From a bacterium (GTDB lineage Bacteria > SZUA-182 > SZUA-191 > JAJRXT01), in assembly GCA_024276125.1 (NCBI GenBank), contig JAJRXT010000096.1:1-64000 (forward strand): a DNA stretch of 64,000 bases, in the 5' to 3' direction. A program made the position numbers and the translations under genes. Shown here in pieces: positions 1 to 64,000 of the stretch (the first letter of the stretch is position 1; each line of letters starts with the position of its first letter). A model generated the notes under the pieces. That model did not search any database and was not told where the DNA came from. It saw only the letters and a list, made by a program, of their open reading frames with translations.

Positions 1-134
1 AAACCCGCCCCTACAGCAAGAGGGGATATGTCACTCTTCTACAAAAATTTTACGTCAATCAAATCTATACAAAACACCAACTAGCTGATATATAAAAACA
101 TTTTAATTTTTCTTATGTCGAACTCAGGTTACAA

Positions 135-291
135 TATACTCAGGGCTGTTCACTTCTACTGAAAAATGCTTATTTTCTGTCATTCTGGAGCGGAGCGGAG
201 AATCTCCCCGCTTACGGATGCGGGAGATTCTTCACTGCGCTTACGCTTCGTTCAAGAATGACAAACATAGAAGTGAACAGCCCTGAGTATA
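135..291. repeat. Family-A palindromic repeat with long outer arms
   Basis: A core running from TGTCATTCT to AGAATGACA (178-263) is enclosed by a perfect 24-bp terminal inverted repeat (135-158 and 268-291, inner end CTGTTCACTTCTA). The core is the interspersed family that recurs about twenty times in this window, but these outer arms differ from the GCTGTTGACTTAA arms of the other copies. It fills most of the first 400 bases. I see no gene before position 404. Confidence 0.8.
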
Positions 292-403
292 TACTTGAAA
301 AAATATTTTTTCATGGTATAAAACAAATAATTGCTTTGCATAATTGTTATATCAGTACCAGAAGTTGGTTAATGCAATTAACTCAACCTTGGGAAAAACA
401 AAA

Positions 404-583
404 ATGGCAAATTTAAAATCATTATGGGAGAAAAGTATTAAGCAGGAAATTAAAGAAATTCGCAAACACCGCTTCTATATTAAGAAAAGATTGGGTTACG
501 ATATTGGTCTGGAGGCCGCAGCTAAAGATTGGGTAGATAAATATGCCGCCTCTTTTAGAAGTAATTGGAATCAAAACAAGTAG
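404..583 (+). CDS. Small conserved protein of unknown function
   Basis: A 59-residue protein from the ATG at 404; a TTG at 344 would add 20 residues. No strong ribosome binding site precedes either start. It is basic and helical, with a pattern EIRKHRFYIKKRLGYDIG followed by A-A-x-DW and FRSNW. This resembles small bacterial proteins carrying an 'EIxKHKWxxSEKxGxDIGxxxAxxDW' signature, which I recall only as uncharacterised. It lies just after a palindromic repeat and is followed by another at 689. No partner gene suggests a role. It may be a genuine small gene or the remnant of a larger one. Confidence 0.5.
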   Translation: MANLKSLWEKSIKQEIKEIRKHRFYIKKRLGYDIGLEAAAKDWVDKYAASFRSNWNQNK

Positions 584-688
584 CTCATGCCTTTTTATCC
601 GCTCAGTTGGGGTATTGTTATTCTGAACAAATAGACGGCGGCGTATTAATTAACCCAAGTTGCCAGCTATGGTAAAGTTGTCCATTTT

Positions 689-766
689 TGTCATTCTTAA
701 GGCCGAAGGCCGAAGAATCTCCCCCCGCAATAGCGAGGAGATTATTCACTCCGTTTAAGAATGACA
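689..766. repeat. Family-A palindromic repeat
   Basis: Core from TGTCATTCTT to AAGAATGACA with the internal motif GGCCGAAGGCCGAAGAATCT. It sits between the small conserved protein and the lipoprotein gene. Confidence 0.8.
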
Positions 767-844
767 GCTATGTAAAACCGAATTTTTCTACAAATGAACC
801 CATAGACAGCAAATTGGGTTAATTATAACTTATCAGGTAAATTT

Positions 845-1108
845 ATGAATAAAATTAAACTGACAAGAGTCGTTATAACTATGCTGACAACCTCAGCTCT
901 TTTGGCCTGCGCTGCGCTTCCTCCAGCGGACGGTTTTGACGAAGAATTTAAAGAACCCACTCCCACAGAACTAAGAGAAATTCATCGTCAAGAAATGGTG
1001 CGGGGATTTAACGACGAACATTATCCCTGGCGCATAGACCCCGCCGAGGGGCATATACACTATTCTCACACAAGTACGCCAAGACATAACAAACATACCA
1101 GAAAATAA
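845..1108 (+). CDS. Small lipoprotein, function unknown
   Basis: An 87-residue protein with a classical lipoprotein signal: basic N-terminus, hydrophobic stretch, and the lipobox LLAC ending at Cys22. The mature part is short, acidic in the middle (DEEFKEP) and His/Arg-rich at the C-terminus (HIHYSHTS..HNKHTRK). That tail might bind metal, but this is only inference. An AGG lies 7 bases before the ATG. It stands alone between repeats and no family is recognised. Confidence 0.6.
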   Translation: MNKIKLTRVVITMLTTSALLACAALPPADGFDEEFKEPTPTELREIHRQEMVRGFNDEHYPWRIDPAEGHIHYSHTSTPRHNKHTRK

Positions 1109-1217
1109 AATAACCCAAGGTACTGAAAATACAACCTATATTTTTAAGTTTTTTGATTAAAAGCGTAAAATACCTATAGGTAAACATTGCTTAAGATTAA
1201 CTACCGAATTATTCGCC

Positions 1218-2657
1218 TTAAACCGCCCATTTATTCTGTTTAGCTAATTTATCTTCTATCTCCAGTTTTTTATCCTCATAGCCAATGCGCCCCATTAGGG
1301 CATAAGTCGCCTGTTTCCCCTGTTCCACGCCGGGTTGATCAAATGCGTTTATCCCATACAGCGAACCGGCAAACGCAGTTTGTACTTGAAGCATATAAAG
1401 TAATTGCCCCATAGTGAAGGCATTTAGCTTAGGTATGCTTATTGTGCAATTGGGACGCTTATTTGATTTTAGCGCCAAGGCGGTAGCTGTTTGCTCAGCC
1501 AGCAGTAATTCACCCAAATCATGTCCGCCCAGATAACTTATACCCTCTTGTTGAAGAAATGCCAATGGAATCGGTATGTTGTAACCGGAGTCTTGCACCC
1601 TTATAAAGGTGATTACTTTATCAAACGGTCCTTCTATATATAATTGTAATTGTGAATGCTGATCAGTTGCCCCTACAGCGCCAACCGGCGTCTGACCCAC
1701 ATTTACCACATCCCCGCTGACAGAATATTTTTTCCCCAAACTTTCAGCCCACAATTGGGCAAACCAGAAAGCGCTATACTGCAAGCTGGAACTATAAGGC
1801 ATCATTACACAAATCCGCTTGTTTTTGGCAGTATCAGCCAAATATAATAACGCCGCATTCAAATAAGCCGGATTATCTCTTAACTTGCCGCTTTGACACA
1901 GCTTATCCATATAAGCTGCGCCTGCCAGCAATTGGCGTATATCAATGCCGCATACAGCAGCAGACAATAAGCCCACCGGCGTAAAAACGGAAAACCTGCC
2001 TCCCACCCCGGGCGGAATATCCAAGGCGGCATACCCCTGGCTTACCGCAATTTGCCTTAGCGCGCCTTTTTTAGGATCAGTTGTGGCAATTATGTGTTTG
2101 GCGTAATTTTCTTCCCCCACTGCATCTATTAAGGCCTTACGAAGTATCAAAAAATTACTCATGGTCTCCGCCGTAGAACCGGATTTGGTAATGACATTTA
2201 TAGCGGTCTTATCCCAGGATATAATATCCAGCAGGCCTTTAAGCTTGCCGGCATCCACATTATCGGTAAAAAATATCCTAGGGCTGCCATTGCGGCCTTG
2301 TTTGGATAACAGATTATAATATGGGTGATTAAGCGCCTGATGCAGCGCCTGAGGACCTAATGCCGAGCCGCCGATACCGACTAAGATAAAATTATCGAAT
2401 TTTCCTCTTACGTACTTGCTTAGCTCAATAATTTTAGATAGGCTCTCTTTGCTCTGATACGGCAGATCCATAAAAGCAAGCTCTCCCGCCTTGCGCCTTT
2501 CAGTCAACTGCCGATGAATCTCATCAGTTATCGGCTGCAAATCATCCAATTGCTTATCAGTAATTCCGTGTTCTTCACCGATTGCATCAGCCGTCATATT
2601 GGTATAATCAAGCCTTATTCTCATACTATCCTGCCAGGCGCTGTCCTTATAATCCAT
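1218..2657 (-). CDS. pgi: Glucose-6-phosphate isomerase
   Basis: Interconverts glucose 6-phosphate and fructose 6-phosphate in the cytoplasm (glycolysis/gluconeogenesis). The 479-residue protein carries two SIS sugar-phosphate domains. GIGGSALG is at residues 94-101, ITKSGSTAE follows, DQHSQLQL holds the catalytic-region His, and the PGI signature FDQPGVEQGK sits near residue 437. The length fits the bacterial short form. A GGGGGAA ribosome binding site lies 6 bases before the ATG. It is monocistronic, flanked by repeats, and appears intact. Confidence 0.97.
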   Translation of the reverse strand: MDYKDSAWQDSMRIRLDYTNMTADAIGEEHGITDKQLDDLQPITDEIHRQLTERRKAGELAFMDLPYQSKESLSKIIELSKYVRGKFDNFILVGIGGSALGPQALHQALNHPYYNLLSKQGRNGSPRIFFTDNVDAGKLKGLLDIISWDKTAINVITKSGSTAETMSNFLILRKALIDAVGEENYAKHIIATTDPKKGALRQIAVSQGYAALDIPPGVGGRFSVFTPVGLLSAAVCGIDIRQLLAGAAYMDKLCQSGKLRDNPAYLNAALLYLADTAKNKRICVMMPYSSSLQYSAFWFAQLWAESLGKKYSVSGDVVNVGQTPVGAVGATDQHSQLQLYIEGPFDKVITFIRVQDSGYNIPIPLAFLQQEGISYLGGHDLGELLLAEQTATALALKSNKRPNCTISIPKLNAFTMGQLLYMLQVQTAFAGSLYGINAFDQPGVEQGKQATYALMGRIGYEDKKLEIEDKLAKQNKWAV

Positions 2658-2742
2658 AACTGTTCCCCCTATAATAATCTTAAGTTCAACATAAATCTTA
2701 TTGATTTTATTGCCTTGTAGGAACAGCGGCTTGTCCCTGATA

Positions 2743-2885
2743 CTGTTGACTTAAGGGCTATACTATTATGAAAAGCGTTTCTTAGTCTGTCATTCTGAGG
2801 CCGGAGGCCGAAGAATCTGTAAGCATACGCTGGCAGATTCTTCGCTTCGCTTCGCTTCAGAATGACAGCTACTTTAAGTCAACAG
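2743..2885. repeat. Family-A palindromic repeat with GCTGTTGACTTAA arms
   Basis: Core TGTCATTCTG..CAGAATGACA at 2788-2867, bounded by CTGTTGACTTAA (2743-2754) and TTAAGTCAACAG (2874-2885). These outer arms recur at many copies and show that the mobile or duplicated unit is longer than the core hairpin, about 140-160 bp. Confidence 0.85.
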
Positions 2886-2910
2886 CATTGGGGGCGCATC
2901 CCCGCCCGTT

Positions 2911-2939
2911 GTAGGGGCAGGTTTAAAACCTGCCCCTAC
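2911..2939. repeat. 29-nt perfect palindrome (family E, GTAGGGGC)
   Basis: GTAGGGGCAGGTTT with its reverse complement and a one-base centre. Related copies lie at 60907-60935 and, degenerate, at 8960, 30105, 43262 and 52430. It lies downstream of thiD and could act as a 3' hairpin, but there is no T run. Confidence 0.75.
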
Positions 2940-2977
2940 AGGATAACAAAATCAACAAGTTTTATGTAGATTTTCTG

Positions 2978-3751
2978 TTATAGTAAATAACTCCCCTGCC
3001 CCAAATCAAGCGGGCGCTGTAATTTATCTGTAGTATAATCTATAGCATCCGATACGGCTTCCGTCAATGGCCTGCCTTTGGCAGCCAATGCGGCAATAGC
3101 CGATGAAAGCGCACAGCCGGTACCGTGGTATCCCTTGTCCTTATCGCTTATCTTTAAATGCTCATAATAGGTAAATTTGGAACCGTCATATAACAAATCC
3201 ATTACTTTATTACCGGTTAGGTGTCCTCCTTTAATAAGTACAAAACGAGCGCCAAATTGGTGGATTTTTTTAGCCGCCTTTTTCATATCATCTACACTAT
3301 CTACTTTAAAACCGCACAAAATGCCGGCTTCTGATAGATTCGGAGTAATTAAATAACTTACAGGAATTAATTTATCCTTTAATAGACCAACAGCATTTTC
3401 ATTAAGCAGCACAGCCCCGCTGCTGGAATATAAGACAGGGTCTACGATTAATTTTTTAAGCTTATATTTATATATACAGCCGCAAACCGCATCAATCGTC
3501 TTTGCATCATAGAGCATACCGGTTTTTACGGCATCAACGCATATATCGCAAAGCAATGTTTCTAATTGTTCGATAATTATATTATTGCTAACAGGATATA
3601 CAGACTTAACGCCAAGCGTATTCTGACAGGTTATAGCGGCAGCTACGCTTACGCCGTATACCCCAAAATCCGAAAAGGTTTTAATATCGGCTGTAATACC
3701 GGCGCCGCTTATGGGATCAAAACCGGCTATACTAAGGGCGATTTTTTTCAT
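2978..3751 (-). CDS. thiD: Hydroxymethylpyrimidine (phosphate) kinase
   Basis: Phosphorylates HMP and HMP-P in thiamine biosynthesis. The 257-residue ribokinase-fold protein shows the N-terminal IAGFDPISGAGI motif, IVDPVL in the middle and the anion-hole/catalytic motif HGTGCALSSAIAA near the C-terminus. I prefer the ATG at 3751 (MKKIALSIAGFDP). An ATG 21 bases upstream lacks a ribosome binding site and adds residues outside the family. thiE follows upstream on the same strand across a family-A repeat, so the two thiamine genes may be co-transcribed. No TPP riboswitch was recognised. Confidence 0.93.
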   Translation of the reverse strand: MKKIALSIAGFDPISGAGITADIKTFSDFGVYGVSVAAAITCQNTLGVKSVYPVSNNIIIEQLETLLCDICVDAVKTGMLYDAKTIDAVCGCIYKYKLKKLIVDPVLYSSSGAVLLNENAVGLLKDKLIPVSYLITPNLSEAGILCGFKVDSVDDMKKAAKKIHQFGARFVLIKGGHLTGNKVMDLLYDGSKFTYYEHLKISDKDKGYHGTGCALSSAIAALAAKGRPLTEAVSDAIDYTTDKLQRPLDLGQGSYLL

Positions 3752-3800
3752 TATAGACTCTAATAAGCTCATAAATAAAATGAAAAGCTCTTTTTCAGCC

Positions 3801-3886
3801 TGTCATTCTGAGGCTGAAGGCCGAAGAATCTCCCCTCATAATAGCGAGCAGATTCTTCACTGCGCTTCGCTTCATTCAGAATGACA
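3801..3886. repeat. Family-A palindromic repeat
   Basis: Core TGTCATTCTG..CAGAATGACA between thiE and thiD. Its right outer arm (TTAATTCAACAGTATTG) extends past the thiE stop and supplies the last codons of thiE. Confidence 0.85.
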
Positions 3887-3887
3887 G

Positions 3888-4556
3888 TTACCTTAATTCA
3901 ACAGTATTGCTGCTCCCCAAGGGGGAGAGAAGATGTGGTTTGGAAAGCATTTGTTTTAATTCTCTGGCGGCAGATGTTACATCGTCCGCATCGGCTATAG
4001 CCGATATAACCGCAATACGGCGGATACCGCTATCAACCAAACCGGGCAGATTATGCCGGTTAATCCCGCCTATAGCCAGCCAGGGGATATGGATTTTTTC
4101 ATTATATTGTTTTATCAATTCCAAGCCTACTGGAGCGCATACGTCTGGTTTACTGTTTGTATGAAATACAGGTCCCATTGCTATATAGTCAGCCCCGCCG
4201 GACTGAGCCGTAAGCGCTTGCTGTATGCTATGGGTGGATATGCCGATAATACAATCTTTACCCAATATATATCTTGCAGCATCAATCGGCAGGTCGTCCT
4301 GTCCCAGATGCACCCCGTCTGCACCTACGGCTTGCGCTATATCCAGTCGATCATTAATTATAAGCGGGATACCGGCGCTAGCGGTAATTTGCCGGATTAT
4401 CCGCGCCTGTTCTAAAAAAACGGCTGTATTTTTACCCTTACAGCGCAATTGTATAATATCTGCGCCGCCGGATATAATGCTTTGGGCAAACTCTGCCGGT
4501 GAGTGTTTCGGATTAGGTTCTATATTAATAATAACATACAGATTAAACGGCTTCAT
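3888..4556 (-). CDS. thiE: Thiamine-phosphate synthase
   Basis: Joins HMP pyrophosphate and thiazole phosphate to thiamine phosphate. The 222-residue TIM barrel has the expected landmarks: QLRCKGK, INDRLDIAQAVGADGVHLGQ, GISTHS, YIAMGPVFHTNSK and AIGGIN. I use the ATG at 4556 (MKPFNLYVI). The longer frame from 4607 would translate part of the adjacent palindromic repeat. The C-terminus is odd: the last four codons, ending in VELR, lie in the outer arm of the next repeat, so the repeat has been captured as coding sequence. It pairs with thiD downstream. Confidence 0.93.
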   Translation of the reverse strand: MKPFNLYVIINIEPNPKHSPAEFAQSIISGGADIIQLRCKGKNTAVFLEQARIIRQITASAGIPLIINDRLDIAQAVGADGVHLGQDDLPIDAARYILGKDCIIGISTHSIQQALTAQSGGADYIAMGPVFHTNSKPDVCAPVGLELIKQYNEKIHIPWLAIGGINRHNLPGLVDSGIRRIAVISAIADADDVTSAARELKQMLSKPHLLSPLGSSNTVELR

Positions 4557-4579
4557 TATAAATATGTCCGTAAGGTAGT

Positions 4580-4665
4580 TGTCATTCTGAATGAAGCGTA
4601 AGCGCAATGAAGAATCTGCCCCCGTATGCGAGTAGATTCTTCGGCTTTTAAGCCTCAGAATGACA
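4580..4665. repeat. Family-A palindromic repeat
   Basis: Core TGTCATTCTG..CAGAATGACA lying 14 bases beyond the stop of the methyltransferase gene and just before thiE. The close fit to a shortened gene end suggests insertion at the 3' end of that gene. Confidence 0.85.
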
Positions 4666-4678
4666 GGCTCTTATTATT

Positions 4679-5359
4679 TCACGCCGCCCATTTTGGAGCA
4701 AGCGCCTTTAAACCGGTCTGCCCGTTAGGGCTGGCCATTAGGCAAAAGAGGCTGGCTTCTGATTTTTCATCTGCATGAATAAATTGTAATTGTTTGGGTT
4801 CAATATTATACTGTTGCATCATTTTAAATAATTCAGCTAAGCGCTGTGCCGTATAAATAAGGTTTATTTTACCCCTGTTTTTAACCAGATAGCAACATGC
4901 TTTTATTAGCTGCTCCATATTGACCGATAATTCATGCCGGGCGCCAGCAATATTGCTATTGGGGTTTATACGACCGGCGCCGCACTTCCAATACGGCGGA
5001 TTGGCAGCTAGCGCATCAAATTCGTGCGGGTCAAATAATGAGCCGATATCCCGCATATCCCCTTGGACAATAGACATTTTATGCTCAAGGTTATTTATTT
5101 TAACATTTTCTTTGGCCAATGCGGTTAATTAAGGCTGTAATTCCAGTCCTATCACTTGTTTTACTTCAGGACGCTTGGCCAGTATAAGCCCGATAATACC
5201 GCAGCCGCAGCCAAGATCAATCACGCGTCCTGCCAGTGGAATAACAGCAAAATCAGCTATTAACAAGGCATCGACTGAAAAACGATATCCATTTTGCGAC
5301 TGAAGCAATTTTAAGCCGTGCGATTTTATTACATCTAATGTATGATTCTGGATGTTCAT
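4679..5359 (-). pseudogene. TrmN6/YfiC-type tRNA adenine-N6 methyltransferase, one in-frame TAA
   Basis: A Rossmann-fold SAM methyltransferase resembling tRNA1(Val) A37-N6 methyltransferases. It shows RFSVDALLIADF, the SAM-binding VIDLGCGCGIIGLILA and the catalytic NPPYW. The frame is continuous over 227 codons except for codon 77, a TAA at 5129-5131. The interruption falls in GLELQP-stop-LTALAKENV, where Glu is the family-typical residue, so GAA to TAA is the simplest origin. No frameshift is needed. The C-terminus (..ALAPKWAA) also stops about 20 residues short of the family norm, right beside a family-A repeat. Unless the stop is read through or is an assembly error, the product is inactive. 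Confidence 0.8.
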
Positions 5360-5401
5360 TTTTATTTTAACTCATGTTACGCAAAAAATAATAATCTCAC
5401 C

Positions 5402-5579
5402 GTAGGGTGGATTAAGGGGTCTGGTATAACAGATATTCGTTATAAATTAAAGACAATACTTTTTATGAAAGAGTACCCCGAATCCACCACTAAGGTGTGG
5501 TGGATTCGCAACTGTCAAAAAACGTAATCCCAACATATTTTTTTAGAGTCTTTCCCTATATGAGCTTGATCCACCCTAC
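5402..5579. repeat. Family-F inverted-repeat element (GTAGGGTGGA ends)
   Basis: The ends GTAGGGTGGAT and its near complement ATCCACCCTAC enclose about 178 bp with an internal GAATCCACCA/TGGTGGATTC palindrome. Related copies or fragments are at 21174, 23688-23823 and 43108-43199. It fills the gap between the methyltransferase and truA. I see no gene inside. Confidence 0.7.
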
Positions 5580-5616
5580 ATTTAACTTAAGTCAACAGCA
5601 TTGGTCACACACCCTT

Positions 5617-6351
5617 TTAATATTCTACTTTGACTAAAAACAGTCCTTGCGCGGGAGCGGTAGGCCCCGCCTGTCTGCGGTCGCGTGCCGCTAGTATCTC
5701 TTTTATATCATTTGCGTCTATTTTATTGCGTCCCGCCTCTACTAAGGTACCCACAATGTTTCTTACCATATGGCGCAAAAAACCGCTGCCTGTTATTTCA
5801 AATATAATAAAGTTATTTTGTTCTTTTATAGTTAATGTTAGTATAGTTTTCACTGGGTCATTGGAGCTGCAACCGGAGCCTTGGAATGACCCGAAATGAT
5901 GCTTACCCAAGAAACAAACAGCGGCGGCGCGCATATTATCTATATTTAATGGACTTGGAATATGCCAGCTGTAATTGCGCTCAAATGGAGAAGGATATAA
6001 GCCGGTCAGAATTCGGTATACATATTTTTTAGTCTTAGCCTGATAGCTGGCGTGAAAATCAATCGGCATATCTTTTGCACCGATTATCACAATATCAAAC
6101 GGCAACATGCTGTTTAGCGCCTTAGGCAGGTTTTTTTCCGGTATATTATGTTCGGTTATAAAATGAGCGGTTTGTTCTAAGGCATGCACTCCGGCATCAG
6201 TGCGTCCTGAGGCATGCAGGCGGACATTTTTGCTGGTTATTTTAGACAGTTTTGCTTATAAAACCCCTTGTATGGTTCTGGCTCTTGGTTGTACTTGCCA
6301 GCCTGAAAAATTAGTCCCGTCGTAGGCAATTGTCAATTTTAAATTACGCAT
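5617..6351 (-). pseudogene. truA: tRNA pseudouridine synthase A, one in-frame TAA
   Basis: Makes pseudouridine at tRNA positions 38-40. From the ATG at 6351 the 245-codon frame has [13 protein letters not shown], the catalytic GRTDAGVHA, and the C-terminal GSGFLRHMVRNIVGTL. Codon 32 is TAA (6256-6258), between RTIQGVL and AKLSKIT. E. coli TruA has Glu here (SVQEKLEKAL), so GAA to TAA fits. The reading frame is otherwise perfect. An in-frame GTG at 6189 could start a truncated product, which would lack the N-terminal strand and the catalytic Asp region. It lies downstream of ecfT, as in the Firmicute ecfA-ecfT-truA order. Confidence 0.9.
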
Positions 6352-6455
6352 TTTTTTATGTTTATGTTTCGGGGTGTCTCATCCCGAAACGCCTAGATAA
6401 TGTTTCGGGATGAGACATCCAGAAACATATAAGCGACCAACGGAAACGTAGGGGC

Positions 6456-6614
6456 AATGCTGTTGAATTAAGAGGATTCTGTACAAAAATGGCGCTTCTT
6501 AGCCTGTCATTCTTAAGGCCGTAAGGCCGAAGAATCTCTCCCTGCGATAGCGAGCAGATTCTTCATTCCGCTTCGCTTCATTCAGAATGACAGCTCTCTT
6601 AAGTCAACAACATT
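6456..6614. repeat. Family-A palindromic repeat with outer arms
   Basis: Core at 6505-6592, outer arms AATGCTGTTGAATTAAG and TTAAGTCAACAACATT. It lies between ecfT and truA. The rest of the gap (6360-6431) holds a TGTTTCGGG/CCCGAAACA palindromic repeat. Confidence 0.85.
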
Positions 6615-6660
6615 GAAGCGTAGGGGGAATTACCCTAAAATCGACCGAGGCGCCACACCT

Positions 6661-7434
6661 CTAAAAGCAAGATATTATCATCACTAACATTACCATTGCA
6701 ACAACTATATAGTCTTTATGGTATAGTTTGAATGGATGCAGCCTGCTTCTTGTGCGCTTAACCGAATAACCGCGGATGTGCATAGCCAGCGCTACATTTT
6801 CGGCTTTTCGCTCGGCGCCTATAATAAGCGGCAGAATTAACACCAAAGCGTTGCGGGCTTTTTGTATTATATTACCCTCGCCGATAATTATACCTCTGGC
6901 TTTTTGAGCCATTAACAGACGATGAGATTCTGAAAATAATACGGGGACAAACTGCATAGCCAAAGTAATCATCATAGCTAAAGCGGCTGTCGGCAGTCCC
7001 AGACGTTTTAGCGGGGACAACATAGACTCCAGGCCTTGAGTAAGCCGTATGGGCGAGGTGGTCAGCATCAAAATACTTGAGTTCATTATAAGCAGCGCTA
7101 AACGCAAACTTATCAATATACCCATGTATAACCCTTCATAGGTAATTCGCCAACCGGTAAAAATATAACGGCCCGGCGTAAAAAATACATGGAATATTAT
7201 ACCAAAAATAAACAGCCATTTTAGCGAATAAAGGGCTTTTAATATTTTAGCATACGATATACGGCCAAGGGCTATCGCCAAAAATGTTATAGCAAAAACC
7301 AGCCCTAAGCCTAAAATAGAACAAAACGAGGCGCAGATCAAGCCTAAGAGCGCTAAAAACTTTATACGCGGGTCTAATTTATGAATACAGCTATTGTTAT
7401 TATTATAAGTTGGAGCGGCTATAGATTTAAACAA
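6661..7434 (-). CDS. ecfT: Energy-coupling factor transporter transmembrane protein EcfT
   Basis: The membrane coupling subunit of an ECF vitamin/metal importer. The 257-residue protein has about five to six hydrophobic segments (around residues 27-55, 70-90, 105-125, 150-165, 205-215, 240-257) and the two Ala-Arg-Gly-type coupling-helix motifs, AQKARGI and AMHIRGY, which dock onto the ATPases. It apparently starts at TTG (7434) without a clear ribosome binding site. No EcfA ATPase or S-component is adjacent, so its partners are elsewhere. truA follows on the same strand about 310 bp downstream. Confidence 0.9.
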   Translation of the reverse strand: MFKSIAAPTYNNNNSCIHKLDPRIKFLALLGLICASFCSILGLGLVFAITFLAIALGRISYAKILKALYSLKWLFIFGIIFHVFFTPGRYIFTGWRITYEGLYMGILISLRLALLIMNSSILMLTTSPIRLTQGLESMLSPLKRLGLPTAALAMMITLAMQFVPVLFSESHRLLMAQKARGIIIGEGNIIQKARNALVLILPLIIGAERKAENVALAMHIRGYSVKRTRSRLHPFKLYHKDYIVVAMVMLVMIISCF

Positions 7435-7649
7435 TTATTTTAGTCTTTATGAATTTCAAAGATTATAGAATTATTCCGGTTTACAATTAGAAATAAATTA
7501 TGCTATCTTTATATGATATCTGTCAAGCATCTGCTTACAGTTAAATTTATTATTTCACCAAATTAACATATTATAATATATAAGCGGGTAAAAAATTAAC
7601 AAACATATATTTAGGTTAAATGCTGCCAACTATTTTATTAGGAGGAACA

Positions 7650-8813
7650 ATGATATATTTTGACAATGCAGCTACCAGTTGGCCTAAGCCGGAAGCAGTA
7701 TATAAGGCAATGGACCATTGTATGCGTTATGTAGGAGCAAATCCGGGACGTTCGGGACACAAAATGTCAGTTGAAGCCGAACGTCTTGTGCTTAATGCAC
7801 GTGAAATTTTGGCCGAAATATTTGCAGTGGAGGATTCTTCAAGGATAATACTTACCTTTAATGCTACTGATTCGCTTAATTTGGGTATTAAATGTATGCT
7901 GCGCCCGGGAGACCATGTGATTACCACCTGTTTTGAGCATAATTCGGTGATTCGTCCCCTAAGACATTTAGAACAAAAGGGAATTATTGAATTAACCGTA
8001 GTAAACTGCACTAAAGAGGGTATCCTAGACCCGCGGGATATAGAAAAAGCCATACGTTCTAATACCCGATTAGTGGCTGTAATTCATGCCTCTAATGTAA
8101 TAGGCACAATTATGCCGGCAGAAGAAATCGGCGAGATAGTCTCTAAATATGACGGGGTTTATTATTTAATTGATGCGGCGCAGACAGCGGGCGTTTTTCC
8201 CATTGACGTAAAAAAATATAAGGTTGATTTATTGGCTTTTGCCGGACATAAATGCCTGTTTGGTCCTCAGGGTACCGGCGGATTATATGTAGGCGAAGGG
8301 ATTGAAGATATTATGCCCTCGCTTAAAGAAGGCGGTACCGGCAGTCTTTCAGAGCAGGAAGTACATCCAGATTTTCTGCCGGATAAATATGAAAGCGGCA
8401 CCAAAAATACAGTAGGGCTGGCGGGTTTAGCCGCTGGAGTGGAATTTATTATGAAAACCGGTATAGAAAAAATTCACGCACACGAACAGGAATTAACCGC
8501 TCAGCTTATTGAAGGATTGCAAGGTATTAAAGGCGTAACCTTATACGGCCCGCAGGACGCCAAAAAACAGACTTCAGTAATTTCTATAAATGTTGACGGA
8601 TTCCGCAGTAATGAAGTCGGTTATTATTTAGACCAAAAGCATGATGTTATGACCAGGGTAGGACTGCATTGCGCGCCGCTGGCTCATAAACGTATGGGGT
8701 CTGCGCCTGACGGTACGGCGCGCCTTAGTATGGGATATTTTAATACAGCCCAAGAAGTGGATGCGGTCTGTCAAGCGGTCAGCAAATTGGCCAAATCAGG
8801 TCCGCAGACATAA
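7650..8813 (+). CDS. Cysteine desulfurase family aminotransferase (class V)
   Basis: A PLP enzyme expected to release sulfur from cysteine as a persulfide for Fe-S or thio-cofactor synthesis. The 387-residue protein has MIYFDNAATSWPKP at the N-terminus, IDAAQTAGVFPID, the PLP lysine in AFAGHKCLFGPQGTGG, and a catalytic Cys in RVGLHCAPLAHKRMG. The start at 7650 is set by AGGAGG about 6 bases upstream; an earlier ATG at 7620 is in frame but unsupported. It resembles the IscS-like TIGR01977 group rather than NifS/IscS of an isc operon. It stands alone. Confidence 0.93.
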   Translation: MIYFDNAATSWPKPEAVYKAMDHCMRYVGANPGRSGHKMSVEAERLVLNAREILAEIFAVEDSSRIILTFNATDSLNLGIKCMLRPGDHVITTCFEHNSVIRPLRHLEQKGIIELTVVNCTKEGILDPRDIEKAIRSNTRLVAVIHASNVIGTIMPAEEIGEIVSKYDGVYYLIDAAQTAGVFPIDVKKYKVDLLAFAGHKCLFGPQGTGGLYVGEGIEDIMPSLKEGGTGSLSEQEVHPDFLPDKYESGTKNTVGLAGLAAGVEFIMKTGIEKIHAHEQELTAQLIEGLQGIKGVTLYGPQDAKKQTSVISINVDGFRSNEVGYYLDQKHDVMTRVGLHCAPLAHKRMGSAPDGTARLSMGYFNTAQEVDAVCQAVSKLAKSGPQT

Positions 8814-8833
8814 TTATTGAAATATTTATTAGC

Positions 8834-8919
8834 TGTCATTCTTAAGGCCGTAGGCCGAAGAATCTGCTCGCATATGGAGACAGATTCTTAACTCCACTTC
8901 GTTTCGTTTAAGAATGACA
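8834..8919. repeat. Family-A palindromic repeat
   Basis: Core TGTCATTCTT..AAGAATGACA between the desulfurase and comF. Confidence 0.85.
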
Positions 8920-9017
8920 AACTTAACACCTATTATAGAAACATAAAATTTTAAGTCAGCTATATAACAGGCGGGTTTAAAAACCCGCAGCTACAAAATT
9001 AAATTAATAATTAGCCT

Positions 9018-9743
9018 ATGTTCTCTTTGGGTTTAAATATACTCTTACCGGCCTCATGTATAGTATGTAGCTGCGTGTTGCCGTATAATCATTCATATCA
9101 AGTCTGCCCTTCATGCTGGAGCGGATTGATACCGATAAAAAAATCTTGTGCAACCTGCGGCAGACCGTATGCCGGTAATACGGATTCTTTAGAATATCAA
9201 TGCGGCTCTTGTAAAAAAGGCAGTAAGACATATTATGCTAAGGCGAGGTCTATCGGTTTATACTACGGGACGCTAAAAAAAATCATTCAGCATTTAAAAT
9301 ACCGCAAGATAAAAGGGATAGCTCCCAAGCTAGCCGATTGGATGATTGAGCATATGCCTGAGGATATGTATATCCAAAAATATGATTTTATCCTGCCGGC
9401 GCCTATTCACATCAGGCGCTTACGACAAAGAGAATTCAACCAATCATTGATATTGGCCAAACCCATTGCTAAATACTATAGCCGGCCTTTAATGCTGTAT
9501 AATCTTTACCGAAAAAAGATGGATCAGGCTCAGGCGGGATTAAACCGCAATTTGAGAATAACAAATGTTAAAGGCGATTTTGGTATAAAATATCCTGAGA
9601 GAATCAAGGATAAAAAATTATTGCTGATTGACGACGTCTACACCACCGGAGCTACAGTAAGAGAATGCGCTAAAGTATTGCTTAAATCAGGCGCGCAACA
9701 GGTAGATGTGCTGACGCTTGCGCGTACTGAAGATAGAAGATAG
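9018..9743 (+). CDS. ComF family phosphoribosyltransferase-like protein
   Basis: A 241-residue ComF/GntX-type protein. Three Cys pairs form zinc-ribbon-like knuckles in the first 80 residues (CIVCSC, CPSC, CATCG, CGSC). A PRTase domain follows, with the PRPP-binding motif LLIDDVYTTGAT near residue 206. ComF proteins act in DNA uptake, but no other competence gene is seen here, so a role in transformation is inference. It is followed by a 42-nt perfect hairpin that probably separates it from the next gene. Confidence 0.88.
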   Translation: MFSLGLNILLPASCIVCSCVLPYNHSYQVCPSCWSGLIPIKKSCATCGRPYAGNTDSLEYQCGSCKKGSKTYYAKARSIGLYYGTLKKIIQHLKYRKIKGIAPKLADWMIEHMPEDMYIQKYDFILPAPIHIRRLRQREFNQSLILAKPIAKYYSRPLMLYNLYRKKMDQAQAGLNRNLRITNVKGDFGIKYPERIKDKKLLLIDDVYTTGATVRECAKVLLKSGAQQVDVLTLARTEDRR

Positions 9744-9751
9744 ACATCTTT

Positions 9752-9793
9752 TAGGCCGTAGCAGCCGACCTTAAGGTCGGCTGCTACGGCCTA
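9752..9793. repeat. 42-nt perfect hairpin (family C), possible terminator of comF
   Basis: Two perfect 21-nt arms centred on CCTTAAGG, containing GCCGACC/GGTCGGC. It starts 9 bases after the comF stop and ends 19 bases before the dehydratase ATG. It lacks a T run, so factor-independent termination is uncertain. GCCGACC/GGTCGGC hairpins recur at 16656, 24281, 30069 and 47861. Confidence 0.7.
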
Positions 9794-9812
9794 CGAAGGG
9801 CAAGCAAAAATA

Positions 9813-11543
9813 ATGCCAAACTACAAAACTCAGGCTATAAGAAAATTGAGCGCTCAGGTGGATTCCCTGCGTCTTGGCATGGGTTGGTCTTGCGATGATT
9901 TATCCAAACCGCATATTTTGATAAATTCCACCAGCGGACAGACTCATCCGGGCAGTATTCATCTTGACGGCTTAGTTGAACAGGCATATATCGGCATATT
10001 TGAAGCCGGTGCAAGAGCAATAAAGACCTGCATCAGCGATGTATGCGACGGTATTGCCCAAGGACACTGGGGTATGCGCTACAGTCTGGCGTTCCGTGAA
10101 GTAATGGCGCAATTAGTGGAAATACAGGCGCAAAGCCAGCAAGCAGACGGGCTGATTCTCATTTCGTCCTGCGATAAATCTATACCGGCGCATTTAATCT
10201 CAGCGGCAAGACTAGATATTCCGGCAATTTTAATACCGGGCGGCTCCATGGATACTGGAGCCGCAGGGCTTTATCAAGGAGATATACCGGCTAAGTTTTT
10301 TCAACTTAAAAAAGGGGAAATCTCGGCTTCAGAATTCCAGCGTTTATCAGAGGATGCAGCTCCCACTTGCTGAGCCTGTCAATTTATGGGTACGGCTTCC
10401 ACCATGCAGGTATTGGCTGAAGCTTTGGGTATGGCGCTGCCCGGCAGCGCTCTTATACCGGCTAAATCTCCACATATATTAAGGCAGTCCAGACAAGCTG
10501 CTGGAGCGCTTATAAAAAATTTTATTCCTCCGCACAAAATTCTTACCCAAAAAGCTTTGGAAAATGCTATTATAGTGCATGCGGCAATTGGCGGATCATC
10601 TAATGCCGCATTGCATTTATCTGCCCTAGCTTATGAATTAGACCTGTTGATAGACACCCATACATTTGAGGCTATACACCGGAGGATTCCTTATTTAGCT
10701 AATATCCTGCCTTCCGGGGTTTATCCCGCTCAATATTTATGGTATGCCGGCGGCGTACCGAGGATTATGTGGAAATTAAGGGAATTTCTACATCTGGATG
10801 TTTTGACTGTTACCGGAAAAACATTGAGAGAAAACCTTGAAGAATGTGAAAAAAGAGGGTATTTTAATAGATATAAGGGGTATCTTAAAAATTTTAATCT
10901 AAAAAGTAAGCAAATTATTTATTCAGTAGAAAATCCTATCTGTACTCAGGGTTCGCTTACTGTACTTAAAGGGAATCTGGCGCCGGAAGGGGCGATAATA
11001 AAGCATATCGCTTTAAGTAAGAATATGTATACTTTTTGCGGTTCCGCCGTGGTATTTGACAGTGAAAATCGGGCTCAAGAAGCGCTTTTCCATGGACACA
11101 TAATTGCGGGTTCTGTGATAATAGTACGGTATGCAGGTCCCAAAGCCTGTGGTATGCCGGAATTATACTTGTTATCGCAAGCCATTTGTCATTATCCTGC
11201 TCTTAAAGGCAAGGTAGCTTTAATTACGGACGGGCGTTTTTCAGGGGGTACGGCGGGACCGTCAGTAGGACATGTAAGTCCTGAAGCCCAAGCGGGCGGG
11301 ATTATTGCATTAGTTGAAAACGGTGATATAATTAAATTAAATATAATAAAAAAATGTTTAGACATTATAGGTATAAACGGCAAAATAATGAATGAGCAAG
11401 AAATAAATAAGGTTTTAATTCAGCGAAAGACCCGTTGGAAACCGCCAAAACCTAAATATAATAAAGGCGTACTCGCTCTCTATACCAAACTTGCCGCCTC
11501 AGCCATAAAAGGAGCTTATATGGAGGTATCAAATGCTGATTAG
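9813..11543 (+). pseudogene. IlvD/Edd family dehydratase (sugar-acid type), one in-frame TGA
   Basis: An Fe-S dehydratase, 577 codons, full family length. The likely cluster cysteines are present: SDVCDG (Cys78), SSCDKS (Cys120) and APTC (Cys186). Codon 187 is TGA (10371-10373) inside the motif TC-stop-AC, which in relatives reads T-C-G-x-C, so GGA to TGA is the likely origin. After the stop the frame runs on through GTASTM, LPGSAL, CTQGSLTVLKGNLAPEG and DGRFSGG to the end. Codon 187 lies in the cofactor site, so a truncated product is dead. The neighbouring KdaD-like gene suggests an aldonate (sugar acid) substrate rather than dihydroxy-isovalerate. It overlaps the next gene by 11 bases. Confidence 0.85.
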
Positions 11544-12219
11544 ATACAATAAAATCGTTGATCTATCTCTTAAATTAAGAAAAAATATGGCCATATATCC
11601 TGGTGATCCGCAAATTGACATACAACCGATAAAAACTATTGCTAAAGACAACGTCAATATGTTGAGCGTGAAATTAGGCACACATAATGGCACACATATG
11701 GACGCCCCCAGACATCATATACAGACCGGCTACTCACTGGATAGATTCCCTCCCAGCTATTTTGTAAACAAAGCCATGAAGATTGATTTGGTTCCCGATA
11801 TTGAAGGACCCTATACGGCTTGTAAATAGGGAATACTATATCGCAAAGTAATTACTGAGCAGGATTTAGAACCATTTTTAGCTAGAATGTCATGGGTTGA
11901 AGCTGTTGTTTTTCATACCGGTTATGGAAAATTATTATCCAAAGGTATTGTGGATAAAGACTTTCCCTATCTTGACGTATCCGCCGCCGTATTATTGGTA
12001 CGCCATAAAACCTTACGCGTGGTGGGGCTTGATTCATTAAGCGTGGATATGCCCGGAGACAGTAAAATTCACCAAATCCTATTTAGCAATGGCCGGGTTT
12101 TACTACTTGAGAGCCTAACCAATTTAGAAAAACTGCCTTTGAGTTTCACTCTGTGCTGTATGCCTTTATTGCTTGATAATTCAGACGGCGCTCCGTGCCG
12201 CACTATCGCTTTATGCTGA
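11533..12219 (+). pseudogene. Cyclase/kynurenine-formamidase family hydrolase, one in-frame TAG
   Basis: A metal-dependent hydrolase of the 'putative cyclase' fold, 229 codons. It has IVDLSLKLRKNMAIYPGDP at the N-terminus and the metal-binding HNGTHMDAPRHH at residues 54-65. Codon 99 is TAG (11827-11829) between PYTACK and GILYRKV; the frame continues with no shift through HTGYGK and VVGLDSLSVD. GAG (Glu) or CAG (Gln) are plausible ancestors. It sits between the dehydratase and the FAH-family gene in a tight operon. In that context a sugar lactonase-like or acyl-hydrolase role is possible, but this is inference. Confidence 0.8.
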
Positions 12220-12235
12220 TCCTAAGGAATTATAT

Positions 12236-13141
12236 ATGAAATTGCTGCAATTTTATCTCCCCGAATCCGGCTTGCGGGTGGGGTTGTTAGAAGATAAGAC
12301 CGTCTTTGATCTAAGCTCATTGGATATGCTGATTGATTCGGCGCTTAATTTATTTAAACTGGCGAACAAAGCAGACTGTACGGCGAGTCAACTTATTGCT
12401 AATTTACTTAAAAATAAACATACGCCAGAATATAATTTTAAGGCGCTGAATCTTTTTCCTGATAAAAATACTCCGCATCTGCTAATCCCAATTTATCCGC
12501 CGGAGGTTTGGGCATTTGGGGTTACATATATGCGTAGCGCCAGCGCGCGTGATGAGGATGCCGGCGGACAGCAGGGTATATATGAGCGGGTTTATAATGC
12601 CGCCAGACCGGAATGTTTTTTTAAGGCTACGGCTTCGCGTTGCGTGGGATCAAATGATTATATCTGCATACGCAGCGACTCATCGCTTACGGCGCCAGAG
12701 CCGGAATTAGCCTATGTTTTGGGGGATAATCAGGAAATATTGGGCTTTACCATATGCAACGATGTATCCGCCTGGGATATAGAACGCGATAATCCGCTGT
12801 ACCTGCCGCAGTCAAAAATTTATAGCGGCTGCTGCGCTATAGGGCCGGTTATCGTAACGGCGGATGAGCTGACCGATCCGATGAACTTAAAGATAAGCTG
12901 TAATATTATAAGAGACAATAAATCTGTTTATAGCGACAGTACACACTCATCACGCATAGGACGTTCTTTTAACGAATTAAATAAATACCTGTATCTGCAC
13001 AATCCAATTCCCTTTGGTACGTTAGTATCTACCGGCACCGGTATTATGCTTCCCAATGAATATCATCTAAGAGCCGGCGATATAGTGGAGATAGAAATTG
13101 AGGATATCGGTAAACTGATTAATCCCGTAAAACAACTGTAA
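12236..13141 (+). CDS. Fumarylacetoacetate hydrolase family protein, KdaD-like 2-keto-3-deoxy-aldonate dehydratase
   Basis: A 301-residue FAH-fold protein. The landmarks GVTYMRS, YERVYNAARPECFFK, TAPEPELAYVL, CNDVSAWDIER, NPLYLPQSKIY and STGTGI match the bacterial/archaeal 2-keto-3-deoxy-D-arabinonate dehydratase group. These enzymes make alpha-ketoglutarate semialdehyde in oxidative pentose pathways. The ATG at 12236 has AAGGA 8 bases upstream; the longer TTG-started frame overlaps the previous gene and is not preferred. It is the only intact gene of a three-gene sugar-acid module, and the substrate is not determined. Confidence 0.82.
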   Translation: MKLLQFYLPESGLRVGLLEDKTVFDLSSLDMLIDSALNLFKLANKADCTASQLIANLLKNKHTPEYNFKALNLFPDKNTPHLLIPIYPPEVWAFGVTYMRSASARDEDAGGQQGIYERVYNAARPECFFKATASRCVGSNDYICIRSDSSLTAPEPELAYVLGDNQEILGFTICNDVSAWDIERDNPLYLPQSKIYSGCCAIGPVIVTADELTDPMNLKISCNIIRDNKSVYSDSTHSSRIGRSFNELNKYLYLHNPIPFGTLVSTGTGIMLPNEYHLRAGDIVEIEIEDIGKLINPVKQL

Positions 13142-13455
13142 GCGAGCGAGCCCGAATAATTCGGGAGTTAATCTGCGGAAAAACTTATCTATCTAAAATT
13201 ACAGGCTTTTTACGCTTCCAATTAAAAACTTAATAATACAAATTGTATTTTCAGGACGTTGGGTTATTGTCTTGTGTTATAAGCCATTTCCGCAAAGATT
13301 TGCCAAACCCCATGAAATATGCGAGCTAGTGCAAGGTTTCAATAAAATGTGTACATTTTTTATTGTCATTCTGAACAAAGCGTAAGCGCAGTGAAGAATC
13401 TGCTCGCATACGTGTACAGATTCTTCGCCTACGGCTTCAGAATGACAGCATTTGT
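13142..13455. other. Intergenic gap with short hairpins and a family-A repeat
   Basis: It holds a CCCGAATAATTCGGG hairpin just after the FAH-family gene, an unremarkable AT-rich stretch, and the family-A copy at 13364-13447. No coding sequence is supported. Confidence 0.6.
13364..13447. repeat. Family-A palindromic repeat
   Basis: Core TGTCATTCTG..CAGAATGACA ending 9 bases from the end of the endonuclease III-like gene. Confidence 0.85.
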
Positions 13456-14115
13456 CTAAGCACAATCAAATCCCTCCAGCGGACAGCCGGTACAACGCGG
13501 TTTTCTACTGCGGCAGTATTGTTTGCCTGTATATACAATCTGAGCGTGAAATTCATTATACAACCTGACATCTACCGGCAGACGCCTTTCAAAAAAATCC
13601 TGTATATCATAATAGGTATAAGTCTCCGGGAAAAATCCGTGTCTGCAAAATATACGTTTGGTATAAGCGTCAATTACAAAGACCGGTTTGCCAAGAGCAT
13701 ACAATAAGATACTATCCGCCGTCTCAGGCCCTATACCATAGACCCCGAGCAATTTATCCCTTAATACGGGCAATTCCTCAGCGCACATATTTTCAATAGA
13801 AGAATCATATTCCTGCTGAAAAAAGGCGGTAAGCGCTTTTAGCTTTTTGGTTTTCTGTCGGTAATAACCGGACGGTCTAATCAATTCGGCTAACTGCTCA
13901 TCCGGCGCAGCGGACATAGCGGATGCAGCCAGCATATTATACGCTTTAAGATTGGCAATTGCCAACTGCACATTACTCCATGCGGTATTCTGAGTAAGTA
14001 CGGCGCCAACCATTATCTCCCAAGGGCTGTCCCCCGGCCACCAGTCAAGCTCCCCGAAAACAGCTAACATCCGCCGATAAGCCTGCATTAATAAAAAAGC
14101 ATAATCTAATGTCAT
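13456..14115 (-). CDS. Endonuclease III-like HhH-GPD DNA glycosylase
   Basis: A base-excision-repair glycosylase, 219 residues. It has LTQNTAWSNV near residue 40, a helix-hairpin-helix LLGVYGIGPETADSILLYA, the catalytic Asp in VFVIDAYTKR, and a C-terminal 4Fe-4S loop with Cys spacing C-x6-C-x2-C-x5-C. The hairpin has Glu where Nth has the lyase Lys, which suggests a monofunctional glycosylase of the endonuclease III-domain/MagIII type. It is in line with the trp-cluster genes but separated by 250 bp of hairpins. Confidence 0.87.
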   Translation of the reverse strand: MTLDYAFLLMQAYRRMLAVFGELDWWPGDSPWEIMVGAVLTQNTAWSNVQLAIANLKAYNMLAASAMSAAPDEQLAELIRPSGYYRQKTKKLKALTAFFQQEYDSSIENMCAEELPVLRDKLLGVYGIGPETADSILLYALGKPVFVIDAYTKRIFCRHGFFPETYTYYDIQDFFERRLPVDVRLYNEFHAQIVYTGKQYCRSRKPRCTGCPLEGFDCA

Positions 14116-14150
14116 ATTATAACCTAAGCCTCAATTTATCTATAAAGGAT

Positions 14151-14298
14151 AAAACCTTGGGGGAAACCCTTCTTAAAAGAAGGGTTATCCCCCAAACCCC
14201 CTTCCTAAGAACTTTATTCAAGGCATTTGGCTGGCGGCACAATGATACCTGCTATAAATATTGCAGATAGATAATATGTGCCGCCAACCAAATGCCTT
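14151..14298. repeat. Two adjacent hairpin elements
   Basis: 14151-14197 is a nested hairpin (AAACCTTGGGGG.. with AACCCTTCTT/AAGAAGGGTT inside) that recurs at 54635-54681. 14220-14241 and 14277-14298 form a 22-bp inverted repeat, AAGGCATTTGG..CCAAATGCCTT, with one G:U-type mismatch around a 35-nt loop. Both lie between the SAM hydroxide adenosyltransferase and the glycosylase. Confidence 0.65.
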
Positions 14299-14367
14299 AA
14301 GATTGAAAGTTTTTGGGAGGAGTTTGAGGAACACTTTTTTCAAAAAGGGTTCCTCATGGTTTATTCT

Positions 14368-15183
14368 TTATAAGTAAATCAACCTTATGTGTTGGCCTAC
14401 GCTTATTCCCAATATATCGCATGCCCGTTGTTGTTTTATCACTATTTCAAGATAACCCGAGCTGCCAAATAAGGCACACGGCTGCTTATCTTTGGCTTGG
14501 GCGTAATATTGTATTAAATTCGTTATTTTAGCCTCGCCCAATTCTATAATAAATTTTTGCTTTCCCCATTTTTTTTTAGCCGATTCAATATCTTGATAAG
14601 TAATATTAGAAATCATATTACCGAATTTATCCACTTTAATTATCTGCCCGCTTATAATATCCGGCTCTTTTAATTGCGCTTGGGGCAAGTCTATTAGCTT
14701 ATAATCGGTAATTTGCTTGCCGAATGAGGCAGGCTCTATCCCTGTTGAAAGCCAGGCGGCAGCCGGCGCAAATATATCGCGGCCATGAAAAGTGGCGCTT
14801 ACCTGCTGTAGGAAATATTTTGTTTCGCTAATCTCAAAAACGCTTACATCTTCTTCCTGCATAAATACCGCCGATAATACCCCATTATCAGGAGCTATAA
14901 AATAGTAATTACCGCAGCAGGCTAAAATTGCACGACGCCCGCTGCCCACCCCCGGGTCAACTACGATCAAATGAATAGTACCTGCGGGAAAGTATCTGTA
15001 AGCAGCGTCTGTTGTATATGCGGCATCTGTAAGGTCGTATGAGTTAATCTGATGAGTAATATCCACAAACCTAAGCTGCGGATTTATACTAAGCATCACA
15101 CCGCACATGGCGCCTGCATAATGATCGGAGGCGCCAAAATCTGTAGTAAGGGTAATTATGGATGCGGGAGGAATTAGCGACAT
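14368..15183 (-). CDS. SAM hydroxide adenosyltransferase (DUF62 family)
   Basis: Members hydrolyse S-adenosylmethionine to adenosine and methionine; relatives are the fluorinase and chlorinase. The 271-residue protein shows the N-terminal ITLTTDFGASDHY, VVDPGVGSGRR with the metal/substrate region, FIAPDNGVLS, and the C-terminal VDKFGNMISNI. AGGAT precedes the ATG. It is downstream of trpG and the regulator on the same strand, separated by a family-A repeat. A role in controlling SAM is inference. Confidence 0.9.
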   Translation of the reverse strand: MSLIPPASIITLTTDFGASDHYAGAMCGVMLSINPQLRFVDITHQINSYDLTDAAYTTDAAYRYFPAGTIHLIVVDPGVGSGRRAILACCGNYYFIAPDNGVLSAVFMQEEDVSVFEISETKYFLQQVSATFHGRDIFAPAAAWLSTGIEPASFGKQITDYKLIDLPQAQLKEPDIISGQIIKVDKFGNMISNITYQDIESAKKKWGKQKFIIELGEAKITNLIQYYAQAKDKQPCALFGSSGYLEIVIKQQRACDILGISVGQHIRLIYL

Positions 15184-15234
15184 GTTTATATCCTGATTGA
15201 CCGGTTTTTTTAAAGAAGGGTATAACGACCGACT

Positions 15235-15376
15235 AATGCTGTTAATTTAAGGTGAACAGCTCTTATTAGCCTGTCATTCTGAGGCCGAAGGCCGAAGAAT
15301 CTCTCCCCGCTACAGCGAGAAGATTCTTCATTCCGCTTCGCTTCATTCAGAATGACAGTTCCTTAGTCAACAACAT
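15235..15376. repeat. Family-A palindromic repeat with outer arms
   Basis: Core at 15272-15357, with outer arms AATGCTGTTAATTTAAG and GTCAACAACAT. It separates the regulator from the SAM adenosyltransferase gene. Confidence 0.85.
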
Positions 15377-15393
15377 CGGGGCGGACTCGCCCG

Positions 15394-16062
15394 TTACCCC
15401 TTAAACATATAGCCTACGCCTCGTACGGTTTTTATATATTCATCGCCGACTTTGGCGCGTATACGCCGGATATGTACATCCACAGTACGGGTGCCGCCGT
15501 AATAATCATATCCCCAGATAGTATTTAGCAGGCTTTCGCGGCTGAAGGCTCTGCCGCGGCGGGTCGCTAAATATTTCAACAGCTCGTATTCCTTGTAAGT
15601 AAGCTCTATTGGTAAGCCGCTTACGCAAACTTCATAACGCGAGGGATATATTGCCAAATTACCGATAATTATAGCCTGCTGACCGGCAATTTTATCCTTT
15701 TGCTTAAGCAGGCGGCCTATCCTTGTCTTTAATTCCGCCCTGCGATATGGAATAATTATAAAATCATCGTATTTTTTATAATTCAATAATGAGGCGCAAT
15801 TTTCTTCATTAATCATTAGAATTAAGCTCAATTCAAGCCGCTGTAATTTCTTATCGGTTTTTATCTCCTGACATATTTCTATATTATTTTCTTTATTCTC
15901 AGTTATATCAAATAAGATTAAATCAGGCCGCTCTTCCGATATACTCTTAGGCTCCCACTTCTTCCGTTCCAGTGAGAAAAGATTATATCCCCATTCACGA
16001 ATATCAGCGCTTATACCGGCTGTCAGCTTATCATTATTACTTAAAATTAATATACGGTTCAT
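15394..16062 (-). CDS. OmpR-type response regulator with a degenerate receiver
   Basis: A 222-residue protein: receiver-like domain (residues 1-115) and winged-helix DNA-binding domain (about 125-222; LTYKEYELLKYLA, RTVDVHIRRIRAKVG, VRGVGYMF). The phospho-acceptor-like Asp in LILFDITE is kept. The conserved Lys-Pro that closes the active site is Ile-Pro (IIIPYRRAEL), and the acidic pair at the N-terminus is absent (ILSNNDK). It may therefore act without phosphorylation. No kinase gene is adjacent. It starts 9 bases after the trpG stop, so it is probably co-expressed with trpG, and a link to trp regulation is possible. Confidence 0.85.
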   Translation of the reverse strand: MNRILILSNNDKLTAGISADIREWGYNLFSLERKKWEPKSISEERPDLILFDITENKENNIEICQEIKTDKKLQRLELSLILMINEENCASLLNYKKYDDFIIIPYRRAELKTRIGRLLKQKDKIAGQQAIIIGNLAIYPSRYEVCVSGLPIELTYKEYELLKYLATRRGRAFSRESLLNTIWGYDYYGGTRTVDVHIRRIRAKVGDEYIKTVRGVGYMFKG

Positions 16063-16071
16063 TTTATTTAT

Positions 16072-16635
16072 CTACAACTTAAGAAAATTACCCAAAAGCT
16101 TTTTGCCATATTGGGTAATAATGGATTCGGGATGAAACTGCACGCCGTAGACTGCAAGCTCTTTATGCCGAACGCCCATAATCTCATTTTCTTTAGTCCA
16201 AGCGGAAATTTGAAGGCAATCCGGTATACTGTTGCGTTCTATAATAAGCGAGTGATAGCGCGTGGCGGTAAATGGATTGGGTAGACCGGTAAAAACGCTG
16301 CGCCCGTCGTGATATACTTCCGATGTTTTACCGTGCATGAGCCTTGCCGCACGTATTATATTGCCGCCGAAAGCCTCGCCTATACACTGATGCCCTAAGC
16401 ATACGCCCAATATAGGCAGCCTACCGGCAAAGCGCTTAATAGCCGCAACAGAAATACCCGCTTCTTTAGGCGTACAAGGCCCGGGTGATATAACCAGCTT
16501 ATCCGGCGCTAGCGCCTCAATTTGGGATAAGGTGATTTTATTATTGCGGTATACGCGTATATCTTCTCCCAGCTCGCCTATATACTGCACCAGATTATAG
16601 GTAAATGAATCGTAATTATCAATCATTAATAGCAT
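16072..16635 (-). CDS. trpG: Anthranilate synthase component II (glutamine amidotransferase)
   Basis: Supplies ammonia from glutamine to TrpE. The 187-residue class I amidotransferase has [28 protein letters not shown], the nucleophile Cys in LGVCLGHQ, and the catalytic His-x-Pro-Glu in VQFHPESI. It may also serve as PabA, as in many bacteria; no pabB is seen here. It lies 143 bp after trpE across a family-C hairpin region, and the regulator gene follows immediately. Confidence 0.95.
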
Positions 16636-16655
16636 AGTTTGCCTTAATGTGTTGC

Positions 16656-16747
16656 GTAGAAGCCGACCTTTAGGCCGGCTATTGTTTACGCCAGTTTTAA
16701 GGTTTGTTTTGTACGTCTGGCAGGCCGACCTAAAGGTCGGCTTCTAC
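16656..16747. repeat. Family-C inverted repeat (GTAGAAGCCGACC)
   Basis: GTAGAAGCCGACCTTTAGG and CCTAAAGGTCGGCTTCTAC bracket a 50-nt spacer between trpE and trpG. It could form a large hairpin in the trpEG transcript. I see no Trp-rich leader peptide. Confidence 0.7.
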
Positions 16748-16778
16748 AATAGTCAGCTACCTGCTATGCGATAAGTTT

Positions 16779-18266
16779 CTATTTTATACCGGCTAGTTTG
16801 ATAGCCTTAATAAGCGCCTTAGCCTTATTCAAGGTCTCCTCATACTCGCACTCCGGCACGGAATCAGCCACTATACCGGCGCCTGCCTGAACATAAGCGC
16901 ATCCGTCTTTAACCAATATAGTACGTATGGTAATACAGGTGTCCATATTACCCGAAAAGCTGAAATACCCCACAGCGCCGGCATACGGGCCGCGTCTAGT
17001 CGGCTCTAACTCATCTATTATCTGCATAGCCCTGATCTTCGGGGCGCCGGATACCGTACCTGCCGGAAAGCAGGCCGCAAGCGCTTCAAAGACGTCTTTA
17101 CCGTCCTTTAGGATACCCCGCACATTAGATACAATGTGCATAACATGAGAATAATGCTCTACGCTCATATATTCGGTTACTTCTACCATACCGGTTTTTG
17201 CAATACGGCCTACGTCGTTTCGCCCCAAATCAACCAGCATAAGATGCTCGGCACATTCTTTTTCATCGGCTAAAAGCTCTTTTTCCAAGCGCATATCTTC
17301 AACCTCAGTATCTCCGCGGGGACGCGTACCGGCAATGGGCCGCACCTCCACCTTATCATCTTCAACCCTAACCAGCACTTCAGGCGAAGAGCCGATTATC
17401 TGTAAATCATCAAATTTAAGATAATACATATAAGGCGAGGGATTTATACTACGCAAGATACGGTAAATATCAAAGCCTGAAGCCTCAATTTGAGCGCTCA
17501 GCCGTTGAGATAAGACCACTTGCAATATATCGCCGGCTAAGATATATTCCTTGGCTTTTTTCACCGCATCCACAAATTCTTCACGGCTCATATTGGATTC
17601 TATACCGCCATTTGAATCCGAGCCTGCGGATGCCCTGTTTATTAAGGAATAATCCGGCAGCGACTGTTTAAGTTTGCCGATAATATCGTTTATCTGATTT
17701 TGAGCGTTTCGGTAGGCGTGTATAATATCCGTATCAGCATGCAGGTGAACATTACAGACCACCTTTATGGTAAGGTTTAGATTATCGAAGATTAAAATAC
17801 TGTCGGTAAAGATAAACAGCATATCGGATAAGGACAAATCATCAGTCGTATTATCGGGTAATTCCTCAAAAAAATGTATCATATCATAACCGATATAACC
17901 TACAGCGCCGCCGAAAAAACGCGGTAAGCCCTCTACGTGTACCGGTTGATATTTGCCCATTAATTCTTTTAATTTATCCAGTGGATTATCTGCCCAAAAT
18001 GCTTCAGTCTGACCGTCTTTTATAATCTCTACCCTGTTTTTTTTACTTTTAAATACAAGGCTTGGATTAGCGCCCAAAAAGCAGTAACGCGCCCATTTAT
18101 CGCCCCCTGCTACGCTTTCTAACAGATATGAATACTTACCCCCGTCAATTTTTTTGAATGCGGAAACAGGGGTTTCCATATCGGCCAGTATCTCGCCGTA
18201 TACGGGAATTAGATTGCCTTGTTTGCTTTTGGCTATAAATTCTTCTAACGATGGTTTATATGTCAA
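16779..18266 (-). CDS. trpE: Anthranilate synthase component I
   Basis: Converts chorismate to anthranilate, the first step of tryptophan synthesis. The 495-residue protein carries the Trp-binding LLES motif followed by RYCFLG near residue 50-65, which implies feedback inhibition by tryptophan. The C-terminal chorismate-binding domain has VLSQRL, RPIAGTRPRG, ADEKECAEHLMLVDLGRNDVGR and FPAGTVSGAPKIRAM. The start is TTG at 18266, supported by GAAAGG about 8 bases upstream. trpB and trpA are 44 kb away, so the pathway is split. Confidence 0.95.
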   Translation of the reverse strand: MTYKPSLEEFIAKSKQGNLIPVYGEILADMETPVSAFKKIDGGKYSYLLESVAGGDKWARYCFLGANPSLVFKSKKNRVEIIKDGQTEAFWADNPLDKLKELMGKYQPVHVEGLPRFFGGAVGYIGYDMIHFFEELPDNTTDDLSLSDMLFIFTDSILIFDNLNLTIKVVCNVHLHADTDIIHAYRNAQNQINDIIGKLKQSLPDYSLINRASAGSDSNGGIESNMSREEFVDAVKKAKEYILAGDILQVVLSQRLSAQIEASGFDIYRILRSINPSPYMYYLKFDDLQIIGSSPEVLVRVEDDKVEVRPIAGTRPRGDTEVEDMRLEKELLADEKECAEHLMLVDLGRNDVGRIAKTGMVEVTEYMSVEHYSHVMHIVSNVRGILKDGKDVFEALAACFPAGTVSGAPKIRAMQIIDELEPTRRGPYAGAVGYFSFSGNMDTCITIRTILVKDGCAYVQAGAGIVADSVPECEYEETLNKAKALIKAIKLAGIK

Positions 18267-18321
18267 AATGCTGCCTTTCGTATATACATGTCAAACTTTC
18301 GGGGTGAGTCCCCCCGAAATA

Positions 18322-18477
18322 CAATGCTGTTGACTTAAGAATACCCTGTACTAAAAGGACTTTTCTTCGCCTGTCATTCTGAGGCCGAAGGCCGAAGAAT
18401 CTACTCGCATACGCGGGCAGATTCTTCATTCCGCTTCGCTTCATTCAGAATGACAGCTACTTTTGTCAACAACATTA
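18322..18477. repeat. Family-A palindromic repeat with outer arms
   Basis: Core at 18372-18455 and outer arms AATGCTGTTGACTTAAG / GTCAACAACATT. It lies upstream of trpE, inside a 480-bp gap (18267-18750) made almost wholly of repeats. Confidence 0.85.
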
Positions 18478-18527
18478 CCCCCGAAATACCTGCGGTAAGC
18501 AATTTGATGTTTCTATAATAGGTTTTA

Positions 18528-18647
18528 TACCAAGTTGCAATCAAAACATCACAGTAGTCGAGCTCGCCCCTGAGCCAGACCCTATTAACTCTGGGTCAGG
18601 GGCGACATAGGGTACCGAATTAATGTTTTTTTGATTGCAACTTGGTA
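18528..18647. repeat. 120-bp element with TACCAAGTTGCAATCAAAA ends
   Basis: A perfect 19-bp terminal inverted repeat (18528-18546, 18629-18647) encloses a second palindrome, CGCCCCTGA..TCAGGGGCG. It is a MITE-like unit of a different family from its neighbours. I see no coding sequence. Confidence 0.75.
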
Positions 18648-18663
18648 TTAATTATTCTTAAGT

Positions 18664-18737
18664 TGTCACCCTGAGCAAAGCTAAAGGTCTTGCTCACGTA
18701 AACTGTAGATTCTTCGGCCTTCAGCCTCAGAATGACG
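18664..18737. repeat. Degenerate family-A repeat
   Basis: TGTCACCCTGAG..CTCAGAATGACGG variant, ending near the 3' end of trxA. Confidence 0.6.
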
Positions 18738-18750
18738 GTAAAAAACCTTA

Positions 18751-19080
18751 TTAAAGCGATTGCTCAATCCGGCTGCGGAGTTTGGATTCGGGCTGAGCGC
18801 CTATTATCTTATCATCTACCTCTCCGTTTTTAAATATCAACAGGGCTGGAATGCTCATTATGTCATAATGACCGGCGGTTTGACGGCTTTCATCTACGTT
18901 TAATTTACCTATTTTTAATCTGCCTTCAAATTCATCGGCCAGTTTATCCAATATCGGGGCTACCATGCGGCAGGGACCGCACCATTGCGCCCAAAAATCA
19001 ACCAATACCGGTATATCGGATTCTAATACTTCGCTGGCAAAATTCTCATCATCTAAAATTAGCACTTTATCTGACGCCAT
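18751..19080 (-). CDS. trxA: Thioredoxin
   Basis: A 109-residue protein disulfide reductase with the active site WCGPC at residues 33-37, VDFWAQ before it, and the cis-Pro in IMSIPALLIFKNGE. The length and motifs are canonical. GGGAGG lies 10 bases before the ATG. The gene is monocistronic and flanked by repeats on both sides. No thioredoxin reductase is adjacent. Confidence 0.96.
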   Translation of the reverse strand: MASDKVLILDDENFASEVLESDIPVLVDFWAQWCGPCRMVAPILDKLADEFEGRLKIGKLNVDESRQTAGHYDIMSIPALLIFKNGEVDDKIIGAQPESKLRSRIEQSL

Positions 19081-19592
19081 ATCTAATTACCTCCCTTTAT
19101 ATAATTTTTTATACCATAAAAAAACTTAATTAATTTTATTTACCGACTATTATACTACAAAGATTAACTATTTTACCATAGCGCATCTTATTCTGCCACT
19201 AATTTTATTTTCATGTTTTTATCATATGATAAACTCGTAAAAAGTTTCTAACCGTCACCCTGAGCCAAGAGGCTGTGTCATCATACGACTTTCCTGTCAT
19301 TCCCGTGAAAACGTGAATCTATAACATATTGAAAAGATTAGATTCTTCGCTCCGCTCAGAATGACAAAATTAGGTCAATCTTTATACAAATTGGTTTTAC
19401 ATAGCTGTCATTCTGAATGAAACGTAAGCGGAATGAAGAATCTGCCTACATATGCGAGCAGAGTCTTCGGCTTTAGGCCTGACAATGACCAAAAGGGATA
19501 ACTTCATTATAGGCAGCAACTTGAGTTATCTATATAGATATGTTATCATTGACATATAATATTATTAGAGCCTTTTACCAGTAGGTTAAACA
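19081..19592. other. Intergenic region between divergent trxA and fabD, with repeats
   Basis: It holds the promoters of both genes, in AT-rich sequence next to each. In the middle are a left half of a family-B element (AGGCTGTGTCAT at 19270), a CCTGTCATTCC..GAATGACA unit (19295-19366) and a family-A copy (19406-19490). The fused half-elements suggest recombination between repeats. No gene was found. Confidence 0.6.
19406..19490. repeat. Family-A palindromic repeat
   Basis: Left end TGTCATTCTGAATGAAACG and degenerate right end GACAATGACC, upstream of fabD. Confidence 0.75.
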
Positions 19593-20510
19593 ATGAATAA
19601 ATTAGCTTTTATATTCCCCGGGCAGGGGTCGCAATATGTGGGTATGGGAATCAACTGCCCTCAAGCCAGTCGCTATTTTGCCATAGCCAGTGAAATTTTA
19701 GGCTATGATTTGCAGGATTTATGCTTTTCCGGCCCAAAAGAAAAACTTAATCAAACCGTATACACTCAACCGGCTGTCCTAACCCTAAGCGCAGCCATTT
19801 GGGCTAGCCTGGCCGATAATGGTATACAACCTCAATTTGTTGCCGGACATAGCCTGGGAGAGTATACCGCTTTAATGGCCGCCGGCGTTATTTCTTTTGA
19901 AGACGCCTTATTATTGGTGCAAAAACGCGCTCAATACATGCAGGATGCCGCACCCGAAGGCAAGGGAGCTATGGCGGCTGTTATCGGCTTATCCCGCAAG
20001 CAAGTTCTGGAAATTTGCAGCCCCGTACAGGTGGAAGCCGCCAATTTTAACTGCCCCAAACAAATCGTTATATCTGGAGAGCGCACAGCGGTAATTAAGG
20101 CTATTAAACAAGCTAAAGATAAGGGCGCAAAACTGGTTAGCCTGCTTCCGGTAAGCATACCCTCTCATTGCAGCCTAATGCGTAAAGTGGGCGATAAAAT
20201 CGCTTATGAGCTTGATAAGCTTACCTTTAATGCGGCCTCAATTCCTATTATCAGTAATGTCGGCGCAAAACCTGTACAGGCAAGCGCTGATATAAAAGAT
20301 GCTCTTATCAAACAGGTTTATTCTTCTGTATATTGGGAGGATTCTATACGTTATATGATTGCTCAAGGGGTGGATACTTTTATAGAGCTTGGTCCGGGAA
20401 ATGTACTTTGCAGGCTGCTGCGGCGGATTGACAGAAAGATACGCACTCTTAATGTAGAAGATGAAAAAAGCCGGCAAGCCGCTTTGGACATATTGGCAGG
20501 AACTTACTAA
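19593..20510 (+). CDS. fabD: Malonyl-CoA:ACP transacylase
   Basis: Loads malonyl groups on acyl carrier protein for fatty-acid synthesis. The 305-residue protein has FPGQGSQ at residues 8-14, the nucleophile Ser87 in GHSLGEYTAL, the catalytic His in VSIPSHCSLM, and ELGPGNVLCRLLRR at the C-terminus. It stands alone rather than in a fab operon. A perfect 39-nt hairpin follows its stop. It appears intact. Confidence 0.96.
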   Translation: MNKLAFIFPGQGSQYVGMGINCPQASRYFAIASEILGYDLQDLCFSGPKEKLNQTVYTQPAVLTLSAAIWASLADNGIQPQFVAGHSLGEYTALMAAGVISFEDALLLVQKRAQYMQDAAPEGKGAMAAVIGLSRKQVLEICSPVQVEAANFNCPKQIVISGERTAVIKAIKQAKDKGAKLVSLLPVSIPSHCSLMRKVGDKIAYELDKLTFNAASIPIISNVGAKPVQASADIKDALIKQVYSSVYWEDSIRYMIAQGVDTFIELGPGNVLCRLLRRIDRKIRTLNVEDEKSRQAALDILAGTY

Positions 20511-20514
20511 CTCA

Positions 20515-20553
20515 TGTTTATGTTTCGGGATGAGACATCCCGAAACATAAACA
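20515..20553. repeat. 39-nt hairpin after fabD (family D, TGTTTCGGG)
   Basis: Perfect 18-nt arms (TGTTTATGTTTCGGGATG and its complement) around a 3-nt loop, starting 4 bases after the fabD stop. It could stop transcription or protect the 3' end but has no T tract. The same sequence family recurs near 6360, 29930, 37078, 46870, 50812, 51070, 51426, 56795 and 58187. Confidence 0.65.
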
Positions 20554-20633
20554 ACGCATTGCTTAAAATTATATTTTACGCCATTCATGATCCGGGCTTG
20601 ACCACCCTACATCATGCGTAACATGAATTATGT

Positions 20634-21041
20634 TTATTCGGTAGTTAGCTGATTAATCAACTCATCAACCTGTCCATGAAAATTCAACTGGGTGGTGCAA
20701 TTTACAAACCAATCATTCTCATCAGGACTACCGGCGGCTATACAGCCGTTACTTTTGTCCTTTAGAAGGTCAAGACTGTATATCGCATCTTCCCTTAGCT
20801 CGACTTTGGTGTCCGCATCAGTTTCCTCATCTTTTAAATTAAGAACTTCCGAAATAGAATCAAGATCATTACCTAAGGCATCTTTAAGTTTTATATCTGA
20901 ATTGGTAAATTCCATCACATCAAGCTGATTAACAAAAGTTATTATCTCATTAATAGTAATAGCCCGCGCATTTATTGAGAACATACCAATCATCACCATA
21001 CAAAAAATACCGATTAACATAGTTTTTAATATTTTACCCAT
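20634..21041 (-). CDS. Small exported protein with a Cys-pair C-terminal domain
   Basis: A 135-residue protein from the ATG at 21041 (MGKILKTML), with a signal peptide whose hydrophobic core is at about residues 7-20 and a likely cut after INARA. The rest is acidic. Its C-terminus carries KSNGCIAAGSPDENDW, C and a hydrophobic tail. The beta-helix protein just upstream ends with the same pattern, [15 protein letters not shown]. An AGGAG lies about 12 bases upstream of the ATG. The earlier in-frame ATG at 21107 would ruin the signal peptide. Function is unknown; the shared domain suggests a common export or attachment route. Confidence 0.65.
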   Translation of the reverse strand: MGKILKTMLIGIFCMVMIGMFSINARAITINEIITFVNQLDVMEFTNSDIKLKDALGNDLDSISEVLNLKDEETDADTKVELREDAIYSLDLLKDKSNGCIAAGSPDENDWFVNCTTQLNFHGQVDELINQLTTE

Positions 21042-21423
21042 CGTCCCATCTCCTAAAAAAAACGCAAACATCAGTTTTTCTAATACAAAAAAGAATACCG
21101 CAGGCAACAGGATTATTTATCTTTAGCCTCCGCCTTTAACCCGCACATTTCATGAAACATATCAATTATCTCGTAAGGTGGATTAAGGGGTCTGATATAA
21201 CAGGTATTCATTATAAATGAAAGATAATAAAATTATAGAACGATTCCCCCGAATCCAACACACCTTGCTCAAGCACAGGTATGTTTCTATAATAGGAACA
21301 TCCCAAAACATCTAAGCATAACCGCATAATTAGCTATAATGTTTTTAGCGGGGTCAAATTAAGAAACCTGCCCCCGAAGCCTAGTTGTCGGATTTGAAAA
21401 TCCGACAGCCACATAAAATTATC

Positions 21424-21653
21424 TGTCATTCTTAAGGCCGTAGGCTGAAAAATCTCCCCCGCAACAGCAAGTAGATTCTTCACTCCGAGACTGTGTCGTA
21501 ATTAGCAAAAATTCTTTTTTCCTGTCATTCCCACGAAAGTGGGAATTCATAACTTATTGAAAAGAATGGATTTCTGCCTTCGCAGGAATGACAGATTGAG
21601 GACAATTTTTAGGTTATAGGCAATTATGACACAGCCTCTCCGTTCAGAATGAC
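21424..21653. repeat. Family-A repeat split by a family-B insertion
   Basis: The A core starts TGTCATTCTTAAGG at 21424 and ends CAGAATGACA at 21653. It is interrupted at CACTCCG by the element 21488-21637. Removing that element and one CTCCG copy restores a normal A copy. Confidence 0.8.
21488..21637. mobile_element. Family-B MITE-like element, 5-bp target duplication CTCCG
   Basis: The ends are AGACTGTGTCGTAATT and AATTATGACACAGCCT. The 5-bp flanks CTCCG (21483-21487 and 21638-21642) are direct repeats. The inside holds CCTGTCATTCCCACGAAAGT and CGCAGGAATGACAG. There is no transposase, so it is non-autonomous. Confidence 0.8.
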
Positions 21654-21726
21654 AAGCTTAAAACCTATTATAGAAACATCAGATCAACTTGAAACTTCTT
21701 AGCCATTTTCTCTATTTGGCGACAGT

Positions 21727-23523
21727 CTAATCCAACAAGTCCAAACTCGCAATCAACTGTCGCAGCAATGGGTCAACCTGAGCCTGAGCGGCGCACTCGT
21801 CAATCCAATCCTTAGCGTCGGCAACGCCGTTATTATAACAACCATCGGTTTTATTTAACACTTTTTGTGATTTTTTCTTCGCCAACCGATAAAGTCTCTT
21901 TTGTTTCTTAGGCTTATTCGACAAATTCTCCGCTGCAATAATAGTATATTTTATGGCCAGCATTTTCTTATTTAATTTTTTCCTAAAGCGGCATTTATTC
22001 TTCTTAAAGGCGCTGCAAGGAAGTTCCTTAATAGTAGAACGAATCCGCTCTGCCAGCGCAGGCAGGTTACAGCCCTCATCAACCTGACCATTACAGTTGT
22101 TATCAACCGAATCGCAAACCTCAACCGCGCCCGGATTTACAGCCGGATTGCCGTCATCGCAGTCTACCTCTGTACCGCAGCCTGTAATGGCAAAATATCC
22201 GTCGCTATCAGCATCGGTACATACCAGAGTTTCATAAGCCCCCATATCAGTATTACTACCTAGAATGCGCGGATTGCCGTCTAAATCAGAAGTAATCGCC
22301 GTATCGGAATTTCCGGCATCTATAGCAGGCGAACCAACCGCCAGATGATAATCATTACCCTGTGCATCCACAAACAGCGGGTCTGCGAATATATTATTAT
22401 TCTGTCCCGCATAATCATCAATAAGAGAATAGCTTATCCCCTGGAGGCTGGACTCTGTAATAGGTTCAGTGACTGAATAAGCGCTATCCAATCCGGCAAA
22501 CATATTATCAGCGCCATTGTTCCAGAAAATATTATTTTTAATTACAGCCGCTGATTCACTGACCTGCATTCCGCCTACAGAACCGGGTAAAGAACCGACA
22601 TTATCGGCTACAGTATTATTCACCATTTGAGCATTTAGCGTTAAATTATCAGTATATATTCCACCTACGGCATCGGCTGTATTTTTAACGATTAAGTTGT
22701 TGTTTAAATTCCCTGAAAAGTTCACTATAAAAAGGCCGCCTCCGCTGCCTGTCGCGGCTTTGTTTGCTCTTATCGTATTATGGCTGATACTACAAGCTGA
22801 ATCGCTTACAAATAATCCTCCGCCCTGCATATAGGCGGTATTTTGAATGATTTGATTGAATTTAATGATAGGTTTGCCAGCGGAAATATAAAGACCGGCT
22901 CCGGCTCCGGCCAAGTTGTTGGAAATGTTATTATTTACTACGCTGCCGCTTGATTCATCCAGCCTGATACCGGCTCCGTCTCTGGAAGATGTGTTGTTAT
23001 AGATACTATTACCGCTTATTGTTCCGCTATAAGCGCGAACATAAATACCCGCGCCGCTTGCGGCCTGGTTATTGGTAATTATGTTATCCGTGATGTTAAT
23101 AGAGGAATGGGTCAGTTTTATGCCGGCGCCAATCGGCGCTTTACCGCCCGTTATGGTAAAACCGCTTAAGGCGGCTGAGGTAATTCTTTGTCCGTCTATA
23201 ACTCTTGCACCGTTTGCAGCATCAAGTATAACGGTATTTTTATTCTCGCCAATTAGGGATACGCCGTCTTTTAGGTATAAGGGAAAGGTTTACCCATTAA
23301 TAATAGAGGAATAAGCGCCGGCGGAGGCGTGTATAATATCGCCTTTTTGGGCTTGAACCAAGGCATAGGTAATGGTTTGCCACGGAGCGCTTACTGAGCC
23401 GTCATTTGCATTATTACCGCCGACAGCAACATAATAATCCGCCGCCCATACATTTACCGAAAAAAACATCGCCCATAGTATCATTGCCAGGCTTTTTTTT
23501 AATAAACCACCGCATCGCTTCAT
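21727..23523 (-). pseudogene. Secreted right-handed beta-helix protein with MopE-type metal-binding repeat, one in-frame TAA
   Basis: A 599-codon gene: signal peptide (residues 1-27, cut after VWA), ADYYVAVGGNNANDGS typical of DUF1565-type starts, then a long parallel beta-helix with NNxI repeats (about 90-380). Next come a Cys/Asp-rich DxDx[29 protein letters not shown] segment (putative metal-binding repeat) and a basic helical C-terminus ending in the KTDGC..DAKDW..C domain. Codon 78 is TAA (23290-23292) between SSIING and [14 protein letters not shown]. Relatives read NGETFPL here, so GAA to TAA fits. The frame is otherwise open, with a TTG at 22914 as the first alternative start after the stop. 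Confidence 0.85.
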
Positions 23524-24552
23524 AGCACCTACTCCTCTTATGTAAATAAATTATTTTTACTTAAACCCTTAATTTAAGAAATCGCTCATCTGTATTTAAA
23601 TTATGTCATTCCTGCAAAAGCAGGAATCTAGCGTTTTTAAAGCAACTTATGGATTCCCGTCCCCACTCGTCAGGATCAATATCACCGCAGGGTGGCTTAA
23701 AGTATCTTATATAACAGATTATCTTAAAAAAAACAATATGGTGGAACCGCAACCATAAAAAAAACGCAGGCCCAACATATTTTTTTGTAAGCTTATTCCC
23801 AATATGGGCTTGTTCCACCCTACATTTTTAATTTTGGGTATCTTAAGTCAACGCATTGGGGGTATCCCCTCCAGAATCACGGACGGGAATAGGGTCAAAA
23901 ACCCACGCCGCCGCCCCTACAGCTCAATAAAATCAAGAAATTTATGTCGAACTCACGTTAAATTATAAGAATTTTTTATGGTAAAGATGAGAACTCAAAA
24001 AACATCTAACTATCTAATAATACAACACAAACAGTTATAGTTATGCCTTATCAGGAACAACCAAGACAAAACAGCGCCCTTCCAATTAATCTTTTTTATC
24101 ATTTAAATTTTACCACTATCTGATAAAATTTCAAGTTATTTTAACATTTAGTCATAGATAAGTTTATATCGCTATACTCAACAAAGTCATAAATTGTGAA
24201 TTTACAATAGTTTTTTACCACAAAGAACACAAAGGGTTTAACAAGTAAACGCCCTTTGGGCGGGCTGTCTTGCAGCCACTGTAGATGCCGACCTTTAGGT
24301 CGGCTTGGTTAGACATACAAAACAAGTCTTTAAGACCAACGCACAATAGCCGACCTAAAGGTCGGCATCTACAAAAAACAAAAATTGGATTTCCCATACT
24401 ATCAAGTTATTTTATCATCTCTTTGCATTCTTTGTAACTTTTGTGGTTCTATTAATTTTTTAAAATTTGAAAATCATTATTTATAAGCTGATTGAGTATA
24501 ATTCTAAACAGCCTGAATTCGATGTAAAACTTACTTGCTATAAGCTGTAACA
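23524..24552. other. 1-kb intergenic region of repeats
   Basis: It contains a CATTCCTGCAAAAGCAGGAAT hairpin (about 23608), a family-F copy (23688-23823), a plain AT-rich stretch (23830-24210), and an element whose ends are ACCACAAAGAACACAAAGG (about 24218) and CTTTG..CTTTTGTGGTTCT (to about 24450). That element has a family-C inverted repeat (24281-24372) nested inside it. No open frame in it resembles a gene. Confidence 0.6.
24281..24372. repeat. Family-C inverted repeat nested in another element
   Basis: GTAGATGCCGACCTTTAGG and CCTAAAGGTCGGCATCTAC flank a 55-nt spacer. The unit lies within a longer imperfect inverted repeat (ACCACAAAG ends). Confidence 0.7.
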
Positions 24553-25308
24553 TCAAAAAGTAAAAACTAAAGATGTGCTGGTAAAAACATCGCTGTGTTC
24601 ATTCCCTTCCGGCGGCTCGTTTACATATTTTACATCCACCCCCGTTTTAAAACTAATCAAATCAGATAACTTTACCACCAGTGAAGTGTTTGTATTGAAC
24701 CGATAATTATCTGGATTACTAAAATCATATAGATATTCGGCGTCTTGCGCTATGCTCGTATTTTCCGTTATTTGAAATTTATATGACGCATATGCTCTTC
24801 CCGATAAGAATGATTGATTATCATCCCCTATTCTATTTTCATATACATAGCCCGGACCAGCTTCTGCCTTAAGAGTATGCCTGCCCTCCAAAAGCCTATA
24901 ACCCAAACCAGGGCTTAAGTTAAATCGCAGGCTGTAACCGGCCAATTTATTGCCCTCTAAACCGCTTAAAATAAAAACATATGATTTTTCCGCTAGAGAG
25001 TGTTCATGTTTTGCGCTTGTATACCAATACTCGCTGGTTTTCTCCCCTTCGCTTTTTCCATATATTATGCCAGCCTTAAATACCTGTTCATTTGTAGCAG
25101 CCCATCGGTTTGCATCCGCTGAAATACTCAAAGTTTGGCTTTCTGAATTCCCGGATGCAGTTACATAAGAAGTAGCCACAGATGATTTCCATTTTGACGG
25201 AGTTTCCGGCTTATCCGCTTCTTCAGCAAATAGATTAGGTGACAATAAAGAAATAACAGTTATTGTTAAAATCGGTATTTTAAGCCAATTTTTGCAAGTC
25301 TTCAACAT
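24553..25308 (-). CDS. DUF481/YdiY-like outer-membrane beta-barrel protein
   Basis: A 251-residue exported protein from the ATG at 25308 (MLKTCKNWLK), with a signal peptide (hydrophobic 9-25, cut near LFA-EE). The mature part is a series of amphipathic beta strands with alternating aromatic residues and ends in a terminal Phe (SLVFTF), as barrel proteins for the BAM machinery do. WKSSVATSYVTASGNSESQT at its start is typical of the YdiY/salt-induced DUF481 family. GGGGG lies about 6 bases upstream of the ATG. It supports an outer membrane in this organism. Function is unknown. Confidence 0.82.
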   Translation of the reverse strand: MLKTCKNWLKIPILTITVISLLSPNLFAEEADKPETPSKWKSSVATSYVTASGNSESQTLSISADANRWAATNEQVFKAGIIYGKSEGEKTSEYWYTSAKHEHSLAEKSYVFILSGLEGNKLAGYSLRFNLSPGLGYRLLEGRHTLKAEAGPGYVYENRIGDDNQSFLSGRAYASYKFQITENTSIAQDAEYLYDFSNPDNYRFNTNTSLVVKLSDLISFKTGVDVKYVNEPPEGNEHSDVFTSTSLVFTF

Positions 25309-25540
25309 ACTTTTTCCCCCGTTTAAGAGATAAAAGACAATTTTTAGTAAGCTCAGAATCCCGATTTTTTTATACCTTATCTGGTTATCGGCATGAGACA
25401 TACCGAAAGATAAAACATAAAATCTGCGAGATAGACAATATATAGATATTAAATTAAAATTTAGACGCTGTCAATCTGTGTTTTTCTTATCAACACACAA
25501 TCTGGTACATATTTTGCTTCTATAAGTCTATTGTTTACAC

Positions 25541-27763
25541 ATGTATAAACAACACATTCAGCAGCAAATAGTAATTGCAGGTTTTAAAATGTACTGGAAA
25601 AACATCGGTCTATTACCGAAATTAACTCTTATCTTCGTCAGCATCATCCTGTTTCCTATGATTTTAAGCATTATAGTTACCTCTCACATGATAGAAAGCA
25701 AGCTGATAAACTCCAAAAAACAGGAAGGATTATATGCCGCCCAAATGATCTCCGACGCCATGAGAGCATTGGAAAAAAAGGCTGACACTTGTATCAATTT
25801 TATACGTAATGATCAAAATCTGATTCAAAGAATCGATCTGGCCTCATCCAGCGGCAGTAAAACTAAAGACAATCAGCTTAATAAAAAGCTAACCAATATA
25901 TCCAAGATGTTGGGTATAGAGCTGCTCCAGCTAACAACAGCCAGCGGCAGGGTGTTGTTCAGCTATCCCGACACATTACCGGTAAATAAAAAAACAGCCG
26001 CCCAAATTAAGCGTTGTACATCAGAAGAATTAACCAGTTTCATTTTATCAAAAAAAACATCCGCTATTATAAGCTATATGGATTCTATTTGTTTTGAGGA
26101 TAATGCCGAAAATATCATCATTCGCGCTGGTTTTTTTCTGGATAAAAACTGGCTCGGATTATTAAGTTCAAACATTAATACCAAATTGGGCTTAATTGTA
26201 GATAACAAATTGATTGCACATTCATTTGAACATAAACTGCCCTTACAAGAAGATATTTTTGAAAAAATAAAACAAACCGGTAAAATACAGATGTCTCATC
26301 AATCCAAAGACCCCCTAAACCTTTTAAATCGTCAATGGCTAAATAACTATCTGCTGGTTTATATACCTGTTAAAAACGAACAGGGTAATGTTTTAGCGGC
26401 CATAGTAGCCGGAATAGATAAACGTGATGTAAATACGGCCATAAATCAATCTAACACTATATTATCCCTTATTACCTTTATCTTTATTTTTATAGGAATT
26501 GTCATCAGTTACTATCTGTCACTGCGTTTGGTAAGACCTTTGGATAAACTGGTATCCGGTTCCAGACGAATTTCTCAAGGTAACTTTGATTATAAAATCA
26601 AAACCCAGTGCGGAGCGGAAATTGGTTTGTTGGCCAGGTCATTTAACCAAATGACTCTTAATTTAAAAAAGAATATCGAACAAAAAGAACAATATTTAAA
26701 AGAATTGGAATCATCTAACGAACTTTTAAAGCAAAAACAGGAAAAAATCGAACAATACAACATAAACCTAGAAGAAAAGGTCAAGGAAAGAACAAAAAAA
26801 CTAAACAACCTAAATGAAGAACTCTTCAGTAAAAATAATCAATTAAATTTAACTATGCAGGAGCTGAAATCTATTCAGTCACGAATGCTGTAATCACAAA
26901 AATTGGCCGTCGTAGGAGAAATCGTCGGTAAAGTCGCACATGAGGTATTAAATCCAGTATCCGCCATGCTGACCAGTGTTGAACATAAATTGGAAACATC
27001 CCATCAATCTATAGATACAGTAGAGTTAATTAAAGAAATTTTATTAGACTGGGAGACACATTTTAATAACGGAAACTTAGAATCATATTTACAAAAAACC
27101 GTAGAAGGACAAAAAGAAAAAACTTTTGGTCAAGAAGACTTTGAATCTATGTATGCGTTAATCCGACAATTTACCGAACATATAAAAGAAAATAATAAAG
27201 AATGGGAATTCTTGCATCACCATATATTAAGAGTGGTCAAAATAGTCGACGGCTTAAGAGTGGTGGCCAGGCGCAAAAAAACCGTTGAAGAGCTGGATAT
27301 CAATCAACCCTTAAAAGAAGCATTGGAATTAATGAAAGAAAGCCTAAGAAAACAACAAATTGAACTATCACAAAAACAACCGGTTGATTTGCCCAAAATA
27401 AAAGCCGACTTCAATGAAATGCTTCAAGTCTTTTGTAATCTCATTAGAAATTCCATGCAGGCTATTACAGAAAAAAACGAACACAAGGGCGGTAAAATCG
27501 CCATTGAAACCATGGCGAATAAGGCAAAACTATTAATCAAAATTTCAGATACAGGCAATGGTATTTCAAAAGAAAATATGGCAAAAATTTTTGACGCCAA
27601 CTTTACCACCAAAGGACGCCATGAAGGAACCGGCTTGGGACTGAATATAAGCCGCCGGTTTATTAGAGAATGCGGCGGGGATATTAAAGTGGAAAAAAGC
27701 TCCAAAGAACAAGGAACAACTATGGCGATATGGCTGCCGCTAAAACAAGGTAAACATTTATGA
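25541..27763 (+). pseudogene. Membrane sensor histidine kinase, one in-frame TAA
   Basis: A 741-codon kinase: TM1 at about residues 25-48, a periplasmic sensor region (50-300), TM2 near 305-328, HAMP (330-382), a coiled coil (about 385-450), DHp helix with the phospho-acceptor in VGKVAHEVLNPVSAM, and an ATPase domain with NLIRNSMQA, SDTGNGIS and GTGLGLNISRRF. Codon 451 is TAA (26891-26893) in QSRML-stop-SQKLAVVGEI, just before the H box; relatives have Gln or Glu. The DHp domain has an unusual helical insertion of about 85 residues after the His. It overlaps the next gene by 4 bases (ATGA). If the stop is real, sensor and catalytic halves are separated. Confidence 0.87.
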
Positions 27764-29331
27764 GGGATAACTGGAATACCACAATTTTATTTGTAGACGA
27801 TGAAAAAGGTATTTTAAAATCCTATCGCGAAGTATTGCAAGCAAATCAAGGCATGGATTTAAATGCCATAAGATTAAGCAGAAAGACCCGCCTGAATAAA
27901 AACGCCGTCTTAGAGAAACAAAAAAAGGAAAACGGCCTAAAATATAACCTGCTGTTAGCCTCAAGCGGCGAAGAGGCTATTGTCATGGTAGAAAAAGAAA
28001 AACAAGCCGGCAGAAAAATAGCGGCGGGATTCTTCGATATGGTTATGCCCGGAGGAATTGACGGCTTGGAAACTATCCGCCGTCTTAGAAAATTAGACCC
28101 TGAAATGTTATGTGCCGTAGTAACAGCTTGCGCCGAACGTCCTTTAAGTAATATTGCTAATTTGTTTATTAATCAGGATGAATGGATATATTTTAACAAA
28201 CCATTTACCAGCGGCGAGCTGAAACAATCGGTAATCAATTTGGTAAGTTTATGGAACAGGCGGCATTCAGAAAAACAATTGCTTGAAAATATAGAACGAA
28301 ATAGGCGCGCCTTGGTCCACCTCCTGCAAGGATTATCGAAAATCAGCAGAATACCGCCGCTGGTAATAGACGCCCTGTTAAAAGGAATAATTAATATAGT
28401 TTTAGGGCTGGTAAAAACCAAAGATGCCTTTATGGCCGATATAACCAAAGATGAAAAAATAATTTTTAAATACGGGATCGGGAAGTATGCAGACATATGC
28501 AATCCAAAAAAAGAATTACCCCCTGATATATATGACTTTATTACCTCCTGTATTGCCGATAAAAAGGTTAAATCTACCAAAAGCAAAGCCTGTATCCCCC
28601 TTAAATTCAGCCACCAAATACAAGGGATTATTTTTATTGAAAAAAAAGTCCCGCATCCAAATGACATTCATCTATTAGAAATGTTTGGTATGCACGCGGT
28701 TAATCTGATTCAAAATTCCCGCCTGTATCAGGACTTGGAAAACACTAACGCTATTTTAGAACAACGTAACCGCGAATTACTTCAATTACTAAAAAAACTA
28801 ACCATGACTGAGGAGTCTGTTCAAAAATTAAGCGCTATCGCCGTAACTGACGAGCTAACTCAATTATCAAACCGGCGTTTTATAAATGTTTATCTAAAAA
28901 AGGAATTTGAACGCGCCAGAAAACTTGGATATAACTTGGCCTATATTATGATCGATGTAGATAATTTTAAACAAATAAATGACAATTACGGTCATACTGT
29001 CGGCGATGCCGTATTAAACGAACTGGCCAAAATATTTTTGGAAAACAAAAGAAGTAATGATATTATTGCCCGTTACGGGGGAGATGAATTTTTAATAGTA
29101 TTATGTAATGTAGAGGAAAATGAAGCAATTAGCTTTGCTGAGCGCCTGAGGATAAAGGTGCATGATTATAAATTTTGCTGTGAAAACAAAAAACTGCACC
29201 TAAGCCTTAGTGTTGGTTTGAGTATTTATTATGCAGATAACGGGGAAAAAGAGGAAGATATACTAAAAAAAGCTGATGAAGCATTATATAAGGCTAAATC
29301 AAACGGCGGCAACCGCTGTGTAATTCTGTAG
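27760..29331 (+). CDS. Response regulator with GAF-like and GGDEF domains (diguanylate cyclase)
   Basis: A 523-residue protein. The receiver domain (1-165) has FVDDEKG, phospho-acceptor Asp93 in FFDMVMP and the Lys of NKPF, with an unusual Lys-rich insertion of about 30 residues after the first helix. A GAF-like segment (about 200-325) and a short coiled coil follow. The GGDEF domain has DELTQLSNRRF and the active-site YGGDEF near 440, so it should make cyclic di-GMP. It is translationally coupled to the upstream kinase (ATGA overlap), implying a kinase-to-c-di-GMP pathway. It appears intact. Confidence 0.92.
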   Translation: MRDNWNTTILFVDDEKGILKSYREVLQANQGMDLNAIRLSRKTRLNKNAVLEKQKKENGLKYNLLLASSGEEAIVMVEKEKQAGRKIAAGFFDMVMPGGIDGLETIRRLRKLDPEMLCAVVTACAERPLSNIANLFINQDEWIYFNKPFTSGELKQSVINLVSLWNRRHSEKQLLENIERNRRALVHLLQGLSKISRIPPLVIDALLKGIINIVLGLVKTKDAFMADITKDEKIIFKYGIGKYADICNPKKELPPDIYDFITSCIADKKVKSTKSKACIPLKFSHQIQGIIFIEKKVPHPNDIHLLEMFGMHAVNLIQNSRLYQDLENTNAILEQRNRELLQLLKKLTMTEESVQKLSAIAVTDELTQLSNRRFINVYLKKEFERARKLGYNLAYIMIDVDNFKQINDNYGHTVGDAVLNELAKIFLENKRSNDIIARYGGDEFLIVLCNVEENEAISFAERLRIKVHDYKFCCENKKLHLSLSVGLSIYYADNGEKEEDILKKADEALYKAKSNGGNRCVIL

Positions 29332-29361
29332 CCAGAATAATTTGGTCTACCCTATAGAGTT

Positions 29362-29874
29362 TTACAATACATCTCTGTAAGACAACAGCCTTTCAACTAA
29401 ACCTTTAATGAAAGCCATCTCATCCTTTTGAGTCTCCAGAGTAGTTTCCACCCTGGTCTGACGCTTGTTCATCTGCCATTGCATACGCAGCACAAAACCT
29501 AAAATAACAAGAGCAATCCCTACAAAAAGCCTTAACATAAAAGATAAATCATCAAAGCGCCTGTTCATATCATCAAAACGCTTGTCTATACTCTCAAAAC
29601 GCTTATCTATACTTCTGTTCATATCATCAAAACGCTTATCTATACTCTCAAAACGCTTATCTATACTTCTATTCATATCATCAAAACGCTTGTCTATACT
29701 CTCAAAACGGGCATTCATTTCATTACGCAGAGAGTTTTGCCCCTCTTTTAATGTGGAAAGCTGCTGTATTATTTCTTTATCAGATATACGGGACGCCACT
29801 TCCACACAAGAGGCGGAACCGCTAAGTAAAAAGAAAAACATTAAAACAAACAAAAGATTAAATAATCGTTTCAT
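29362..29874 (-). CDS. Exported/membrane coiled-coil protein with 18-residue repeats
   Basis: A 170-residue protein from the ATG at 29874 (MKRLFNLL). It has an N-terminal signal or membrane segment (5-22), then a heptad-like coiled coil with near-perfect tandem repeats of RFESIDKRFDDMNRSIDK (about 2.7 copies, 54-bp DNA units around 29565-29715). A second hydrophobic segment (about 115-135) and a charged C-terminus follow. Similar short coiled-coil/TM proteins are common and uncharacterised. The tandem DNA repeat makes copy-number variation likely. It converges on the GGDEF gene. Confidence 0.7.
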   Translation of the reverse strand: MKRLFNLLFVLMFFFLLSGSASCVEVASRISDKEIIQQLSTLKEGQNSLRNEMNARFESIDKRFDDMNRSIDKRFESIDKRFDDMNRSIDKRFESIDKRFDDMNRRFDDLSFMLRLFVGIALVILGFVLRMQWQMNKRQTRVETTLETQKDEMAFIKGLVERLLSYRDVL

Positions 29875-29929
29875 CAAATCAACAGACCTAAAAGTATACA
29901 AGTATAGGGTTTACATACCGGCAATTTTA

Positions 29930-30125
29930 TGTTTCGGGATATCTCAAGCCGAAACACCTAGCGGTGAGCAACTAGTTTCGGGGTGGGAAGCCCCGCAACA
30001 TACAGACTTATTTAAGTATACCATGCTAAACTATTCTTGAACATATCGCACAACAGGCAACGGACGACTGTAGATGCCGACCTTTAGGCCGGCTATGGAG
30101 CGGGTTTAAAAACCCGCAGCTACAA
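29930..30125. repeat. Mixed hairpin repeats (families D, C and E)
   Basis: TGTTTCGGG..CCGAAACA, TGTAGATGCCGACCTTTAGG and GCGGGTTTAAAAACCCGC units follow one another in the gap beyond ptsI. I see no gene. Confidence 0.6.
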
Positions 30126-30157
30126 AGGAGAAAAATGGAATTTCCAATACTATCGGA

Positions 30158-31918
30158 TTAATTATCTTTACTGCGTACAATACTGAAGATATCAGGGAAA
30201 CGCCGGCTCATCTCTTTTATTACATATTGCTCCACTTCTTTGGCCGTAGGTAAAATCAAAGCCTTATAAGTAAGTTCCGCCGCCTCTTCTCTTCTAATCG
30301 ATCGTACAATACGCTTTACCGTAGGAATAGAGACGGCATTCATACTCAGCTCGTCAATTTCCAATCCAAGTAAAATCATAGTACATAAAGGATCGCCCGC
30401 CATCTCTCCGCACATCCCCACCCATATGCCCTCATGATGAGCTGCGGTAATCACCAATTTTATGGTACGCAATACCGCAGGATGCAGGGGTTCATAAAGA
30501 TAGGCCACGTGTTGGTTGCCGCGGTCAATGGCAATACAATATTGTATCAAATCATTGGTGCCGATACTGAAAAAATCGCATTCTTTAGCCAGCAAATCCG
30601 CTGTTATGGCAGCAGAAGGCACTTCAATCATTACCCCGACTTGAATTTCCTCATCAAAGGAAACATTTTCACTACGCAACTCGTCTTTAACCGAATCTAA
30701 AACTGCCTTAGCTTGTATTAATTCAGTAACTCCTGAAATCAACGGAAATAAAATACGCAGGTTTTTATAAATACTGGCTCTAAGGATAGCTCGAAGCTGA
30801 CGACGCAGTAAATCTTCGTTTTGCAATGCTAATCTAATTGCCCTTAACCCAAGTACCGGATTAGTTTCATGCTCTTTGTTTAAATTTGCATGCAGCTTAT
30901 CGCCGCCAAAATCTATTGTCCTGACAACCGCTGTCAGGGGTGTTAGTTGTTCCGCTAAGTGCTTGTAAGTAAAGAATTGTTCTTCTTCTTCCGGCAATTT
31001 GGGCCGGTTGATGTATAAAAATTCCGTACGGTATAAACCTACGCCCTCTGCGCCGTGTTCAATGATTGAGGGGACTTCTTCAGGAAATTCAATGTTGGCG
31101 GAGAGTTCTATACGGTAGCCGTCTTTAGTTTCAGCGGGCAAATCACGCAGTTTTAAAAGTTCTTTCTCAAAATAAATGAATTTGCGCTGTCTGGCCAGAT
31201 ATTTGTTAAATTCTTTCTTCGTGGGATTTATTATTACAATCCCCTGGCTTCCGTCTACTATAATTGCATCGCCGGTCTTTACTAGGGAAGATATATTATT
31301 TAACGCCACCACCGCCGGAATTTCCAAAGAACGCGCCATAATAGCAGTATGCGAAGTGCGACCGCCTAAGTCGGTGGCAAAACCTTTAACATTGCCTTTG
31401 TGCATAAGGGCGGTATCCGCCGGGGTAAGATCATGGGCAATTACAACTACATCAGCCTTGATATCCTCAATGCTTTTGGGTGTATTTCCAGCTAAATTCA
31501 TTTTTATACGTTCACCCACATGTTCAATATCAGTCTTTCGCTCACGCAGGTATTCATCATCTATAGCATCAAAGATAGAAGCAAAATGCAATAAAACCTG
31601 GTCTAATGCCCACTCAGCATTCACCGCTTCTTTTTTTATCAGCTGGCAGGTTTCATCAATTAAGGATTGATCTTCTAAAATGAGTAAATGTACATCAATA
31701 ATATAAGTATAGGTTTTATCTTTTATTTCTTTTGCTATCTTATCTTTAACCTGTCCAAGCTGTTCTTTTGACAGCTCTACGGCATCCATAAAGCGCTGTA
31801 TTTCTTGGTCTATCTCCGATTTTTTGATAATGGCTTTCTCTATCTTGATCTTCCAGCGATCGACCAAAAAAGCGCTGCCTATAATAATACCGGGAGATAC
31901 CCCTATTCCTTTAACCAC
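30158..31918 (-). CDS. ptsI: Phosphoenolpyruvate-protein phosphotransferase (PTS enzyme I)
   Basis: Transfers phosphate from PEP to HPr. The 586-residue protein has the phospho-His190 in GGRTSHTAIMARS, the PEP-binding RTEFLYINR, RTIDFGGDK and the C-terminal FFSIGTNDLIQY, GMCGEMAGDP. Full length for the family. It follows ptsH by 5 bases in one operon. No enzyme II gene lies nearby, so the system may be regulatory or serve permeases encoded elsewhere. Confidence 0.96.
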   Translation of the reverse strand: MVKGIGVSPGIIIGSAFLVDRWKIKIEKAIIKKSEIDQEIQRFMDAVELSKEQLGQVKDKIAKEIKDKTYTYIIDVHLLILEDQSLIDETCQLIKKEAVNAEWALDQVLLHFASIFDAIDDEYLRERKTDIEHVGERIKMNLAGNTPKSIEDIKADVVVIAHDLTPADTALMHKGNVKGFATDLGGRTSHTAIMARSLEIPAVVALNNISSLVKTGDAIIVDGSQGIVIINPTKKEFNKYLARQRKFIYFEKELLKLRDLPAETKDGYRIELSANIEFPEEVPSIIEHGAEGVGLYRTEFLYINRPKLPEEEEQFFTYKHLAEQLTPLTAVVRTIDFGGDKLHANLNKEHETNPVLGLRAIRLALQNEDLLRRQLRAILRASIYKNLRILFPLISGVTELIQAKAVLDSVKDELRSENVSFDEEIQVGVMIEVPSAAITADLLAKECDFFSIGTNDLIQYCIAIDRGNQHVAYLYEPLHPAVLRTIKLVITAAHHEGIWVGMCGEMAGDPLCTMILLGLEIDELSMNAVSIPTVKRIVRSIRREEAAELTYKALILPTAKEVEQYVIKEMSRRFPDIFSIVRSKDN

Positions 31919-31923
31919 TTAAA

Positions 31924-32190
31924 TTAATCCTCCCCAAAACCGTCGTCTACCAAAGCCACTAATTTATTTAGAGCAGTATCGGCATCTTGACCTTGAGTGG
32001 TTATTTCCAATTGACTACCCTTAGAAGCAGCAAGAGTCATAATACCCAAGATACTCTTTCCATTTACTTGTTGACCATTTTTGTGCAACATAACTTTTGA
32101 TTTAAATCGGCTTGACAATTTAACAAAAGCTGAAGCCGCCCGGGCGTGAAAACCCAATTTATTTTTGATAGTTACTATTTTACCTGGCAT
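31924..32190 (-). CDS. ptsH: HPr phosphocarrier protein
   Basis: An 88-residue PTS carrier. The phosphorylatable His15 lies in LGFHARAAS, and Ser46 in NGKSILGIM is the residue that HPr kinase/phosphorylase modifies in organisms that have it. It is the first gene of a ptsH-ptsI operon. The presence of Ser46 suggests regulatory use, but hprK is not in this window. Confidence 0.96.
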   Translation of the reverse strand: MPGKIVTIKNKLGFHARAASAFVKLSSRFKSKVMLHKNGQQVNGKSILGIMTLAASKGSQLEITTQGQDADTALNKLVALVDDGFGED

Positions 32191-32385
32191 GATTCTCGTA
32201 ATTTAATGTTAATAACAGCAATTGGTCAGCCCGAATAATCCAGCTGAATTAAATTGCAACACAGCATCCAAACTTACAGTATCAGATTCTCAAATCCGAC
32301 ACTGTCTCAAAAGACTGTCTGCTCTAAACAACCAACAGTTTTCAGCCGAAAAATCTAATTAGATTCTTCATTCCGCTTCGCTTCG

Positions 32386-32492
32386 AGGCTGTGTCACAAC
32401 CGGAAAAACCGCTTTTTTCCTGTCATTCCCACCTTCGCAGGAATGACAGATTGAGAGCATTTTTCAGGTTTTAAGCAGTTACGACACAGTCT
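32386..32492. mobile_element. Family-B MITE-like element, 5-bp target duplication CTTCG
   Basis: The ends are AGGCTGTGTCACAAC and ACGACACAGTCT. Flanking direct repeats CTTCG lie at 32381-32385 and 32493-32497. It interrupts the right arm of a family-A copy; deleting it and one CTTCG restores GCTTCGCTTCGTTCAGAATGAC. No transposase is encoded. Confidence 0.8.
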
Positions 32493-32810
32493 CTTCGTTC
32501 AGAATGACAATTTCCTTAACTTAATAGCATTGGGGACAAACCCCTCCCCTACAGTAAATTTACATTAATTAATAGATAACAATCCTTTAGTGTACTTATA
32601 CCGAACTCACGTTATACTATCAAGATATTCTTGATAAACTCACAAAAAATTTTAGAAGCATGCTTTTTATAAAAGTGCAATCTAAATATTTTAAAACCAG
32701 ACACTTACGAAAACAACAATCTCTTACGAAATCATCAAAACATCTTGCCAAATGAATCAAAGTTTATGAATAATATGAGTAAATAGGGATAGATAGGTTA
32801 AATTTACCTG

Positions 32811-32975
32811 GGCTAGTCAATAAAATGCTAGCCCCCTAATTTAAGACGATTTGAATATAGGCACATTATAAATGCGACTTAATAGTGTATGCCTATTGTG
32901 CTTATTTAACCGCCCCCTTATTGACCTCGGGTCTTTGCCCCTTACGGTCTATAAAGCGAGGGCTATAAAATAAAA
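32811..32975 (-). other. Structured intergenic segment, possible ncRNA or 3' element
   Basis: Read on the minus strand after the ferredoxin gene: CCTCG..CGAGG enclosing GACC..GGTC and GGGG..CCC, then AGGCATACACTATTA..TATAATGTGCCT (an imperfect 12-13-bp stem), then GGGCTAGC..GACTAGCCC. Three successive stem-loops in unique sequence, unlike the repeat families, suggest a functional RNA or a complex terminator. I match it to no known RNA family. Confidence 0.3.
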
Positions 32976-33003
32976 TCTGTTTATAAAATTCCTAAACAGT
33001 TAA

Positions 33004-33192
33004 TTAGGCTTTTACACATGCTTCAACTGGACAGGTTTCAACGCAACGGGGAGCATCGTAATGCCCTTCACACTCCACACAAGTATTTGCGTCTATAAGA
33101 AAGATAGGGTCTCCCTCACTGATAGCGCTAACAGGACATTCAGCTTCGCAAGAGCCGCAAGCAATACATTCTTCTGTAATTTTGTAAGCCAT
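33004..33192 (-). CDS. 2[4Fe-4S] ferredoxin
   Basis: A 62-residue electron carrier with two clusters. The first is CIACGSCEAECP. The second, CVECEGHYDAPRCVETCP, has an inserted loop between its second and third Cys, as in Chromatium/Allochromatium-type ferredoxins. The ATG at 33192 has AAAGGAG 6 bases upstream; an in-frame ATG at 33207 is less likely. A long AT-rich promoter region precedes it. It is monocistronic, and its redox partner is unknown. Confidence 0.93.
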   Translation of the reverse strand: MAYKITEECIACGSCEAECPVSAISEGDPIFLIDANTCVECEGHYDAPRCVETCPVEACVKA

Positions 33193-33410
33193 ATATACTC
33201 CTTTCATAATTTTTTAAATAACTAAATACCAATTAAAAAAACTTATTTTAGCATATTGTTTTTTAACATGCAACCTTTAGCATATGATTTCCCTAAACCA
33301 TTCGTCATTTTTTATAAAGACACGGAACAATTAACCAACATCAACCGCTAATGTTACACAAAAAAATGTTACGGCAAACACCCTGCATATCGTCTTTGAG
33401 CATATTAATT

Positions 33411-34430
33411 TTACACATAAAAGGGGCCTGCTTCCCAAACGTATTTGGCCAAAAAGTCAAAATCAAGCTCTATATTACTTAGCAGGCTATATATTTTCTG
33501 ACAAATATAAATTTTTATTTTTAAACCGCAATCAGGGTCTTTTTTCATTATATTTTCAAAACTCGAGTTTTTGATAATCAAAATCTGACAGTCTTTTATA
33601 GCTTGAGCTGTAGCTTAATGCTTCTGTGCCTCCAACAATGATAATACGCCAAAATATTTCCCCTCTTTGAGTATCGATAAAGTAACAAGTTTATCTTATT
33701 GCACCTTTTTACTGATTTTAACCGCTCCGCTTTGGATAATATATAAATTACCGCCGGCAATACCCTCGGAGAAAATCTCCTCGCCAGTCAGATACTCCCG
33801 CTTAACTATTTCTGGATATATGTTACTTTTTTGCGTCTCATTGAGGCAGGTAAATAGGTCTATTTTATCAATATCTTCCAGCGTGACTTTACTTAATCTG
33901 GTTACAATATCTTTTGGGGCGCACAAATTGTCTTTTTCTGAATCAGTTGCAAAGCGGCTGCCATATAATTAACCGTCAATCATATAATATACCACATCAA
34001 CATATTTTTCATCCATTTTGCGTGATAGATGACACAAATAGATAATTATACTTTTTATGATTTTTGCGGCAATACGGGGTTCTTTAGCGCTAAAATCACT
34101 AAATTCAGCCCACGGAAATACCAAGACAATGCAATCCGTAAGGGCAATGGAATCCTCTTTATATCTGGCATCAGCCGACATAGAAAAATTACCCAAATAT
34201 GCCCCCGGTTTAACTACGTTTATTTTTTGCTCTTGCTTTTTCGGAGAAAATTTTTCACGCCTTATCTGGCCTTGGCACAACAAGTAGAAATTATGAGCGG
34301 GTTTCTTCTCTTTATATAGATACTTACCTTTATCGTACTGTACTTTTTGTACTACTTTAGCTAAAGCCGCAAGTTCATCTGCATCAAGTTCATTAAATTG
34401 AGCTATTTTTTGTAATTCCTGAATATCCAT
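33411..34430 (-). pseudogene. Double cyclic-nucleotide-binding-domain protein, three in-frame TAA codons
   Basis: A 340-codon frame with two CAP_ED-type cNMP-binding domains in tandem. Domain 1 covers about residues 10-140 (FNELDADELAALAK, GKYLYKEKKPAHNFYLL). Domain 2 covers about 185-310 (FTCLNETQKSNIYPEI, GEEIFSEGIAGGNLYIIQSGAVKIS, GKYFGVLSLL, ATAQAIKDCQILII). TAA codons occur at 154 (33969-33971), 245 (33696-33698) and 272 (33615-33617); the frame never shifts and the fold pattern continues past each. Glu is plausible at each site. The start at 34430 has GGGAGGA upstream. There is no DNA-binding domain, so it was probably a cNMP-controlled or adaptor protein. The Gly-Glu pair of the phosphate cassette is Gly-Val, consistent with decay. 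Confidence 0.8.
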
Positions 34431-34542
34431 AGCATCCTCCCCCTTTTTTTTCTGGCCAATTGACAAAATTGCTGCTATTAACCTTAAGTTCGACATAAAA
34501 CTTGTTGATTTTATTATCCTGTAGTCGGTAGGTTTAAAACCC

Positions 34543-34675
34543 AATGCTGTTGACTTAAGGTGGAAGCCCGTCATTCTGAGGCCAAAGGCCGAAGAATCTC
34601 ACTCGCTATTGCGCAGGGGAGATTCTTCGGCCTTTGGCCTCAGAATGACAATGTTCTTAAGTCAACACAGTATTG
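34543..34675. repeat. Family-A palindromic repeat with outer arms
   Basis: Core at 34570-34650 with outer arms AATGCTGTTGACTTAAG and TTAAGTCAACACAGTATT. It fills the gap between xseA and the cNMP-binding gene. Confidence 0.85.
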
Positions 34676-34705
34676 GGGATAAACCTCCCCTACGGGAAAT
34701 TTGCA

Positions 34706-36061
34706 TCAATCATTCTCTATATTTTCCACCCTGCAAGTCAAACTTCCTTGGTAAAGTTTTATAGATACGGAATCCTTAAGTTTTATTTTTTGTGCGTCAG
34801 TCAAAATTTCATTATCCGGCAGATGCTGGCAGATACTATACCCACGCTTTAAAATGGATAAGGGACTTAGAACATCCAACCTGCCCATCTGTAAACTTAA
34901 GCTGTTTTTATAGCGATCAAGACAATACCCCATTACCAATTTCAACTTTTTAAACAATTCATCTTGCTGCTGTTTGTAATTTATAATATTTTTAGTAGGT
35001 TGATAGGCTTGTAATTTTTGCTCTGCATAATTAAACCGGTGCCTTAATTCCTGAAATAAATTTTCTGTTTTATTTTTCAGCCCCTCAGATAAATCATCTG
35101 TTTGCTGCTGATATTCCCTGATAATGCGTAGAGGGTCGCTAAAAACACTTTTTTGCGATATAGATTGATGCCTGTTTTTACAAGTATCCAGAATATATTT
35201 AATTCCTTTTGAAAGCCTGATTTCTAAATTATCAAGGTTTTCAATTAGGGCGTCTTTATTTTTGACTACCAATTCCGCAGCAGCCGAAGGAGGGGGCGCG
35301 CGAAGATCAGCCGCAAAATCACAAATTGTAAAGTCAATTTCATGACCAACGGCTGAAATAATAGGTATTTTTGAATTATAAACAGAGCGAGCGACAATTT
35401 CTTCATTAAAACACCAAAGATCTTCTAATGAGCCTCCGCCTCTTCCTGTAATTATAATATCAACATGTTCATCCAGCCGATTAAACTCATCAATTGCCGC
35501 AGCTATCTCACCGGCGGCCTCGTCCCCCTGCACCCTGACCGGATTAATCAACACCCTTACATTGGGGAATCGGCGGTATATAACATTTAAAATATCACGG
35601 ATAGCAGCGCCTGTAGGCGAAGTTACCAAACCTATACAACGCGGCAATAAGGGCAGTTTCTTTTTATGCGACTCATCAAAAAAACCCTCTTTCGCCAGAC
35701 GCTGTTTTAATTGTTCAAAAGCCAGTTGAAGGGCGCCTATACCTTTAGGCTCGGCATATTCCGCTATAAGCTGGTATTCACCGCGCTTTTCATAGACATT
35801 AATATTACCCTTAGCTAAAATCTGCAAACCGTCCTTTAGCTGAAATTTTAGGTAACGCCTCCTGTTTTTAAATAAAATAATCTTAAGCTGACTGGATTTG
35901 TCTTTTAAGGTAAAGTATAAATGACCGGACGGCGGCATTCTCAAATTGGATACTTCGCCCTCAATCCAGATATTACTAAAATCGTGTTCTAAAGTACCTC
36001 GTATCCTTTGCGTTAATTCCGATATACTGTATACTTTGGCCGGCGGGGCTTGCTGGTGCAT
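34706..36061 (-). CDS. xseA: Exodeoxyribonuclease VII large subunit
   Basis: Degrades single-stranded DNA with XseB. The 451-residue protein has an N-terminal OB fold (IWIEGEVSNLRMPPSGHLYFTLKD), the catalytic domain with SPTGAAIRDIL, NPVRVQG, GRGGGSLEDLWCFNEE and SAVGHEIDFT, and a long C-terminal coiled-coil region. Its ATG overlaps the ymdB stop by one base (TAATG), so the two are coupled. xseB is not adjacent. Confidence 0.95.
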   Translation of the reverse strand: MHQQAPPAKVYSISELTQRIRGTLEHDFSNIWIEGEVSNLRMPPSGHLYFTLKDKSSQLKIILFKNRRRYLKFQLKDGLQILAKGNINVYEKRGEYQLIAEYAEPKGIGALQLAFEQLKQRLAKEGFFDESHKKKLPLLPRCIGLVTSPTGAAIRDILNVIYRRFPNVRVLINPVRVQGDEAAGEIAAAIDEFNRLDEHVDIIITGRGGGSLEDLWCFNEEIVARSVYNSKIPIISAVGHEIDFTICDFAADLRAPPPSAAAELVVKNKDALIENLDNLEIRLSKGIKYILDTCKNRHQSISQKSVFSDPLRIIREYQQQTDDLSEGLKNKTENLFQELRHRFNYAEQKLQAYQPTKNIINYKQQQDELFKKLKLVMGYCLDRYKNSLSLQMGRLDVLSPLSILKRGYSICQHLPDNEILTDAQKIKLKDSVSIKLYQGSLTCRVENIEND

Positions 36062-36843
36062 TATGTCCCTTTAATCTGTAGGTTTTTTATTTCAGTACAG
36101 CAACCGGTTTTTTCATTAATTTTTAAGAATAAACCGCATAAGCGAGCATCGCCGCCAGAGGGTTCAAACCGCACCGGTGTTTGTTGTAAAAATCGCTTTA
36201 ATACCTGTTCTTTTTTTACGCCAATAACAGAATCAAATCCACCGGTCATTCCCGCATCAGTAATATAACCGGTTCCTTTGGGCAATATTTTGCAATCCGC
36301 TGTTTGTACATGCGTATGCGTGCCAATAACAGCGCTCACTTTACCATCCAGATACCAGCCAAGAGCAATTTTTTCCGAAGTGGCCTCAGCATGAAAATCA
36401 ACTACAATAATTGAAGTATATTTCCGCAGATTCTCAACCTCGGCTATAGCGGTTCTAAAAGGACAATCCAGGCTATTCATAAATACGCGTCCCGCCAGAT
36501 TGAGCGCCCCTACATTTATACCGGAAGCAAGCCTTACCAAAACGCTGCCAAAACCGGGTACGCCCGGCGGATAATTAGCCGGACGAAGCAGCCGCTCTTC
36601 AGAGCCAATAAAACCTTCAATCTCTTTTTTATCCCATATATGATTACCCGAAGTCAATACATTTATATCAGCATCCAGTAATTGACGAGCAAGGGCGGGT
36701 GTTATACCTGAGCCGCCGGCTACATTTTCTATATTGGCAATGCAAAAATCAATCTGATAATCATTTATCAATTCAGGAAGCAGGTTAAATACCAACTTGC
36801 GTCCACATTTACCAACAATATCACCTATAAACAAAACATTCAA
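36061..36843 (-). CDS. YmdB-type metallophosphoesterase (cyclic nucleotide phosphodiesterase family)
   Basis: A 260-residue calcineurin-like phosphoesterase of the TIGR00282/YmdB family, whose Bacillus member hydrolyses 2',3'- and 3',5'-cAMP. Metal-ligand motifs: LFIGDIVG (N-terminus), ANIENVAGGSG, TSGNHIWDKKE, VDFHAEATSEK and GTHTHVQTAD. Full length. First gene of a ymdB-xseA pair, an order seen in many phyla. Confidence 0.92.
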   Translation of the reverse strand: MNVLFIGDIVGKCGRKLVFNLLPELINDYQIDFCIANIENVAGGSGITPALARQLLDADINVLTSGNHIWDKKEIEGFIGSEERLLRPANYPPGVPGFGSVLVRLASGINVGALNLAGRVFMNSLDCPFRTAIAEVENLRKYTSIIVVDFHAEATSEKIALGWYLDGKVSAVIGTHTHVQTADCKILPKGTGYITDAGMTGGFDSVIGVKKEQVLKRFLQQTPVRFEPSGGDARLCGLFLKINEKTGCCTEIKNLQIKGT

Positions 36844-37138
36844 ATTAAAATTCCTTTAAATTAACGCATCGCAGGCAACAAACTACCTCTTGTAGATACC
36901 GACCGAAAGATTGGCGCCACGGAGCGGAAAAGCCCGCGCTTAAATTGTAGAAGCTTACGGCGTAAGTCTGTAACCTGTCCTAAGCCCGTTGACTTGGGAC
37001 TGGATTCCTGCCCCCGCAGGAATGACAGATTGAGGGCATTTTTCAGATTCTAGGCAATTATGACACAGCCTCTAGGCGTTTCGGGGTGAGACACCCCGAA
37101 ATATACTTGACCACACAAACCATGCTTATTACCCGAAC
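36844..37138. other. Intergenic gap with repeat fragments
   Basis: It contains the right half of a family-B element (GCAGGAATGACAG..TATGACACAGCCT, ending 37071) without its left end, followed by a GGCGTTTCGGGG..CCCCGAAA palindrome. No gene was seen. Confidence 0.55.
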
Positions 37139-37795
37139 TCAGCTTAATATCTTCAGCTCATTTTCCCGTATCTGTATTCCCTCGATTTTAGTAGTTACCG
37201 GATAATAAAACCAATCCGGTACAAACTTATATAGCAACGTCAGCATAAAACCGGGTATCCTTTGTTTGCCAATAATCATATATATAGGATTTAAGAATAA
37301 TCTGCCGCTTTCTTCAATTACCGGCAGAGTAACCAAAGTAATCGTAAGTTTAGTTCTTTTATCCCCTCTAGCTCCAGGCTTTAGTTTTTGCTTTTCTTTT
37401 TTGGGATCAAATATAATATCCCTAAAGGTCTTAGGAACTAAATCAACCAGCAATACTGTAGCCTCAATTTTAAGCTCATCCTGTTCCATATCTACCTTAA
37501 GCGACAACAAGGGCTTATGACGTTCTTTATATAATTAGTCGTGCAGGGCGGAATTAACCTCCAATTCATTTAAAGTGATCTGCTTTATATTTTCATTGGC
37601 ATTAAACAATTCTAATTTCTGCCGACAACGCTTAGAGGCCACTCTGGAGGTAAGGGTCAGAATTTGTTCTTGTATTGGAGGCTGATAGAATATATTTTTA
37701 TTTAAACTGATAAAAGCCCAAAAAGATAATATAAAAACTGCCCAAATGAATATAATTATTGTACTGCATCCCATAAAACCTTTTTGGTTGCGCAT
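37139..37795 (-). pseudogene. Membrane-anchored protein of unknown function, one in-frame TAA
   Basis: A 219-codon frame with one N-terminal transmembrane segment (about residues 10-30) and a predicted beta-rich outside domain. ITLNELEVNSALHD sits near residue 73-86 and KIEATVLLVDLVPKTF follows. This layout (N-terminal TM, 'LTxxELN', then strands) recalls YpmS/DUF2140-like proteins, but that is tentative. Codon 87 is TAA (37535-37537), between ALHD and LYKERHKP, with no frameshift. A TTG at 37510 could start the downstream half. It lies just downstream of ymdB and upstream of the giant FG-GAP gene, on the same strand. Confidence 0.65.
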
Positions 37796-37833
37796 ATATC
37801 TTATCCCTTTAAAAAAAGTAACCTATTCCAAAT

Positions 37834-40800
37834 TTATCTAAAATATTCCATCAGACTGCCTTTAACGCGTTTCATGGAAAAGCCCGGCTCTCGTTCGGTC
37901 ATAACATATAAGTCATCAAGCCAACAAGTACCCTCTATAAGTCCGCCCTGAGGCCACCTTACTAAATAAATAAATATATAATGCGTATCTTTTTTGGTAG
38001 AAAACGGTACGCTTAACAAAGTCCAATCATTATTACCCAACAAAGTAGAAGATTGCGCATTAAAATAACTCTTTTTATTGCTGGCGACATATGGAGCCTC
38101 ACTTCCTTCCACATAAAGCCTTACCCCCTGACCGCCGGTCAATCTTTCGGTTTTTACATAACCGGTTAACAAATATTTGCTATTGGGTTCAACCGGAATC
38201 GGCCCTTGTGATAAGTGCCTGTACTGAAAGTCCCTTTCACCTGTAAAACGTACCTTGCAAGATTGTACTCCAGTTTTAGCCATAGTAGGATCAATGGTGG
38301 TAACAGCCCCTATGATAGAGTCGATACCTATTAGTTTACCGGCGGAAGAGGTGTATTTCCAGCCTGAGAAGTCTTCTTCAAACCCGGGATTTGCCACCAT
38401 TCCGGCTTTTGCTGTCTTAAATGTATAGCTCTCTTCCAGCATATGTGGTGGATTAGACAAATCCGCCGCTCTTACGTATACATTAACTATTTGGTCAAAA
38501 TCAAATACGCTTAGGCTGTGTTTTAATTTATATTCATGTTTATTTCCGCTTATATCAAAATAGACCGGATCATCATTTATTTTAAGCGCTATACTGGATT
38601 TGTCAATACCCGTTCCTGGATCGCTGATATTTACCCAAATAGCGCTATTTACCGGAGCCCTATCCTCATCAGCCATAGGATAGCGTCTGGTTATATAAGG
38701 CGCTCGCAAATCATAAACCTTGACTTCTTTAGAAACAGAAGCATCATCCAGCGCGCTTACTGTAATGGTGGCATCGCCATAAGCAAGGATTCTATGCTCC
38801 CAAACATTGGTACTGGTGGAAGAAATATATACAGTACCGGTATAAACCCCTGAGCTGGCCATAGTTTCCGTCAATTTCAGACATAAGGGACGAACATATT
38901 CGGAAGTGCTGTCTATTAACACCTTAGCTACATTTATACGGTTAGGATCGCCGTCTTCACCAACTAATTGTATATCAAGCCTGCTTTCGTCCTCATTTTG
39001 ATATAAAGAAACTTCTATTGACTCAATTTTTTTAGGCGGGGTATTTTCACCCGTCCAAACCAGATAAGTCTCACCGGCATCCTTATCGCCCTCATCATTA
39101 CCCCATGCGCCGATCAAAAAATCATCATAACCGTCTCCATTTACATCGCCGGCATAACTTAAAGCGCGGCCAGCCGCATCACCCGCTTTCCGCCCCACAT
39201 AGGCCAACTGGCTGAAGGCAAGTGATTTATTTTTAGCCCAACCGGAATCACGACCCATTATCACATAGGCTTGTCCCTGATTATTTTCATTAGTCAGCTC
39301 GCTTCCCCATGCGCCCACCAAAAAATCATCATAACCGTCTCCATTTACATCGCCAGTATAACCTGCGGATAGACCGGCGGCATCTCCGCTTTTTTCTCCG
39401 ACAAAAGAAGCGGAAGCCTCGGCCAGTTGATACTCATCTTTCCACACTTTCCTGCCGAAAAACAGATAAACCTGACCGGCATTAGTACCGCCCTTATCAT
39501 TAGCCCACGCTCCAATAATAAAATCGGCAAAATTATCCCCATTTATATCTCCGACATAACTTAGGTGGCTGCCCGCCGAATCATTAGTAGCCTCTCCCAT
39601 AAAAGATACCGCCTTGCGAGCTATCTTCGCCTCCCAGCCCCAGTCACCTGAATGACCAAACACCAAATAAGCTTTCCCTGCAAATTGTTTTTCACTGCTA
39701 TATGCCGGAGCGCCAATTAAAAAATCATCATAACCGTCTCTGTTTACATCCCCGGCATAAGCTATTGCTTTACCTAATTCATCACGTGGATGTTCACTTA
39801 CAAAAGAAGCGTCGCTGCGTTTTAATTTTGTATACAATTTCCAGCCATATGATTTACCCAATATTAAATAAACCTGACCGCCGTCTTCTCCTGATACATC
39901 ATTTGCCCAAGCGCCGATCACAATATCGTCATACCCATCGCCATTTACATCGCCCACATAGCTCATTGCAGAGCCAACACGATCGTGAGTTGCATCTCCC
40001 ACAAATGAGGCCGCCGCCTCACTTAGGCTGACACCGGTAGTCCAACCGCTTGCCCGACCCAATATTAAATAAACCTGACCCGCCTTATCGCCGCCGTGAT
40101 CATTACCCGGCGCGCCGATTAAAAAATCATCAAACCCGTCTCCGTTTACATCTCCGGCATAGGATATTTTTCTGCCTGATTCATCATACATATTCTCGCC
40201 GATAAACGAGGCATCTGCTTTTGCAATATCAATATTTTTCTGCCAGCCATGCGGTTTGCCTAAAAATAAATAGGTCTGACCGGCATCCGTTCCACCTTCA
40301 TCACTTCCCCATGCGCCGATTAAAAAATCATCAAACCCGTCTCCGTTTACATCTCCGGCATAGGCCACACTGGCTCCAGAAGCATCGTGGCGTTCTTCTC
40401 CTACAAATGAAGATACGCTGCGAACAACGCTCAATCTAGGAGGCAGCGATACATAAAGCTTTTGATCTTTTAGGCTGCTTACATCTGTTTCCACTTTAAG
40501 ATAATTGGGAGCGCTTATTACTACGGTTTCCTTAAGAGGGGATTCTTTTAAGTGCATGGTATATGAACCATCCTTAGCTGTAGTTTCAGTGCGTCCCGCA
40601 TAAGTCAATTCAGCCCCGGCTACTCCAATATTAAAATAATCATCTCTTATTTTACCGTATACTCTCACCATCTTATCTATCTTTATTGACAGGTAATCCT
40701 GCCAACGCGGAACTTTATTATCATACAAAGTAAAGCCCAACTCAAGTTTATGTCTATCTGGACAATCCGGCGATACGGATAGTATAAATTTGTCCGTTGT

Positions 40801-42882
40801 TGTTTTTGCTTTACCGGATGCGATTTGCCCAAAGTTGCTGGTATCTTTAATAATTTTTACATATTTATCCAATGCGGTTATTTTAGCTTCTATTTTTGTG
40901 TCTTTAAAAAAATTATTACTTAAATTAAGATTTAATTCAACAGTCTCACCGGCCTCTAGGAAACCGTTTCCATTTCCACTGCTTTTTCCTTCTTTGTCAT
41001 CATCAACGGAAAAACCAATAATGCTTACCTGCTGCCCCGCCAACAAATGTTTTTTCGGATCATCTTTAGAGATTATTTTAAGGATATCCCCCGGTTCAAG
41101 TTTTAATTCCCGACTAAAGCGGCTGGTACGGCTTTCCACCAACTTAATCCTGTTGCGATAGATACCGCTATTTTTTCTGGTTTCCGTTAAGGCAACTTTG
41201 ATTGGCTTACCTTGTTTGCTTTTTACTAATACTCGGGCAACATTCCTGGAGTTGGGATCGGCATCTTCTCCCTCTACCTGAATATACACATAGCTGTTAA
41301 TTTTAACCTCTCCCTTAAGATCAGCCTTATAAGTATCATCCTTTTTTAAGCTTATTTTGTCAATCCGTTTAGGAGGCACATTCAGTTTGGGAAATAAAAT
41401 ATAAGATTGTCCGGCAGAGTGAGCGGCTTTTTTACTCGATTCGGCGCCTACAATTATATCCGCTATCCCATCTGCATTAATATCTCCCACATAAGATATG
41501 TCATTACCCGATAAATCATTCTTTTTTTCACCCACCAGGATTAAATCAGCTAAAGCGGCGCTCATATTTTTCCCATAATGAGAGGGTTTTCCCCAGAACA
41601 AATAGGTTTTACCGCTCTTTTTACCTTTTTTACCTTCGCCGCTGCGGCTAGCGCTGATTAAAAAATCATCGTATTTATCCCCGTTTACATCTCCTGCATA
41701 AGAGACAGAAATCCCAAAATGATCCTTTTTTTTCTCACCCAGTATACTTGAATCAGCTAATGACAAAGATGTCCTCATCCGCCAGCCTTTGGCCTTACCA
41801 TATATCAAATAACATTTACCGGCTTTACTACCGGTATCGCTGTTATTTTCCGCTCCGATAAGTATATCCGAATACCCGTCATTATTGACATCCCCCGCAT
41901 AAGATACCGATATTCCGGCATTATCTTTAGCTTTTTCCCCTATAAAAGAAGCATCGGCAGTTGTTATGGGCACATTTTTTTTCCAGCCATCTTTACGTCC
42001 TAAAATCAAGTAAGCCTGTCCGCTGTCTGCTCCAGCCTTATTACTAAATGGAGCGCCCAATAAAATATCGTCCAAGCCGTCGCCGTTTACATCCCCAGCA
42101 TACGATATTGAAATACCTAACCTGTCGTCACGGTCCTCGCCCATAAAACTAGCATCTGCATAATAAAGCCTCATTCTGGGCTCCCAGTTTTTTCTGCCAA
42201 AAATAAGATAGCATTTTCCGGCATGTGTCCCGCCGTCATTATTATTATAGGCGGCAATTAAAATATCATCAAAACCGTCGCCATTTACATCTCAGGCATA
42301 CGATACAGCGCCGCCTGCCGTATCCTCTTCGCGTTCTCCGGTAATAGCCACATCCGCTTTTTCCAGATCATAAACCCTATCCCATTTTTTTTTGCCAAAA
42401 ATAAGATAACATATACCGGAATTCTCCCCGCTATGATCATTACCATAAGCTCCGATTATGATATCATCAAAACCGTCGGCATTTACATCTCCGGCATAAG
42501 ATACGGCTATACCGGCATTATCATTAGACTCCTCTCCTATAAAGCTTACATCAGCCTCATGCAGAGTTTGATACATTCCCCAACCCGTTATTTTTCCGAA
42601 AACTAAATATACTTTACCGGCATTCTCTCCCCCATCGTCATTATTATGCGCAGCCACGATAAAATCGTCAATACCATCGCCGTTTACATCTCCGGCATAT
42701 GATACGCTGGAGGCTGCATTATCGTATTTATTCTCTCCGGTAAAAGAAGCCGATACCTGGGATAAGCTAATTTTATTGGTAGGCTCAGCATTTGCACAAA
42801 CAACGATCGCCAGACTAATATTAAGAGCTGTCAGAAAAAAAAACAGCCGGCGGCAGTATAATATTGAATTATTCAAACACAT
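37834..42882 (-). pseudogene. Giant secreted FG-GAP protein with two seven-blade propellers, one in-frame TGA
   Basis: A 1683-codon gene: signal peptide (about 10-32, cut near CANA), then seven FG-GAP blades, a linker with an EDADPNSRNVARV domain and a carboxypeptidase-regulatory-like segment, seven more blades, a second EDGDPNRINVAKV domain, an Ig-like segment and a C-terminal CBM4/9-like jelly roll (VANPGFEEDFSGW). Each blade has SYAGDVNGDGYDD with the DxNxDGxxD calcium site, as in integrin alpha subunits. Codon 197, in blade three, is TGA (42292-42294) where sister blades have GGA (SYAGDVNGDG), giving direct internal evidence for G-to-T. Downstream, an open frame of 1446 residues starts at ATG 42174 but lacks a signal peptide. 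It probably acts on the cell surface, in adhesion or polysaccharide binding. Confidence 0.9.
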
Positions 42883-43344
42883 ATTTGTAAAGAAACCTTA
42901 TTAGTAAGTCATATTACGCAAACCCTGCTTTTAAATATAGGGTGGGGCAAGCCCGTATCATGAAAGAGCCTATAACATATGCTTAAGCATACGTTGTTTT
43001 AATAGTTGCGGACCCGCCATATTTGTAGCATTGAATTCTCAAATTCGATGCCTCGTTAGCTGCCAGATTTGAGAATTCGGCAGTCACAAAGATTGCTCGC
43101 TGCTAGGTGTGGTGGATTCGGGGTAATCTTTTAATAAATTATTGTCTTTAATGTATAACGAATATCTGTTATATCAGACCCCTTAATCCACCCTACGGCA
43201 ATGTTATTATTTTTTTGCGTAACATGAGTTAGACATAAATCTTATTGATTTTGTTATCCTGTAGGGGTAGGTTTTAAACCTACCCCCTACTTCGGGAAGG
43301 CACAAATTCATCCTACGTTTTAATTATCTAAATTATTCTTCTTG
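42883..43344. other. Intergenic region with family-F and palindromic repeats
   Basis: AGGGTGGGGCAAGCCC, a palindrome with TGAATTCTCAAATTC..GATTTGAGAATTC (about 43030-43080), and a family-F right half (43108-43199, ending TAATCCACCCTAC), then a GTAGGGGTAGGTTT hairpin. No gene was found. Confidence 0.55.
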
Positions 43345-44766
43345 CTAAAACGAAAAATAGCGCAATATATTATCAAACATTCCGACTGGTTCTTTTGTTT
43401 TAGCCGCATCTTTTTCGCTTTTTTCTTCGGCGGCTATTTCCTTGTCTCCCTCTTCTTCTATAACCTCTGGAGTAAATGGTGCAGGAGCGCCGCCAAATCC
43501 TAAACAGCCCTTAACCTTAAAAGACTTAAAGACCTCCTCCATATCTTCGGGTATTTCCTCTTCTTTTTCTTCTTTTATATCTTCTTCCGGGGTAAAGGGC
43601 GGCAGAAATTCTATAGGAAGTCCCCCGGGAGAATCCCAAAAAGGCTCTAAACCCAAATTATAAATCAGCTCATCCTTGTTTAAATAAAAAATTTCGCTTT
43701 TTGTTGTTTCTATTCCTCCGACCACTTCATTATTTCCCATTATGGCCTTTGTATTCTTTAATACCATGGTATTGCGGCCGGGGGATTCCTCGCTGTAAAA
43801 GTTGTTATTGCTTATACGTACTCTGGCGGTACTAAACTGTATAATATTGGGCAAATTGCCTGATGCTTCATTGGAATCCACCACCCCTTGTGATGAGTTT
43901 TTAAAATAAATAGCCTCAGCTCCGTTTTCCGAAATACTATTTTTATATAATTCAACTATTGAATTTTGATCAACATTTATACCCACTGTACCATTACGCG
44001 TCACGCTGTTGGTTACTATGCGCGCTTTTGAATTAGTGGTGACTGTAATACCCACCAGAGCATTATACTTGATATTATTACGAAGAATAATAGCTTTTGC
44101 ATCATCCCTTACCACCACTCCAATACCATTATGGTGTATATAGTTTTCTCTTATCATAGGAGATGCAAAATAAATGCTGACAATTCCCACATTTAAGTTG
44201 CTGTACACCTCATTATGTTAAATAACTGATTTGCTGTACTGACCGTAATTGGCAATACCGGCTCCCCCATTACCGTAAATTTTATTACCGGCAACCATTG
44301 CCAAGGTAGGGTAAACCTCAGAATGTATGCCTAATGCGGTAAAGGCATTATCTCGTATAATATTGTTGGTTATAGTGGGAGCGCCTCTGGTGACCATTAC
44401 TGCATGCCCCAAACCCGCCCCTCTGGCGCCGGTTACCGTAAAACCGGTAAAGGTGCAGTCGCCTGAAATAATCATTATTGCATCAGGAGAACCCTCTCCG
44501 TCGTCGGTTAGTATCGTTCTTTGGGGGTCTTCTCCTATCATGGTACGCCTACCGCTTAACAATAAATTACCGTAATAGGTTCCTGCTGAGACTTTGATTA
44601 TAGCATCGGTCTCGGAAGCGTCTATGGCTTTTTGGAGATTCGAGATATCCTCGGGAACATGAATGATCTGCTGTGCATAAACATTATTGCAACTAATATG
44701 CCCCAACATAACCGGAACAAGCATAATCAGCATGAAATAATAATATCTTTTGAAATTATACAACAT
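43345..44766 (-). pseudogene. Secreted NosD-like parallel beta-helix protein, one in-frame TAA
   Basis: A 474-codon gene: signal peptide (about 10-32, cut near VYA), IIHVPEDISNLQKAID, then a NosD/pectate-lyase-type right-handed beta-helix with repeated N-N/I-x-x-N turns (about 80-330). The last 80 residues are low-complexity and acidic (PEEDIKEEKEEEIPED, EEEGDKEIAAEEKSEKD). Codon 183 is TAA (44218-44220) in the helix, between YSKSVI and HNEVYSN, with the frame unchanged. Gln, Glu or Lys would fit. A GTG at 44208 could start the second half, but without a signal peptide. It lies upstream of, and on the same strand as, the FG-GAP gene. Confidence 0.82.
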
Positions 44767-45279
44767 AATAAACAGTAATATAAGGGGGTAACTTTGATAA
44801 AAGGTGATTCAAGACAAGCATATGAGGCTCTTGCAAAAATACCTGTCACTCCCGAAACCTTTATCGGGAATCTAATTTAGATTCCCGCTCAAAACCGTTG
44901 CGGGCATGACAGGGGAGACTTTTGCGAGAGACTCGTATTGAAGATTATAAGAATTTTGTACATATTATTGGATAACTTTTATCAAATAAAAATTCCCTAC
45001 ACATCTAAAGAAAGTCAGCAGTGTCCGGTTAGGTTTTTGCATAAGCTCCAAAGTACCTTTTTTAGTCCTCTCTCCCCCCTGGGGAGAGAGTTAGAGTGAG
45101 GGGAAAATAAAAGAAACTGCCCCCTCACCTTGATCCTCTCCCCAAGGGGAGAGGGGAAATAAGGAATTTTCTATTTAAAACTTGCCGGAATTATTGATTT
45201 TTCCGATATGCAAAAACCTAACCGGACACTGCTGAAAGAAAGTATACATTAGCTCAGATTAACTCGCGAATTATTCGGG
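44767..45279. other. Intergenic region with two inverted-repeat elements
   Basis: 44820-44940 holds an inverted repeat of CTCTTGCAAAA and CTTTTGCGAGAG enclosing a TGTCACTCC..CATGACAGG hairpin. 45015-45235 is a MITE-like element. No coding sequence. Confidence 0.6.
45015..45235. mobile_element. 221-bp MITE-like element with 29-bp perfect terminal inverted repeats
   Basis: The left end 45015-45043 begins TCAGCAGTGTCCGGTTAGG and the right end 45207-45235 is its exact complement. The flanks AAAGAAAG (45007-45014) and AAGAAAG (45236-45242) look like a 7-8-bp target duplication. The inside holds CTCTCCCC/GGGGAGAG palindromes and no transposase. It is a non-autonomous derivative of a DDE-type insertion sequence whose parent is not in the window. 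Confidence 0.75.
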
Positions 45280-46083
45280 CTAAATTCTAATCGTAACCCC
45301 TCTGTCTTTTAAATATTCCTTAGCCTGTAAAATTGAATATTCTCCATAATGAAAAATAGAAGCAGCCAGCGCCGCATCCGCCTGACCATAAGTTACCCCG
45401 TCATATAAATGCCCAAGCTGGCCAACTCCGCCGGAAGCTATTACCGGAATATTTACTAGTTGTGATATCGCGCGTGTAAGCTCCAGATCGTAGCCGCCTT
45501 TAGTGCCGTCGCAATCCATGCTGGTAAGCAGTATTTCACCAGCGCCCAATTCCGCCACTTTAGCCGCCCAAACAAGAGCGTCAATACCAGTTGGAGTACG
45601 CCCGCCGTGAGTATATATCTCCCAACTAACTTTACAAAGCTGCTCTTTTGTTAATGGTTGGTTAGCCGGATAATCATTGTTCTTGCGCTTGGCGTCTATA
45701 GCTACAACTATACATTGACTGCCAAAGTATTTGGCCGACTCTTTTATAAACAAGGGGTTATTAATGCCAGCGGTATTAATGGAAACCTTATCGCATCCGG
45801 CGTTTAATAATTTTCTAATATCGGCCAGTTCCCTGATTCCGCCGCCTACAGTAAGCGGCATAAAGACCTCTTCTGATGTTCTGGAAACTACATCTAAGAT
45901 TATATCGCGCTTTTCATGCGATGCGGTAATATCCAAAAATACCAGCTCATCCGCCCCTTGAGCCTCGTATATTTTAGCAACTTCCACCGGATCGCCCGCA
46001 TCCATAAGGTCAACAAAGTTTACGCCTTTAACCACTCTGCCGTCTTTTACGTCCAAGCATGGAATAATACGTTTAGTCAACAT
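45280..46083 (-). CDS. hisF: Imidazole glycerol phosphate synthase cyclase subunit
   Basis: With HisH makes imidazole glycerol phosphate and AICAR in histidine synthesis. The 267-residue barrel has [15 protein letters not shown] (catalytic Asp), [23 protein letters not shown] (second Asp), [18 protein letters not shown] and VIASGGVG. It overlaps the end of hisA by 11 bases. It is the last gene of the cluster. Confidence 0.97.
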
Positions 46084-46813
46084 AATCGCTTGTTCTCTGA
46101 TAGGTGTTAATTGCTGCTGATAAATCGATCTTATTCGTATATATAGACATTCCTAAAATAGCGCCTTTCAAATCGGGCAGTCTGTCAGATAATGCCTTTA
46201 AGTCATTCATACCGGAAATCCCACCGGATGCAATTAAAGGAATATCGGTATTTTCATACATATTGGCAAGACTATCTATATTGGGACCACTCAAAGCGCC
46301 GTCGCGGCTGATATCGGTAAATATAATAGCGGCCACCGGAATATCTTTATATCGAGCGGCTAAATCCAACGCCGATATAGCAGAAGTCTCCACCCAGCCC
46401 TTAGTAACCATCATACCATCGCGGGCATCTATACCCAAAATAATACGCTTTGGGTATTTTTCAGCCATTTCTTTAACCAAATCAGGGTTTTTAACGGCAA
46501 TAGTACCCAAAATTACTCGTTTTACGCCAAGAGAGAGGATTTGTTCTATCTGTGATTTACTGCGAATGCCGCCGCCAAGCTGAACCGGAATGGAAAGTTT
46601 AGCAGCCAATTTGGAAACTACGTCTAAATTTTTACTACTGCCTTCAAAAGCTCCGTTTAAATCCACCACATGTAAGAGCTTCGCTCCGGCCGCCTGCCAT
46701 TTTAGGGCGACCTCCAGCGGATTATGCGAAAAAACCGTCCGCTTTTTCTCATCCCCCTGATATAATCTTACACATTCTGCATTATATAAATCAATTGCCG
46801 GTATAATAAGCAT
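46073..46813 (-). CDS. hisA: ProFAR isomerase (HisA)
   Basis: Isomerises the ProFAR intermediate to PRFAR. The 246-residue barrel, a HisF relative, has [62 protein letters not shown] and ASGGIS. AAGGA lies upstream of the ATG. It is coupled to hisF by overlap. The PriA-type dual function for tryptophan is not suggested, because separate trp genes exist. Confidence 0.96.
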
Positions 46814-46955
46814 AAAATTGCGTCCTTATATGTATTCCCCTTATTTTCGCAAAAACGATGTTGGCTTGTCTCACCCCCGAAACACCTAGCGGTGAGCAAT
46901 TAGTTTCGGCATGGGACATACCGAAACATAAATAATGCACAAGTATCCAGTAACA

Positions 46956-47186
46956 TTAATCATCCTCAGACCATTCATCCTGACTTAATATTTCAGTAGG
47001 ATTATAATTAATTTCAATTTTACTCATCAAAGGATGAGGTTCGATTCGCCTTTTTTGCGTATGAGGAACTAAGTCGGCAATCGGTCGTCCGTTTCGATAA
47101 ATTACAATCACTTCTTTATCCTTTTCCAGCTCATTCAAAACGGATTGTAATTTAATTTCGCTTTCAGATATATTTATAGTCTTCAT
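46956..47186 (-). CDS. Phd/YefM-type antitoxin, no toxin seen
   Basis: A 76-residue protein matching the Phd/YefM fold: KTINISESEIKLQSVLNELEKDKEVIVIYRNGRPIADLVPH. It starts 13 bases after the hisH stop, with GGAGT overlapping that region, and sits between hisH and hisA inside the his cluster. No PIN, RelE or Doc toxin gene follows; only a hairpin repeat (46870-46930) lies downstream. It may be an orphan regulator. Confidence 0.8.
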   Translation of the reverse strand: MKTINISESEIKLQSVLNELEKDKEVIVIYRNGRPIADLVPHTQKRRIEPHPLMSKIEINYNPTEILSQDEWSEDD

Positions 47187-47198
47187 TACGCTAGACTC

Positions 47199-47813
47199 CT
47201 ACGCTCCCACCGCATCGGCAAAGCGCTTTAATATGCCAAGCCCCAAAGCCTGGCTTTTTTCAGGGTGAAATTGTGCGGCAAAAATATTATTATGAGAAAT
47301 CATAGACGTAAATTCTACCCCATAATCAGTAGTAGCCGCAATAATATCTTTATCATCAGGCGCTACATAATAAGAATGCACAAAATACATATAAGCCTCT
47401 TCGGGCAATCCCGCAAGCAACGGCGAAGGCTTTTTTATATTAAGCCGGTTCCATCCCATATGAGGCACCTTTAGCTTACCGCTAAAGCGCGCCACCCTGC
47501 CCTTAAATACATCCAATCCCTTTTGATAACCAAATTCCTCGCTTTCGCTAAATAATATCTGCATGCCTAAGCAGATACCCAAAAATGGTCTATCAGATTT
47601 TATATAATCCAAAATAGGTTCTATTAATTTAAATTTTTCAAGCTGGCGCATACAATCCCCGAAGGCGCCCACCCCCGGCAACACTATACCGGCAGCGTCC
47701 GCAATACCGGCAGTATCACGACTAATATGTGCCGCGGCGCCGTTTTTTTCAAAGGCTTTCTGCACGCTGCGCAAATTCCCCATTCCACAATCTATAATAA
47801 TTATTTTATTCAT
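47199..47813 (-). CDS. hisH: Imidazole glycerol phosphate synthase glutaminase subunit
   Basis: Provides ammonia to HisF. The 204-residue class I amidotransferase has IIDCGMGNLRSV, LPGVGAFGDC, the nucleophile Cys in LGICLGMQ and the catalytic His in QFHPEKSQ. Full length. First gene of the hisH-phd-hisA-hisF run. The ribosome binding site is weak. Confidence 0.96.
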   Translation of the reverse strand: MNKIIIIDCGMGNLRSVQKAFEKNGAAAHISRDTAGIADAAGIVLPGVGAFGDCMRQLEKFKLIEPILDYIKSDRPFLGICLGMQILFSESEEFGYQKGLDVFKGRVARFSGKLKVPHMGWNRLNIKKPSPLLAGLPEEAYMYFVHSYYVAPDDKDIIAATTDYGVEFTSMISHNNIFAAQFHPEKSQALGLGILKRFADAVGA

Positions 47814-47860
47814 GTTTGTTTATAATTTAATTGTACAGGAAATCCCATTTTTTGTCATTT

Positions 47861-47953
47861 GTAGCTGCCGACCAAAAGGCTCGGCTATTGCATACGCTGT
47901 CTTAAAAACTTGCTTTGTTAGTCTGACAAGCCGACCTAAAGGTCGACGTCTAC
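47861..47953. repeat. Family-C inverted repeat
   Basis: GTAGCTGCCGACC.. and ..GACCTAAAGGTCGACGTCTAC bracket a spacer upstream of hisH. Confidence 0.6.
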
Positions 47954-47985
47954 TATAATATTTTTTAATTTGAAAATATATTGGC

Positions 47986-49368
47986 TTATTGAGCGAGACA
48001 ATCGGTTAATCTATCCATAATTTCCAAAGCCTCCACTCCGGAAATACGGTTATTAATACCGAAAATTTTATCTGTTTGGGGAGAAATCAGTTTTAGGTTT
48101 GCTACTTTAGTAACTGCATTGTAATAACGGTCGCCAGGGGAAACATCTTTATAAGAAGCGGGAGATATTTTAGTATATACCTGCCCGCCAGCCCGCTGTA
48201 ATATAGCATTGACAATATCTGCCAACTCACCGCGTGATAACATTGCCTCCGGTAAAAAACGATTACTATTATAACTAGCAGACATTAACTTGTTTACCAA
48301 TACATAATTTATATATTTTTTAGCCCAATGAGAGGATATATCGCTGATATTATCAGTTGGTCGTTCTTCACCGAACATTCTGTTGCCTCTATCGAAAGAA
48401 AACCTTAAGTTCAAAGCCAATAAAGCGGCCAGCTGCGCCCTGGTAATAGCGCGGCTGGAGCAAATTTCAAGAACTTGCGAAGGGATGCTTTTACCTTTAT
48501 ATAAACCTTTTTGAGCCTGTTTTATCAATTTTTCCGCTTCATTATCTTGAGGATTCTTTAATAAACTTTTCTGAAGAGCCTGACGGGCGCGATAATAATC
48601 AGAACGCCCCAGATAAGCCTTACCCAAATTTTTCCACTCACCTGCTATATCCGGCATAATTTTTAATCCCTGCTTCAGATTATCCACAGCCGGCTGCCAT
48701 TGTCCCTGATCCAAATATAGCCGGCCTAATTCCAGATATGCCCTGCCATTTTTAGGATTAAATTGAATAGCTAAACGAAATCTTTTTATAGCCCGCTCTA
48801 ATTTAGCAGAATCATAAAATTCTATCCCCTGATTCAGATATTTCTGCGAAAGTTTATTCTTGGTAAGGTGTAAATATTCTAAAGCATCTACATGCTGAGG
48901 CTCTTTTTCCAAAACTCCCGTCAACTGATTATAAGCTAAAGTTAAGCTCTCCCTTTTATAATACAATATCCCCAAACCGGCTTGAGCTTCCAGTAAATCC
49001 GGCTTCAATTTCAAGAGTTTTTGATAAGTTACCTCGGCCATATGCCATTCTTTTATTAAAAAATAACATTTGGCGGCGGATAAATAAGCGGGTATAAAAC
49101 TTTTATCCTCCTGTAATGCTAAAGTAAACCGTTCACTGGCTGGTTTATATAAACCGCGGTTATAAAAATTCATGCCCTGATTATACAGCTCTTGCGCCAC
49201 TTTAGAACTCATATCCGGCACATTACTATCAGCCGGCGGAGTATCACCCCGCACCCTGAATGCCCATGAAGGCGTTTTTGGCGCAGGAGGAGGGGGCAAA
49301 GAAAGCGTATAATTACAAGCTGAACCAGCTAAAAACAATATATACAGTAGAATAAATATTTTTTTCAT
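47986..49368 (-). CDS. Envelope protein with TPR repeats and C-terminal SLH-like domains
   Basis: A 460-residue protein: signal sequence with a possible, non-ideal lipobox (LAGSAC18), a Pro-rich linker (LPPPPAPKTP), about seven TPR units (residues 55-290; YNRGLYKPASERF, LGRLYLDQGQWQPAVDNL, LGKAYLGRSDYYRARQAL), and an SLH-like region (about 305-455; SRAITRAQLAALLA, ISDISSHWAKKYINYVL, LSRGELADIVNAIL, YKDVSPGDRYYNAV). SLH domains bind secondary cell-wall polymers or outer-envelope sugars. Exact function unknown. It is monocistronic. Confidence 0.85.
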   Translation of the reverse strand: MKKIFILLYILFLAGSACNYTLSLPPPPAPKTPSWAFRVRGDTPPADSNVPDMSSKVAQELYNQGMNFYNRGLYKPASERFTLALQEDKSFIPAYLSAAKCYFLIKEWHMAEVTYQKLLKLKPDLLEAQAGLGILYYKRESLTLAYNQLTGVLEKEPQHVDALEYLHLTKNKLSQKYLNQGIEFYDSAKLERAIKRFRLAIQFNPKNGRAYLELGRLYLDQGQWQPAVDNLKQGLKIMPDIAGEWKNLGKAYLGRSDYYRARQALQKSLLKNPQDNEAEKLIKQAQKGLYKGKSIPSQVLEICSSRAITRAQLAALLALNLRFSFDRGNRMFGEERPTDNISDISSHWAKKYINYVLVNKLMSASYNSNRFLPEAMLSRGELADIVNAILQRAGGQVYTKISPASYKDVSPGDRYYNAVTKVANLKLISPQTDKIFGINNRISGVEALEIMDRLTDCLAQ

Positions 49369-49384
49369 ACGTATAATATGATAA

Positions 49385-49454
49385 TGTCATTCTGAATGAA
49401 GAATCTACTCGCTATTGCAGGGGGAGATTCTTCGGCCTTAGAACTCAGAATGAC
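49385..49454. repeat. Family-A palindromic repeat
   Basis: Core TGTCATTCTGAATG..CTCAGAATGACA between hflX and the TPR-SLH gene. Confidence 0.8.
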
Positions 49455-49491
49455 AGCTAATGATATCCTTTAAAAAAAAACGATATATCAG

Positions 49492-50748
49492 TTAATTCCC
49501 AATTTGTGCCTCTATTATAACGGCGGTTTTAGAATCCACTTCGGCCTCGATTACTATCTTATCAGTTAAATACTCACTTTTCAAGACCCTGCCCTTATTA
49601 TGAATTAAAGAAAGTATCCCTTTAGTATCCTCATAAGGCAGGTTTATAGTTATCCTTTTTCGCATATAGGCTAACTGCCGTTGAATCTCGTCCAGCAGTT
49701 TGTCTATATTATGCTGATACAGGGCGCTTACAGCTAACTGTGCGTCTGTTATCTTAGCCAAACATTTGACAAGGCTTTTGTTTTTCAGCTTATCAGTTTT
49801 ATTTAATACAGATACAACCTGTTTATCGGCAGCGCCCAATTCCAACAGGATTCTTTTTACTGTAGCTGTTTGTTGTTCTATATCAGGATGAGCCGCATCA
49901 ATTATATGTAAAAGCATATCCGCCTGAGTTACTTCTTCCAGCGTGGACTTAAACGCCTCCACCAATTGATGCGGGAGTTTATTTATAAAACCTACAGTAT
50001 CGGTTATTAACACCATTTGACCATTCGGCAGTCTTAGGCGGCGCGTAGTCGGGTCTAATGTAGCAAACAGCTTATCCTGTACACCAACCTCAGCATTACT
50101 AAGCACATTTAATAAAGTAGATTTACCCGCATTGGTATAACCCACTAAAGCGATAACCGGAATAGGCGCTAAACGGCGCTTTTCGCGATACAATCTGCGG
50201 TGATTACGCACCCTTTCCACATCTTTTTTGATCTTGGCAATCCGCGTACGTATACGGCGCCTGTCTACTTCCAATTGCGTCTCACCGGGACCTCGGGTGC
50301 CGATACCGCCGCCCAAGCGCGATAGGATTAACCCCTTACCTACTAATCTAGGCAATAAGTATTGCAACTGCGCCAGTTCTACCTGAAGCTTGCCCTCTTT
50401 AGTGTGTGCGCGCTGAGCGAATATATCCAAAATAAGCCCGGTACGGTCAATTACTTTGGCTTTAATTATACGCTCTAAATTGCGCTGCTGACCCGGGGTC
50501 AGATTATCATCGAAAACAACTAAATCTACATCAAGTTCACCGCAGACATTATGTATATGCTCGGCTTTCCCCTTACCGATAAAATATGCTGACGTCGGCT
50601 TTGTACGCTCTTGTACTATTCTTGCGCCAACCCGCCCGCCGGCGGTACAAACCAGTTGTTCCAGCTCGTCCAGAGAGTCTTCTAATTCATAATTTTTAAC
50701 CTCCGGCAACTTTAAACCTACTAATAATACCTGTTCTTTTGCTGGCAA
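49492..50748 (-). CDS. hflX: Ribosome-associated GTPase HflX
   Basis: A GTPase that splits or rescues stalled 70S ribosomes. The 418-residue protein has an N-terminal HflX domain (DLVVFDDNLTPGQQRNLE, DRTGLILDIFAQRAHTKEGKLQVELAQL, GPGETQLEVDRR), then the G domain with Walker A GYTNAGKST, G3 DTVGFI and G4 NKTD. The start is TTG at 50748 with AAGGGAG just upstream. It appears intact and monocistronic. Confidence 0.95.
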   Translation of the reverse strand: MPAKEQVLLVGLKLPEVKNYELEDSLDELEQLVCTAGGRVGARIVQERTKPTSAYFIGKGKAEHIHNVCGELDVDLVVFDDNLTPGQQRNLERIIKAKVIDRTGLILDIFAQRAHTKEGKLQVELAQLQYLLPRLVGKGLILSRLGGGIGTRGPGETQLEVDRRRIRTRIAKIKKDVERVRNHRRLYREKRRLAPIPVIALVGYTNAGKSTLLNVLSNAEVGVQDKLFATLDPTTRRLRLPNGQMVLITDTVGFINKLPHQLVEAFKSTLEEVTQADMLLHIIDAAHPDIEQQTATVKRILLELGAADKQVVSVLNKTDKLKNKSLVKCLAKITDAQLAVSALYQHNIDKLLDEIQRQLAYMRKRITINLPYEDTKGILSLIHNKGRVLKSEYLTDKIVIEAEVDSKTAVIIEAQIGN

Positions 50749-50851
50749 GATACTCCCTTATTAATCGAAGAGGCCGTGTCACAACTGTCTATAATGTAAA
50801 AATATTTATGTTTCAGGGTGTCTCACCCCGAAACACTGGGTTGTCTATAGC

Positions 50852-50927
50852 TGTCATTCTGAAGACCGAAAAACCGAAGAATCTTTCAACCTGCGTAAGC
50901 AGACCCTTCGCTTCACTCAGGCTGACA
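50852..50927. repeat. Degenerate family-A repeat
   Basis: TGTCATTCTGAAGACC..CTCAGGCTGACA, an imperfect copy upstream of hflX. Confidence 0.65.
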
Positions 50928-51162
50928 ATTCCTACGCTTAATCCAAAACGCATATTTTCCTGCATAATATGGTAAGATATATTGCCAGCTTTGTCAAGCG
51001 CTCTCTCTGGGCTGTTTATTATACTCAATACAGAATAGAATGATTTTATGCTATTATAAGGACTGTGTCTTTATGTTTCGGGGCGTCTCACCCCGAAACA
51101 AATTGCTCGCCGCAGATATGTTTCGGCATGAGACATACGGACAACATAAGACTTTTTATAAC

Positions 51163-51369
51163 TGTCATTCTGAGGGAGGAGGCTGTGTCATAATCCCTTT
51201 TGACAAGATTTACCGTCTATATACAGTAGGTTTACAAAAACTTACCTGCCGCATATGGTAGTCGACCTACCTGAAATTGAGTTATGACACAGCCTCGAGG
51301 CGCAAGCCAACCAAAGAATCTACTCGCATATAAAAGCAGATTCTTCGGCCTACGGCCTTAAGAATGACA
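51163..51369. repeat. Family-A repeat split by a family-B insertion
   Basis: TGTCATTCTGAG begins at 51163 and AGAATGACA ends at 51369. The element 51180-51295 interrupts it. Confidence 0.7.
51180..51295. mobile_element. Family-B MITE-like element in a family-A repeat
   Basis: The ends AGGCTGTGTCATAAT and GTTATGACACAGCCT are as in the other B copies, but the inside differs (CTATATACAGTAGGTTTAC). The flanks GGAGG and CGAGG match at 4 of 5 positions. Confidence 0.7.
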
Positions 51370-51490
51370 GAATATAATCTTTTTCGTAAGAGAAATCAAC
51401 AGCTATTTTATACAATTATGTTTACCATATCGTTTCGGCTTGAGACAAACCGAAACATAAACATAAAACATAAAACATAAAGGATATTTT

Positions 51491-52387
51491 ATGAAAATTT
51501 ATCATCTTAATATAATTATTATTGCATTTATGTTAATATTAAGCGGCCTATTATTTACAAATACGTACGCAGCCGCAGCCGGTTCATTGGATGTATTTGT
51601 CAGTATTCCGCCGCAGGCATACTTTGTCTCCCGCATAGGGGAAGGATATGTCAGGGTTCATACCTTGGTTGGCGCCGGTCAAAATCCGCATACGTATGAG
51701 CCAAGCCCAAGACAAATGATGGCTTTAGGCCGGGCTAAGCTTTATTTTAAACTTGATGTGGAATTTGAGCGGGAATTACTGAAAAAAATTAAAGGCGCCC
51801 ACCGGCAGCTTCCATTTATAAATACGGCATAGGGCATAAAAAAACGCATGATGAGCGCGCATCAGCATGATAAGCATCATACTGACACACACACAAATGT
51901 CAAAAGCGACCCGCATATCTGGCTTGCTCCGCCGCTTATAAAAATTCAGGCGCAAAATATCGCAAATGCCTTAATTAAGGCAGACCCAGGTCATAAAAAA
52001 GAATACGAAATAAACTTAAATGGATTTATTAAAGAGCTTGATGCAATAGATAAAAAAATAAAAGAAGCGTTATCACCTTATAAAGGAAAAGATTTTTACG
52101 TTTTTCATCCCTCGTTCGGATATTTTGCAGATGCCTACGGTCTTAAACAAAAAGCTGTGGAAATACAAGGAAAATCCCCAACGCCCAAACAGCTCTCAGC
52201 GTTTATTACAAAAGCCAGGGCGAATAATATAAAGATAATATTCGTACAACCCCAATTTTACCAGAAAAGCGCATCGGTTATAGCCGGCGCTATCGGCGGT
52301 TCTGTGGTGTCTATTAATCCATTGGCAAAGGATGTAGTTAACAATCTGAACAAGATAGCCGCAGAAATTGAAAAGGCGCTTAAATAA
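51491..52387 (+). pseudogene. znuA: Zinc/metal ABC transporter substrate-binding protein, one in-frame TAG
   Basis: The periplasmic metal-binding protein of a ZnuABC-type importer. 299 codons: signal peptide (7-33), VFVSIPPQAYFVSRIG, the ligand His in GAGQNPHTYEPSPRQM, a His-rich loop (HQHDKHHTDTH), DPHIWLAPP, FVFHPSFGYFADAYGL and a C-terminal Asp/Glu site. Codon 114 is TAG (51830-51832) in NTA-stop-GIKKRMM; family members have Glu or Lys, so GAG to TAG fits. The frame is unbroken, and a downstream ATG at 51848 would make a fragment lacking the signal. AAGGA precedes the ATG. znuC and znuB follow intact. Confidence 0.88.
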
Positions 52388-52518
52388 GTCATGTAGACGC
52401 CGGCCAAAAAGGCTCGGCCAAAGGGGCGGGTTTAAAAACCCGCGGCTACAAAGAGAAAGAAGTCGAACTTAAGGTTATTCCGATAAAGGCATTATGGAAT
52501 AACAGAGGAACCTATAAC

Positions 52519-53277
52519 ATGCAGACTAAGCCTGTCATTTATATTAAAGATGTTTATTTTTCATACAATGGTTCAATTGTTTTAGAGAATGTAAACCTTA
52601 CAATCAGCGAGCTGGAATCTATTTGTATAGTCGGTCCCAACGGCGGGGGCAAGACCACGCTTTTAAAGCTTATACTGGGGCTGCTAAAACCGGATAAGGG
52701 GGAAGTACGCGTATTTGGCCGCAAGCCGGAGCAAGTACGCCTTAAGATAGGCTATATCCCGCAGTATGTACAGCATGATCAGCAATTCCCGGTATCTGTT
52801 ATGGACGTTGTGCTAATGGGGCGGTTGGGATACCGCTTAAGCGGATTATACAAAAAAACCGACAAAGTAGCGGCGCGCTCTGCATTGGACGAGGTGGAAC
52901 TTGCGGATGTATCAGAGCGGCTTTTTAGCGCTTTATCCGGCGGTCAGAAACAACGTGTTTTAATCGCGCGGGCGCTTGCCTGCGAGGCGGAGCTGCTTAT
53001 TTTAGACGAGCCCTTTGCCCATGTTGACGCTTTAGTTGAAGAGAATCTGCTGGATACGCTGCATAGGTTATCAACGCATATGACAATTTTACTGGTTACT
53101 CATGATTTGGGATTTATTTCCAAGATTTTTACCAGCGTGATTTGCGTAAAGCGCGAAGTGGTTGTTCATCCGACCTGTGAGATTACCGGTGAGATTATCC
53201 AGAATATGTACGGAAAAAATATCAGCTTAGTGCGTCACGATCATCGCTGTGCGGAAAAGGGGCATACGCATGACTGA
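52519..53277 (+). CDS. znuC: Zinc/manganese ABC transporter ATP-binding protein
   Basis: The ATPase of a metal importer. The 252-residue protein has Walker A GPNGGGKTT, Q-loop YIPQYVQ, signature LSGGQKQR, Walker B LLILDEPFAHVD and the H-loop LVTHD. The C-terminus is His-rich (RHDHRCAEKGHTHD), as in several metal transporters. GAGGA precedes the ATG. It overlaps znuB by 8 bases (ATGACTGA). Confidence 0.93.
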   Translation: MQTKPVIYIKDVYFSYNGSIVLENVNLTISELESICIVGPNGGGKTTLLKLILGLLKPDKGEVRVFGRKPEQVRLKIGYIPQYVQHDQQFPVSVMDVVLMGRLGYRLSGLYKKTDKVAARSALDEVELADVSERLFSALSGGQKQRVLIARALACEAELLILDEPFAHVDALVEENLLDTLHRLSTHMTILLVTHDLGFISKIFTSVICVKREVVVHPTCEITGEIIQNMYGKNISLVRHDHRCAEKGHTHD

Positions 53278-54115
53278 ATTTATAGCGGCTCTTTTTGACC
53301 CTAATATTCCATTTATCCGCTATGCCTTTATTGCCGGTATGCTGGCTAGCGTAGCTTTTGGTATTATCGGGACTTACGTGGTAACGCGTCGGATAAGCTA
53401 TATAGCGGGGGCTATTTCCCACTGTGTGCTTGGCGGAATCGGATTGGGGCTGTACTTACAATTAAAAGTAGGGATTAGCTGGTGCGACCCTATGTACGGC
53501 GCGCTGGCTGCGGCGCTTGCGGCGGCGGTTATAATCGGGCTGGTAAGCATGTACGCCAGGCAAAGAGAGGATACGGTAATCGGCGCCTTGTGGGCTATCG
53601 GTATGGCGCTTGGGTTATTGTTTATTGCTAAGACTCCGGGTTATATTGATCCGATGAGTTATTTATTTGGTAATATCCTGCTTATATCCAAAGGTGATTT
53701 ATGGTTGATTGCCTGCTTGGATATATTGATTGTGGGAATTAGTATTTTCTTTTATAACAAATTGGTAGCCGTATGTTTTGACGAGGAGTTTGCGCGCATG
53801 CGCGGAATACGGGCGGGCGCATATTATCTGTTGCTGCTGTGTTTAACTGCGCTTACGGTGGTGCTTGTGGTGCGCGTAGTGGGGATTGTAATGGTTATTG
53901 CGCTGCTTACTCTGCCTGCGGCTGTAGCCGGACATTTCTCGCAGCGCTTGTGGCATATGATGGCGCTTGCGGCGCTATTCTGCATGTTTTTTATTGGAAC
54001 AGGACTTGCCTACAGCTATAGTTATGATCTACCCAGCGGTCCTGTTATCATTGTATTTGCCGGTGCGGTATATCTGGCGGTTATTCTTGGTAATAGCCTG
54101 TTTAAACGGTTATAG
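53270..54115 (+). CDS. znuB: Zinc/manganese ABC transporter permease
   Basis: A 281-residue ABC-3 family permease with about eight hydrophobic segments. FGIIGTYVVTRRISYIAGAISH near residue 30 is typical, with RMRGIRAGAYYLL and the TLPAAVAGHFSQRL coupling region. Start at 53270 (MTEFIAALFDP), inside the end of znuC; the frame could begin earlier but the overlap start fits the family. The Zur regulator gene is not present here. Confidence 0.92.
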   Translation: MTEFIAALFDPNIPFIRYAFIAGMLASVAFGIIGTYVVTRRISYIAGAISHCVLGGIGLGLYLQLKVGISWCDPMYGALAAALAAAVIIGLVSMYARQREDTVIGALWAIGMALGLLFIAKTPGYIDPMSYLFGNILLISKGDLWLIACLDILIVGISIFFYNKLVAVCFDEEFARMRGIRAGAYYLLLLCLTALTVVLVVRVVGIVMVIALLTLPAAVAGHFSQRLWHMMALAALFCMFFIGTGLAYSYSYDLPSGPVIIVFAGAVYLAVILGNSLFKRL

Positions 54116-54168
54116 AATAAACGCCGTAAAAACGTATCTAAAAAACCGTCATTCTGAATGCTCTAGTC

Positions 54169-54256
54169 TGTCATTCTTAAACGAAACGGAGTGGAGTGAA
54201 GAATCTACCCGCTATTCGGGGGGGGAGATTCTTCGGCCTCCGGCCTCAGAATGACA
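54169..54256. repeat. Family-A palindromic repeat
   Basis: TGTCATTCTTAAACG..CTCAGAATGACA between znuB and acyP, preceded by a partial copy (GTCATTCTGAATG at 54148). Confidence 0.8.
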
Positions 54257-54284
54257 ATTAATAACGGCTAAGGAAAATAAAACC

Positions 54285-54566
54285 ATGTCTTTTAAAAGAA
54301 TACATGTATTTATTTCAGGAAGGGTGCAGGGAGTCTTTTTTCGCGCATACACCCGTGACAAAGCGCAAGCCTTGGAATTAACCGGCTGGGTGAAAAATTG
54401 TTGCGACGGCTCGGTTGAAGCCGTATTTGAAGGCGAAAAAGAAAAACTAGCCCAAATGCTCGCCTGGTGCTATCAAGGCTCTCCATATTCCAAAGTAGAT
54501 AACGTACAAGTAAACTGGCAAGAATATACCGGAGAATTTGAATTATTCAGTATAACCGGATGGTAA
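54285..54566 (+). CDS. acyP: Acylphosphatase
   Basis: Hydrolyses acyl phosphates. The 93-residue protein has the catalytic Arg in GRVQGVFFRAYTRDKA and the catalytic Asn in TGWVKNC, with DGSVEAVFEG after. Length is canonical. AAGGAAA precedes the ATG. Monocistronic. Confidence 0.95.
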   Translation: MSFKRIHVFISGRVQGVFFRAYTRDKAQALELTGWVKNCCDGSVEAVFEGEKEKLAQMLAWCYQGSPYSKVDNVQVNWQEYTGEFELFSITGW

Positions 54567-54634
54567 AATAAACAGCCCTGTCCAAATACTATAAAAACTT
54601 GACTATTTCCCCCTCCCCCCCTAAAATAAAATAC

Positions 54635-54681
54635 AAACCTTGGGGAACCCTTCTTAAAAGAAGGGTTATCCCCCAAGGTTT
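54635..54681. terminator. Nested hairpin between acyP and hom
   Basis: AAACCTTGGGG..CCCCAAGGTTT outer arms with AACCCTTCTT/AAGAAGGGTT inner arms, followed by TTTTATCTTTTAT. The T-rich tail makes it a plausible acyP terminator 34 bases before the hom start. The same hairpin occurs at 14151-14197. Confidence 0.55.
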
Positions 54682-54715
54682 TATCTTTTATAAATAAAAC
54701 AAAATGAGGGATAAT

Positions 54716-56011
54716 ATGAAAACAGAGAATGTAACCATCGGCATGTTCGGTTTGGGTACTGTCGGCAGCGGCGTGGCCGAACTGCTTAACCGCCAAGGCG
54801 CGGAGCTTGAGAAAAAATACGGCGTGGCCATTAAGCTAAAACGAATCGTAGTACGCAATGTTAATAAACCTAGATTAATTCAGCTTGAGCCTAAACTATT
54901 AAGCGATAATCCCAATGATATTCTAAATGATAAGGAAATAAATACTGTAATTGAAGTAATGGGCGGAGTGGAACCGGCTTGTACATATACCCTGCGCGCG
55001 CTAAAGCAAAATAAAAACGTAATCACCGCAAATAAAGCCGTACTTGCCGTAAAAGGTACCGAAGTCTTTAGACAAGCCATAAAAAGCGGGCGGTACCTTG
55101 GATTCAGAGCGGCGGTTACCGGCTTTCAGGATATTATAGAACGCCTGTCTTCGGCTATCAGCATCAACAATATGGCCGGTATATTCAACGGCACCTGTAA
55201 TTATATCCTAACTCAAATGCAGGAGCATCAGCAGGAAATGGAGCCTATATTAAAACAGGCTCAGGATTTGGGCTATGCGGAAGAAGACCCATCATTAGAT
55301 ATAGACGGTTATGATACTGCCGATAAGCTGGCTATTTTATGTATCTTAGCCTTTGGCTGCGCAGTTACCCGCGAGGATATTTTTACCGAAGGCATCCGCA
55401 ATATTACCTTAGAAGATATAAAATTCGCCGCTAATCTTAATTACCGTATCAAGCTGTTGGGCATTGCCAGTTATGAAAATAACCGGCTTGAAGCCAGAGT
55501 ACATCCCTGTTTAGTACCCAGAAATAATTTGTTATCGCGCTTGGAAGGCGTGGAAAACGGTATACAAATTAACGATGAATTACGCGGAAAAGGCGCATTC
55601 ACCGCGCCCGGCGCCGGTAAATATCCAACAGCCTGCGCTATAATGTCGGATATTATAAATATAGCCAGAGGCTCGCAAATATATTTTCCGCACAAAATAA
55701 AGCGTATCCCGCTAAAATCTATGGCGGCTTTGGAAAGCGCCTATTACCTCAGGCTGAACGCCTTAAACGAATCGGGAGTATTAGAAAAAATAGCGGCGGT
55801 ATTCAGACGCAATGACATAAATATCATGTCTGTATTACAGCAAAAAACAGCTCGCCCCAAACAAAATAAACGCGGACTATTGGTGCCGCTGGTGATTATT
55901 GTGGATAAATCCAAAGAGAAAAATATTCAAAAAGCGGTGGGACACTTACAAGCGCTCGATGTAATTGAAGGTGCGGTAAGCCTTATCAGAGTGGAAGAAC
56001 GGCTCTGGTAG
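54716..56011 (+). CDS. hom: Homoserine dehydrogenase
   Basis: Reduces aspartate semialdehyde to homoserine for methionine and threonine synthesis. The 431-residue protein has the NAD(P) motif GLGTVGSGVAELL, NTVIEVMGG, TANKAVLA, the substrate region GIFNGTCNYILTQM..YAEEDPSLDIDGYDTADKLAIL, and a C-terminal ACT domain (LRLNALNESGVLEKIA, from about 345), which implies feedback control by an amino acid. I use the ATG at 54716 with GAGGG upstream; one at 54704 is too close to that site. Confidence 0.95.
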   Translation: MKTENVTIGMFGLGTVGSGVAELLNRQGAELEKKYGVAIKLKRIVVRNVNKPRLIQLEPKLLSDNPNDILNDKEINTVIEVMGGVEPACTYTLRALKQNKNVITANKAVLAVKGTEVFRQAIKSGRYLGFRAAVTGFQDIIERLSSAISINNMAGIFNGTCNYILTQMQEHQQEMEPILKQAQDLGYAEEDPSLDIDGYDTADKLAILCILAFGCAVTREDIFTEGIRNITLEDIKFAANLNYRIKLLGIASYENNRLEARVHPCLVPRNNLLSRLEGVENGIQINDELRGKGAFTAPGAGKYPTACAIMSDIINIARGSQIYFPHKIKRIPLKSMAALESAYYLRLNALNESGVLEKIAAVFRRNDINIMSVLQQKTARPKQNKRGLLVPLVIIVDKSKEKNIQKAVGHLQALDVIEGAVSLIRVEERLW

Positions 56012-56135
56012 GTTATTGTTAATCAAAAAATAGTGACCAATATAGCATCACGTGTTCCTGCGCTTAGTATGATATGTGCATAACTTACCGGTATAAAGTT
56101 AATCTTTATTCAGATTAAATTATCAAGGTTAGCTT

Positions 56136-56561
56136 ATGCACACCTCAAAGCACATTAAAACTAGGCCTGCTGCCGGCAGCTTACTTGGAATTTTAATAAC
56201 CGCATTACTTATAATAAGCGCTGTAGGTATAACTTATATTAAGGGAAAAACTCTTTTCGCAAAAATACAGGCCAAACACTTAGCCCTTACCCTTGTTCAC
56301 AATAAGCTAAGCCAACTTAAACACAATACTTTTTCGGAATTGGAAATTTTATTAAAAAAACCGGAAAAAGAGAGCATTACCTTAAATCATGTCAAATTTA
56401 ACCGCTATGTAAATGCAATATATCTTAATGAAAAAGACTACTCTCAAAAAGCGGCAAAACCGACCGGAGCGCTAAAAATTGTCATAACCATTACAGACAA
56501 TGACGACAAAATATTTTTCGGCAATCTAACAATAGAAACAATAGCGATTAAGCTTGATTAA
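56136..56561 (+). CDS. Pilin/pseudopilin-like membrane protein
   Basis: A 141-residue protein. A hydrophobic helix at residues 13-33 (AGSLLGILITALLIISAVG) recalls type IV pilin-like N-termini, but the Phe/Glu residues of a classical prepilin cleavage site are missing. The helix continues into a charged amphipathic region (KHLALTLVHNKLSQLKH), and the rest is predicted beta. AAGG precedes the ATG. A strong GC hairpin follows at 56724. No other pilus genes are here. Function not recognised. Confidence 0.55.
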   Translation: MHTSKHIKTRPAAGSLLGILITALLIISAVGITYIKGKTLFAKIQAKHLALTLVHNKLSQLKHNTFSELEILLKKPEKESITLNHVKFNRYVNAIYLNEKDYSQKAAKPTGALKIVITITDNDDKIFFGNLTIETIAIKLD

Positions 56562-56723
56562 AGGGGCTGGCTCCCGCTTCTGTCCGGCAATAAAAATAGT
56601 GTTTGATATGGTAAGGATAACAAGATGTAGATACGGGTAAGATATGTAAAAAGATGCTTGATTTTATTCAAATTTTACGCTATAAAATATAAAGAGGGTC
56701 TGGAAGACTTTTCTGTTTTAAAA

Positions 56724-56762
56724 ATTTAGGGCGGCTGAATACCTTATTTAGCCGCCCTAAAT
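56724..56762. terminator. GC-rich hairpin, possible terminator
   Basis: 13-nt perfect arms ATTTAGGGCGGCT / AGCCGCCCTAAAT around a 13-nt loop, 160 bases after the pilin-like gene. There is no clear T run on either strand, so intrinsic termination is uncertain. Confidence 0.45.
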
Positions 56763-56879
56763 CATAAAGAGGGTGGAGGGTGGCTGTTATGTTTCGGGGG
56801 ACTCACCCCAAAACACACTTGGCGCTAAGCAATATGTTTCGGCATTAGACATACCAACAACATCAGGTTATTTATATTT

Positions 56880-56948
56880 GTCACCCTGAGCGAAGCGAAG
56901 AATCTTTCAACCTACGTAAGCAGACCCTTCGCTTCACTCAGGGTGACA
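56880..56948. repeat. Variant family-A repeat (GTCACCCTGAG form)
   Basis: TGTCACCCTGAGCGAAGCG..CACTCAGGGTGACA, a diverged subfamily with CCCTGAG/CTCAGGG ends. Confidence 0.7.
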
Positions 56949-56994
56949 GTAAAAAAAACATTAAAACCTATTATAGAAACATAGCTTTTATACT

Positions 56995-57073
56995 TGTCAT
57001 TCTGAATGAAACGAAGTGGAATGAAGAATCTACCCCCATGTGCGAGGAGATTCTTCGCTGCGCTCAGAATGAC
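56995..57073. repeat. Family-A palindromic repeat
   Basis: TGTCATTCTGAATGAAACG..CGCTCAGAATGACA upstream of the transaldolase gene. Confidence 0.8.
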
Positions 57074-57202
57074 AAACATAAAACATATTACAGAAACAAA
57101 GATATATACCGCTTATTTACCATTTAATTAAGATATAAACCATTTTAAAATTTATAGGCCAGCGCAATAATTATCTTACCAATTTACAGATAAGGAACAA
57201 CA

Positions 57203-57850
57203 ATGGATTTCTTTATTGACACCGCAAATATTGATGAGATTAAAGAGGCTCACGCCTTGGGATTAGTTGACGGAGTAACCACCAACCCCAGTTTAATAGC
57301 CAGAGAAGACAGAGCCTTTGAAGATATTATTCCCGAGATATGCTCTATTGTAGAAGGACCTATAAGCGTTGAAGCGGTAAGTCAGACCGCGCCTGAAATA
57401 ATTAAAGAGGCCAGATAGCTGGCAAAGATAGCCTCGCAAATCGTAGTGAAAATCCCTATAAACCAAGAAGGGCTAAAAGCGGTTAAGGTATTGGAACAAG
57501 AAGGTATATCAATAAATGTAACTTTAGTCTTTTCTCCCACTCAGGCGCTGCTGGCGGCAAAAGCCGGCGCAACCTATGTGAGTCCCTTTGTCGGCAGATT
57601 AGATGATATAAGTCACGTAGGAATGGACCTGGTTGAATAAATTGTAACCATTTATGAAAATTACTGCTATGACACCCAAGTTATTGTAGCCAGTATCCGC
57701 AATCCCAACCATGTGGTAAAAGCCGCCTTAATCGGCGCTCACGTAGCCACTATTCCATATAAAGTTATATCACAGCTTATTAAACATCCATTAACCGATG
57801 CGGGTATGCAAAAATTCTTGGACGACTGGAAGAAAGTACCTCAGAAATAA
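57203..57850 (+). pseudogene. tal: Transaldolase (TalC/FSA type), two in-frame stops
   Basis: A small transaldolase/fructose-6-phosphate aldolase-like barrel of 216 codons, family length. It has [27 protein letters not shown], the Schiff-base Lys in [36 protein letters not shown] and ASIRNPNHV. Codon 72 is TAG (57416-57418; EAR-stop-LAKIAS, usually Glu or Lys) and codon 146 is TAA (57638-57640; DLVE[12 protein letters not shown], usually Glu or Gln). Shortly after, the family Gly in NYGFDT is Cys (TGC), again one G-to-T step. No frameshift. AAGGA precedes the ATG. As written it cannot make an active enzyme. Confidence 0.88.
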
Positions 57851-57885
57851 TTTTATTAGCATTAAATCAAGGTGAGTATATTTTT

Positions 57886-58110
57886 ATGCCGATTTATGAA
57901 TATAAATGTAATGATTGTAAGCAGGATTTTGAAAAATTAGTATTAAATAATAGTCAGAAAATTATCTGTCCCGGTTGTAATAGTGACAGAATTAATAAAA
58001 AATTCTCTATTTTTGCGGGAATTTCAAGGGGTACATCCCTAACGCCAAGCTCTGGAGCATCAGACTGCGGCGCTTGCACCAGCAAAGCATGTTCATCTTG
58101 CGGCTGTTAG
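57886..58110 (+). CDS. FmdB-type zinc ribbon protein
   Basis: A 74-residue protein of the FmdB/putative regulatory family: MPIYEYKCNDCKQDFE with the first Cys pair and CPGCNSD with the second, forming a zinc ribbon. A Ser/Gly/Cys-rich tail ends CTSKACSSCGC. The family's role is unclear, with proposed links to regulation or ribosome-related functions. It follows the transaldolase gene by 35 bases. Confidence 0.87.
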   Translation: MPIYEYKCNDCKQDFEKLVLNNSQKIICPGCNSDRINKKFSIFAGISRGTSLTPSSGASDCGACTSKACSSCGC

Positions 58111-58189
58111 CTAAAGGCAACCGCCTGATTATATTTGTAGATGCGGTTTTTTTAAACCCGTCTTGTATGTCAGACAGACAGACTTTCTA

Positions 58190-58250
58190 TGTTTCGGGGT
58201 GTCTCACCCCGAAGCATCTGCGCTTAAACATAAGACATACCAAAACATAA
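58190..58250. repeat. Family-D hairpin (TGTTTCGGGGTG)
   Basis: TGTTTCGGGGTG and CACCCCGAAGCA arms followed by a degenerate CCAAAACATA, between the FmdB gene and the convergent DksA-type gene. It may mark the shared 3' region. Confidence 0.55.
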
Positions 58251-58282
58251 AAGACTGATCGCTTTGCTGCAAGCGGTTTTAA

Positions 58283-58651
58283 TTAATACTGCCCCATTTT
58301 TTCACGTTTTTCCTGTTCGGTTTTACATGTTATACACAATGTAACTACCGGACGGGCTGTCAGTCTTTTATCATTTATCGGATTTTCGCACTCTTCGCAA
58401 ATCCCGAATGTTTCATCTTTAATTTTGTCCAGAGTCGTTTCGATTTTGATCAACAGATTACGCTTTCTTTCTTTCATCTTCAGAAAAAGGCTGCGGTTGG
58501 ATTCTATTGAAGACTGATCAGTAAAGTCGGCCAGCTCTTCTTTATCCTGAGACTGATGTATACCGGTTAAATTATTATTTAATTCAGTCAAAAGTTTATT
58601 TCTTTCATTAATTAATTGATTTTTTATTTGCTCTATTTTGTCCTTATCCAT
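58283..58651 (-). CDS. DksA/TraR family C4 zinc-finger protein
   Basis: A 122-residue protein: N-terminal coiled-coil hairpin (about 1-85) and a C-terminal zinc finger CEECENPINDKRLTARPVVTL-C-x2-C with four Cys. DksA relatives bind RNA polymerase's secondary channel. Here the coiled-coil tip is DFTDQSS, with one Asp-Phe-Thr-Asp in place of the DXXDXA tip, so DksA-type activity is likely but not certain. GGAG lies 6 bases before the ATG, and it starts 14 bases after accC. Confidence 0.87.
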   Translation of the reverse strand: MDKDKIEQIKNQLINERNKLLTELNNNLTGIHQSQDKEELADFTDQSSIESNRSLFLKMKERKRNLLIKIETTLDKIKDETFGICEECENPINDKRLTARPVVTLCITCKTEQEKREKMGQY

Positions 58652-58665
58652 ATCACACTCCTATA

Positions 58666-60006
58666 TTATTTCAGAAAGTTATCCATAAAACGGGTAGTGA
58701 AATTTCCGCTTTGAAATTTTGCATTCCTAAGTACCCTAATATGAAGCGGTATTGTAGATTTTATTCCCTGTATAACGAACTCTCTTAAGGCGCGTTTAAT
58801 TCTGGCAAGAGCCTCCGGCCGATCATTTCCCCAAACAATTAATTTTGCGATTAAAGAATCATAATAAGGGGAAATAACATGATTGGTATATACAGCCGTA
58901 TCCACCCTTACTCCCGGTCCGCCCGGAACATTGAATCCGGTAATTTTACCCGGTGACGGAATAAAATCCCTGTCAGGGTCCTCAGCATTTAACCTGCATT
59001 CAATAGCATGCCCGCATATTTTTACATCTTCTTGTTTATAAGCCAGTTTTTCCTTTGCGGCAATACGTATTTGTTCTTTTACCAAATCTATATTAGTCAC
59101 CATTTCCGTTACCGGATGTTCCACTTGTATACGCGTATTCATCTCCATAAAATAAAAATTATTCTTATCAAGTAAAAATTCTACCGTGCCGGCGCTAAAG
59201 TAATTTACTTGTTTAACCAGTTTTATAGCGGCATCAGCCATTTTTTGCCGTATTTCAGGATTTATTACTGCACAAGGCGATTCCTCAAGTAATTTTTGAT
59301 AACGTCGTTGTATAGAGCAATCCCGCTCTCCTAGATGAATAATATTTCCATATTCATCTGCCAAAATTTGTATTTCAATATGTTTAGGCTCTTCTAAAAA
59401 TTTTTCGATGTAGACCAATGCGTTCCCAACCGCAGCGCTTGCTTCAGCTTGAGCGGTCATAAAAGCATTTAAAAAACTGGCGTCAGTATGCACTATACGC
59501 ATACCCTTGCCGCCGCCGCCGCCTACAGCTTTTATAATTACCGGATAACCTATTTGATGCGCTATTTTTCTGGCTTCTTTGGGATCATCAATACTGCCGC
59601 TGCCCTGCAATACCGGCACTCCCGCCAGTTGAGCCTGCTTGCGGGCTTGGGCTTTATCTCCCATAAGACGGATTGTTTCTGCGGAGGGTCCTATAAATTT
59701 AATCTGACAAGTCTCGCATATTTCAGCAAAATGTGCATTTTCCGCTAAAAAACCATAGCCCGGATGGATAGCTTGCGCGTCGGTAATCTCTGCGGCGCTT
59801 ATGATACTTGGAATATTTAGATAACTCTGCTGGCTGGCCGGCGGTCCTATACAAATATCTTCATCGGCAAAACGAACATGCAAGGCATCTACATCAGCTT
59901 CAGAGTGAACGGCTACCGTTCTTATTCCAAGTTCCTGACAGGCTCTGATTATCCTTAAGGCAACCTCGCCCCTGTTTGCAATTAAAATCTTTTTTAATAC
60001 AGCCAT
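58666..60006 (-). CDS. accC: Acetyl-CoA carboxylase biotin carboxylase subunit
   Basis: Carboxylates biotin on BCCP for malonyl-CoA synthesis. The 446-residue ATP-grasp protein has [71 protein letters not shown] and the catalytic [22 protein letters not shown] precedes the ATG. accB is not adjacent. It is followed by the DksA-type gene in a likely operon. Confidence 0.94.
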
Positions 60007-60341
<335 letters not shown>

Positions 60342-60857
60342 TCAATATTTTATTATAGAAAACAAATCATAATCTTTAACCTTATCTTTACCATTTAAAA
60401 AGGTCAGCTCTATTAAAAAGGCAAGACTTACAATATTGCCGCCCAGTTTTTTAATTAATTCTGTAACCGCCCAGGTGGTGCCGCCGGTAGCCAGTAAATC
60501 ATCTACTATCAGGACGTTTTCATTGGGCAAAATGGCGTCTTGATGTATTTCAAGGGTATCAGCGCCGTATTCCAGTTCATAGCTCATTTGATAGGTTTTA
60601 TAGGGCAGTTTACCGGGTTTTCTTATAATAGCCAAACCGACGCCCAATTTATAAGCCAGCGGCGCGCCGAAGATGAACCCTCTGGCTTCCATACAGGCGA
60701 TTTTGTCAATTTTAGTATTTGCATAATTAACGGCTATTGCGTCTATGGCTTGTTTAAATGCCTGCGGATCATATAATAATGTAGTAATATCTTTAAATAT
60801 AATTCCTTTTTTTGGGAAATCCGGTATATCTCTGATTTTTTGTTCTAAATTAAGCAT
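60342..60857 (-). CDS. apt: Adenine phosphoribosyltransferase
   Basis: Salvages adenine to AMP using PRPP. The 171-residue protein has IRDIPDFPKKGIIFKDITTLL, ACMEARGFIFGAPLAY and the PRPP motif VLIVDDLLATGGTT. Full length. AGGAGAG precedes the ATG. Confidence 0.96.
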   Translation of the reverse strand: MLNLEQKIRDIPDFPKKGIIFKDITTLLYDPQAFKQAIDAIAVNYANTKIDKIACMEARGFIFGAPLAYKLGVGLAIIRKPGKLPYKTYQMSYELEYGADTLEIHQDAILPNENVLIVDDLLATGGTTWAVTELIKKLGGNIVSLAFLIELTFLNGKDKVKDYDLFSIIKY

Positions 60858-60906
60858 ATGCTCTCCTTTATTTTTATTTACATGATTTTGTTTATTTTCT
60901 TACCTT

Positions 60907-60935
60907 GTAGGGGCGGGTTTCAAACCCGCCCCTAC
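60907..60935. repeat. 29-nt palindrome (family E, GTAGGGGCG)
   Basis: GTAGGGGCGGGTTT and its reverse complement with a one-base centre, upstream of apt. Confidence 0.75.
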
Positions 60936-61051
60936 AAAAATGATATAATTGAAAATTCCAAGTTCCTTTGCTTTTATTTTATTGGTCAATGTTTCGGTTT
61001 GTCTCAAGCCGAAACATCGATGAATCTTTTGTGTTAAAAAAATTTCTTAGC

Positions 61052-61137
61052 CGTCATTCTGAAGCTGAAAGCCGAAGAATCTACTCGCTATTGCAAGGGG
61101 AGATTCTTCACTGCGCTTCGCTTCGTTCAGAATGACA
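61052..61137. repeat. Family-A palindromic repeat
   Basis: GTCATTCTGAAGC..CAGAATGACA. Its outer arm (TTAAGTCAACAGTATTG, to about 61157) forms the last codons of the neighbouring addiction-module gene. Confidence 0.85.
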
Positions 61138-61151
61138 GCTACCTTATTAAG

Positions 61152-61382
61152 TCAACAGTATTGCCCCTGGGGAGAGGATTGAGGTGAGGAGGAAGGGTCA
61201 AGAGGTATACCTTTTACCCGGCCATCTTTGTATGCCTGATATCTACTCTCAGATTCACTAACCCACAATTGCTCTATTTGCTTATCGGTTTTGTCCAAAC
61301 TTTCCAAAAGAATTTCAGCCAAATGGATTATATCTGCAACATTTAGTTCCAATACCATTGTTTTTATTTTATTGGTCAGCAT
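61152..61382 (-). CDS. Addiction-module antitoxin component (PF09720-like), C-terminus altered
   Basis: A 76-residue protein. ADIIHLAEILLESLDKTDKQIEQLWVSESESRYQAY, with KGIPLD after, follows the 'putative addiction module component' (TIGR02574-like) family. The usual end is replaced by a Ser/Pro/Gln stretch (SSSPQSSPQGQYC) read partly from the adjacent family-A repeat arm. GGAGG lies about 8 bases before the ATG. No RelE/ParE-type toxin gene follows. It is possibly an orphan left after toxin loss. Confidence 0.7.
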   Translation of the reverse strand: MLTNKIKTMVLELNVADIIHLAEILLESLDKTDKQIEQLWVSESESRYQAYKDGRVKGIPLDPSSSPQSSPQGQYC

Positions 61383-61441
61383 CTTTGCAGCCTCCAGGTT
61401 ATAATAATACCAAAATCCAAAATACCGGTAAATCCTGCGGG

Positions 61442-61897
61442 TTAGTTCTCTACGCTGTTTGTTTTAGCCAGCCAGCCGGTTACAAACTCTACAATCGGTA
61501 CGCATACTTCATGATGCACGGTTTGTTTATATTTTTTTACGCCGGCTTCGGTTTTAAAATCCACGCCGGTTAGCGCCCTACAATTAATATCGCCGAATTG
61601 TTTATTAAAATCCGCTAAAAAAGAATCTACCAAGCTGTATACCTTACGTTTTTTATCTAATTCAGCAGACTTATCCCTTCCATAGCGCAGTCCAAGCAGC
61701 ATAAGCGCCCCGCTTATAGCCCCGCAAGTATGTCCCGCCCCGGATAACCCGCCGCCAAAGGCAGTCGCAATACGCGGAACATTCGCTTGTTCTAACCCAA
61801 AAATATCACAGCCGGCCAGTAATACGGATTCGGCGCAATTAAATCCATTATCAAAATATTTAGCTACAATTTTATCAATGTCTTTATCTGATTTCAT
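61442..61897 (-). CDS. C_GCAxxG_C_C family protein
   Basis: A 151-residue member of the C_GCAxxG_C_C family (redox-associated, function unknown). NCAESVLLAGCD carries the first Cys, FGGGLSGAGHTCGAISGAL the GCAxxG-like core, CRALTG a later Cys, and the tail CVPIVEFVTGWL the last. AAGGA precedes the ATG. No redox partner is adjacent. Confidence 0.88.
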   Translation of the reverse strand: MKSDKDIDKIVAKYFDNGFNCAESVLLAGCDIFGLEQANVPRIATAFGGGLSGAGHTCGAISGALMLLGLRYGRDKSAELDKKRKVYSLVDSFLADFNKQFGDINCRALTGVDFKTEAGVKKYKQTVHHEVCVPIVEFVTGWLAKTNSVEN

Positions 61898-62212
61898 TTT
61901 ATTTATCCTTAATCAATAGATTGCCCAAATTATTTTTAAAAATTTAGGCCGCCTATGGCGGCAACTGTAGGAGCGGCTTCCAGTCGCGGACATGTCGCGG
62001 CAGGGACGGCGTTTGGTCGCGGCAAGATGCCGCTCCTACATAATTCCTAAACATAAATTTAGCTCATTATATGAAACTATTGCCCAATAGTCAAAACAGG
62101 TTTGCAGTAAAATTTGACTTAGATTATAATTTTGCTATAATGCCTTCATTATAAAGCTTATTTTTTAATTTTAAAGTTTAAATATATATACTATATGACT
62201 AGGAGTAAATTT
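61898..62212. other. Divergent promoter region before trpB, with one inverted repeat
   Basis: A GTAGGAGCGGC..GCCGCTCCTAC inverted repeat (about 61967-62039) with GTCGCGGCA units inside, then a plain AT-rich stretch before trpB. No Trp-leader peptide or T-box-like element was recognised. Confidence 0.5.
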
Positions 62213-63382
62213 ATGACTCTTCCCGATAATAAGGGGCATTTCGGTATATACGGCGGGAAATACGTTCCTGAGACCCTAATGCCGGCGCTTGCCGAATTGG
62301 AAGAAAATTATAATAAATTTAAAGATGACAGCGATTTTCAAGCAGAGCTTCAATACTATTTGAAACAAGCCGTAGGCCGGCCTACTCCGCTTTATTATGC
62401 CAAAAGGCTGACCAAATATTTGGGCGGCGCCAAAATTTATCTAAAGCGCGAGGACTTATGCCATACAGGGGCGCATAAAATAAATAATACCTTAGGGCAG
62501 GCGCTTTTGGCTGTGCGTATGGGCAAAAAAAGGATCATAGCCGAAACCGGCGCCGGTCAGCACGGAGTAGCTACCGCAACCGCCGCCGCAATGTTTGGTC
62601 TGGAGTGCGAGATATTCATGGGACAGGAGGATATTGACCGGCAAAAGCTAAACGTATTCCGCATGCGCTTACTTGGCGCAAAGGTCAATCCGGTTACATC
62701 CGGTTCTCAGACGCTAAAAGATGCGGTCAATGAAACCATGCGGGACTGGGTTACCAATGTAGGCTCTACTTATTATATAATAGGCTCAGTAGTAGGTCCT
62801 CATCCCTATCCTATGATAGTACGCGATTTTCAGGCGGTAATAGGGAATGAAGCCAAAGCGCAAATTTTGCAGTCAGAAAATAGATTACCAGATTATCTGG
62901 CAGCCTGCGTTGGCGGAGGGAGTAATTCCATGGGACTATTTTATCCCTTTATAGAAGACTCTGAGGTTAAACTTATAGGGATCGAGGCCGCCGGTTTGGG
63001 AGTTGACACCAATAAACATGCCGCATCCTTATCCGCCGGCTCGCTGGGCGTTCTACACGGCAGTATGAGCTATCTATTGCAGGAAGAAGACGGGCAGATT
63101 ACACCGGCTCATTCTATATCAGCCGGTCTTGATTATCCCGGGGTAGGCCCGGAGCATAGCTGGCTTAAAGATACCGGACGCGCTGAATATCATAGCATTA
63201 CAGATAAAGAAGCCCTAAGCGCATTTGATCTTTTATCCAAATTGGAGGGAATCATTCCTGCGCTGGAAAGCTCGCATGCTATAGCCTATTTACAAAAAAT
63301 GGCGCCGCATACGAAAAAAGATGAGATTATAATACTTTGTCTGTCAGGCCGAGGCGATAAAGACGTAACCCAAGTCAGTTAA
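62213..63382 (+). CDS. trpB: Tryptophan synthase beta chain
   Basis: Joins indole and serine to tryptophan using PLP. The 389-residue protein has [28 protein letters not shown], the PLP Lys in [46 protein letters not shown] and SGRGDKDV. The ATG at 62213 has AGGAGT 7 bases upstream; an earlier ATG at 62195 precedes that site. trpA follows 20 bases later. Confidence 0.97.
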
Positions 63383-63402
63383 ATTATGGGGGATATATTA
63401 TA

Positions 63403-64000
63403 ATGAGCAGGTTAAGCGAAACATTCCGCCGACTGGCTAAAGAGAAAAAAACGGCGCTGATGCCCTTTATCACCGCAGGGGATCCTGATATGGATACCAG
63501 TTACCGGCTGCTGCTGGAGTTAGAACAAAACGGCGCCGATATTATAGAATTGGGGATTCCATTTTCTGATCCGATTGCCGATGGTTTAACTATTCAGCGT
63601 TCCTCTCAGCGATCGCTTAAAAAAGGCGCAAATGTTACAAAAATCATGGATATGCTGACTCGCATAAGAGAAAAATCCAAAATTCCGATTGTATTTATGA
63701 CCTATTACAATCTGGTTTATCACTATGGCGTGGAAAAATTTGTAAAAGATTCGGTGGATTCAGGCGCAAACGGGCTTATCATACCCGATTTACCGCCGGA
63801 AGAGGCTTTTGACTTGCGCTCTGCTGCTGATAGATACGGGTTGGATATAATCTTCCTCTTAGCCCCCACCAGCACGCCGGAACGTATTAAATTGATAAGT
63901 AACTCTTCGAGCGGATTTATATACTATGTATCATTAACCGGTATCACCGGCGCCCGCACAAGCTTAGCCGACGGAATAAAATCTCAGGTAGAGAGTATAT
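63403..64000 (+). CDS. trpA: Tryptophan synthase alpha chain (cut by the window end)
   Basis: Releases indole from indole glycerol phosphate for TrpB. About 199 residues are visible: MPFITAGDPDMDTS, the catalytic Glu in IIELGIPFSDPIADG, the catalytic-region Asp in IADG, FMTYYNLVYHYG, GLIIPDLPPEEA, and YYVSLTGITGAR. Leu follows ADG where most family members have Pro (ADGPTIQ). GGGGGAT precedes the ATG. The gene runs off the end of the window with no internal stop so far. Confidence 0.95.
   Translation, partial: MSRLSETFRRLAKEKKTALMPFITAGDPDMDTSYRLLLELEQNGADIIELGIPFSDPIADGLTIQRSSQRSLKKGANVTKIMDMLTRIREKSKIPIVFMTYYNLVYHYGVEKFVKDSVDSGANGLIIPDLPPEEAFDLRSAADRYGLDIIFLLAPTSTPERIKLISNSSSGFIYYVSLTGITGARTSLADGIKSQVESI

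Follow-up and report, generated by a model that had tools for sequence, protein, structure and literature searches.

In the nuclear code of Blastocrithidia, UAA and UAG are read as glutamate and UGA as tryptophan, and UAA serves as a stop codon as well (PMC12153298). The known code changes of bacteria involve UGA only (PMC8629427), and a code in which UGA means glycine is cited there for the Gracilibacteria/Absconditabacteria. Furthermore, 8-oxoguanine is described as a source of G-to-T sequencing artefacts (PMC12390751, PMC8748355).

The locus described here contains in-frame TAA and TAG codons where relatives have glutamate (GAA/GAG), as in Blastocrithidia, and TAA would likewise be dual. 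However, neither the cognate tRNA-Glu with the anticodons UUA and CUA nor the altered release factor of Blastocrithidia (PMC12153298) was found, and TGA stands here at glycine positions. The latter is shared with the Gracilibacteria/Absconditabacteria code as it is cited, but here RF2 is intact, no tRNA-Gly(UCA) was found and TGA still terminates genes. With the 8-oxoguanine artefact the locus has in common G-to-T changes that are absent from relatives, whereas here only stop-making changes of the coding strand are seen, with no missense excess and no clear noncoding excess.

The window, i.e., the whole analyzed stretch of 64,000 nucleotides, belongs to a draft genome of an uncultured Schekmanbacteria-like bacterium, which is the representative of its species. 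The preliminary description had claimed 15 in-frame stop codons in 12 genes. All 15 are present in the sequence, the same frame is open on both sides of each, and the protein family continues behind it. TGA is found at 10371 and 42292, TAG at 11827, 51830, and 57416, and the other 10 stops are TAA. Pfam domains cross the stops in the genes for the methyltransferase, the IlvD-like dehydratase, the cyclase, the cNMP-binding protein, beta-helix protein B, the ZnuA-like protein and the transaldolase. The genes, their stops and the residues of relatives are as follows:

4682-5371, minus strand, methyltransferase gene: TAA at 5129..5131; Glu (GAG) in G001, Asp in G003; Pfam MTS spans the stop.
5620-6378, minus strand, truA: TAA at 6256..6258; Glu in G001, G003, and G008, Gln in others.
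9813-11543, plus strand, IlvD/Edd-like dehydratase gene: TGA at 10371..10373; Gly in 6 of 6 aligned relatives, GGA in G001; ILVD_EDD_N spans the stop.
11509-12216, plus strand, putative cyclase gene: TAG at 11827..11829; Glu (GAA) in G001; PF04199 spans the stop.
21727-23550, minus strand, beta-helix protein A: TAA at 23290..23292; Glu (GAG) in G001.
25541-27763, plus strand, sensor histidine kinase: TAA at 26891..26893; same frame on both sides, HATPase_c downstream.
33414-34598, minus strand, double cNMP-binding protein: TAA at 33969..33971, between its two domains; Glu (GAA) in G001.
Same protein, minus strand, second cNMP domain: TAA at 33696..33698; Gln (CAA) in G001, so Glu or Gln.
Same protein, minus strand, second cNMP domain: TAA at 33615..33617; Thr (ACG) in G001, ancestral residue ambiguous.
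37142-37822, minus strand, membrane-anchored (TM) protein: TAA at 37535..37537; Glu (GAA) in G001 and G003.
37834-42897, minus strand, FG-GAP giant repeat protein: TGA at 42292..42294, inside an FG-GAP repeat; Gly there in almost every aligned repeat of the relatives.
43345-44808, minus strand, beta-helix protein B: TAA at 44218..44220; Glu (GAA) in G001; Beta_helix spans the stop.
51467-52387, plus strand, znuA-like zinc-binding protein: TAG at 51830..51832; Glu (GAA) in G006; ZnuA spans the stop.
57194-57850, plus strand, transaldolase, first stop: TAG at 57416..57418; Glu in G001, G004, and G006; TAL_FSA spans the stop.
57194-57850, plus strand, transaldolase, second stop: TAA at 57638..57640; Gln in G001 and G004, Glu in G006.

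The search for the same stops in sister genomes, which had been proposed as a check, showed the homologues of the window genes other than the sensor kinase, in the same-family genome G001 or in other relatives, to be open at these sites; the lost residue of the sensor kinase is probably Glu, judging from the kinase motif. Position 16072 was considered as the kinase stop and rejected, as it is the true end of pabA and the kinase stop lies at 26891. No second truA was found in the genome, whose two PF01416 matches both fall within this gene. No frameshift was found in the 64-kb window, and its Rfam scan gave zero matches, hence no sign of a selenocysteine element. With roughly one stop in every 100 Glu/GGA codons, little can be concluded from the lack of stops in long genes such as ptsI, accC, and trpE, which the preliminary description had noted.

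The analysis was extended to the genome (2.98 Mb in 159 contigs, 94% complete), of which stretches of about 0.5 Mb, including sequence outside the window, were sampled. The homology scan for stops used frame selection to exclude wrong-frame stops, and the stop counts outside the window come partly from coding-score hits judged by eye. The same lesion was found there in rpoC, rpsE, rpsH, map, clpX (twice), lon, nusA (twice), typA (twice), and tex. The rpoC stop replaces a Glu which is invariant in eight relatives, and no other rpoC was found in the genome. In the relatives' copies of the broken genes the codons are intact and the reading frames open. Where the relatives are clear, the lost residue is Glu at TAA/TAG and Gly at TGA; several sites are ambiguous and none is certainly otherwise. 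All clear sites correspond to one G-to-T change on the coding strand, turning GAA, GAG, or GGA into TAA, TAG, or TGA. Overall, about 27 of 3,058 Glu/GGA codons (0.88%, or roughly 1 in 100) are nonsense. The statement that there are no indels applies to the window but not to the genome, as two frameshifts, both -1, were found elsewhere in the sampled 0.5 Mb, one of them in an argS-like gene at a T run.

Among the relatives, G003 has no internal stop in 27,698 aligned codons and G008 none in 22,864, whereas those listed for G002 and G004 to G007 resemble gene boundaries or wrong-frame alignments when judged by eye. Compared with the relatives, it is confirmed that the stops of this genome exceed chance.

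Stops were then compared with other changes of the same type. In columns that do not vary among the relatives, stops occupy 6 of 714 Glu/GGA codons, whereas of 3,048 possible radical G-to-T missense changes only 3 are present (Fisher p 0.0023), where 27 would be expected from a codon-blind process and the baseline in relatives is 1-4. Gly to Val (0 of 959), Gly to Cys (0 of 574), and Gly to Trp (0 of 150) are missing at these columns. An absence of missense changes that had been derived with a uniform rate was rechecked by sequence context, with too little power for a decision in the GAA/GAG/GGA contexts alone. As nonsense is equally common at invariant columns and overall, selection on function is not seen. 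In addition, no stop derives with certainty from a Tyr, Ser, or Cys codon (site 33615 is ambiguous), whereas about 31% of G:C-to-T:A stops would be expected to do so; under strand symmetry, the chance that 22 of 22 stops come from Glu/Gly is 2.6e-4. Noncoding repeat pairs of at least 93% identity show no clear G/T excess, and tRNA stems read by eye contain no clear G-to-T break. The 16S rRNA, sought for a further noncoding test, is absent from this genome.

An early-stage code of dual meaning, in which TAA/TAG would be read as Glu and TGA as Gly within genes while all three remain terminators, would be expected to leave just such a trace, with only stops appearing at the invariant sites of essential genes. 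The consistent amino acid for each stop codon wherever relatives are clear, the lack of matching missense, as expected for silent changes, the stops at invariant Glu of essential genes, and the precedent of Blastocrithidia, where UAR means Glu and UAA is a stop too (PMC12153298), all speak for such recoding, which is nevertheless very unlikely. The 43 tRNAs found by Rfam, ARAGORN, and BLAST are standard and none carries the anticodon UUA, CUA, or UCA, although a missed suppressor tRNA is conceivable since the genome is 94% complete. Neither tRNA-Glu nor tRNA-Gly has a paralogue, and both have anticodon stems of 5 bp. The release factors are intact (RF1 of 358 aa with PVT and GGQ, RF2 of 356 aa with SPF and GGQ), and ordinary stops close 95 of 100 conserved C-termini (TAA 55, TAG 30, TGA 10), with back-up (tandem) stops not clearly above those of relatives. 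Moreover, recoding would require three separate reassignments that had proceeded at almost the same rate, against bacterial precedents for UGA only. With no suppressor tRNA, normal RF1 and RF2 and all three stops still terminating, recoding fails on its machinery. That about 1% of these codons have so far been converted and are read by unrecognised tRNAs, or by the normal tRNA-Glu and tRNA-Gly on altered ribosomes, is a speculative variant with very little credence. If the stops were real, they would mean a dual-meaning code for all three stop codons, which is unknown in bacteria.

The lesions, which are of the type that follows the loss of MutY, might be real mutations of a living lineage with a G:C-to-T:A mutator phenotype. 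MutY is not recognised in this class, so that 8-oxoG:A mispairs may stay unrepaired, and no MutY match above the curated cut-off, only weaker EndoIII-like matches, was found in G000, G001, G003, and G008. This explanation is highly improbable, as rpoC, rpsE, rpsH, clpX, nusA, and typA would be dead, missense of the same type is not in excess, and G003 and G008 are free of such stops although they lack MutY as well. Ordinary decay of dispensable genes would suit the accessory genes in the window, such as those for the beta-helix proteins and the FG-GAP giant, but its probability is next to nil: it is contradicted by the broken rpoC and ribosomal protein genes, with clpX and others also hit as essential single-copy genes, and by the rarity of indels, with about 27 nonsense sites against two frameshifts in the aligned genes. 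Codon-blind G:C-to-T:A changes everywhere, from 8-oxoG or low-depth consensus errors, of which only the stops are easily seen, are a possible but doubtful explanation. They agree with the G-to-T change in all clear cases, with the 8-oxoG damage that is amply described for library preparation (PMC12390751, PMC8748355) and with G001, in which G-to-T and C-to-A nonsense codons occur together with indels. They disagree with the missense deficit at invariant columns, with the recent noncoding repeats and with the lack of certain stops from Tyr, Ser, or Cys codons, i.e., the two strands are not hit alike. A process confined to the GAA/GAG/GGA contexts on both strands is conceivable, the test having low power there.

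Real damage in the living cell fails on the hits in essential genes, including the one at an invariant Glu of rpoC, and as recoding fails too, what remains is an error of the record. Of the three options in the preliminary description, recoding was thus given up on its machinery and substitution damage in the living cell on the essential genes, while consensus error was kept as an error of the record, though not in the form of a plain codon-blind process, which is not enough because G-to-T changes show no excess as missense or in noncoding sequence. Judged from sequence comparison, the stops are quite likely errors in the sequence record of the draft genome and not features of the living cell, whose own DNA presumably has sense codons at these sites. 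Scattered single G-to-T changes across the assembly have turned about 1 in 100 GAA/GAG/GGA codons into TAA/TAG/TGA. They may have originated from codon-blind consensus error or DNA oxidation, which should also leave missense that is not seen, or, conjecturally, from software or manual editing of the record that took the codons into account, which would fit the stop-only pattern. Only an alteration aware of the reading frame would explain this pattern.

If the record is in error, a species-representative genome with many broken genes misleads annotation, pangenome studies, and genetic-code screens. The comparison of nonsense with missense at invariant columns offers a simple test by which recoding or altered records can be told apart from codon-blind sequence error.

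Finally, the same-family MAG G001 (Dive96_bin10.231) contains about five internal stops (rplB twice, trpE, lon, and yicC), and frameshifts interrupt its conserved genes about four times, which shows that public data include flawed drafts from this family. Both drafts have nonsense codons in essential genes, with G-to-T changes among them, but the nonsense density of G001 per aligned codon is about one tenth of that found here, and G001 has proportionally more frameshifts and one Ser-to-stop change.

All fifteen in-frame stop codons that the preliminary description had placed in twelve genes of the window were present, with the same reading frame on either side. In seven of the proteins tested, Pfam domains continue across the stop, and homologues in relatives are open at the window stop positions. 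The comparison took in 14 of the 15 sites, all but the sensor histidine kinase site at 26891, and used distant relatives (best protein identity 82%). Ancestral residues at variable positions are uncertain. At 11 of the 15 sites a relative has glutamate (TAA or TAG) or glycine (TGA), at 33696 (double cNMP-binding protein) and 57638 (transaldolase) the relatives are compatible with glutamine or glutamate, and at 33615 (double cNMP-binding protein) they leave the ancestral residue unclear. Every clear window site can be explained by a single G-to-T change in GAA, GAG or GGA. The window also encodes a membrane protein (29362-29910) in which the motif RFDDMNRSIDKRFESIDK recurs almost unchanged.

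The contig carrying the window (C37, 65,357 bases) belongs to a 94% complete draft genome (2,979,475 bases, 159 contigs). Its nearest relative by ptsI is the MAG Dive96_bin10.231 (G001; 82%, same family), which comes from a vent chimney on the Southwest Indian Ridge, followed by a Candidatus Schekmanbacteria MAG (69%). The search for the same kind of stop covered about 0.5 Mb of other contigs, with roughly one sixth of the genome read; some of the sites were judged by eye, on coding score and motif. Such stops lie in:

map, rpsE and rpsH, on the ribosomal operon contig
nusA (two stops) and rimP
typA (two stops) and tex
clpX (two stops) and lon
a sigma-54 regulator gene
a ferredoxin-oxidoreductase-like gene
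yicC
rpoC, at a glutamate common to 8 of 8 relatives

In the relatives the same genes have open reading frames, and a single copy of rpoC was found in the genome; rpoB is divided over two contigs (L329 on C65, L341 on C108). In the aligned genes the stop rate is about 0.9% (about 27 sites against 3,031 Glu or GGA codons still intact), and stop density is higher in the window (15 in 64 kb) than elsewhere. The 0.5 Mb sample holds two -1 frameshifts, one of them in an argS-like gene (L136 on C10, about 2516) at a homopolymer of six T, for which the reading frame points to seven.

Stops strike invariant residues of essential genes as frequently as they strike other genes, so the sequence cannot belong to a cell using the standard code. 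Within the limits of a 94% complete draft, the machinery for another code is missing, since the 43 tRNA genes found have standard anticodons, BLAST of the draft found no altered paralogue of tRNA-Glu (two) or tRNA-Gly, RF1 (PVT motif and GGQ) and RF2 (SPF motif and GGQ) are intact, and stops still end genes. A stop lies within ten codons of the end in 95 of 100 conserved C-termini (TAA 55, TAG 30, TGA 10), with no clear excess of follow-up stops over relatives. Bacterial code changes known so far concern UGA only (PMC8629427). The nearest parallel, Blastocrithidia, carries tRNA-Glu UUA and CUA (PMC12153298). An error of the sequence record is therefore the likeliest reading.

A codon-blind error is disfavoured by strand bias, by a missense deficit and by the lack of a clear noncoding or tRNA excess. 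If G:C-to-T:A change struck both strands alike, 31% of stops should come from Tyr, Ser or Cys codons; none is certain, and the chance of 22/22 Glu/Gly is 2.6e-4. At invariant columns (same residue in three or more relatives), stops occupy 6 of 714 Glu/GGA codons versus 3 radical G-to-T missense changes in 3,048 (Fisher p 0.0023). These three are level with the relatives' 1-4; the genome-wide stop rate would predict about 27. None was a change of Gly to Val (0/959), Cys (0/574) or Trp (0/150). Among noncoding repeat pairs of recent origin (identity 93% or more; pairs not independent), G/T mismatches show no clear excess, and tRNA stems, read by eye, no clear G-to-T break. An error limited to GAA/GAG/GGA trinucleotides on both strands would produce the Glu/Gly bias of itself; in these contexts about 6.5 missense events per 953 sites were counted (relatives 2-16; about 8 extra expected), a comparison of too low power. 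The stop-only pattern would be matched best by a possible alteration that took account of codons, made to the record by software or by hand; this reading is reached by elimination.

No MutY above the curated cut-off was found in this genome or three relatives, and MutY may be absent from the whole class; only weaker EndoIII-like matches appeared:

L351 (C31 of the window's draft genome), 11568-12104
window, 13456-14130

Short noncoding repeats form a large interspersed family, with dozens of copies (80-93% identity) in the 0.5 Mb, for example:

window, about 18300
L141, 11400
L136, 9500

Among the relatives, the aligned codons of G003 (27,698) and G008 (22,864) are free of internal stops, and the hits in G002 and G004-G007 resemble gene boundaries or alignments in the wrong frame. 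G001 has about five internal stops (rplB Ser and Gly, trpE, lon, yicC), and conserved genes in it carry about four frameshifts. On its stretch L203 (C191), rplB has two in-frame stops at universal Gly and Ser (15518 and 15956), and the S11 and L23 genes are frameshifted (4708 and about 16500). G001 is an error-prone draft from the same family.
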